A stretch of 34,584 bases of DNA from Streptosporangiaceae bacterium (GCA_030045175.1 JASIBM010000434.1:1-34584), one strand, 5' to 3'. Counted from the first letter of the stretch, positions 1 to 34,584 are shown. The notes: generated by a model not told the origin, from the letters alone. A program made the numbers and translations.

Positions 1-147
1 CACCTCGGCCTGCACCACCACCGGCAACGACGCCACCTCCGCGCCGGCGAGCCAGCCCAGCCCCGCCAGCACCATGCCCACCGCCTCGCCCGCCGATGCT
101 GGCGCCCCGGGCTGGGGTGCAGCGGGCAGCTGGCCGGGAGCACACAC
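1..147 (-). CDS. N-terminal fragment of a probable DUF222/HNH endonuclease family protein (runs off the window edge)
   Basis: Reverse-strand frame opening at GTG (147-145) after a GGGAGG RBS-like motif; translation MCAPGQLPAAPQPGAPASAGEAVGMVLAGLGWLAGAEVASLPVVVQAEV resembles the start of actinobacterial DUF222 proteins. Family call is from memory of a short fragment. Confidence 0.45.
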   Translation of the reverse strand, partial: MCAPGQLPAAPQPGAPASAGEAVGMVLAGLGWLAGAEVASLPVVVQAEV

Positions 148-496
148 CGGGTACCACCTCCCTGCACAGGCGACGAGCAACACAAGGCGACGAGTAAACG
201 GACAATCCGGCGAGGATCAGAACATGGTGTGGCGCGCATGCGCGCCAGCGGTGCCGCCCTGCTTAGCGGCGCAAGAATCTCATGAACGGAGGGCCGGCCG
301 GCCGGGACAACTTCTCCCCGTCAACAGGGGAGTCCACTGTGCCAGAACACTTCGCCTACGACTGTCCCGGTGGCGCCATCTCTCTAGAACACTAATCCGA
401 ATCATACCATGAGCCAGCGACAAGAACCAGCGCGAACCGTTGCCCGGCGACGCAATCCGGCCCGTCGTCAGTCGCCGGAGCCTGGCAGTGCAGGGG

Positions 497-1354
497 TCAG
501 CCCGCGAGGCCGGCCAGCAAGTACCTGATCCCGATGGCCACGACGAGAACCCCGAGAGCCCGGCGGATCACCAGCTCGGGGAGCCGTGCCTGGATCCTCG
601 CCCCGGTGTAGGCGCCGGCCAGCCCGCCGATGCCGAGCGCGATGCCGGTTGGCCAGTCGGGCGCTACCGGGCCGTGGTCGCGGACTGACAGGATGAGGAA
701 GCTGATCACGCCCGCTACGGAGGTAACGAAGGTCGATGTCAGGGCGGCCGGCGCGACCTCGGCCGGCCGGCGGCCCGTGCCGATGAGGACCGGCGCCAAG
801 ATCGAGCCGCCGCCGATTCCGTAGATGCCGCCGATGCATCCCACCACGGCCGCCAGGCCGACGATTACCGGCGCTGTCAGTTCCCGCCGGCGAGACTGCG
901 CGGGGCTGGCCGAGGCTGCGTCGGGCGGGGATGCTGCGCCGGGCGGGGATGCTGCGCCGGGCGGGCGGGTGAGGGCGAGCCAGGTTCCCAGCGGGATCAG
1001 GACCGCGGCGACGACCAGGGCGAAGGCGCGCTGGCCTGGCAGCAGCTCGACCCGGATCACCGAGCCCGCGATCACGCCGGGCAGAGTGCCGGCGATCAGG
1101 CTGCCGGCCAGGCTGCCGCCGGCCTGGCCCTGCCGCCAGTACCGGTAGATCGCGCCTGGGGTGGCGATGACGTTGTACAGCAGGTTGGTCGGCGTGACCG
1201 CCGGGCTGGGCGTACCCAGGACGCTGACCTGGAAGGGGAGCAGCAGCACGGCGCCGGAGACGCCGGCGGGCGTCGCGATGACGGCGAGCAGGCAGGCCGC
1301 AAGCAGCGCGGCGATATCGGTCCATCCCGGTCCGAGCACGCCGCCACGGTACAA
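497..1354 (-). CDS. Sulfite exporter TauE/SafE family membrane protein
   Basis: 285 aa hydrophobic protein with GLAAVVGCIGGIYGIGGGSILAPVLI and a second half typical of TauE/SafE (LTSTFVTSVAGVISF). Confidence 0.85.
   Translation of the reverse strand: MYRGGVLGPGWTDIAALLAACLLAVIATPAGVSGAVLLLPFQVSVLGTPSPAVTPTNLLYNVIATPGAIYRYWRQGQAGGSLAGSLIAGTLPGVIAGSVIRVELLPGQRAFALVVAAVLIPLGTWLALTRPPGAASPPGAASPPDAASASPAQSRRRELTAPVIVGLAAVVGCIGGIYGIGGGSILAPVLIGTGRRPAEVAPAALTSTFVTSVAGVISFLILSVRDHGPVAPDWPTGIALGIGGLAGAYTGARIQARLPELVIRRALGVLVVAIGIRYLLAGLAG
915..968. repeat. 18-bp tandem repeat, 3 units (GCTGCGYCGGGCGGGGAT-like) inside the TauE/SafE gene
   Basis: Units 915-932, 933-950, 951-968; encodes the PPGAASPPGAASPPDAAS linker on the minus strand. 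Confidence 0.85.
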
Positions 1355-1590
1355 GGATGAAAGCGGGCAGAGCGGTCTATGACCGGTCTAATTGCGCACG
1401 GCAACCGCCTGCCCAGGTCAATGATCGTCACCGGGCCGAGCTGGGGCTAGCGAGATCAGCCCCAGGGCGCGTGCTTGACCGGGATTATGATAACAGCAAG
1501 ATGCGGCAGCGTCCGGAGGGCGCTCGCAACCAAGGCCGGCGGTGGGTGTTGCCCAGTCGCCGGCGGCGCAATGCCACACTTGATCCAGCC

Positions 1591-2475
1591 ATGCCACCAC
1601 GCGCTCATATCCTGGTCGTCAACGGACGGAAGGTCCACCAGCCGGTCTTCGTGATCGGCGCGCCGCACTCCGGCGCGGACCTGCTGGCGCGCGCGCTCAA
1701 GCGAACCGCCGGGTTTCACTTCACCGTCGGCCAGCCGAGCGTGCTCAGCGTCGTCTACGCGTTCGCCCGCACGCCGTCGATCCAGCTAGGCCGCGGCGCG
1801 GCCGCCGCGACCGTGCTGCGCGACGCCTTCGCCCAGGCCTGGCAGGTCTCCCCGCACGCGTGCCTGACCTGCCGCGCCGAGTGCAGGCTGGCGCGGACCG
1901 GGCCGGAGTCGGGAAGCTGCGTCGACGAGCGGAACATCAGCAGGTACGGCGACGCCAGCCCGGCGCTGATGTACTGCGCGGAGTCCCTGGTCGACGCGTT
2001 CCCCGACGCGCGCATCGTGCAGGTGGTGCGCGACGGGCGGGCCGTCGTGGCCGCGATGCTCGCCGACCCCGAGGAGCTCGCCTGGTTCCGGCGCGGCGTC
2101 GCCAACGTCGACACCGAGTTCCCCAACCCGTTCTTCGGCGTCGAGACCGAGGATGACCTGGCGGCCTGGCCCAAGCTCTCGGCCGCGGGCAGGTGCGCGA
2201 TGCGGTGGCGTGGCTCGGTGCACAAGATGGCGCGCCTGCGGGGCAGCCTCGGCGCCGAGCAGCTGACCACGTTCCGCTACGAGCAGGTCGTGTCCGAGCC
2301 GCATCGGGTCGCGACCGCGCTCGGGGAGTTCGCTGGCGCGCAGGTCGGCCGGATCGACGTGCCGCCTGGCCAGCCTGGGCGCGGCAGCTGGCAGCGCGTG
2401 CTGAGCCCGGAGCAGCTCGCCGACATCGAGCGGGTGGCCGGCCAGCAGCTGCGCCGGGTGGGCTACGGCGACTAG
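1591..2475 (+). CDS. Sulfotransferase family protein
   Basis: PVFVIGAPHSGADLLARALKRTAGFHF (5'-PSB-like loop) and later ARIVQVVRDGRAVVAAML (3'-PB-like RDGR). Start chosen at the ATG before PPRAHILVVNGRK; the ORF extends upstream to 1357. Confidence 0.75.
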   Translation: MPPRAHILVVNGRKVHQPVFVIGAPHSGADLLARALKRTAGFHFTVGQPSVLSVVYAFARTPSIQLGRGAAAATVLRDAFAQAWQVSPHACLTCRAECRLARTGPESGSCVDERNISRYGDASPALMYCAESLVDAFPDARIVQVVRDGRAVVAAMLADPEELAWFRRGVANVDTEFPNPFFGVETEDDLAAWPKLSAAGRCAMRWRGSVHKMARLRGSLGAEQLTTFRYEQVVSEPHRVATALGEFAGAQVGRIDVPPGQPGRGSWQRVLSPEQLADIERVAGQQLRRVGYGD

Positions 2476-2479
2476 CCGG

Positions 2480-4330
2480 CTAGCCGGCGTCCTGCGGCGC
2501 GCGGCGGGTGTGCTCGCGCGCGTGCTGCTCTAGGTTCAGCGCCGCGATGATCAGTGGCACGTGGCTGAACGCCTGCGGGCTGTTGCCCACCTGGCGGCCA
2601 TACCTCGGGTCGTATTCCTCGCTGAGCAGGCCGAGATCGTTGCGCAGCGCGAGCAGCCGCTCGAACAGCGCTGTCGCCTCGTCGTACGCGCCTATCTGGT
2701 GCAGCGCGCCCACCAGCCAGAAGCTGCACGCCAGGAACGCGCCCTCGGTGCCTGGCAGCCCATCGTCAAGCGGCTCGCCGGGCTGGCCATAGCGAAGCAC
2801 CAGGCCGTCGCGGGTCAGCTCGCGCATGATCGTCCGGACCGTGGACACCACCCTGGCGTCGTCACCTGGCAGGAAGCCGACATCGGGGATCAGCAGCACG
2901 GCGGCGTCGAGCTCGGTGCTGCCGTAGTACTGGGTGAACGTGCCGCGGGTCCGGTCGTAGCCAGACTCGAGGACCTGCGCGTGAATCGCGTCCCTGGCGT
3001 CTAGCCAGCGCAGCACCGTGGACTCGCCCGCGCCGGACAAGCCCATCCGCGCCATCTTGATCCCGCGGTCGAAGGCCACCCACGCCATCACCTTCGAGTG
3101 GACGAAGTGCCTGCGCGGACCGCGCACTTCCCAGATGCCCTCGTCGGGCTCGCGCCAGTGCCGCTCGAGGTGGCTCAGCATCTCCTCCATCAGCTTGGCC
3201 GTGTGCCTGTCGAAGCCAAGCCCGGCCTGCTTGCCAAGCCCGAACGCATCGATCACCTCGCCGAAGACGTCATTCTGGCACTGGCCCACGGCGCCGTTCC
3301 CGATCCTGACCGGAGCCGATCCCTCGTACCCTGGCAGCCAGTCGGCCACCCACTCGGTTAGCCTGCGCTCTCCGGCCACGCCGTACATGATCTGCACGGC
3401 GTCGGGGCTCCCGGCGACCGCGCGAGCCAGCCAGGAGCGCCACGCCGCCGCCTCATCCAGGTAACCGGTCCGCAGCAGCGCCTCGAGGGACAACGTCGCG
3501 TCCCGCAGCCAGCAGTACCGGTAGTCCCAGTTGCGCACGCCACCGAGATCCTCGGGCAGGGACGTGGTCGGTGCCGCGACGATGCCGCCGGTCGGCTCGT
3601 AGGTGAGCGCCTTGATGGTGATCAGGGAACGGACGACGGCGTCCCGGTACTTGCCCTGATAGCTGCAGCGCGCTGCCCAGCCGGTCCAGAAGTCGGTGGC
3701 CTGGGCGAGCGCTTCCGTCGTGTCGAACGCGCGCGGCGGGCCGGGCAGGTGCGAGGGCAGCCAGGTCATGACGAACGGCACGCGCTGGCCGGCCTGGACG
3801 ACGAAGCTGGCGCGGTGCACCATCTGGTGTCCTACTAGCCGGACCGGTGTCCGCAGCCACACCGAGTCGGGTCCGGCCACCGCGTTGATGACATCGCCCA
3901 TCCGGCGCACCCACGGCACCACCCGGCCGTAGCCAAAGCGCATCCGCAGCACGCACTCCATCTCAACGGAGCCGGTCAGCCCCTCGACCACGCGCACGAG
4001 CGCGGGCGGAGCCGCATGCCTGGGCGGCATGAAGTCGGTGACCTGGACGCTGCCGCTGGCCGTCAGCCACCGGGTGGTCAGGATCAAGGTGTCCGGCAGG
4101 TAGCTTCGCTCGATGACTGGCGCCCTGGCGGCCGGCTTCGCGGCTTCGGCGGGACTCAGCCGCCACTGGCCGTTGCGCTCGTCGCCGAGCAGCGCCGCGA
4201 ACACGGCATCGGAGTCGAACCTGGGCAGGCAGAGCCAGTCGATCGCCCCGTCGCGGCCGACCAGCGCCGCCGTCTGCATGTCGCCGATCAGCGCGTAGTC
4301 CTCGATCGGCGGGTGGCGCGAGGGCGGCAT
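2480..4330 (-). CDS. Glycoside hydrolase family 15 protein (glucoamylase/trehalase-like)
   Basis: 616 aa; PIEDYALIGDMQTAALVGRDGAIDWLCLPRFDSDAVFAALLG, NWDYRYCWLRDATLSLEALL, EEYDPRYGRQVGNSPQAFSHVPLI are GH15 signatures. Confidence 0.93.
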   Translation of the reverse strand: MPPSRHPPIEDYALIGDMQTAALVGRDGAIDWLCLPRFDSDAVFAALLGDERNGQWRLSPAEAAKPAARAPVIERSYLPDTLILTTRWLTASGSVQVTDFMPPRHAAPPALVRVVEGLTGSVEMECVLRMRFGYGRVVPWVRRMGDVINAVAGPDSVWLRTPVRLVGHQMVHRASFVVQAGQRVPFVMTWLPSHLPGPPRAFDTTEALAQATDFWTGWAARCSYQGKYRDAVVRSLITIKALTYEPTGGIVAAPTTSLPEDLGGVRNWDYRYCWLRDATLSLEALLRTGYLDEAAAWRSWLARAVAGSPDAVQIMYGVAGERRLTEWVADWLPGYEGSAPVRIGNGAVGQCQNDVFGEVIDAFGLGKQAGLGFDRHTAKLMEEMLSHLERHWREPDEGIWEVRGPRRHFVHSKVMAWVAFDRGIKMARMGLSGAGESTVLRWLDARDAIHAQVLESGYDRTRGTFTQYYGSTELDAAVLLIPDVGFLPGDDARVVSTVRTIMRELTRDGLVLRYGQPGEPLDDGLPGTEGAFLACSFWLVGALHQIGAYDEATALFERLLALRNDLGLLSEEYDPRYGRQVGNSPQAFSHVPLIIAALNLEQHAREHTRRAPQDAG

Positions 4331-4378
4331 GACACGAGCTTGCCCTCATCGGGCGCGTTCACGCCTAAGCTAGGGACC

Positions 4379-4753
4379 GTGCACAGGCAAGGAATCAAGC
4401 GGAACCGGCCGATGGCGGTCAGCGTGTCACTCGCGGCGGGCATCGCCGCCGGCGTGCTTGCCCTCGCGGGCTGCGCCAAGATGTACGCGGCGCTCGGCCA
4501 GGAGTACCTCCAGGTGCAGTTCGCCCCGAACACCTCGCTGACCGCGGCCCGTCACGTGACAGCGGCCTGCTCCCATATACCGAACGTGCGGCTGCAGCCA
4601 GTCAGGGCGACGACCGCCCAGCTGAACGTCGCCTATTCGGCCACCTACGTCGTCACCTACGCCAGCGACGCGAACCTGGCCCAGCTACAGGTCTGCCTGG
4701 ACCGGTTCCCCTCGGTGCAAGGCCTCACCGAGACCGACCCTGGCGACAGCTAG
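4379..4753 (+). CDS. Small putative lipoprotein of unknown function
   Basis: GTG start at 4379 (or ATG 4411); hydrophobic leader SVSLAAGIAAGVLALAGC with lipobox LAGC, then about 90 aa. Confidence 0.6.
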   Translation: MHRQGIKRNRPMAVSVSLAAGIAAGVLALAGCAKMYAALGQEYLQVQFAPNTSLTAARHVTAACSHIPNVRLQPVRATTAQLNVAYSATYVVTYASDANLAQLQVCLDRFPSVQGLTETDPGDS

Positions 4754-5619
4754 CTCCGCGCGGCGCCTGCGTCGGCCAGCACCACCCGCTCGGCGCCGGC
4801 GTAGACGTTCATCGAGCCGCCGCGCAGGAAGCCGACCAGCGTCAGCCCGGCCTCCTGCGCGAGCGCGCAGGCCAGCGACGACGGGGCGGACACCGCGGCC
4901 AGCACCGGGCAGCCGGCCAGCACGGCCTTCTGCGCGAGCTCGAACGAGGCCCGGCCGCTCACAAGCAGCACGCAGCCGCGCAACGGCAGCCTGCCCTCGC
5001 GCAGCGCCCAGCCGACCACCTTGTCGACCGCGTTGTGCCTGCCCACGTCCTCGCGCGCGGCGAGCAGTTCGCCGTCCGCCGTGAACACGGCCGCCGCGTG
5101 CAGCCCGCCCGTGCTCGCGAAGACGCGCTGCGCGGCGCGCAGCGCCTCGGGAAGCTCGGCCAGCCGGTCCGCCGTGATCACGAGTGAATCTGCGTTAATA
5201 TCCCAAAATGGCCTAACAAAAAGCTCTTCGATGCTCGCCTTACCGCAAACGCCGCAGGCGCTCGTGCTCAAGAAGTTCCTGGCCCGCGCCGATGCGGCGG
5301 GCAAGCCGGGGCGAAGCCGGACGTCGGCGATGTTCCCGGTGCCCTCGTGGCCGGCATGCCCGCAGCTCGTGCCGTCGCAGAGCCTGATCGAGGCGATGTC
5401 GCCGGGGGAGCGGACCACGCCCTCGCCCACCAGGAAGCCCGCCGCGAGGTCGATGTCGTCGCCCGGCGTGCGCATGGTCAGCGTCAGCGCGCGGCCGTCC
5501 AGCCTGATCCCCAGCGGCTCCTCCGCGGCGAGCAGGTCGGCGACGTCGCTCACCTGGGGCGCGCCTGGAGGTCGCAGCGAGATCCGCCGTACCTTCCGCC
5601 GCGCGGTCCTTGACGTCAT
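4750..5619 (-). CDS. fdhD: Formate dehydrogenase accessory sulfurtransferase FdhD
   Basis: 289 aa; STSACGVCGKASIEEL (CxxC), VFASTGGLHAAAVF, AREDVGRHNAVDKVVGWAL, LLVSGRASFELAQKA are FdhD motifs. Confidence 0.95.
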   Translation of the reverse strand: MTSRTARRKVRRISLRPPGAPQVSDVADLLAAEEPLGIRLDGRALTLTMRTPGDDIDLAAGFLVGEGVVRSPGDIASIRLCDGTSCGHAGHEGTGNIADVRLRPGLPAASARARNFLSTSACGVCGKASIEELFVRPFWDINADSLVITADRLAELPEALRAAQRVFASTGGLHAAAVFTADGELLAAREDVGRHNAVDKVVGWALREGRLPLRGCVLLVSGRASFELAQKAVLAGCPVLAAVSAPSSLACALAQEAGLTLVGFLRGGSMNVYAGAERVVLADAGAARS

Positions 5620-5673
5620 GTTCGCCTTCCGTGGATCATCCGCACTGTCGCTCCCCAGAGATTACGTGCTTGG

Positions 5674-8600
5674 ATGAGTCTCGTGGCGACACCGATGGCG
5701 CGCTGGCCGGTGTACCGGCAGCTGACCGGGCGGGACAGGCTGGGCAGGGGCGTCGCGGCCAGGTCGGCTGCCACCGACGCGGCCGCGCCGAGGACCGCGA
5801 GCGCCGACCGGGTGGTCGCGTCGGTCTGCCCGTACTGCGCGGTCGGCTGCGGGCAGAAGGTCTACGTGTCGTCGGCCGGCGGGACCGACCACGTCACCCA
5901 GATCGAGGGCGACCCGGACTCGCCGGTCTCGCGGGGCAGGCTGTGCCCGAAGGGCGCGGCGAGCAAGGAGCTCGTGACCCATCCGGGCAGGCAGACGACC
6001 GTGCTCTACCGGCGCCCTTACGCCGCGAGCTGGGAGCCGCTCGGGCTCGATGCGGCGATGGACATGATCGCCGACCGGATGGTCAGGGCCAGGGACGAGA
6101 CCTGGCAGGAGCGGGCCGATGGCCGGCGGGTGGCCAGGACTACGGCGATCGCCAGCCTGGGCGGCGCGACGCTGGACAATGAGGAGAACTACCTCATCAA
6201 GAAGCTCTGGACCGCGCTCGGCGCGATCTCCATCGAGAACCAGGCGCGAATTTGACACTCCGCCACCGTTCCCGGTCTGGGAACTAGCTTCGGCCGCGGC
6301 GGCGCCACGACCTTCCCGCGCGACCTGATCAATTCCGATTGCGTGGTGATCTGCGGCTCCAACATGGCCGAGTGCCACCCGGTGGCGTTCCAGTGGGTGG
6401 TGGAGGCGAAGCTGCGCGGGGCCACGGTGATCCACATCGACCCGCGGTTCACCAGGACGAGCGCGCTGGCCACCAGGCACCTGGCCAACCGGGCAGGCGG
6501 CGACATCGTGCTGCTCGGGGCGCTGGTCAACCACGTGCTTTCCGGCGGGCACGAGTTCGGTGAGTACGTCGCCGCCTACACCAACGCGGCCGACGTGCTG
6601 CCGGAGGACTACACAGACGCCGAGGACGGCGGCGGGCTGTTCTCTGGCTACGACCCGGTCACCCGCAGCTACGACAACGCGAGCTGGCAGCCGACCGGCG
6701 AGCGTGACCTGACGCTGACCCACCCCAGGTGCGTGTTCCAGGTGCTCAAGCGGCACTTCGCGCGCTACACCCCGGAGCTGGTGGAGCGGGTCTGCGGCAT
6801 CTCGCTGGCCGACTTCGGCTACCTGGCCGACACGCTGGTCCGGTGCAGCGGCAGGGAGCGCACCACCGCCTGGGTGTACGCGGTCGGCTGGACCCAGCAC
6901 ACCACGGGCGTACAGCACATCAGGACCGCCGCGATCTTGCAGCTGCTGCTCGGCAACATGGGCAGGCCGGGCGGCGGGATCATGGCGCTGCGCGGGCACG
7001 CGAGCATCCAGGGCTCGACCGACATCCCGACGCTGTTCGACCTGCTGCCCGGGTACCTGCCGATGCCCAGGGCGCAGGACGCCAGCCTGGACGAGTACCT
7101 GGCCAGGCTGCCGGACACCGGCTTCTGGGGGCTCAAGCGGGCATACCTGGTCAGCCTGATGAAGGCGTGGTTCGGCGAGCACGCCACCGCGGGCAACGAC
7201 TTCTGCCTGCCGGACCTGCCGCGGCTGACCGGCGATCATGGCACCTACCGGACCGTGCTCGACATGATCGAAGGCAACGTCAGGGGCTACGTCCTGTGGG
7301 GCCAGAACCCGGCCGTCGGGTCGGCGGGCGGGCGGCTGCAGCGCCTCGCGCTCGCCAAGCTGGACTGGCTGGTGGTCCGCGACCTCACCGTGATCGAGAG
7401 CGCCACGTTCTGGAAGGACAGCCCGGAGATCGCGACCGGCGAGCTGGCCACCGAGCAGATCGGCACCGAGGTGTTCTTCCTGCCGGCCGCGTCGCACGTG
7501 GAGAAGGAAGGCAGCTTCACCAACACCCAGCGGATACTGCAGTGGCACCACAAGGCGATCGAGCCGCCTGGCGACGCGCGCAGCGACCTGTGGTTCGCCT
7601 ATCACCTCGGCAAGCGGATCAAGCAGCGGCTGGCCAGGTCCCGGCGCGGGCGGGACCGGCTGATCCAGCACCTGACCTGGACCTACCCGGAGGCCGGCCC
7701 GCACGCCGAGCCTGACGCGCAGGCCGTGCTCGCCGAGATCAACGGCCGGGCGGCCGACGGCAGGCCGCTCGGCGGCTTCACCGAGCTCGCCGACGACGGC
7801 TCCACGGCCTGCGGCGCCTGGATCTACAGCGGCTGCTTCGCTGGCGGGGTCAACCAGACCGCCAGGCGCAAGCCCGCGGCCGAGCAGACGTGGGTGGCGC
7901 CGCAGTGGGGCTGGGCCTGGCCGGCCAACCGGCGGATGCTGTACAACCGGGCCTCTGCCGACTCCCGCGGCAGGCCGTGGAGCGCCGCGAAGGCGTACGT
8001 GTGGTGGGACGCCGAGGCCGGGGCGTGGACCGGGCACGACGTGCCCGACTTCGAGCGGGCCAAGCCGCCTGGCTACCTGCCAGGTGCCGGGGCGAAGGGG
8101 CCAGCGGCCTTGTCTGGCACCGACCCGTTCATCATGCTGAACGACGGCCGGGCGCACCTGTTCGTGCCTTCCGGGCTCGCCGACGGCCCGCTGCCCGTGC
8201 ACTACGAGCCGGCCGAGTCGCCGTTGCGCAACACCGTGTACGCCCAGGACACCAGCCCGGTCAGCAGGCTGTACCCCGACCACGCCGTGACGGCGAGGCA
8301 GGTCGGCGGCCACGCGGCCACCTACCCGTGCGTGGTCACCACCTACCGCCTGACCGAGCACCACACCGCCGGCGGGATGAGCCGTACCCTGTCCAGGCTG
8401 GCCGAGCTCCAGCCGGAGCTGTTCTGCGAGGTCTCGCCCGCCCTGGCGGCCGAGCGCGGCCTGGAGAACGGCGGCTGGGCGACGATCATCACGGCGCGCA
8501 GCGCGATCGAGGCCAAGGTGCTCGTCACCCGCCGGGTGCGGCCGCTGCGGCTGGCCGACGGCTCGGTCATCCACCAGGTTGGCCTGCCCTATCACTGGGG

Positions 8601-8781
8601 CAGCGTCGGCCTGGTCACCGGTGACACGGTCAACGACCTGCTGGCGTTCGCGCTCGACCCGAACGTGCTCATCCAGGAGAGCAAGGTGGCGACCTGCCAG
8701 ATCGTGAGTGGCCGGCGACCGCGCGGCCCGGCCCTGCTCGACCTGGTGGCCCGCTACCGGCAGGAGGCTGGTCTGCAGTGA
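5674..8781 (+). CDS. Selenocysteine-containing formate dehydrogenase, alpha (molybdopterin) subunit, read through UGA at 6253-6255
   Basis: ORFs 5674..6255 and 6343..8781 are in the same frame (669 nt = 223 codons apart). Across the UGA the translation is ENQARI-U-HSATVPGLGTSFGRGGATTFPRDLINSDCVVICGSNMAECHPVAFQW, matching the U-H-S active site of FDH. N-terminal CPYCAVGCGQ [4Fe-4S] motif. Confidence 0.95.
6253..6292 (+). promoter_or_regulatory. Bacterial SECIS-like element directing Sec insertion
   Basis: UGA at 6253-6255, then hairpin GTTCCC(6268-6273)-GGTCT(6274-6278)-GGGAAC(6279-6284), a perfect 6-bp stem with the GGUCU apical loop known from E. coli fdhF/fdnG SECIS, at the expected distance. 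Confidence 0.92.
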
Positions 8782-9773
8782 CTAGGCGGCTGCGGGGGGT
8801 TCCGGGGGGTCGCGCCCCCGGGCAGATACAGCTAGCGAGCCGGCTATACGGGCGGCTCGACGACGTGTCGGGTGAGGCCGGGTACCACGGTCATCCGGAG
8901 CGGGTCGGGTTCTTCACCGACACGAGCGTGTGCATCGGCTGCAAGGCATGCGAGGTCGCCTGCAAGGAGTGGAACGGGCTGCCCGAGCCGGACCCGGCCG
9001 GCCTCGCGCTTTCCGGCATGTCGTACGACAACACCGGCGCGCTCGGCGCCAATAGCTGGCGGCACGTGGCGTTCATCGAGCAACCCGGGCCTGTCGGCGC
9101 GAGCACGGGCGGCGGGGGCCTGCCGGACTCGGGGCCACTAGTGGCCGGCCCGGACGGGAGCCTGACGCTCAACCTGGGCCAGGGGTCGTCTCCCCAGGCC
9201 AGCTCATCGCCGCGGTGGCTGATGGCATCGGACGTGTGCAAGCACTGCACGCACGCCGCGTGCCTCGACGTCTGCCCGACCGGGGCGCTGGTCAGGACCG
9301 AGTTCGGCACCGTGATCGTGCAGCCGGACGTGTGCAACGGCTGCGCGTACTGCGTGTCTGCCTGCCCGTTCGGGGTGATCGACCGGCGCGAGGACGACGG
9401 CCGGGCGTGGAAGTGCACGATGTGCTATGACCGGCTGCGCGGCGGGCTCGAGCCCGCGTGCGCCAAGGCGTGCCCGACCGACTCGATTCAGTTCGGCCCC
9501 CTGGATGAGCTGCGGGAACGCGCCGGGCGGCGGCTCGCCGACCTGCACGCCGCCGGGGTCGGCGGGGCCAGGCTGTACGGCGCGGACCCGGACGACGGGA
9601 TCGGCGGGGCAGGCGCGTTCTTCCTGCTGCTCGACCGGCCCGAGGTGTACGGGCTGCCACCCGACCCGGTGGTCACGACCAGGGACCTGCCCGCGATGTG
9701 GCGGTGGGCCGGGGTCGCCGCCGGGGTGCTCGCGGCCGGAGTCGCCGTCGCCTTCGCCGGACGGCGGCGATGA
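8778..9773 (+). CDS. Formate dehydrogenase beta (4Fe-4S ferredoxin-type) subunit
   Basis: 331 aa; CIGCKACEVACKEWN, CKHCTHAACLDVCPTGAL, CNGCAYCVSACPFGVI, CTMCYDRLRGGLEPACAKACP; C-terminal TM helix. Start overlaps the alpha-subunit stop. Confidence 0.93.
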   Translation: MTRRLRGVPGGRAPGQIQLASRLYGRLDDVSGEAGYHGHPERVGFFTDTSVCIGCKACEVACKEWNGLPEPDPAGLALSGMSYDNTGALGANSWRHVAFIEQPGPVGASTGGGGLPDSGPLVAGPDGSLTLNLGQGSSPQASSSPRWLMASDVCKHCTHAACLDVCPTGALVRTEFGTVIVQPDVCNGCAYCVSACPFGVIDRREDDGRAWKCTMCYDRLRGGLEPACAKACPTDSIQFGPLDELRERAGRRLADLHAAGVGGARLYGADPDDGIGGAGAFFLLLDRPEVYGLPPDPVVTTRDLPAMWRWAGVAAGVLAAGVAVAFAGRRR

Positions 9774-9793
9774 CACCGGACCACCGATTCAGT

Positions 9794-9846
9794 CATGATC
9801 ACGGAATCCTGTTGGCAAAAGCTGCGCACAGGAGTCCGTGATCATG
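9794..9846. repeat. Long inverted repeat (19-bp arms, 1 mismatch, 15-nt spacer) between fdh beta and nrfD genes
   Basis: CATGATCACGGAATCCTGT (9794-9812) / ACAGGAGTCCGTGATCATG (9828-9846). Confidence 0.9.
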
Positions 9847-9863
9847 CGCCGTTCGCACGGGAG

Positions 9864-10781
9864 ATGATGATGGCAGAGCAGGCACAGGTGCCGGCGGCTG
9901 AGTTTGGCTCCTATTACGGCAGGCCGATCCTGAAGGTGACCCGCTGGCGCGAGCCGCACCTGCCCGCGTACCTGTTCCTCGGCGAGCTTTCCGGCGCCGC
10001 CGCGGTGATGGGCGCGATCGCGGCGGCCACCGGGCGCCCTGGGCTGGCCAGGACCGGCCGGCTCGCCGCCGCCATCGCGGCGGCCGGCGGGGCCGGCTTC
10101 CTCACCGCCGAGCTTGGCCGGCCAGAGCGGTTCGCGAACATGCTCAGGGTGGCCAAGCCGACGTCGCCGATGAGCATGGGGTCGTGGCTGCTCGCCGCCC
10201 ACTCCGGGCTCACCGCCATCGCCGCGGCTAGCGAGGTGACCGGGCGGCTGCGCGGGCTCGGCGCCGCGGCTGGCGCGGCGTCAGCGGTCAGCGGGCCGTT
10301 GCTTGCCACGTACCCGGGCGTGCTGCTCGCGAACACGGCGGTGCCCGCCTGGCACCGAGGTCACCGCGAGCTGCCGTTGCTGTTCGCTGGCGGCGCGCTG
10401 ACCTCGGCCGCGTCTGTCGGCCTCGCGGTCGGGGCGGGCGCGAGGGACCGCGCGGAGGCTGGCGTGGCCAGCAGGCTCGCGCTGCTCGGCGCGGCGGTCG
10501 AGAGCGTCGCAGGATTCGGCCTGGAGACCCAGCTCGGGGTGGCCGGGGAACCGTACCAGGCCGGGCCGAGCGGTGCCTTGCTGCGCGCCGCCCGGCTGGC
10601 GACCATATCCGGCGCCGCCGCTGCGCTCGCCGCGCGCAGGAGCAGGATCGCGGCGGCCACCGCTGCCGCCCTGCTGGCCGGCGGCTGCCTGGCCGCCAAG
10701 TTCGCCGTGCTGCGAGCCGGCGTCGCGTCAGCGGCCGACCCTAGGTATGTGGTGGCTACGCAGACACCGAGCTCGAGCTGA
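9864..10781 (+). CDS. NrfD/PsrC-type membrane subunit (formate dehydrogenase quinone-interacting partner)
   Basis: REPHLPAYLFLGELSGAAAVMGAIA, AELGRPERFANMLRVAKPTSPMSMGSWLLAAHSG are typical NrfD. ATG cluster at 9864-9872 after GGGAG chosen as start; the ORF-track start (9795) lies inside the palindrome. Confidence 0.88.
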   Translation: MMMAEQAQVPAAEFGSYYGRPILKVTRWREPHLPAYLFLGELSGAAAVMGAIAAATGRPGLARTGRLAAAIAAAGGAGFLTAELGRPERFANMLRVAKPTSPMSMGSWLLAAHSGLTAIAAASEVTGRLRGLGAAAGAASAVSGPLLATYPGVLLANTAVPAWHRGHRELPLLFAGGALTSAASVGLAVGAGARDRAEAGVASRLALLGAAVESVAGFGLETQLGVAGEPYQAGPSGALLRAARLATISGAAAALAARRSRIAAATAAALLAGGCLAAKFAVLRAGVASAADPRYVVATQTPSSS

Positions 10782-12165
10782 CGGCCCGGATCAGCGAGTC
10801 GTCCTGCTGCGGCGCCGCGTCGGTCGTCGCGAGCGAGGCTCCGGCCGCGTCGGGAGGGCTGGGCTCGACCGCGTCCGGGCGCAGGCGCCGGCGCCACGAG
10901 GGCCACACGCTCACCAGCATCCCCAGGTAGATGACGCTGCCGACCGCGACGAAGAGGTTCCAGGTCAGCAGCGCCCAGCCGTGCGTGGCTGTGGTGGTGA
11001 CCTGGTAGATCTCCGGTGGCTGCACGCGCCAGGCAAGGAAGCCCCTGCCGGGCACGAAGGCCTGCGGCCCGCTCCAGTACCACGGCCACGAGCCCACGAC
11101 CGCCGCCGTCAGGAGCATCGTCGTCCACAGCGCCCACCGGCCAGCGCCGCGTGAGTTCATCGCCAGGCCGGCCAGCATGGCAAGGAAGGGCACCAGCCAT
11201 ACCCAGTGATGGTCCCAGCTGATCGGCGACGCCAGCACGCTGGTGATCCCGACCAGGACCCAGCCAGCAACCGGCCTGCCCGACCGGGTGAGGATCGCGC
11301 CGCCCGCGAGGCCGGCAAGCAACACGCCGAGCACGACCGACTCCCAGAGCGACTCCGCGTGCGGCACGCCGCCCTCCTGGCGCGCGATGAAGCCGAGCAG
11401 CGACTGGTTGACCAGCGAATCGACTCCTCCGGTCCGGCCGGGCTTGAAGAAGTAGCCGGTGAGCCAGTAGGACGCCGACTGCCCCGGCAGCACGATGAAG
11501 CCGACCACGATGGTGGCGGCGAACGTGGCCGCGGCGACCACGCCCTGGCGTATCTTGCCTGACAGCAGCAGGTAGGGGATGAAGATGACTGGGATCAGCT
11601 TGATCCCGGCCGCGATGCCGATGCCGGCGCCCTTCCACCGTCGCCTGTCATCGCGCGTCAGGTCCCACACCACGAGCAGCAAGAGCAGCGGCTCGATCTG
11701 GCCGAGTTGCAGCGCCTTCTGAACCGGCTCGATCCACAGCGCGATCGCGCTCACGAGGAGCGCCACGGTGACCCTGCTCGCGCCCCGGCGCCCCATCGCG
11801 CCGAGGGTAAGCCACGCGGTCAGCGGGACCGAGATCAAGCTGGCGACCGTCATCGCCCAGTGCAGCGCGTCCCAGGGCAGGAAGCTGCCGCCGGCGAACA
11901 CGATCGCGGCGAACGGCGTGTAGGTGAACTTGACGCCGTAGGCGTATTGCCACGAGTACAAGATCGATGGGAGCTGCCTGGTGAGCAGGCCGGCGTCGTT
12001 GTAGACGTTCAGGTCGAACCAGGTGAGCAGCAGCCCGCGATGCGCCGCCACGTCGGCGAGGTAGGCCGTCAGCGACAACAGGGCGAGCAAGGCCGCCGCG
12101 ACCAGGGTGGCGATGCTGACCACGCGGCTCCATGGCACCTGCCGGAAACCGGCCTCAGCCTGCAC
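10756..12165 (-). CDS. Glycosyltransferase family 87 / DUF2029-type polyprenyl mannosyltransferase-like membrane protein
   Basis: 469 aa multi-TM; DLNVYNDAGLLTRQLPSILYSWQYAYGVKFTYTPFAAIVFAG, AGIGIAAGIKLIPVIFIPYLLLSGK, SWDHHWVWLVPFLAML. Confidence 0.85.
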   Translation of the reverse strand: MQAEAGFRQVPWSRVVSIATLVAAALLALLSLTAYLADVAAHRGLLLTWFDLNVYNDAGLLTRQLPSILYSWQYAYGVKFTYTPFAAIVFAGGSFLPWDALHWAMTVASLISVPLTAWLTLGAMGRRGASRVTVALLVSAIALWIEPVQKALQLGQIEPLLLLLVVWDLTRDDRRRWKGAGIGIAAGIKLIPVIFIPYLLLSGKIRQGVVAAATFAATIVVGFIVLPGQSASYWLTGYFFKPGRTGGVDSLVNQSLLGFIARQEGGVPHAESLWESVVLGVLLAGLAGGAILTRSGRPVAGWVLVGITSVLASPISWDHHWVWLVPFLAMLAGLAMNSRGAGRWALWTTMLLTAAVVGSWPWYWSGPQAFVPGRGFLAWRVQPPEIYQVTTTATHGWALLTWNLFVAVGSVIYLGMLVSVWPSWRRRLRPDAVEPSPPDAAGASLATTDAAPQQDDSLIRAVSSSSVSA

Positions 12166-12396
12166 GCCAAGCCCTCCAAGTCCTCGAAATCCGGTTAGTC
12201 GCAGATGCCTATTGGTAATGACGCACGAGCACCGCGTTTGGTGCCTGAGCCCCGTGGCTTCAGGCTACGTGGGCGAGCGCCGCGCGTGGTACGCCGCGGA
12301 GCTATTCCGGGGGACGACCCCGGGCCCCGCGGCGGGGAAGAGCCTTCGCGGTGCGCATGCCCGGACCCGTGAGCCGACAACTACGGACAGTAGCTA

Positions 12397-13410
12397 CTAG
12401 ATCACCGCTATCACAGTATTACAGCGCGGGATGAGTTCTCCGATCACCGGCGCGCCCGGCACCTCGCCGGCCACCAGCAGGCCCCCGGAGGTCTGGGCGT
12501 CGGCCAGGAGCAGCAGCTCGTCTTCGGCCAGGTCACCGAAATCCGACTGCGGCGCGACCCAGGCGAGGTTGCGCCTGCTGCCGCCTGGCAGGTAGCCAGC
12601 CCGCAGCGCCTCCCTGGTGCCCTCGATCAGCGGGACCGCGCTGTGGTCGATGACGGCCGTCACCCCGCTCGCCCTGGCGAGCTTGAACGCGTGCCCGAGC
12701 AGCCCGAAGCCGGTCACGTCGGTGGCGCAGCGGACGCCAGCGGCAAGCGCCGCCCGGCTGGCCGCCGCGTTCAGCGTGGTCATCACCTCGACGGCAGCCT
12801 GATTGATCTCGCCGGTCGCCTTGTGCAGCGCGTTGAGCACGCCGGTGCCCAGCGGCTTGGTCAGCGACAGCGGCTGGCCAGGCACGCCGGCGTCGATCCG
12901 CAGCAGCCTCGCCGGGTCGGCCAGGCCGGTCACCGCCATGCCGTACTTCGGCTCGGGGTCGTCGATGCTGTGGCCGCCCGCGACGTGGCAGCCTGCCTGC
13001 CCGGCGATCTCGAGGCCGCCGCTCAGCACCTGCGCGGCCAGGTCAGCGCTGAGCACGTCCCGTGGCCAGCCGAGCAGGTTCAGCGCGATCAGCGGCTCGC
13101 CGCCGACCGCGTAGACGTCCGAGAGCGCGTTCGCCGCCGCGATCTGGCCGAAGAGCCTGGGGTCATCGATCACCGGCGTGAAGAAGTCGGTCGTCGCGAC
13201 CACCGCCCTGGTTGGGCTGATCTGGACGACCGCGGCGTCGTCGCCGTGCTCGACGCCGATGAGCAGGTCGGCAGGGCGCCGGGCCGGGATCAGCCGGGCG
13301 ACCGCGTCCTCGAGCTCGCCGGGCGGGATCTTGCACGCGCAGCCGCCGCCGCGCGCGTACTGGGTCAGCCGGACCTGGGCTGGCGTTTGCATGAGTGAAG
13401 TATTTCGCAC
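12397..13410 (-). CDS. selD: Selenide, water dikinase (selenophosphate synthetase), Cys form
   Basis: 337 aa; LTQYARGGGCACKIPPGELE, VGVEHGDDAAVV-like, FFTPVIDDPRLFGQIAAANALSDVYAVGGEPLIALNLLGWP, ATDVTGFGLLGHAFKLA. Start may be the internal ATG (MQTPAQVRL). Confidence 0.95.
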   Translation of the reverse strand: MRNTSLMQTPAQVRLTQYARGGGCACKIPPGELEDAVARLIPARRPADLLIGVEHGDDAAVVQISPTRAVVATTDFFTPVIDDPRLFGQIAAANALSDVYAVGGEPLIALNLLGWPRDVLSADLAAQVLSGGLEIAGQAGCHVAGGHSIDDPEPKYGMAVTGLADPARLLRIDAGVPGQPLSLTKPLGTGVLNALHKATGEINQAAVEVMTTLNAAASRAALAAGVRCATDVTGFGLLGHAFKLARASGVTAVIDHSAVPLIEGTREALRAGYLPGGSRRNLAWVAPQSDFGDLAEDELLLLADAQTSGGLLVAGEVPGAPVIGELIPRCNTVIAVI

Positions 13411-13474
13411 TTGCGCTGGACGCGCGGTCGTGGTGGCATAGCCGGAACGCGGGGTGGCATCACGGAGGAACCAA

Positions 13475-15325
13475 GTGACCAGTGCGGTGATCGAGGAGCG
13501 CGCGGCCGTCCAGGCGCAGGCAGGCGCCAGGACCCTGTGCGAGCTGCTGGCGGCGACCGCGGCGGAGCATGGCGACCTGCCCGCCTACTCCGACCGCGAG
13601 GATGGGGCGGCGTGGCAGACCCTGACCTGGCGCGAGCTGCGGGAACGAGTGCCCGCGCTGGCCGCGGCGCTGGTCGGGCTCGGGCTCAAGCCGGGCGAGC
13701 GCGTCGCGCTGATGCTGCCGAACCGGGTCGAGCACGTGCTCGCCGACCTCGCCGTGGTGCACGCGGGCGGGGTTCCCGTGACCTTCTACGCCACGCTCGC
13801 GCCGGACCAGATCAAGTACCTGGTGACCGACTGCGACGTGCGGCTCGCCGTGCTCGACGGCGAGCCGGAGCTCACCAGGTGGCAGCCGTTGCTTGCCGAC
13901 CTGCCTGGCCTGGCCAAGGTGATCGTCCGCGACGCGGCGGCGTGCCCGGCCGGTGAGCGTTACCTGCGCTGGGACGCGCTCGAATCGCTCGGCGACGCCG
14001 CCGGCGCGGCCGAGGTCGGCAGGCGAGTCGCCGCCATCGGCCCGGACGACCCGGTCACGCTGCTCTACACCTCGGGCACCACAGGCAACCCCAAGGGCGT
14101 CATCATCACCCACGGCAGCGTGCTTTACGAGTGCGCCACCGCGCGGATCGGCGGCACCCTGACCATGGGCGGCCGGTCGGTCTCCTACCTGCCGCTCGCC
14201 CACATCGCCGAGCGGATGCTGACGATCTACCTGGTCATCTACGCCGCCGGTCACTCCTACTTCTGCCACAACGCGGCGACCGACCTGATCAGGACCGTCG
14301 GCGAGGTCAAGCCGACGGCGTTCTACGGCGTGCCGCGGGTCTGGGAGAAGGTGCAGGCAGGCATCTCGGCGTTGCTCGCCGCCGAGCCGGACGAGGCCAA
14401 GCGCGCCGCCGTCGCCGCGGCCATGGCCACCGGGCGCAGGTACGTCGAGAGCCGCCAGTACGGCCGCGTGACGCCGGACGAGCTGGCCGCCGAGTTCGCC
14501 GCGGCCGACGAGGCCGTGCTCAGGCTGATCAAGAGCCTGCTCGGGCTGGACGAGGCGACCGTGGTCGTGAGCATGGCGGCACCGCTGCCGCCTGACGTCG
14601 GCGCGTTCTTCGCCGGCCTTGGCATGCAGATGCTCGACGTCTACGGGATGACGGAGACGACCGGCGCGTTCGCCACGAACACGCCTGGCGCGTTCAAGCT
14701 CGGCACGGTCGGCAGGCCGGTGCCTGGCATCGAGGTCATGATCGCGCCGGACGGCGAGATACTCGCCCGCGGCCCGCTCAACACCCCCGGCTACCTGAAC
14801 CTGCCCGCTCAGACGGCCGATCTGATCGACGCCGACGGCTGGCTGCACACCGGGGACATCGGCTCGGTCGACGCGGACGGCTTCCTCGCGGTCGTGGACA
14901 GGAAGAAGGAGCTGATCATCACATCTGGCGGGGAGAACATATCCCCGGCGGCGATCGAGAGCGCCCTGGTTGCCCATCCGCTGGTCGGGCAGGCCCTGGC
15001 CTTCGGCGACCGGCGCAAGTACGTCGTCGCGCTGCTCGCGCTCGACGGCGAGGTCGCCCCCGCCTGGGCCAGGGCGCGCGGGATAGATGCGTCCTCGCTC
15101 GCCGAGCTGGCCGAGCACCCGGCGGTGCTCGCCGCGGTGACCGACGCGGTGGACCAGGCCAACGAGCGGCTGGCCCGGGTGCAGCAGGTGAAGCGGTGGC
15201 GGCTGCTGCCGGTGGAGTGGACGGCGGAGACCGAGGAGCTGACGCCCACGTTCAAGCTCAAGCGCCGGGTCATCCACCGCAAGTACGCGGACGTGATCGA
15301 CTCGTTGTACGCCGAGGCCGACTGA
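13475..15325 (+). CDS. Long-chain acyl-CoA synthetase (FadD15-like AMP-forming ligase)
   Basis: LLYTSGTTGNPKGVIITHGS, SYLPLAHIAERMLTIYLVIYAAGHSYF, DVYGMTETTGAF, GWLHTGDIGSVDADGFLAVVDRKKELIITSGGENISPAAIE; GTG start at 13475 after GGAGGA. Confidence 0.92.
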   Translation: MTSAVIEERAAVQAQAGARTLCELLAATAAEHGDLPAYSDREDGAAWQTLTWRELRERVPALAAALVGLGLKPGERVALMLPNRVEHVLADLAVVHAGGVPVTFYATLAPDQIKYLVTDCDVRLAVLDGEPELTRWQPLLADLPGLAKVIVRDAAACPAGERYLRWDALESLGDAAGAAEVGRRVAAIGPDDPVTLLYTSGTTGNPKGVIITHGSVLYECATARIGGTLTMGGRSVSYLPLAHIAERMLTIYLVIYAAGHSYFCHNAATDLIRTVGEVKPTAFYGVPRVWEKVQAGISALLAAEPDEAKRAAVAAAMATGRRYVESRQYGRVTPDELAAEFAAADEAVLRLIKSLLGLDEATVVVSMAAPLPPDVGAFFAGLGMQMLDVYGMTETTGAFATNTPGAFKLGTVGRPVPGIEVMIAPDGEILARGPLNTPGYLNLPAQTADLIDADGWLHTGDIGSVDADGFLAVVDRKKELIITSGGENISPAAIESALVAHPLVGQALAFGDRRKYVVALLALDGEVAPAWARARGIDASSLAELAEHPAVLAAVTDAVDQANERLARVQQVKRWRLLPVEWTAETEELTPTFKLKRRVIHRKYADVIDSLYAEAD

Positions 15326-15335
15326 GGCGCCTTCC

Positions 15336-15361
15336 AGCGCGTGCGGTCAGCGCGTGCGGTC
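15336..15361. repeat. 13-bp perfect tandem duplication (AGCGCGTGCGGTC x2) in the intergenic/convergent gap
   Basis: 15336-15348 and 15349-15361 identical. Confidence 0.85.
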
Positions 15362-16022
15362 AGGCGGGCTCGGCATCGGTCAGCTGGGATGCGCGCTTTG
15401 CCCGGAGCCGCTGGTAGTGCCGCTGGGTCTTCGACCGGTTACCGCAGCCGCTCATGCTGCACCAGCGCCTGGTGTGGTTCTTGCTCGTGTCGACGAACAG
15501 CCAGCCGCAGTCCTGCCCCGCGCAGACGCGCAGGTTGGCACGGTCCGCCGCGTCTGCCTGGCCCGCGCCGGCTAGCAGGTCAATCGCGTCGGCCAGGATA
15601 ATCCACCCGGGCAGCCGCAGCGGGTCGCCGCCCGACCAGGCCCAGCGCCATGCGGTGCCATCGGTCACCAGCAGGCGCCGCGACTGCAGGCGCGCGACGG
15701 CGGCGCGCAGTGCGTCCGCGTCGGCTTCGTCCGGCTGGCGCCGCTCGGCGGATGCGCGCAGCACCCGGTAGAGCGTCTCGCGCAAGCTGATCGCCTCGTG
15801 GTAAGCCTCGGTGGCCTGCCAGGTCGCCGCGGCCGCGCGGGCGCGGTCGATGACGTCGCGATCGACTGCCTCAGTGGCGCCGGCCCAATCGATCAGCGCG
15901 ACGTAGCCGGGCAGGTAGTCGCGGCCACGCGGACCCCTGGGGTCAACCGTGTTGACGAAGTCCAGGCACAATCGCCCGCCGAGGCGAGCCGGCAGCCTGG
16001 TCAGCTCTTCCGTCCCTGTCAT
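15360..16022 (-). CDS. CGNR zinc finger / ABATE domain transcriptional regulator
   Basis: RLGGRLCLDFVNTVDPRG at the N-terminus and C-terminal LRVCAGQDCGWLFVDTSKNHTRRWCSMSGCGNRSKTQRHYQRLR (CGNR). ATG at 16022 has a GGAAAGGGGG RBS. Confidence 0.93.
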   Translation of the reverse strand: MTGTEELTRLPARLGGRLCLDFVNTVDPRGPRGRDYLPGYVALIDWAGATEAVDRDVIDRARAAAATWQATEAYHEAISLRETLYRVLRASAERRQPDEADADALRAAVARLQSRRLLVTDGTAWRWAWSGGDPLRLPGWIILADAIDLLAGAGQADAADRANLRVCAGQDCGWLFVDTSKNHTRRWCSMSGCGNRSKTQRHYQRLRAKRASQLTDAEPA

Positions 16023-16135
16023 GCGGCCCCCTTTCCTTCGCGTCAACCGTTTAAGCCGAGGTTACCGGTTGACATCGGCAAGAGCCAAAGAATAGCATTT
16101 CAACCACCAAACGTTGTTACGGAGGTTGACAACGC

Positions 16136-16921
16136 GTGCACCGTCAGCGGCGGGAACGGCGGGACTTCTGGGTAGGGGCACGGCTGATGTTGCCTGTGGC
16201 CGCCGGAGATGTCGTTGACGGGATAGCGTTCGGCGCGATCGCCGCGGCCGCCGGCCTCGGTCGCCTCGCCCCGGTCGCCATGTCCGCAAGCGCGTTCTCA
16301 GGCAGCGCGCAATACGCCCTGCTTGCCGTGCTACGCGAGCATGGCACCATCGTCACCGCCCTGTTCGCCGCGGCGGCGCTCAACGTCCGGTATCTCCCCA
16401 TGTCCGCCGCCGTGGCCGCGTCGACCACTGGCTCGCGCTGGCTACGATCCGCGCGGTGCCTGCTGCTCACCGACGAGTCCTGGGCAGTGACCAGCGGCGC
16501 CGACCTCGGAGACGGCGCAGGAGGCGCGCTGGTCGGCGCGGGCCTGACCGAGTTGCTCGCGTGGACCCTGGGCACGGCCGTCGGCGTGCTCGTGGGCAGC
16601 ATCCTGGGCAGCACCAGCAGGCTCGGGCTCGACGCCGCGGTCCCGGCGCTCTTCGTGTGGGTGCTGCGCGGCCAGCTAAAGGCACGCCCGGACGTGGCGG
16701 CCGCGCTGGCGGGCGGTGCGCTCGCCGCCATGCTGGTGCCGATTGCGCCGGCGGGCGTCCCTGTCATGGCAGCTGGCCTCGCGGCGGCGGCCTGGGGTGC
16801 CTGCCGGCCACCGGCCACCGATCGCGCTGGCCAGGATCGCGCTGGCCAGGATCACGCTGGCCAGGATCGCACGGCAACCGGAACCCGCGGTGCGGGGCAG
16901 CGACATGAACTGGATGGCTGA
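16136..16921 (+). CDS. azlC: AzlC family branched-chain amino acid permease
   Basis: MLPVAAGDVVDGIAFGAIAAAAGLGRLAPVAMSASAFSGSAQYALLAVL... LNVRYLPMSAAVA; overlaps a downstream AzlD-type gene. Confidence 0.88.
   Translation: MHRQRRERRDFWVGARLMLPVAAGDVVDGIAFGAIAAAAGLGRLAPVAMSASAFSGSAQYALLAVLREHGTIVTALFAAAALNVRYLPMSAAVAASTTGSRWLRSARCLLLTDESWAVTSGADLGDGAGGALVGAGLTELLAWTLGTAVGVLVGSILGSTSRLGLDAAVPALFVWVLRGQLKARPDVAAALAGGALAAMLVPIAPAGVPVMAAGLAAAAWGACRPPATDRAGQDRAGQDHAGQDRTATGTRGAGQRHELDG
16821..16865. repeat. 15-bp tandem repeat (ATCGCGCTGGCCAGG) x3 encoding an RAGQD tail in AzlC
   Basis: 16821-16835, 16836-16850, 16851-16865 (one substitution in the third unit); protein DRAGQDRAGQDHAGQDRT. Confidence 0.9.
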
Positions 16922-17229
16922 TGATGACTGGAAACTGGGTCGCGGTCGGTGCCGTGGCGGTGATCTGCGCCCTCATGCGCGTGAGCGCTCCGCTGCTGCT
17001 CGGCCAGCGGCAAGCCCCTCGTCTCATCCACGCGCTCGAGCTCGCGGTCCCGGCACTGCTGGCCGCGCTGATCGTCACTGAGACGTTCGGCGCGGGGCAG
17101 CGGCTTGTCATCGACCCGAGGCTGGCCGGCGTGGTGGCGGGCGGGCTGGTCGCGCTGGGCAGAAAGCCGCTCTGGCTGACGCTCGTGGTGGCGGTCGGCA
17201 CGACCGCGCTGGTCCGAGCGCTGATTTAA
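16921..17229 (+). CDS. azlD: AzlD domain-containing branched-chain amino acid transport protein
   Basis: 102 aa, four hydrophobic segments, ALMRVSAPLLLGQRQ...ALELAVPALLAALIV; ATGATG start overlaps the azlC stop. Confidence 0.85.
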   Translation: MMTGNWVAVGAVAVICALMRVSAPLLLGQRQAPRLIHALELAVPALLAALIVTETFGAGQRLVIDPRLAGVVAGGLVALGRKPLWLTLVVAVGTTALVRALI

Positions 17230-18515
17230 GGTGCCGTGGCGCTGGCCAAGCCGCGGTCGAACCTGTCCATCAGCAGGTCCGCCTCTGTTGCGGTGAGGAT
17301 CAGCGGCGGGGTCACGAGCACGAAGCTGCTGGAGATGGAGACCAGCAAGCCGGCGGCGCGCAGGCACTGCTTGACGTGGTGCATTGCCTGAGCGGCCAGC
17401 GGCTGGCCGTCACCGTCGGCCAGCCCCACGGCGATCATCAGGCCGGGGCCGTGCACGCTGCGAACGGCCGAGTTTCCGATCCGGCCGGCGAACGCGGACG
17501 TGAGCTGCGCGCCCCGGTCGGCGACATTCGCCAGGACGCTGCCGTCGGCGAGCTCGTCGAGCACGGCCATTGCCGCCGCGACGGCGAGCGGAAGGCCATC
17601 GGCGGTAGACCCATGCGGGAAGACGCCCGCGGGTACCCCGAGCGCCCGCTCAAGCACGTCGTGGGTGACCGCGATCGCCGACAGCGCCGCGTAGCCGGAG
17701 GTCAGGGCCTTGCTCAGCAGCAGCATGTCGGGTTCTAGGCCGAGCTGGCCCGCGACCGTCAGGCTGCCGGTGCGGCCGAAGCCAGTGGTCACCTCGTCCA
17801 GGATGAAGTGGATGTCCGCCGCCTGGCACAGGTCTTGCACCTCGCGCAGGTAGCCGGGCGCGAGCTGCTGCACATCCGTGCCGAGGACTGGCTCCATGAT
17901 CACGGCGGACAGCCGGCCGGCGCCGATGCGGTCGACCGCTGACCGGAACGCGCCGATGTCACCGGCCGGAACGTGCCGCACGCCCGGGCACAGCGGGGCC
18001 AGCACCTCGTGCAACGGCCGCTCGCCGGTCAGGCTGCCAGCCAGGCCGGCGATGCCGTGGTAGCCGTCCCACAGCGCGAGCACCTCGGAGCGCTCCGGGT
18101 GCCCCTCGCCGATCCGGATGAACCGTGACAGCAGGACCGCTCCCTCTGCCGCTTGCGCGCCGGTCGTGCACAGGCGTACGTGGCGCAGGTTCGAAGGCAA
18201 CACCCCGGCCAGGCGGCTGGCGTAATCAAGCGCGATCTGGGTGGGCTGGTCATGCCTGATGATCTGGGCCGCAGGCAGCTCCTGAAGCTGCCTGGCGATG
18301 GCCGTCATGATCCGCTGGTTGCTGTAGCCAAGCGCGGTGCTCCACAGCGCGGAGCGCGCATCGAGGTACTCGCGCCCGAGTACGTCCCTGACGAAGCAGC
18401 CGCTGCCAGACACGAGCGCCAGGTCCGCCCAGGCGCCGTCGTCGTCAGCGGTCAGGGCGCTGAACCACAATGCTGGGTGCTTGCACGTGCAACCAGTGAA
18501 TTCCGCTGCTGTCAT
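17226..18515 (-). CDS. Class III PLP-dependent aminotransferase
   Basis: 429 aa; DGYHGIAGLAGSLTG, VIMEPVLGTDVQQLAPGYLREVQDLC, FILDEVTTGFGRTGSL, LLSKALTSGYAALSAIAV (PLP Lys). Confidence 0.9.
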   Translation of the reverse strand: MTAAEFTGCTCKHPALWFSALTADDDGAWADLALVSGSGCFVRDVLGREYLDARSALWSTALGYSNQRIMTAIARQLQELPAAQIIRHDQPTQIALDYASRLAGVLPSNLRHVRLCTTGAQAAEGAVLLSRFIRIGEGHPERSEVLALWDGYHGIAGLAGSLTGERPLHEVLAPLCPGVRHVPAGDIGAFRSAVDRIGAGRLSAVIMEPVLGTDVQQLAPGYLREVQDLCQAADIHFILDEVTTGFGRTGSLTVAGQLGLEPDMLLLSKALTSGYAALSAIAVTHDVLERALGVPAGVFPHGSTADGLPLAVAAAMAVLDELADGSVLANVADRGAQLTSAFAGRIGNSAVRSVHGPGLMIAVGLADGDGQPLAAQAMHHVKQCLRAAGLLVSISSSFVLVTPPLILTATEADLLMDRFDRGLASATAP

Positions 18516-18535
18516 GGAACAGCCTCCTAGTCCGG

Positions 18536-19564
18536 CTAGCTGGGTTGGAGGATCGGCAGGGTGGCCGGGGGGCCGTAGCCGTGAGCTTGCACGAGGCAGG
18601 CCGCCTGCGCCTCGGCCTCGGTCAGCTGATCGAATGTCGCCCTGATCAGCGCTGGCCGCGCGCGGCCGCGCGCGGCCGACTCGAGCGCGAAGTGCAGGGC
18701 CATGGGCAGGTCACGCCACAGGTCGTGGAGTTGCCACACGAGCCGCCTCGCTGGCGAGTCGAGCGGGAGCTGGCCGAGATGGGCGTACCTGAATGCGTGA
18801 TGCCTCGCGCTGGCCCACATGTCATCGAAGAACCGTTCCCGGCCAGGGACCTGGTGGTCAGGTCCGGCCCACAGCCCGCCGAGGAACCGCAGCGCCGCCG
18901 CGGGCTCAGCGAGCCATCCGGGCGGCAGCGCCGTGGCCGCGCCGGGAACCGTGGCGCGGCCGAGCCACTGATAATGATCATCAGGCGGTAGCGGCACCGG
19001 GAGTCCGAACACGTATTCCTTGCGAAGCCGCAATTCCGGGCGCAGCGGCGACGGCGGGGTCATCGCCTCGGTCAGTTCGGTGGTGGTAAGCCATCCCGTG
19101 AACGGCTGCTGGCTTCCGCCGGGCAGCAGCGCCTGGAACGGGTCCTCGACCTGCCATCGCCCGCCGCGGTGCTCGCGCACCAGCAGGAAATGCGGCGCGC
19201 TGGCCTCGCCGCTGGCCGGTGACCAGGCCATCGAGCCCGTGTAGGTGACCGCGAGAACCCCGAGGCCCGCCCGCATCTCCGCGTCCAGGCCGGCCGGAAC
19301 GACAGCCGGGTCGGCCGTGCCGAGGTACCCGAGGCGGGAGCCGTCCGCCAGGTCGTTGAGCGCGAGCCAGTGATGGGAGAACGCGACGATCCCGCCTGGC
19401 AGGCCGGGTCGCACCGCCAGGCGCACGGAACGGGCGACACGGGCCAGCGGATCGGGGCAGCAGCCCTCGAGGTATCGCGCCAGCGCCGCCGTGTAGCAGC
19501 TCAGCTGCCCTGGCCCGATCTCGGCGGCCGCGGGCGCGGCGGGATCGCTGGCTGGCGGGATCAC
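18536..19564 (-). CDS. BtrH N-terminal-like cysteine acyltransferase candidate
   Basis: 342 aa; LSCYTAALARYLEG (candidate Cys), SAPHFLLVREHRGGRWQVEDPF (candidate His and Asp), typical order for BtrH-like/papain-fold proteins; GTGA overlap with the upstream ACP gene. Confidence 0.65.
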   Translation of the reverse strand: MIPPASDPAAPAAAEIGPGQLSCYTAALARYLEGCCPDPLARVARSVRLAVRPGLPGGIVAFSHHWLALNDLADGSRLGYLGTADPAVVPAGLDAEMRAGLGVLAVTYTGSMAWSPASGEASAPHFLLVREHRGGRWQVEDPFQALLPGGSQQPFTGWLTTTELTEAMTPPSPLRPELRLRKEYVFGLPVPLPPDDHYQWLGRATVPGAATALPPGWLAEPAAALRFLGGLWAGPDHQVPGRERFFDDMWASARHHAFRYAHLGQLPLDSPARRLVWQLHDLWRDLPMALHFALESAARGRARPALIRATFDQLTEAEAQAACLVQAHGYGPPATLPILQPS

Positions 19565-19857
19565 GGTGGTGATTCCCTCGCGGTCTCGGCGGCGCGGGCG
19601 ATGAGCTCGGCGAGATCGCCAACGGTATGAATCGGCCCGCCAGAGAACAGGTCGTCGGGGAGCATCACGCCGAGCTCATCTTCCAGGCGGATCAGCATGC
19701 CAAGCAGCCCGAGCGAGGTCATGTGCAGCAAGGCGCCGTTGAGCGGCTCTGCTAGCGCTACGGTTTCCGGGTCGATCGAGAGCCGCGACTCCCTGACCAC
19801 CATCTTGCGGACCACGGCAAGCACGGCGTCGGGTACTGGCCTAGTCGCGTTCGGCAC
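19561..19857 (-). CDS. Acyl carrier protein (phosphopantetheine attachment domain)
   Basis: VPDAVLAVVRKMVVRESRL...LLHMTSLGLLGMLIRLEDELGVMLPDDLFSGGPIHTVGDLAELI; Ser in a TSL variant of the DSL motif. GTG start at 19857 overlapping the upstream stop. Confidence 0.75.
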   Translation of the reverse strand: MPNATRPVPDAVLAVVRKMVVRESRLSIDPETVALAEPLNGALLHMTSLGLLGMLIRLEDELGVMLPDDLFSGGPIHTVGDLAELIARAAETARESPP

Positions 19858-21169
19858 CGCTGTAGATCCCTTCGTCACGCGCGCGGGCCGGGTCGGCGCC
19901 GAACCTGACGGCGCCATGGCCGTCGACCCGCCACCCATAGGTCATCAGTGCCCCCGCGGTCACCGGCCCCCGCACGTGCAGGCGGCCAGTGCTGATCACG
20001 ATCTCACTGCCCAGGCCGAGCGTCGGGCCGTCGTGCAGCCGGACAGAGCCGTTCACGATCACCGCCGCCGCGTCCACCTTGCGGCAGAATTCATCGGCGA
20101 CGTCTTCGTCCTCGGTGACGATGCCCTCGGTGTGCCCGGTTCCGTACCTGCCGACGTGCGTGATGGCCGCGCTAGGCCCAGGCACGCTGGCTACCGCGAG
20201 CGTGCGGGAGAGGAACTCACGGCCAAGGTCCGCCTCGGTCAGCGGCTCCACGGTCAGCCGCTCGGTAAGCGTTGCGGGCAGGCGCTCGAGCAGGTCGGCC
20301 GAGACCCGCAGGACCAGGGAGCCCATGCCGGGGTCGGTAGCGCGGGCGGCTAGCATCTCCAGGAATTCGCCCGAGATCGCGGCGTCGAGCAGGACCATCT
20401 CCAGCGCCGTGCAGCCTTCCGGCTCCGGCAGCTTGCCGTCAAGCACCAGGCGCACCGCTAGCGGAAGGTCGGCGGCGGCGTGCACGTACATGTGGTTGAC
20501 CCCGCCCCCGCCGACGATCATCGGGATGCGGGACAGCGAGCGGCACGCGTCGAGCAGGCTGGGGCTGCCGCGAGGTATGAGCACGTCGATGGCGTCGTCG
20601 CGGCGCAGCAGCTCGCGCAGCGCGGCCCGGTCCAGGTCGGGGAGCACCTGCACCAAGCCAGGCGGCAGGCCAGCCGTGGCGAGCGCCTCGCCGAGCACGC
20701 CGGCCAGCGCGGCATTGGTACGGGCGATCTCGGCGCCACCGCGCAGCAGCACCGCGTTGCCCACGCAGGCCGGCAGCAAGGCCCCGTCGATGGTGACCGT
20801 CGGCCGCGCCTCATAGATCATCAGCAGGACGCCGAGCGGCCTGGCCACGCGCCGGGCCACGGTACCTCCGGCACCGTGATGAACAGGCCAGGAACCGCCG
20901 AGCATGGCCAGCTCGTTGACCACTCGCTCGGCCAGCATTGCCATCGCGTCACGGTGCGCCTCGGTCAGGCTCATCCGGTGCAGCCAAGGCTCGGGCAGGC
21001 CGCGCTCTTGCCCCGCTCGCAGGTCCTGCGAGTTCGCCGCGGCGATCTGCGGCCAGCGGCTCGCCAAGGCGACGGCCAGCGACCGGGCGAATGCCGGGTA
21101 AGCCGGATCGCCGATGGCCGGAGCCTGCGCCAGGGCGGCACGTGCGGTCCGAAGGCAGTGATCGATCAT
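19841..21169 (-). CDS. ProA-like (glutamate-5-semialdehyde dehydrogenase family) aldehyde dehydrogenase/reductase
   Basis: 442 aa; LAAANSQDLRAGQERGLPE, PLGVLLMIYEARPTVTIDGALLPACVGNAVLLRGG, DVLIPRGSPSLLDACR, candidate catalytic Cys in EGCTALEMVLLD, C-terminal GLGSEIVISTGRLHVRGPVTAGALMTYGWRVDGHGAVR. Confidence 0.88.
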   Translation of the reverse strand: MIDHCLRTARAALAQAPAIGDPAYPAFARSLAVALASRWPQIAAANSQDLRAGQERGLPEPWLHRMSLTEAHRDAMAMLAERVVNELAMLGGSWPVHHGAGGTVARRVARPLGVLLMIYEARPTVTIDGALLPACVGNAVLLRGGAEIARTNAALAGVLGEALATAGLPPGLVQVLPDLDRAALRELLRRDDAIDVLIPRGSPSLLDACRSLSRIPMIVGGGGVNHMYVHAAADLPLAVRLVLDGKLPEPEGCTALEMVLLDAAISGEFLEMLAARATDPGMGSLVLRVSADLLERLPATLTERLTVEPLTEADLGREFLSRTLAVASVPGPSAAITHVGRYGTGHTEGIVTEDEDVADEFCRKVDAAAVIVNGSVRLHDGPTLGLGSEIVISTGRLHVRGPVTAGALMTYGWRVDGHGAVRFGADPARARDEGIYSGAERD

Positions 21170-21204
21170 TACCTCCGTCCCTCCGCCCGGGATGCCGCCC
21201 GCTG

Positions 21205-21234
21205 GCCAGCAGACCGCTCAAGCCAGCAGACCGC
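21205..21234. repeat. 13-bp direct repeat GCCAGCAGACCGC (17-bp period) in the same divergent region
   Basis: 21205-21217 and 21222-21234 identical. Confidence 0.85.
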
Positions 21235-21243
21235 GCCCGGCGG

Positions 21244-21267
21244 AACCTGCCAAGCAATTGGCAGGTT
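21244..21267. promoter_or_regulatory. Perfect palindrome AACCTGCCAA-GCAA-TTGGCAGGTT in a divergent intergenic region (candidate operator)
   Basis: 10-bp perfect arms, 4-nt spacer, between divergent genes 19841..21169(-) and 21400..22416(+). Confidence 0.75.
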
Positions 21268-21399
21268 GATGTCTGCGCGCCGATGGCAGCAAGTGGCCGC
21301 CTCGTAGTCGCACCGCGACCAGCGACGTACGTTCGGTTTCCAGCCACGTATGGTCAGTACTCAGCCGCGGGGTCGTTATCCCCGGAGAGGGTGACACTG

Positions 21400-22416
21400 G
21401 TGCCCAGTGTGCCGCCGCACGGCGTCCACGCCGCGTGCTCCCAGTTCCTGCCGATGGTGGCCGGGGCTTACCTGGACTGCGTCTCTGACGACCTGGCACT
21501 ACTGCTCGCCACGCGGGGCGTCGCCGACGTCGAGGCGGTGTTCGGCCAGGACTGGCGGTTCGACGTCCTCGACGATGACGGGCCGCTGCCCCGCCCAGGC
21601 CTGCCGCCAGCCGACCAGGACGACCTGATCGCCCGGCGCACCGGCTGGCGGCCACGCTGGCGGCCGGCCACCTCGCCCGAGCGCGACGCGCAGGACTGGT
21701 GCGCCGAGCTGAGCGCCGGCAATCCCGTGCTTGTCGTGGGCGACGCCTACCACCTGCCGTGGCTGCCGTACGCGGGCCGTGAGCACATGGCGCACGGTTT
21801 CGTGATCGACGGGCTGTCCTGGGACGACGGCGTCCTGACGGCGCATATCGCCGATCCCTACGACAACGTCACCCAATGGGGCCACGCGCAGCCCATGACC
21901 ACCCGCCAGGCGCTTGGCCCGCTCGCCCCCGCGCTCGCGGATGGCCGCTGGGCCGTCCTGGTCGCGGCCGGCCAGCCGCGCCAAGCCAATCCGGGCGAGC
22001 AGGCGGCCGCGAACGCCGCCGCCATCACCAGGGCCGCGGCAGACGGCAGTTACCAGCGCTTCATCGACGCGCACGAGGAGTCCGGCGTCGAGGAGATGGC
22101 GAGCCTGGCCCTCGCGACCTGGCTGCTGGCTCGCAACCGCGCCCTGCATGCCCGCTGGCTGGCCGGGCTGCCCGCCTGGCAGCGTCCCGACTGGCTCGCC
22201 GAGCGCTTCGAAGCCGAGATCAGCGGGGGCTGGCGCCGCGCCATGGAGATGACCTACATCGCGCTGCGCCGGCTGCGGGGCGGCCATGCGGCCCCGCCGG
22301 CCGCGATCCGATCGGTCCGGCAGGTAGCTGCCGCCGAGGAGAGCCTCGCGGCCTCGTTGCTTTCCAGCGCGCAAGGCTGGCCCGTCGCCAGGAGGCCAGC
22401 CGATGCACGCCAGTGA
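21400..22416 (+). CDS. Second BtrH-like / papain-fold cysteine acyltransferase candidate with extra C-terminal helical domain
   Basis: Start GTG 21400 after GGAGAGG; VPPHGVHAACSQFLPMVAGAYL (Cys), GREHMAHGFVIDGLSWDDG (His), AHIADPYDNVTQW (Asp); overlaps the following adenylation gene. Confidence 0.6.
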   Translation: MPSVPPHGVHAACSQFLPMVAGAYLDCVSDDLALLLATRGVADVEAVFGQDWRFDVLDDDGPLPRPGLPPADQDDLIARRTGWRPRWRPATSPERDAQDWCAELSAGNPVLVVGDAYHLPWLPYAGREHMAHGFVIDGLSWDDGVLTAHIADPYDNVTQWGHAQPMTTRQALGPLAPALADGRWAVLVAAGQPRQANPGEQAAANAAAITRAAADGSYQRFIDAHEESGVEEMASLALATWLLARNRALHARWLAGLPAWQRPDWLAERFEAEISGGWRRAMEMTYIALRRLRGGHAAPPAAIRSVRQVAAAEESLAASLLSSAQGWPVARRPADARQ

Positions 22417-23944
22417 CGCCATACTCCTGGCGGCAGGCAGGCAGCCAGATGCCATCGCCTTGACCGGGGCCGGCCAGCGGCCTGTTAGCTACCGTGACCT
22501 TGCTCAGGGCATGACCGGCCTGGCCGCCGGGCTGGCCGGCCGCACCAGCCAGGGGGCACGGATCGGCATCGTCAGCAGGAAGTCACCCGAGACGGTCATC
22601 GCGATGCTCGCCTGCCTGCACGCCGGCCGGTGCTTCGTCATGATCGACCCGGCGCTGCCGCCGCATCGCCGCGACTTCATCGTCACCCAGCCGGCCTGCG
22701 AGATCGTGCTCGCTGACCCGGCGACCGCCGGCCTGAGCTGGCCGGTGCCCGCCATCGACCTGGCGGGCGAGGTCGCGCGCGTCGCCCGCCAGGGCCAGGG
22801 CGCCGCGGCGGGCCGGCCGGCGGCACGCCCCGACGACGAGGCTTACGTGCTCTATACCTCCGGCTCGACCGGCGAGCCGAAGGGCGTGGTGATCACCCGT
22901 CGCAACATGCGGGCGTTCCTGCGGTGGGCGGCCGCGAGATTTCCGTTGCGCAGCGGCGACCAGGTGGCCGTGCACGCGCCGCTCCACTTCGACCTGCCGG
23001 TGTATGACCTGTACGCGGGCCTGGCGGGCGGCGCGACGCTGCACCTGGTGCCTGAGCGCGTGGCCCTGTTCCCGCAAGGGCTTTACCGGTTCCTTGCGCA
23101 GGGCGCGATCACCCACCTGTACGCGGTGCCCTCGGCGCTCGGTGCCCTGGCCGACCGCTCCACGCTCGGGCAGCACGGCCTGCCGGCGATGCGCCAGGTC
23201 CTGTATGCGGGCGAGGAGTTCCGGCCCAGGCCACTGGCCACGCTGATGGCCGCCCTGCCCCAGGTCAGGGTCAGCAACTTGTACGGCCCGATCGAGACCA
23301 ACGTGGTGACCTCCTGGACGCTGCGGCGACCGCCCGGTGACGGTGAGCGCGTCCCGCTTGGCCAGCCCATCAGCGGCGTGACGCTCGCCTTGCGCGACGA
23401 CAGCGGCAAGGCGTCAGAGCGCGCGGCGATGGAAGGCGAAGTGCTTGTCGCGGGAGATTGCGTCACCCCCGGCTACCTGGCCAGGCCCGATCTGACCTCG
23501 CAGAGCATGATCACGCTTACCACGGAGAGCGGGACCCGGCGCTTCTACCGCACCGGTGACTTCGCCGTCCGAGATGGCCACGGGGTGCTCCACTTGCTCG
23601 GCCGGCGCGACGGCCTGGTGAAGACGCGCGGCTACCGGGTGGAAATCGGCGAGATCGAGGCCGCGATCGGCTGGCATCCGGCGGTGAGCGAGGTAGCCAT
23701 CGTGGCGGAGCCAGATCCGGAGCTGACCAACCGGTTGCACGCGCTCGTCGTCCCGGCCGACCCCCAGCGACCCTGCCACGGCCTCGCCGACGCGGTGATC
23801 GCCCATTGCCGTCAGCGGCTGCCCGGCTACATGGTGCCCGGCCGGGTGCACGTTCTCGCTGAACTGCCGCGCACAGGCACAGGCAAGATCGCCCGCCAGC
23901 GACTGCCCGGCCTGATCGCCGGCCCGGCAGGAGAACCGCCATGA
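22403..23944 (+). CDS. Stand-alone amino acid adenylation enzyme (AMP-binding)
   Basis: VLYTSGSTGEPKGVVITRRNMRAF (A3), HFDLPVYDLYAGLAGG (A4, Asp retained), SNLYGPIETNVV (A5), YRTGDFAVRDGHGVLHLLGRRDGLVKTRGYRVEIGEIEAAI (A7-A8), GTGKIARQRL (A10). No condensation domain. Confidence 0.93.
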   Translation: MHASDAILLAAGRQPDAIALTGAGQRPVSYRDLAQGMTGLAAGLAGRTSQGARIGIVSRKSPETVIAMLACLHAGRCFVMIDPALPPHRRDFIVTQPACEIVLADPATAGLSWPVPAIDLAGEVARVARQGQGAAAGRPAARPDDEAYVLYTSGSTGEPKGVVITRRNMRAFLRWAAARFPLRSGDQVAVHAPLHFDLPVYDLYAGLAGGATLHLVPERVALFPQGLYRFLAQGAITHLYAVPSALGALADRSTLGQHGLPAMRQVLYAGEEFRPRPLATLMAALPQVRVSNLYGPIETNVVTSWTLRRPPGDGERVPLGQPISGVTLALRDDSGKASERAAMEGEVLVAGDCVTPGYLARPDLTSQSMITLTTESGTRRFYRTGDFAVRDGHGVLHLLGRRDGLVKTRGYRVEIGEIEAAIGWHPAVSEVAIVAEPDPELTNRLHALVVPADPQRPCHGLADAVIAHCRQRLPGYMVPGRVHVLAELPRTGTGKIARQRLPGLIAGPAGEPP

Positions 23945-24216
23945 GCGGCGAGCCGGCCACGATGATCGAAGGCCTGGTCGTCCACGTCGTCGCCGATGCG
24001 CTCGGTGTCCAGCCCCAGGAGATCGTGACGGCGCCCACGCTCTTCGACGTTCCTGGCTTCGACTCGCTGACGGTGCTGACCATCTTGTCCCGCCTCGAGG
24101 CCGAACTCGGCGCCGAGATACCGCCGGACGCGATCGTGCCTGAGGCGTTCGAGTCGCTGCCCGCCCTGATCGCGTTGTTCCAGGGGGCCGCTTCGTGGCC
24201 AGGAGGGCAGGCATGA
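23941..24216 (+). CDS. Acyl/peptidyl carrier protein
   Basis: 91 aa; TLFDVPGFDSLTVLTILSRLEAELGAEIPPD with canonical DSL. Confidence 0.92.
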   Translation: MSGEPATMIEGLVVHVVADALGVQPQEIVTAPTLFDVPGFDSLTVLTILSRLEAELGAEIPPDAIVPEAFESLPALIALFQGAASWPGGQA

Positions 24217-25745
24217 TCCCCACGCTCCTGCATGACCTGCTTGATCATCGCGCCGCGGCAAGGCCCCAGGCGCCGGCCCTGACGCACGGGGACCGGACGT
24301 GGAGCTACGGTGAGCTGGCCCGCTGGTCCGCCGCCGTCGCGGGGTGGCTACGCGAGCAGCGCGTCGGCCGGGGTGACCGGGTGGTGATTCTCGGCCACAA
24401 CAACTGCCAGGCCGTTCCGCTCATCTTCGCCGCCGCGCGGATCGGCGCGGTATTCGTCCCAGTCAGCGACCAGGCCCCGGCACGACAGCTTGCGCATGTG
24501 GTGGCCGACAGCGGAGCCAGGCTCGTCGTGGCCACGCCCGGCGGCGCCGGCGCCGCAGGGCGGCTGGCAGGCGTGGCGGTGCGGACCGTCGCCGAGCTGC
24601 CGGAACCAGCCGGCCCGGCCACGCCTGGCGAGGCGCCGTGCCTGTCCATCGACCCGGTCTGCCTGATCTACACCTCGGGGAGCACGGCGATGCCCAAGGC
24701 CGTCGTGAGCACCCACAGGCAGGTGCTCTTCGCTGTCCAGGCGATCCAGAGCCAGCTGGCGTACCGCGACGATGACGTGGTGCTTTGCTGCCTGCCGCTG
24801 TCCTTCGACTACGGCTTGTACCAGATCTTCCTGGCGTGCGCGGCCGGAGCGCGGCTGGTCCTCGGCGATGACTCGGACGCGGGCCCGGCGCTGCTGCGAC
24901 GGCTGGTGCACGAGGACGTCTCGGTGCTGCCGCTCGTGCCCAGCCTGGCCGTGACGCTGTGCCGCCTGGCCGGCCGCGGTGGCCAGGCCCCCGCGCGGCT
25001 GCGGATGGTCACGAACACCGGCGCCGAGCTCACCCCGGCCATGTGCCGGCGGCTCCGGGCAGCGATTCCTGGCCTCGCCGTGGTCCCCATGTTCGGGCTG
25101 ACCGAGTGCAAGCGGGTCTCGATCGGCGAGCCGAACCTGGACCTGCGCCGGCCAGGGTCGGTTGGCCGGGCGCTGCCGGACACCGAGGTCATCGTGGCAG
25201 GCGAGGACGGCAAGCCGGCCGCGCCAGGAACGGTGGGCGAGCTGCTCGTGCGCGGGCCGCACGTCATGGCCGGCTACTGGAACGCCCCCGGGCTGACCGC
25301 GGCCCGGTTCCGCCGCGACAGCCTGGGCCAGCCGGTGCTGCACACCGGCGACCGGTGCCGCCTCGATGCGGACGGGTATCTCTACTTCGCCGGCCGCGGC
25401 GACGACATCTACAAGCAGGGCGGGATCAGGGTCAGCGCCGTCGAGGTGGAGTCGGCGGCGCTGGAGATCGGTGGCGTGGAGCTCGCCGCCGCGCTGCCCC
25501 CGAACGGCCGGTTCGGGTCACGGCTAGCGGTCACCGGCGACCTGACGCCGCACCAGCTGCTGACCGGGCTGCGAGATCGGCTCGGGGCGCAGAAGCTGCC
25601 AGACGAGTGCCGGGTCATGGCCGCCCTGCCGCTCGCCGTCAACGGCAAGATCGACCGCCGGGCGCTTGACGAGCAATGGGCGCAGGCCGTCGCCGGCCCC
25701 CCTGGCGTGGCGCTACAGGGCGAGCCCGCCGGAGCCAGGCCGTGA
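24213..25745 (+). CDS. Second AMP-dependent acyl/amino acid ligase
   Basis: LIYTSGSTAMPKAVVSTHRQVLFAV, LPLSFDYGLYQIFLACAAGARLVLGDD, VVPMFGLTECKRVSIGEPN, HTGDRCRLDADGYLYFAGRGDDIYKQGGIRVSAVEVE, NGKIDRRAL; ATGA overlap with the ACP. Confidence 0.92.
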   Translation: MIPTLLHDLLDHRAAARPQAPALTHGDRTWSYGELARWSAAVAGWLREQRVGRGDRVVILGHNNCQAVPLIFAAARIGAVFVPVSDQAPARQLAHVVADSGARLVVATPGGAGAAGRLAGVAVRTVAELPEPAGPATPGEAPCLSIDPVCLIYTSGSTAMPKAVVSTHRQVLFAVQAIQSQLAYRDDDVVLCCLPLSFDYGLYQIFLACAAGARLVLGDDSDAGPALLRRLVHEDVSVLPLVPSLAVTLCRLAGRGGQAPARLRMVTNTGAELTPAMCRRLRAAIPGLAVVPMFGLTECKRVSIGEPNLDLRRPGSVGRALPDTEVIVAGEDGKPAAPGTVGELLVRGPHVMAGYWNAPGLTAARFRRDSLGQPVLHTGDRCRLDADGYLYFAGRGDDIYKQGGIRVSAVEVESAALEIGGVELAAALPPNGRFGSRLAVTGDLTPHQLLTGLRDRLGAQKLPDECRVMAALPLAVNGKIDRRALDEQWAQAVAGPPGVALQGEPAGARP

Positions 25746-26989
25746 TCGCCGAAGAGGTCGCAGCGAAGTTCGGGACGCCTGTCTACGTCTATGACCTGCA
25801 GGCCGTGCGGGACGCCCACGCCGACCTGCGATCCGCCCTGCCGGCGCAGGCCGGCCTCTACTACTCGCTCAAGGCGAACCCGCACCCGGAGGTCGCGGCC
25901 GAGCTCGCCAGGCTTGGCTGCCGCGCCGAGGTGTCGTCGCAGGGAGAGATCGACACCGCCATCGGCGCCGGATTCCAGGCGGCTCGCATGCTGCTGACCG
26001 GGCCGGGCAAGACCGCTGACACGATCGCGCACGCGATGCGCAGCGGGGTGCGGGCGTTCTCGGTGGAGTCCCCCGCGGACCTTGCCAGGATCGGCAGCCT
26101 GGCGGCTGCGCACGGCACGGCTGCCCGCTGCCTGCTGCGCGTGAACGCGGACCAGCCCGTGCCCGGGCTCGGCCTGGCCATGACGGGCACCGCATCGCAG
26201 TTCGGCGCTGATGCCTCCTGGGTGAGCAGGCAGCCGGAGCTGTTCAGGCAAGCCGGCGCCGCCCGGGTGACCGGCCTGCACCTGTACATGGGAACCAACA
26301 TCGAGGACGAGGCGACCCTGCTGGCGCAGTTCCGGGTGGCGGTCGGCATCGCCGCCAGCCTGGCCGGGCCGTTTGGCGGGTTCGCGGAGGTGGACCTGGG
26401 CGGGGGCTTCGGGACTCCCTACGCCAGGCGCGGCGGCCGGCCACTATTCGGTGGCCTGGCGCGCCAGCTTACCGAGCTGCTCGACGGTCACCTGCCGGGC
26501 TGGCGCCAGCGCCGGCCACTGATCACCTTCGAGTCTGGCCGCTACCTGGTCGGCAGCGCTGGCTCGCTGATCTGCCGCGTCGTGGACACGAAGGTGTCCA
26601 AGGGGGTGCGGTTCGCCGTGCTTGACGCCGGGGTGAACCATCTCGGCGGGATGATGGGACTGCGCCGCATCCCGCCCATCGTCCCTGACCTCCTCACGCT
26701 GCCCGGCGATGGCAATGGCGCCCGCGTGCCCACCACGGTCACCGGGCCGCTGTGCACGCCGCTCGACACCCTCGCCCGCGACGCCCAGCTGCCGCCGCTG
26801 GCCGCCGGGCAGCTGGTCGCCATCCCGAACGTGGGTGCCTATGGCCTGACCGCGAGCCTGATGGCCTTCCTCGGCCACCCGGCCCCGGCAGAAGTGGTGG
26901 TGAACGGCGACAAGGTCGCCTCGGCCTCGCAGATCCAGCTCACCCGGACTCACCTGCTAGCCCGCGAGCCTGCTCGCTCGCGCGCATGA
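25742..26989 (+). CDS. Fold-type III PLP decarboxylase (LysA/BtrK/VinO-like; possibly acting on an ACP-tethered amino acid)
   Basis: AEEVAAKFGTPVYVYDLQAVRDA, LYYSLKANPHPEVAAELARLGCRAEVSSQGEID (PLP Lys), FAEVDLGGGFGTPY, TFESGRYLVGSAG, VTGPLCTPLDTLA; GTGA overlap with the upstream ligase. Confidence 0.9.
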   Translation: MIAEEVAAKFGTPVYVYDLQAVRDAHADLRSALPAQAGLYYSLKANPHPEVAAELARLGCRAEVSSQGEIDTAIGAGFQAARMLLTGPGKTADTIAHAMRSGVRAFSVESPADLARIGSLAAAHGTAARCLLRVNADQPVPGLGLAMTGTASQFGADASWVSRQPELFRQAGAARVTGLHLYMGTNIEDEATLLAQFRVAVGIAASLAGPFGGFAEVDLGGGFGTPYARRGGRPLFGGLARQLTELLDGHLPGWRQRRPLITFESGRYLVGSAGSLICRVVDTKVSKGVRFAVLDAGVNHLGGMMGLRRIPPIVPDLLTLPGDGNGARVPTTVTGPLCTPLDTLARDAQLPPLAAGQLVAIPNVGAYGLTASLMAFLGHPAPAEVVVNGDKVASASQIQLTRTHLLAREPARSRA

Positions 26990-27021
26990 CCTCCGATGCC
27001 GCCCGAGCGGAAGGGAACACC

Positions 27022-27294
27022 ATGAGCAGCGTTGCTCTCGATCCGGACTTCGAGAAGGTGCTCAGGCGTCGCCTGACATACCTGGCTCCAGAAGCGCCGC
27101 TGTTGCCGGACGTACCGCTGAAGAGCCTTGGCCTCAACTCGCTGCTGGCCGTCGAGCTCATCTTCGACATCGAAGACGAGCTGAACGTGGCGCTGCCAGA
27201 CGAGGCGATGACCGCGCAGGTATTCGAGACGGCCGCGAGCCTATGGTCGGCCGTGAGCGACGCACGGACGCAAGCGGCGCTGGGGGCGCGATGA
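27022..27294 (+). CDS. Acyl carrier protein
   Basis: MSSVALDPDFEKVLRRRLTYLAPEAPLLPDVPLKSLGLNSLLAVELIFDIEDELNVALPDEAMTAQVFETAASL; NSL variant Ser motif; GGAAGGG RBS upstream of ATG 27022. Confidence 0.9.
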   Translation: MSSVALDPDFEKVLRRRLTYLAPEAPLLPDVPLKSLGLNSLLAVELIFDIEDELNVALPDEAMTAQVFETAASLWSAVSDARTQAALGAR

Positions 27295-28487
27295 CCGCCG
27301 GGGCGAGCTCCCGGTCACCGGCCGGCCCCGAGCACGCGGACCTGGCACAGCGCCTGGCGGACGTCGCGGCGGTCATCAGGGAGGAAGCGGCCGTGATCGA
27401 CAGGGATGCCACGTTCCCGGAAAATGGCATGTCCGCGATCCGCAAGCAGGGCCTGCTCGGGCTGCTCGTGCCTGCCGAGTACGGCGGGCTCGGCGGCTGG
27501 CTGCCCGAATTCGTCGATGCCGCCGTCGTCCTGGCTGGCGAGTGCCTGTCCACGGCGCTGATCTGGGCGATGCACTGCCAGCAGGCGGCCACCATCGCCA
27601 GGCACGCCACCCCGCGGCTACGCCAGGACCTGCTGCCCCGCATCGCCGGGGGCGAGGTCTACATCGCGTCGGTCACCAGCGAGAAGGGCAAGGGCGGCCA
27701 CCTGCTGACCGCCCAGGCGCCGCTGCGGCGCGCGGGCGGCATGCTGGAGATCGACAGGGACGCTCCGATCGTCACCGGCGGTCAGCACGCCGACGGGTTC
27801 CTGATCACCATGCGCGACGACGTCTCGGCGCCAGCCAGCGCGGTCTCCCTGGTCTACGCCGACCGCGCGGAACTGACCGTGTCGGCGGCTGGATCCTGGG
27901 ATCCGCTTGGCATGCGGGGCACCCACAGCGTCGGCTTGCGGATCAACGGCCAGGTAGCCGGCCACAACCTGGTCGGCCTGCCCGGTGAGTTCCGCGAGGT
28001 CGCTGTGGCCACCTTCGCGCCAGTAGGTCACATCGGATGGGCCGCGTGCTGGCTTGGCGCCGCGCGCGCCGCCTTGCACCGCGTCATCGAGCTGCTGCGC
28101 GCCCCGGCCGGCCGGCGCCAGTTCGACCTGCGCTCGGAGCTGCTGCGGACCAGGCTTGCCCGCGCCAGGCTTGACCTCGACACGGTGGCAGCGATGATCG
28201 CGCAGTGCGTACGGGACGTGTGCGCCGCGCCGGACCTGGAGGCGATACCGGTCCAGCTGCGGCTGAACGCGCTGAAGGTGCTGGCCGCCGAGCGTTGCTT
28301 CGCCGTCGCTGACCTGCTCATCGAGGTCACCGGCCTGCGGCATGGCTACCTGCGCGACGCGCCGCTCGGCCTGGAGCGGGTGTTCCGTGACCTTCGCTCA
28401 GCCAGCCTGAATTACGCGAACGACCGGCTGTTGCTGGCAAACGGTGCGCTCGCCCTGCTCGACCGGGGAGTGACCCTTGCCTACTGA
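27291..28487 (+). CDS. Acyl-CoA dehydrogenase-fold flavoprotein (dehydrogenase or two-component monooxygenase)
   Basis: AAVIDRDATFPENGMSAIRKQGLLGLLVPAEYGGLGGWLPEFVDAAVVLAGECLSTALIWAMH..., GSWDPLGMRGTHSVGLRINGQV, LERVFRDLRSASLNYANDRLLLANGAL; ATGA overlap with the ACP. Confidence 0.85.
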   Translation: MTAGASSRSPAGPEHADLAQRLADVAAVIREEAAVIDRDATFPENGMSAIRKQGLLGLLVPAEYGGLGGWLPEFVDAAVVLAGECLSTALIWAMHCQQAATIARHATPRLRQDLLPRIAGGEVYIASVTSEKGKGGHLLTAQAPLRRAGGMLEIDRDAPIVTGGQHADGFLITMRDDVSAPASAVSLVYADRAELTVSAAGSWDPLGMRGTHSVGLRINGQVAGHNLVGLPGEFREVAVATFAPVGHIGWAACWLGAARAALHRVIELLRAPAGRRQFDLRSELLRTRLARARLDLDTVAAMIAQCVRDVCAAPDLEAIPVQLRLNALKVLAAERCFAVADLLIEVTGLRHGYLRDAPLGLERVFRDLRSASLNYANDRLLLANGALALLDRGVTLAY

Positions 28488-29901
28488 AGAGCTGCTCAGC
28501 CACATTGAACCCGCCGCAGGCGCGGCCGTCGCGGTGCCTGCCGCGTGGTACAACCTGCTCGCCGACGCCGGCTTCGAGCTGCCGCCTGACGTGGCCAGCG
28601 GGGGCGAAGGCCCGAGCCTGCGGCCTCAGGTTCCGCTTAGCATCATCCGGCAGGAGCTATCCACCCAGCGCTGGATTCCCATCCCGGAGGAAGTCAGGGC
28701 TCGCTTCGCCGCCTGGCGCCCGACTCCGTTGCGCCGGGCCGAAGCGCTCGAGCGCGCGCTGGGCACCAGGGCCCGCATCTACTACAAGTACGAGGGGGGA
28801 AACCTCACCGGCAGCCACAAGCTGAACACAGCGGTGGCCCAGGCGTACTACTACCGGGCCGCGGGAGCCAAGCGCCTGGCCGTGGCCACGGGCGCCGGGC
28901 AGTGGGGCACCGCCGTGGCGGCCGCGTGCCAGATGTTCGGCCTGGCCTGCCAGGTGTACATGGTCCGGGCGAGCCTGCTTGCCAAGCCGCACCGCAAGAC
29001 CATGATGGAACTGCTCGGGGCGACCGTCACGGCGAGCCCGAGCGATGACACCGAGGTCGGGCGCAGGTTCCTGGCCGACGGCGCCGATGGCGGCACGTTG
29101 TCGATCGCCCTGGCCGAGGCCCTGGAGGAGACGCGTGATCCGGGCACCCGGTTTTGCGCGGGCAGCGGGGAAACGTACGCGCTGCTGCACCAGACGGTCA
29201 TCGGCCTGGAAGCGGCGGCCCAGCTGGCGGCCATCGACGAGGGCGTGCGGCCGGATGTCGTGATCGCCGCGCTCGGGGCGGGAAGCAACTTCGGCGGCAT
29301 CGCATTCCCGTTCCTGCGCGCCAGGCTCGCCGCGCGGGAGGTTCCTGGGGCCAGGCAAGCACCGGGGCAGCCGCTGCGGTGCCTGGCCGCTGAGCCTGCG
29401 GCGTGCCCGAAGCTGACCAGGGGCCGCTACGTCTACGACCACACCGACAGCTCGGAGCGGACGCCCTTGCAGAAGATGTACACGCTTGGCTATCGCTTCA
29501 CGCCCACCCCGATGCATGCCGGCGGGCTTCGCTATCACGGCACCGCCAAGATCGTCAGCGCGCTGTACGCGCGCGGCCTCATCGAGGCCGCCGCCTACCA
29601 GCAGCGCGAGGTGTTCGAGTCGGCGGTCCTCTTCGCCAAGTGCGAGGGCATCTTGCCCGCCCCGGAGAGCGCGCACGCGGTCCACGGGGCTATCGCGGAA
29701 GCCGCGCGGGCGGACGCTGACGGCACCGCCCCGCGCATCCTGTTCTCGCTGAGCGGGCATGGCATGTTCGACCTGGAGGCCTACCGCTCTTATCTGTGCG
29801 GTGACATGCCGGACGTGATCATTCCAGCCGCTGAGATCGAGGAATCCCTGGCCAGGCTCCCCGCGCAGCCGGAGCCTGCCGCAGCCGAGAGAACCGGGTG
29901 A
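28477..29901 (+). CDS. TrpB-like (TrpB2-type) PLP-dependent beta-replacement/beta-elimination enzyme
   Basis: RPTPLRRAEALERALGTRARIYYKYEGGNLTGSHKLNTAVAQAYYYRAAGAKRLAVATGAGQWGTAVAAACQMFGL (PLP Lys in SHKLN), ALGAGSNFGGIAFPFL. TTG start at 28477. No trpA seen. Confidence 0.88.
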   Translation: MPTEELLSHIEPAAGAAVAVPAAWYNLLADAGFELPPDVASGGEGPSLRPQVPLSIIRQELSTQRWIPIPEEVRARFAAWRPTPLRRAEALERALGTRARIYYKYEGGNLTGSHKLNTAVAQAYYYRAAGAKRLAVATGAGQWGTAVAAACQMFGLACQVYMVRASLLAKPHRKTMMELLGATVTASPSDDTEVGRRFLADGADGGTLSIALAEALEETRDPGTRFCAGSGETYALLHQTVIGLEAAAQLAAIDEGVRPDVVIAALGAGSNFGGIAFPFLRARLAAREVPGARQAPGQPLRCLAAEPAACPKLTRGRYVYDHTDSSERTPLQKMYTLGYRFTPTPMHAGGLRYHGTAKIVSALYARGLIEAAAYQQREVFESAVLFAKCEGILPAPESAHAVHGAIAEAARADADGTAPRILFSLSGHGMFDLEAYRSYLCGDMPDVIIPAAEIEESLARLPAQPEPAAAERTG

Positions 29902-30497
29902 ATCAGGTGAATTACCCAGCAACGGCGCTGGGCTGGGCCAGCGCTGGCGAGCCGGAAGGACCGACCGCGTTGCGCCTGGACGCTCGCGCGCAAGACGGGA
30001 CGGAGCCGGCCAGCGCCGAGGAGTTCCGTGAGCTGATGAGGCACTGGCCGACCGGCGTGTGCGTGATCACCACGCAGGACGCGGATGGCCCGGCTGGCTG
30101 CACGGTCAGCTCCCTCATGAGCGTGTCCCTGAGCCCTCCGCTGCTCGTGATCGCCCTGGCGACCGGCAGCGTGACGCTGGCCGCGATCAGCCGGGCCGGC
30201 GCGTTCGGCGTCAACGTGCTTGGCGAGGAGCAGGGCGACCTGGGGCAGCGGTTCGCCAGCGGCGAGCACCGCGACCGGTTCAACGGGGTGAAGTGCCGGT
30301 ATCAGGGCCGGCTTCCGTTGCTGCCAGAGGTGGTCGCGTGCGTCGTGTGCACCGTCTGGGACACCGCGCCGTGCGCGGACCACGTGCTGGTCATCGGCAA
30401 GCCGGTATGGCACGCGGCGCGACATGACCTGTCCCCGCTGCTCCGCTTCCGCAGCGGCTACCGGCACCTCGCCGAGCGACCTACTGAGTGCGCTTGA
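29898..30497 (+). CDS. Flavin reductase family protein (HpaC/HsaB-like)
   Basis: EEFRELMRHWPTGVCVITTQDADGPAGCTVSSLMSVSLSPPLLVIALATGSVTLAAISRAGAFGVNVLGEEQGDLGQRFAS...DHVLVIGKP; GTGA overlap with the TrpB-like gene. Confidence 0.92.
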   Translation: MNQVNYPATALGWASAGEPEGPTALRLDARAQDGTEPASAEEFRELMRHWPTGVCVITTQDADGPAGCTVSSLMSVSLSPPLLVIALATGSVTLAAISRAGAFGVNVLGEEQGDLGQRFASGEHRDRFNGVKCRYQGRLPLLPEVVACVVCTVWDTAPCADHVLVIGKPVWHAARHDLSPLLRFRSGYRHLAERPTECA

Positions 30498-31626
30498 CGC
30501 TGATGTCGTGATCGGCCAGGAACGCCAGCCACCGGTCTACCCCGGGGGCGTCCGCCGCCGCCATGTGCAGGCCCGCGGTCATCTTGCCGGCCAGGATCTC
30601 AGTCACTCCGAAAGCGAGCGGCAAGGACACGCACCGGGCCATCGCGGATTCCGCCTGGTCTCCGGTGGTGTCCAGCAGGTACTGCCCTGACCAGGCTCGC
30701 TGCCCGCTTCGGTGGACGTCGAGGGATACGGCAAGTACCACCCGGTCGGGGCTGTCCGGGTCCGGCGGGTAGCGGACGGCTAGCTCGTCCGCCAGCTCGG
30801 CGATCCTGGCGGTGTTCCCGGTACTGAGTTCGGCGAAGATGGGCGCCCATGCGTCGAGCCAGCCGGAAAGTCGCAGCGTGCCGCGGATGAATGTGCGTAG
30901 CTGCCACGACGGGGGGAGGCCGTACTGCGCGGCGAACGGGACGCTGTCGCGGTTCGGGTAAGCCTCGAACGCCTCGCCGGACAGGTGCAGCTCGCGAGTC
31001 GCCTCCCAGGGGCGTTCGGTGCTCTGCTGGACTCCGCCGGCTATGTAGCGGGCGGGCTCGCACAAGGCAGCGAGCACGGCTCTCGGCGCCCAGGTGAACT
31101 GGTAACGAAACTCGCCGGCCACGACGGGCAGTCCGCCGCAGTAAGAGCTGAAGTCCACGACGGCAGCCTCGTCGCCAGTCGCCGAGATGGCGCTTGACAC
31201 CAGCTTGTGCGCGAGCAAGTGATCGATGCCGGGGTCGAGCCCTGCCTCGGTCAGCACCACCGCGCCCGCCCGCTCCGCGGCCTGCGCCACCGCGGCCAGA
31301 TCTGGCGACGTATAGCTGGAGCAGGCGAAATGCGCGCGCTGGGCGACGCAAAGCCGCAGCAACCCGGCGTGCTCGGTGGCGGGGAGCATGGAGACGACGA
31401 CGTCGCCGGGGCCGGCCTGCGCCCGCAGCGCCCCGATGCTGAACTCGGCGGGCGTCGCACGACCATCGAGGCCAAGCAGGCGCAGGCGCGTGAGCGCCTT
31501 GTCCCTGGTGCGAGCCCACATTACGACGCGGTCCGCATGGTCACACACAAACCGGACGCCACTGCCCGTGGACAGGCCGCTGCCGACCCAGTGCACGGTT
31601 CCGCTCGCGGTGCGGGCCTTAGTCAT
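30481..31626 (-). CDS. Saccharopine dehydrogenase-like oxidoreductase (Lys9/saccharopine reductase type)
   Basis: GTVHWVGSGLSTGSGVRFVCDHADRVVMWARTRDKALTRLRLLGLDG, VVSMLPATEHAGLLRLCVAQRAHFACSSYTSPDLAAVAQAAERAGAVVLTEAGLDPGIDHLLAHKLV, DFSSYCGGLPVVAGEFRYQFTWAPRAVLAALCEPARYI. Confidence 0.88.
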   Translation of the reverse strand: MTKARTASGTVHWVGSGLSTGSGVRFVCDHADRVVMWARTRDKALTRLRLLGLDGRATPAEFSIGALRAQAGPGDVVVSMLPATEHAGLLRLCVAQRAHFACSSYTSPDLAAVAQAAERAGAVVLTEAGLDPGIDHLLAHKLVSSAISATGDEAAVVDFSSYCGGLPVVAGEFRYQFTWAPRAVLAALCEPARYIAGGVQQSTERPWEATRELHLSGEAFEAYPNRDSVPFAAQYGLPPSWQLRTFIRGTLRLSGWLDAWAPIFAELSTGNTARIAELADELAVRYPPDPDSPDRVVLAVSLDVHRSGQRAWSGQYLLDTTGDQAESAMARCVSLPLAFGVTEILAGKMTAGLHMAAADAPGVDRWLAFLADHDISVKRTQ

Positions 31627-31635
31627 GGGGGGCTC

Positions 31636-32697
31636 CTATCTGATGCCCGTGCGCTGGCAGGCGTTGTCGAACGCTTGCGCGCAGCGCTGCCAGGACGGTG
31701 GCTGATGAGCCAGGCGGAGCAGCCAGGGCAGCAGCTGCGCGGAGAAATCAGTGCTCGCCTCGACCGGAAGGAGGGCGGGCAAGTTGTCGATGGCGATGAT
31801 CTCCAGGGCGGGCGGGCCCTCGGCCAGGCGGCGAACCGGGCGCTGCCACGTCGTGACGCTGTCGTAGATCGGCAGCATGTTGAACGGCGATGCCACGTCG
31901 CAGGTCACGTCGGAGATGACCGCCAGCCGGCGCGCCGGGTCGGCAACATCGCTGACGGTCAGGAAGGGCGTGGCCGGGCGGGTGGTCAGCACCGCGTTCA
32001 CCAAGATGTCGTGTCCGAGCAGGGCGCGAAGATCGCGCACCCGAGTTTCCGCGATGTCCCATCGCGTTGGCGTGGCGCCAGCCGTCGCGAGCGCCGCGCA
32101 CGCGCCACGCCCTGACCGGCCCAGGGCGCCGAGGACGAGCGGCCGGGTGACCTCGCGGCCTGCGGACCTGCGCAGCGCCTCGTCCAGGTCCGACCTGGAG
32201 CAGGGCTGGAGCGGCGCGGATAGCAGGCCCGCCCGGTGCAGCACGGCCAGGGCAGCGCCTGCGTAACCGGCCCAGTAGCCGAAGGCGGCAAGCCTGCGGC
32301 CGTCGTCGTCGGTCAGGTACTCCATGTCAAGCAAGGCCCCCCGGCCAGCGGCGAAACGGCTCAGCAGCAGGCGGCCGTCCTGCTGGCCCTTGTAGGCGTG
32401 GCCAAAGAAGACATGGCGATGGCGCAGCGCGAACGGCTTGGCCGGGAGTTCCTTCAGCCCCAGCACATAGAAGTCGTCATCGGCGTCGGCCCACGAGCCC
32501 GCCCGGGCGATCGCGGCGCCGGCCGCGGCGTAGCCGGCGATGGGGAAGGCCCGGTGCGCGGACTCCTCCACGGTCAGCGCTATCCCCGCGCCGATGAGCA
32601 CGCTCGCGTCCGCAGGCACGATGGGAACCCGGGTTTCAGCGCGCCGCGTTTCACTGCGAATCCATAGCCGCAGGCCACTGGTCGCCGGCGCGGTCAC
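31636..32697 (-). CDS. Lys1-type saccharopine dehydrogenase-like protein (alanine dehydrogenase/PNT fold)
   Basis: LRLWIRSETRRAETRVPIVPADASVLIGAGIALTVEESAHRAFP, YVLGLKELPAKPFALRHRHVFFGHAYKGQQDGRLLLSRFAAGRGALLDMEYLTDDDGRRLAAFGYWAGYAG, VISDVTCDVASPFNMLPIYDSVTTWQ. Confidence 0.85.
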   Translation of the reverse strand: MTAPATSGLRLWIRSETRRAETRVPIVPADASVLIGAGIALTVEESAHRAFPIAGYAAAGAAIARAGSWADADDDFYVLGLKELPAKPFALRHRHVFFGHAYKGQQDGRLLLSRFAAGRGALLDMEYLTDDDGRRLAAFGYWAGYAGAALAVLHRAGLLSAPLQPCSRSDLDEALRRSAGREVTRPLVLGALGRSGRGACAALATAGATPTRWDIAETRVRDLRALLGHDILVNAVLTTRPATPFLTVSDVADPARRLAVISDVTCDVASPFNMLPIYDSVTTWQRPVRRLAEGPPALEIIAIDNLPALLPVEASTDFSAQLLPWLLRLAHQPPSWQRCAQAFDNACQRTGIR

Positions 32698-33623
32698 AGC
32701 CAGCCTCGCTTGGCGACGAGCACGCCGGCCTGGAATCTGCTGTCCGCCTCTATGTGCCGCAGCAGCACGGCGACGCGGCGCCGGACCGTCCGCACCGAGA
32801 TGCCGAGCTTGTGGGCCACCGTCTCGTCGGTCAGCCCGTCACCGAGTAGCTGGAGCAGGACGCGCTCCTCGCAGCCCATCTCGGTGACGGGATCTGCCGC
32901 GGCTGGGTCGGCGAGATACGGGGCGACATCCTTGGCCTCGGCCCACCAGGCATCGAACAGCAAGTACAGGACGCTGACGAGAATCGACTCGCCGACGAGG
33001 ACCGCATGCCGCGGTCCACCGTCGGCCGACCGGGTCAGCACGGCGGAGCGACCGTCGCACAGGAACATCTGGACTGTCGGCGCGGGGGTCGTGCGTACCT
33101 TGGCGCCCGCCTCAAGCTGCCTGGCCACCTTCTGGCGCAGGACGGGCTGGATCAGCAGCGCGGGCGGGTAGATGACGCGTAAATCGATATCGCGCTCCAG
33201 CGCCCTGAGCTTTGCGGACATAGTAAATTCTGTGCTGTTACGGGCAGTATGGTCGGTTTCCAGGTGGATCAGTGCCACATTGGATTTCGCGTTACTGATC
33301 TGCTCGAGCACGACGAGCGGGACAGCGTGCGGCTGCAGTATCGGCCGGACGGGCGCCATGGCGGGCGGACTGGCCGCGAGCTCGCTCACCAGGCGGGCTG
33401 TCTCGTCCCACAGGGCCTTGAGCTGGCGGGTCCTGCGGGCATGCTCGAAGTCGAGCTCGCTGCGCAGCTGCTCGAACAGGGTGGCCGGGTCCGCCTGCGT
33501 CATCCGGCCGCAGGCCGGCCGATGTGCGTTATCGCCCGCCAGCGAGGCGGCGCTGTACGAAGGCAGCGGCGACTTGCCCACCGTATCGTCGTGGAGGTGC
33601 TTGCCCATCCCGTCACGCATCAA
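32694..33623 (-). CDS. LuxR-family transcriptional regulator (C-terminal HTH)
   Basis: C-terminus EERVLLQLLGDGLTDETVAHKLGISVRTVRRRVAVLLRHIEADSRFQAGVLVAKRGWL; N-terminal TrmB/PLD-like sensor region (ALERDIDLRVIYPPALL). Stop overlaps the start of the Lys1-like gene. Confidence 0.85.
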   Translation of the reverse strand: MMRDGMGKHLHDDTVGKSPLPSYSAASLAGDNAHRPACGRMTQADPATLFEQLRSELDFEHARRTRQLKALWDETARLVSELAASPPAMAPVRPILQPHAVPLVVLEQISNAKSNVALIHLETDHTARNSTEFTMSAKLRALERDIDLRVIYPPALLIQPVLRQKVARQLEAGAKVRTTPAPTVQMFLCDGRSAVLTRSADGGPRHAVLVGESILVSVLYLLFDAWWAEAKDVAPYLADPAAADPVTEMGCEERVLLQLLGDGLTDETVAHKLGISVRTVRRRVAVLLRHIEADSRFQAGVLVAKRGWL

Positions 33624-33667
33624 TTCGGTCGGTTGCTGGCAGATCCCTTTCCCTGAAGGCTAACCCA

Positions 33668-33690
33668 GCTTCCGCGACGGCTGCGGAAGC
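33668..33690. repeat. Inverted repeat GCTTCCGC-7nt-GCGGAAGC upstream of the LuxR-type gene
   Basis: 33668-33675 and 33683-33690 are perfect reverse complements; followed by GCTTTTG on the + strand. Confidence 0.7.
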
Positions 33691-33761
33691 GCTTTTGCCG
33701 GCGGAAGTCGCTGCGGCCAGGCAGGCAGGCGGGATGATTCAGGGGCGCTGGTGAACCGAGT

Positions 33762-34337
33762 TCAGGACGGCGAAGTTCCTGCTGATCTCATATCCTGATA
33801 AGCCACTATAGAAGTCGACGATATCAGCCATACGCGGCCAACCTTGCGGCTGACGAACTCTCCGGAGCGCAGCAGCTGCCGGATCCTCGAGGTGGTTACG
33901 CCGAGCAGATATGCCGCCGTCCCGGTATCAACCTCCGGGGATGACAACGGGTCTACGGGAGCCCGGTCCGGTGGGTGGTCCGCTCTCGGCCGCCGGCCCG
34001 CGTCGGCCATTGACCGTCGTTGCTTCTCCCACTCCAGCCACTGACTCGCGGCTTCCCTGACAGCCGCGCAGGTCCACTGGAGCTCGTCCAGCCAGGCTGA
34101 ATCGAGCCGGCCGCGCTCGGCCAGCCGCCTCAGCGCCGCTAACTGCCCGGACCCGTGCTCTTCGATGAGGCGCCCGAGCGCCCACGCGGAGAATCCCTGC
34201 ACGGGGGCGACGAGGCAAGGCGCGTCGCCTTGCGCCTTCGCCCGTAACGCCAGCGGCGCGGCCAAGGGCCGGAAACCGGCCGAACGGCTGCGCGACTCCG
34301 GCTCGGCTGCGGCATCCACGATCATGGTCCTCCGCAT
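33762..34337 (-). CDS. Helix-turn-helix (excisionase/MerR-like) DNA-binding domain protein
   Basis: C-terminal DTGTAAYLLGVTTSRIRQLLRSGEFVSRKVGRVWLISSTSIVAYQDMR is an excisionase-family HTH. Confidence 0.75.
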   Translation of the reverse strand: MRRTMIVDAAAEPESRSRSAGFRPLAAPLALRAKAQGDAPCLVAPVQGFSAWALGRLIEEHGSGQLAALRRLAERGRLDSAWLDELQWTCAAVREAASQWLEWEKQRRSMADAGRRPRADHPPDRAPVDPLSSPEVDTGTAAYLLGVTTSRIRQLLRSGEFVSRKVGRVWLISSTSIVAYQDMRSAGTSPS

Positions 34338-34584
34338 TACCTCCGGCTACCCGCCGCGCCGCCATCCATTCGGCGGCCGCCGATAGGAATCTTAGCCACG
34401 GCTCCGGCTCAGGTGATCTCAGTACAAGATCTCATTATCCGGCAATCCAGCCAGACATGGACACTCGGACACTCACGTCACTGAGCCGAGGCAGAATTCA
34501 GCAAATTTCAGGCGGGAAATAATATAACACGAGACTCTTTCGGATTCAGCGGTCGCGGACAGGAAGAAAGCTCGCGCTCGGCGG

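Follow-up and report, generated by a model that had tools for sequence, protein, structure and literature searches.

A putative synthetase-independent, carrier-protein-dependent pathway centred on dehydro-beta-alanine in an actinomycete gene cluster

The butirosin pathway (BtrI/J/K/O/V/H) involves a BtrJ-type ligase, the luciferase-type BtrO and an aminoglycoside, and the BtrO/BtrV fold is unrelated to the ACAD fold. Vicenistatin biosynthesis (VinN/VinL/VinM/VinO) combines two adenylating enzymes with an ACP and a decarboxylase, together with a PKS, a glutamate mutase and a VinK-type acyltransferase. In bolagladin biosynthesis, the VinN-like BolO, the ACP BolC, the BtrK-like BolN and the ACAD BolQ were assigned to the formation of dehydro-beta-alanine (Dba), and deletion of bolQ led to dihydro compounds (PMC7756342). 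The AFC-BC11 system (AfcQ/AfcK/AfcP and the BolQ homologue AfcE) shares with the bolagladin one a VinN-type ligase, a stand-alone ACP, a decarboxylase like BtrK and an ACAD, and the VinN-type AfcQ activates L-aspartate in vitro (PMC12186527); both systems produce lipopeptides and employ fatty-acyl ligases, transferases of the KAS III-like type or an NRPS. In NRPS-independent closthioamide biosynthesis, beta-alanine is bound to a carrier, CtaG is the papain-like transferase, and the reductase CtaK and the aminotransferase CtaB are proposed to form the terminal amine (PMC6772006). In lincosamide biosynthesis, CcbD and LmbD use a Cys-His-Glu triad to turn acyl groups bound to a carrier into amides (PMC12945683).

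Here, we analysed a stretch of 34,584 nucleotides from an uncultured Streptosporangiaceae bacterium (GCA_030045175.1, JASIBM010000434.1:1-34584; hereafter the window), in which a preliminary description had placed a PKS/NRPS-free biosynthetic cluster at 17226-33623. All of the listed genes are present, intact, open and coding, with GC3 mostly of 0.85-0.90, and Pfam and NCBIfam matches confirmed the list, which includes three small ORFs with PP-binding domains (19561-19938, −; 23941-24216, +; 27022-27294, +), two stand-alone ORFs with AMP-binding domains (22403-23944 and 24195-25745, both +), a decarboxylase and a BtrH-like pair. PLP lysines, A10 lysines and carrier serines are kept across the cluster enzymes. 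As described, none of the window proteins scanned with Pfam had a condensation or KS domain or was a multidomain NRPS/PKS protein; an NRPS C-A protein occurs in many relatives of the cluster. The Rfam scan of the window returned 0 matches and the promoter scan gave a few consensus matches.

For comparison, 80 related loci (denoted with the prefix L) were selected by their ACAD, and 84 sequences were compared, including the window and a second related cluster in the same genome. The proposed span held for the core genes but not at its two ends. An AzlC-like amino-acid exporter (16136..16921, +; PF03591), a probable product exporter with homologues of 46-52% in L087, L109 and L119, had been left out, as had the AzlD-like subunit (16921..17229, +; PF05437) that accompanies AzlC in L119; this pair (16136-17229) is probably part of the cluster. 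The same is perhaps true of a CGNR zinc-finger protein (15360..16046, −; PF11706/PF07336), a possible regulator, and CGNR proteins also occur in L036, L101, L102, L109 and L119, with similarity confined to the CGNR domain. At the other end, the span took in a saccharopine-dehydrogenase-like (Lys1/Lys9-like, Pfam) pair at 30481-32697 (30481-31626 and 31636-32697, both −), which we rejected as pathway members because the genes are missing from all 80 relatives and from the second cluster, and in each of the 11 other genomes found to have the pair it occurs by itself. Against this distribution, the idea that these genes convert lysine to aminoadipate semialdehyde for use by the ProA-like enzyme or the aminotransferase AT3 (see below) is hardly credible, even though they adjoin the cluster.

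The core of the cluster consists of A2, a PLP decarboxylase, ACP3 and an ACAD-fold flavoprotein, so that the VinN-like ligase, ACP, BtrK-like decarboxylase and ACAD of the Bol/Afc Dba modules are clustered in the window. The top PDB match of A2 (24195..25745, +) is VinN (3wvn, E 5.7e-111), its nearest solved relative. The A4-motif Asp is conserved in A2, and so is a TECKR motif with the alpha-carboxylate-binding Arg; most A2 relatives retain this motif. Among the VinN binding residues Asp230, Ser299 and Arg331, only Ser299 is replaced, by Thr in the alignment. We propose that A2 activates L-aspartate at the beta-carboxylate and loads it onto ACP3. The decarboxylase (25676..26989, +), of the Orn/DAP type in Pfam, has BtrK structures (7ru7 and 2j66) as its top PDB matches and is nearer to BtrK (193 bits) than to the best LysA (140 bits); it retains the PLP Lys, in an SLKAN motif, and the active-site Cys, and its proposed substrate is aspartyl-ACP3. 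ACP3 itself (27022..27294, +; PF00550), the proposed carrier of the beta-alanyl/Dba unit, has in most relatives either the ACAD or the decarboxylase as its neighbour. These assignments support the earlier suggestion that an amino acid would be loaded onto an ACP and decarboxylated there.

The ACAD (27243..28487, +; ACAD domains in Pfam) carries the family motif RDLRSAxLNYxNDR and is a proposed N-acyl-beta-alanyl-ACP desaturase. It lacks the catalytic Glu of canonical acyl-CoA dehydrogenases, with Tyr and Ala aligned at the MCAD and IVD positions, and its top profile match is the monooxygenase TdsC, a weak similarity about equal to that with true dehydrogenases. Two Burkholderia replicons encode an ACAD of 34-35%, with no A2 or decarboxylase neighbours within 15 kb. 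A flavin reductase (29898..30497, +; PF01613) immediately follows TrpB2 in one row of genes, and 31 of the 80 related loci have a homologue. Together with this reductase, the ACAD could form a two-component monooxygenase that hydroxylates a carrier-bound beta- or gamma-amino acid, as BtrO/BtrV do and as in the butirosin-like oxidation proposed earlier, giving an analogue of isoserine or of 4-amino-2-hydroxybutyrate. The missing Glu, the TdsC match and the presence of the reductase therefore leave room for oxygenation. However, most of the related loci had no flavin reductase match in the flanks examined, up to 10 kb. Desaturation is more likely than hydroxylation because the nearest precedent for a VinN-like ligase with an ACP, a BtrK-like decarboxylase and an ACAD is Dba formation by BolO/BolC/BolN/BolQ (PMC7756342), although sequence alone cannot settle this, and we regard hydroxylation as unlikely. 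The butirosin parallel is found in the decarboxylase, nearest to BtrK, and in the BtrH_N domain; the window has no BtrJ-type ligase, luciferase-type BtrO or aminoglycoside, but an ACAD-fold protein and AMP-forming ligases instead. Hence, formation of Dba from aspartate, as in bolagladin and AFC-BC11 biosynthesis, fits the core set better than butirosin-like hydroxylation, with the ACAD as the putative counterpart of BolQ and AfcE.

Other substrates and destinations for the same enzymes were also considered. If A2 loaded L-glutamate via the gamma-carboxylate, decarboxylation would give GABA-ACP3 and subsequently a 4-aminocrotonyl unit, which would agree with glutamyl-ACP being the substrate of BtrK, the nearest relative of the decarboxylase. 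This is quite improbable given that VinN, the nearest relative of A2, is a 3-methylaspartate enzyme, and that KamA-type (2,3-aminomutase-family) proteins in relatives lacking A2 and the decarboxylase would supply beta-amino acids, fitting a beta-alanine-type substrate. The VinN-like A2, the VinO/BtrK-like decarboxylase and the second adenylating enzyme, which together with an ACP recall vicenistatin, might alternatively make a vicenistatin- or fluvirucin-type starter unit for a PKS encoded elsewhere. We give this very little weight, as the window contains no PKS, no macrolactam PKS lies beside the genes in the relatives examined in detail, and complete-looking relatives such as locus L043 and a Streptomyces californicus plasmid carry stand-alone enzymes only. 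A glutamate mutase and a VinK-type acyltransferase, as in the vicenistatin route, are likewise absent.

The two BtrH-like acyltransferase candidates were confirmed, from conserved residues and structure models, as BtrH-like papain-like transferases, with the Cys-His-Asp/Glu residues and fold of the BtrH/CcbD/CtaG family. In BtrH (18536..19564, −), C23, H125 and D141 are invariant in a 32-member alignment; BtrH itself has no match to Pfam BtrH_N, which 14 of the 32 members match. BtrH2 (21454..22416, +; start codon uncertain) passes BtrH_N (PF14399) with 34.3 bits against a cut-off of 29.7 and has C9, H111/H114 and D134 as conserved residues. The models of BtrH (pLDDT 91.5) and BtrH2 (pLDDT 92.1) both match AziU3, CcbD and CtaG (E 6e-10 to 8e-4), and the earlier suggestion of onward delivery by BtrH-like transferases is supported. 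By similarity search, 41 of 50 sequences have BtrH2 and a carrier domain joined in one protein. A1 (22403..23944, +), a stand-alone amino-acid adenylating enzyme (TIGR01733, 324 bits, above cut-off), has orthologues of 50-54% in L043, L056 and L091, where the order BtrH2-A1-ACP2 is also conserved, ACP2 (23941..24216, +; PF00550) being the carrier paired with A1 and BtrH2. Fold and Cys-based, carrier-dependent amide formation link the transferases to CcbD/LmbD; in contrast to these, the window has two such enzymes rather than one, and the acceptor is not a cluster-made amino sugar.

A second arm contains a ProA-like reductase, ACP1, a TrpB2-like PLP enzyme and AT3. The ProA-like enzyme (19841..21169, −; Aldedh/ProA) matches NCBIfam PRK00197 (342.7 bits, cut-off 289) and TIGR00407 below its cut-off, has gamma-glutamyl phosphate reductases as PDB matches, and has both the family fold and the nucleophilic Cys253. 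No ProB-like kinase was seen in the cluster, and the two cluster copies were the only ProA proteins found in the same, incomplete genome; we infer that the enzyme acts on a carrier-bound substrate, as a proposed acyl-ACP1 reductase. ACP1 (19561..19938, −; PF00550), with a TSL/NSL motif, overlaps the 3′ end of ProA, its start codon being uncertain, and adjoins ProA in relatives; it has no obvious loader. AT3 (17226..18515, −; PF00202), a class-III aminotransferase with amination of the ProA-derived aldehyde as its proposed role, has orthologues of 45-47% in L087, L097 and L121. ProA is accompanied by an SDR in 21 loci, by AT3 in 4 and by both in 0 (Fisher p 0.003, with relatedness of loci ignored), thus suggesting conversion of a carrier-bound acyl group to an aldehyde and then to an alcohol or amine.

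TrpB2 (28477..29901, +; PALP; PRK12391, 560 bits) has the fold and PLP Lys of stand-alone tryptophan synthase beta proteins (PDB match 6hul, E 4.9e-102; GSHK and TGAGQ retained), but the catalytic Glu preceding TGAGQ is replaced by Ala (A137) and the pocket motif reads GSGETY. This Glu is Gly or Ala in 30/30 cluster TrpB proteins and is kept in ordinary TrpB2 proteins, both in 30/30 and in a second sample (27/27); the pocket motif is changed in every cluster member examined. Moreover, the ProA-like, ACP1 and TrpB-like proteins co-occur in all 29 of 29 loci within the cluster family. The preliminary description had named the TrpB-like enzyme, but the most unusual feature of the cluster, this enzyme with its missing Glu and its tie to ProA and ACP1, went unrecognised. 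Speculatively, and with more doubt than belief, the arm could be an undescribed carrier-bound sequence in which TrpB couples an amino-acrylate with a nucleophile attached to a carrier, perhaps an enamine like Dba. The acidic residue would have shifted position inside the pocket, through loss of the Glu that precedes TGAGQ and gain of the one in GSGETY. The ProA-derived enzyme would then release the new amino acid reductively as an aldehyde, which would next be reduced or transaminated. If true, non-proteinogenic amino acids would be reached by a new route.

From the gene identities, conserved residues and co-occurrence observed here, we favour a synthetase-independent, carrier-protein small-peptide pathway centred on Dba, with a probability of about 0.6 for its first four steps, which are modelled on characterised relatives. 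L-aspartate would be adenylated at the beta-carboxylate by A2 and loaded onto ACP3, and the PLP enzyme would remove the alpha-carboxylate to give beta-alanyl-ACP3. A1 would load an alpha-amino acid onto ACP2, BtrH2 would take this group up on its active-site Cys and pass it to the beta-alanyl-ACP3 amine, and the ACAD would desaturate the product to aminoacyl-dehydro-beta-alanyl-ACP3. The last two steps, drawn from comparative genomics, are tentative and less likely than not. An acyl group on ACP1, made or modified by the altered TrpB-like enzyme, would be reduced to an aldehyde by the ProA-like enzyme and converted to an amine by AT3; BtrH would then move the Dba peptide from ACP3 onto this amine, and the released small peptide would be exported by AzlCD. 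Compared with bolagladin and AFC-BC11, the window adds ProA, TrpB2 and the BtrH-type transferases, and the proposed N-acyl group is an amino acid (through A1/ACP2/BtrH2). The closthioamide pathway is the parallel for beta-alanine on a carrier, a papain-like peptidyl transferase and a proposed reductase and aminotransferase for the amine, all independent of an NRPS; in contrast to it, neither a thioamide synthetase (CtaC) nor a loader of the ATP-grasp type was seen in 17226-33623, an aspartate route and desaturation are proposed, and TrpB2 has no counterpart.

No published cluster with the whole gene set was found in the open literature searched, in line with the preliminary description, nor was a product for close relatives. 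The cluster is, however, not a lone one: by sequence comparison it belongs to a broad family of actinomycete clusters, with close relatives in dozens of named actinomycetes (cultured ones include Amycolatopsis sp. CA-126428, Saccharothrix coeruleofusca and the strain with the S. californicus plasmid) and with A2 and the decarboxylase beside the ACAD in 50 of the 84 sequences compared. Some relatives lacking A2 and the decarboxylase have a KamA-type protein or nothing obvious instead (the KamA-like protein of L097 matches KamA families below their cut-offs), and therefore the ACAD substrate is not always derived from aspartate.

Dba has been called extremely rare among natural products (PMC10880069). 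If the proposed Dba pathway is correct, actinomycetes would possess a sizeable class of Dba peptides that has gone unexamined. Some of these would be made wholly by simple stand-alone enzymes, whose reconstitution in vitro is easier than that of NRPS modules. The cluster TrpB, which has lost its Glu and is tied to a carrier and a ProA-type reductase, would offer a defined and testable example of how an enzyme of primary metabolism is recruited for chemistry on a carrier.

In the window, which is an entire contig (34,584 bases) of an 82%-complete actinomycete bin (5.36 Mb, 681 contigs), the reading frames of 17,226-33,623 have the codon-position bias typical of real genes, and the PLP lysines, A10 lysines, carrier serines and ProA cysteine of the window proteins are all intact. 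Pfam and NCBIfam matches agree with the enzyme classes named in the preliminary description, and no condensation domain or PKS was detected among the proteins scanned, in line with its designation as PKS/NRPS-free. The gene observation was confirmed, and the butirosin/vicenistatin-like carrier pathway proposed from it was supported in part only.

VinN, which loads 3-methylaspartate via the side-chain carboxylate, is the best solved relative of the stand-alone adenylating enzyme A2 (E 5.7e-111); A2, like most of its relatives, keeps the Asp that binds the amine as well as the TECKR motif, whose Arg binds the carboxylate. The closest relative of the window decarboxylase is BtrK. The same set of VinN-type ligase, carrier protein, BtrK-like decarboxylase and ACAD-fold flavoprotein (ACAD) is found for bolagladin and AFC-BC11. 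In the former it was assigned to dehydro-beta-alanine (Dba), and deletion of bolQ, the ACAD gene, gave dihydro compounds (PMC7756342); in the latter VinN-type AfcQ activates L-Asp in vitro, and the authors expect desaturation of an N-acylated substrate by AfcE, which is homologous to BolQ (PMC12186527). Based on this kinship and these precedents, we read A2, the decarboxylase, the carrier protein ACP3 and the ACAD as a putative core making Dba from aspartate, which would be converted to beta-alanyl-ACP3 and then to N-acyl-dehydro-beta-alanyl-ACP3. The window ACAD is likened to BolQ by enzyme set; neither of the two usual catalytic positions holds Glu in it, and its best match in the profile search is a monooxygenase; hydroxylation by ACAD and the flavin reductase, instead of desaturation, therefore stays as a rival to the Dba route.

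Two BtrH-like transferase candidates had been proposed, and both are upheld by conserved residues and model folds. For BtrH (18536-19564, minus strand), 14 of the 32 members of its alignment match BtrH_N, and Cys23/His125/Asp141 are invariant in all 32; BtrH2 (21454-22416, plus strand) exceeds the Pfam BtrH_N cut-off (34.3 versus 29.7 bits) and keeps Cys9, His111/His114 and Asp134. The AlphaFold models (pLDDT 91.5 for BtrH, 92.1 for BtrH2) both match AziU3, CtaG and CcbD. CcbD and LmbD each take an acyl group from a carrier and make the amide of lincosamides, using Cys-His-Glu residues in a ping-pong mechanism (PMC12945683); for closthioamide, CtaG has been proposed as the peptidyl transferase (PMC6772006). 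A carrier domain is fused to BtrH2 in 41 of 50 sequences, which supports a model where BtrH2 would transfer from the carrier protein ACP2 to beta-alanyl-ACP3.

The TrpB-like enzyme TrpB2 accompanies ProA in 29/29 loci, all with a scoring carrier protein ACP1; only L072 and L111 have TrpB2 but no ProA. In tryptophan synthase, the Glu of TETGAGQWG assists indole attack; it is retained in solved TrpB2 structures and in 30/30 ordinary TrpB2, whereas 30/30 cluster TrpB2 have Gly or Ala there and share a changed pocket motif (GSVLNHV to GSGET-Y). In an unrooted tree, a branch with an SH-aLRT of 100% has all the cluster sequences on the same side. In a TrpB2 search of 395 genomes independent of ACAD selection, the four matches of the high-scoring class (666-782 bits) all lay in these clusters; the remainder reached at most 523 bits, with Glu kept in 27/27 sequences fetched. 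ProA is partnered by an SDR in 21 loci, by a class-III aminotransferase in four (the window, L087, L097 and L121), by both in none and by neither in four (Fisher p 0.003, loci treated as unrelated). This exclusivity suggests that ProA yields an aldehyde, which is then reduced or aminated; these steps resemble those proposed for CtaK/CtaB of closthioamide. A search of the incomplete genome turned up no ProA besides the two cluster copies, both below the TIGR00407 cut-off.

Of the span first proposed (17226-33623), the right end did not stand. The Lys1/Lys9-like pair (30481-32697, minus strand), previously counted as cluster members, was in 0/80 ACAD-selected loci and stood without the cluster in all 11 other genomes where it was found; these 11 (L006-L016), among the class genomes searched and mostly of one genus, conserve the pair alone. 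On the left, homologues of AzlC/AzlD (16136-17229) lie in L087, L109 and L119, and several related loci encode CGNR proteins, so that AzlC/AzlD, and maybe the CGNR side, probably belong, and the cluster probably extends from ~15,360 or 16,136 to 30,497. Elsewhere in the window, a formate dehydrogenase alpha subunit gene (5674-8781, plus strand) has one in-frame TGA (6253-6255, QARI-U-H), most likely selenocysteine, with FdhD-like (4750-5619) and SelD-like (12397-13410) genes nearby on the minus strand. SelD genes with ~70% identity to the window's likewise flank two related clusters (L087:16824-17798, L107:20226-21092), which may reflect a common insertion site, or chance.

A profile search with the window ACAD matched 80 loci in named genomes; the window cluster belongs to a family and does not stand by itself. 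A second member, which contains an NRPS, lies in the same genome on contigs C304 and C164, apparently one cluster split through a cut ACAD2 gene, the join being inferred. Of 84 sequences compared, window counted, 50 carry A2 together with the decarboxylase. The nearest arrangement, BtrH2-A1-ACP2-A2-decarboxylase-ACP3-ACAD (A1, a second adenylating enzyme), occurs in Amycolatopsis sp. CA-126428 (ACAD 67%), Streptomyces litmocidini and a Streptosporangiaceae bin. An annotated Streptomyces californicus plasmid relative encodes a carrier protein, BtrH2-carrier, A2, decarboxylase, ACP3, ACAD, phosphopantetheinyl transferase, BtrH, A1, flavin reductase, diaminobutyrate-type aminotransferase and LysE exporter, with no NRPS in the stretch shown. 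In two clusters without A2 and decarboxylase, a KamA-family radical SAM protein is found (L097:7116-8432; L121 near 6791-8443, with a class I/II aminotransferase), which suggests another source of the beta-amino acid. In Lentzea aerocolonigenes (L118), FkbH-like and KAS III-like genes adjoin the cluster as judged by eye, suggesting a polyketide-linked variant. A marine alphaproteobacterial plasmid (Tritonibacter mobilis, L168) joins a BtrK-like decarboxylase to an ACAD annotation, with a VinN-like ligase, KAS III-like proteins and a P450, perhaps another Dba-type pathway.

In the literature searched, individual parts are known and no cluster with the whole gene set was found. We file the window cluster as an NRPS-independent carrier-protein peptide assembly on a Dba module, plus an unexplained ProA/TrpB2 arm.
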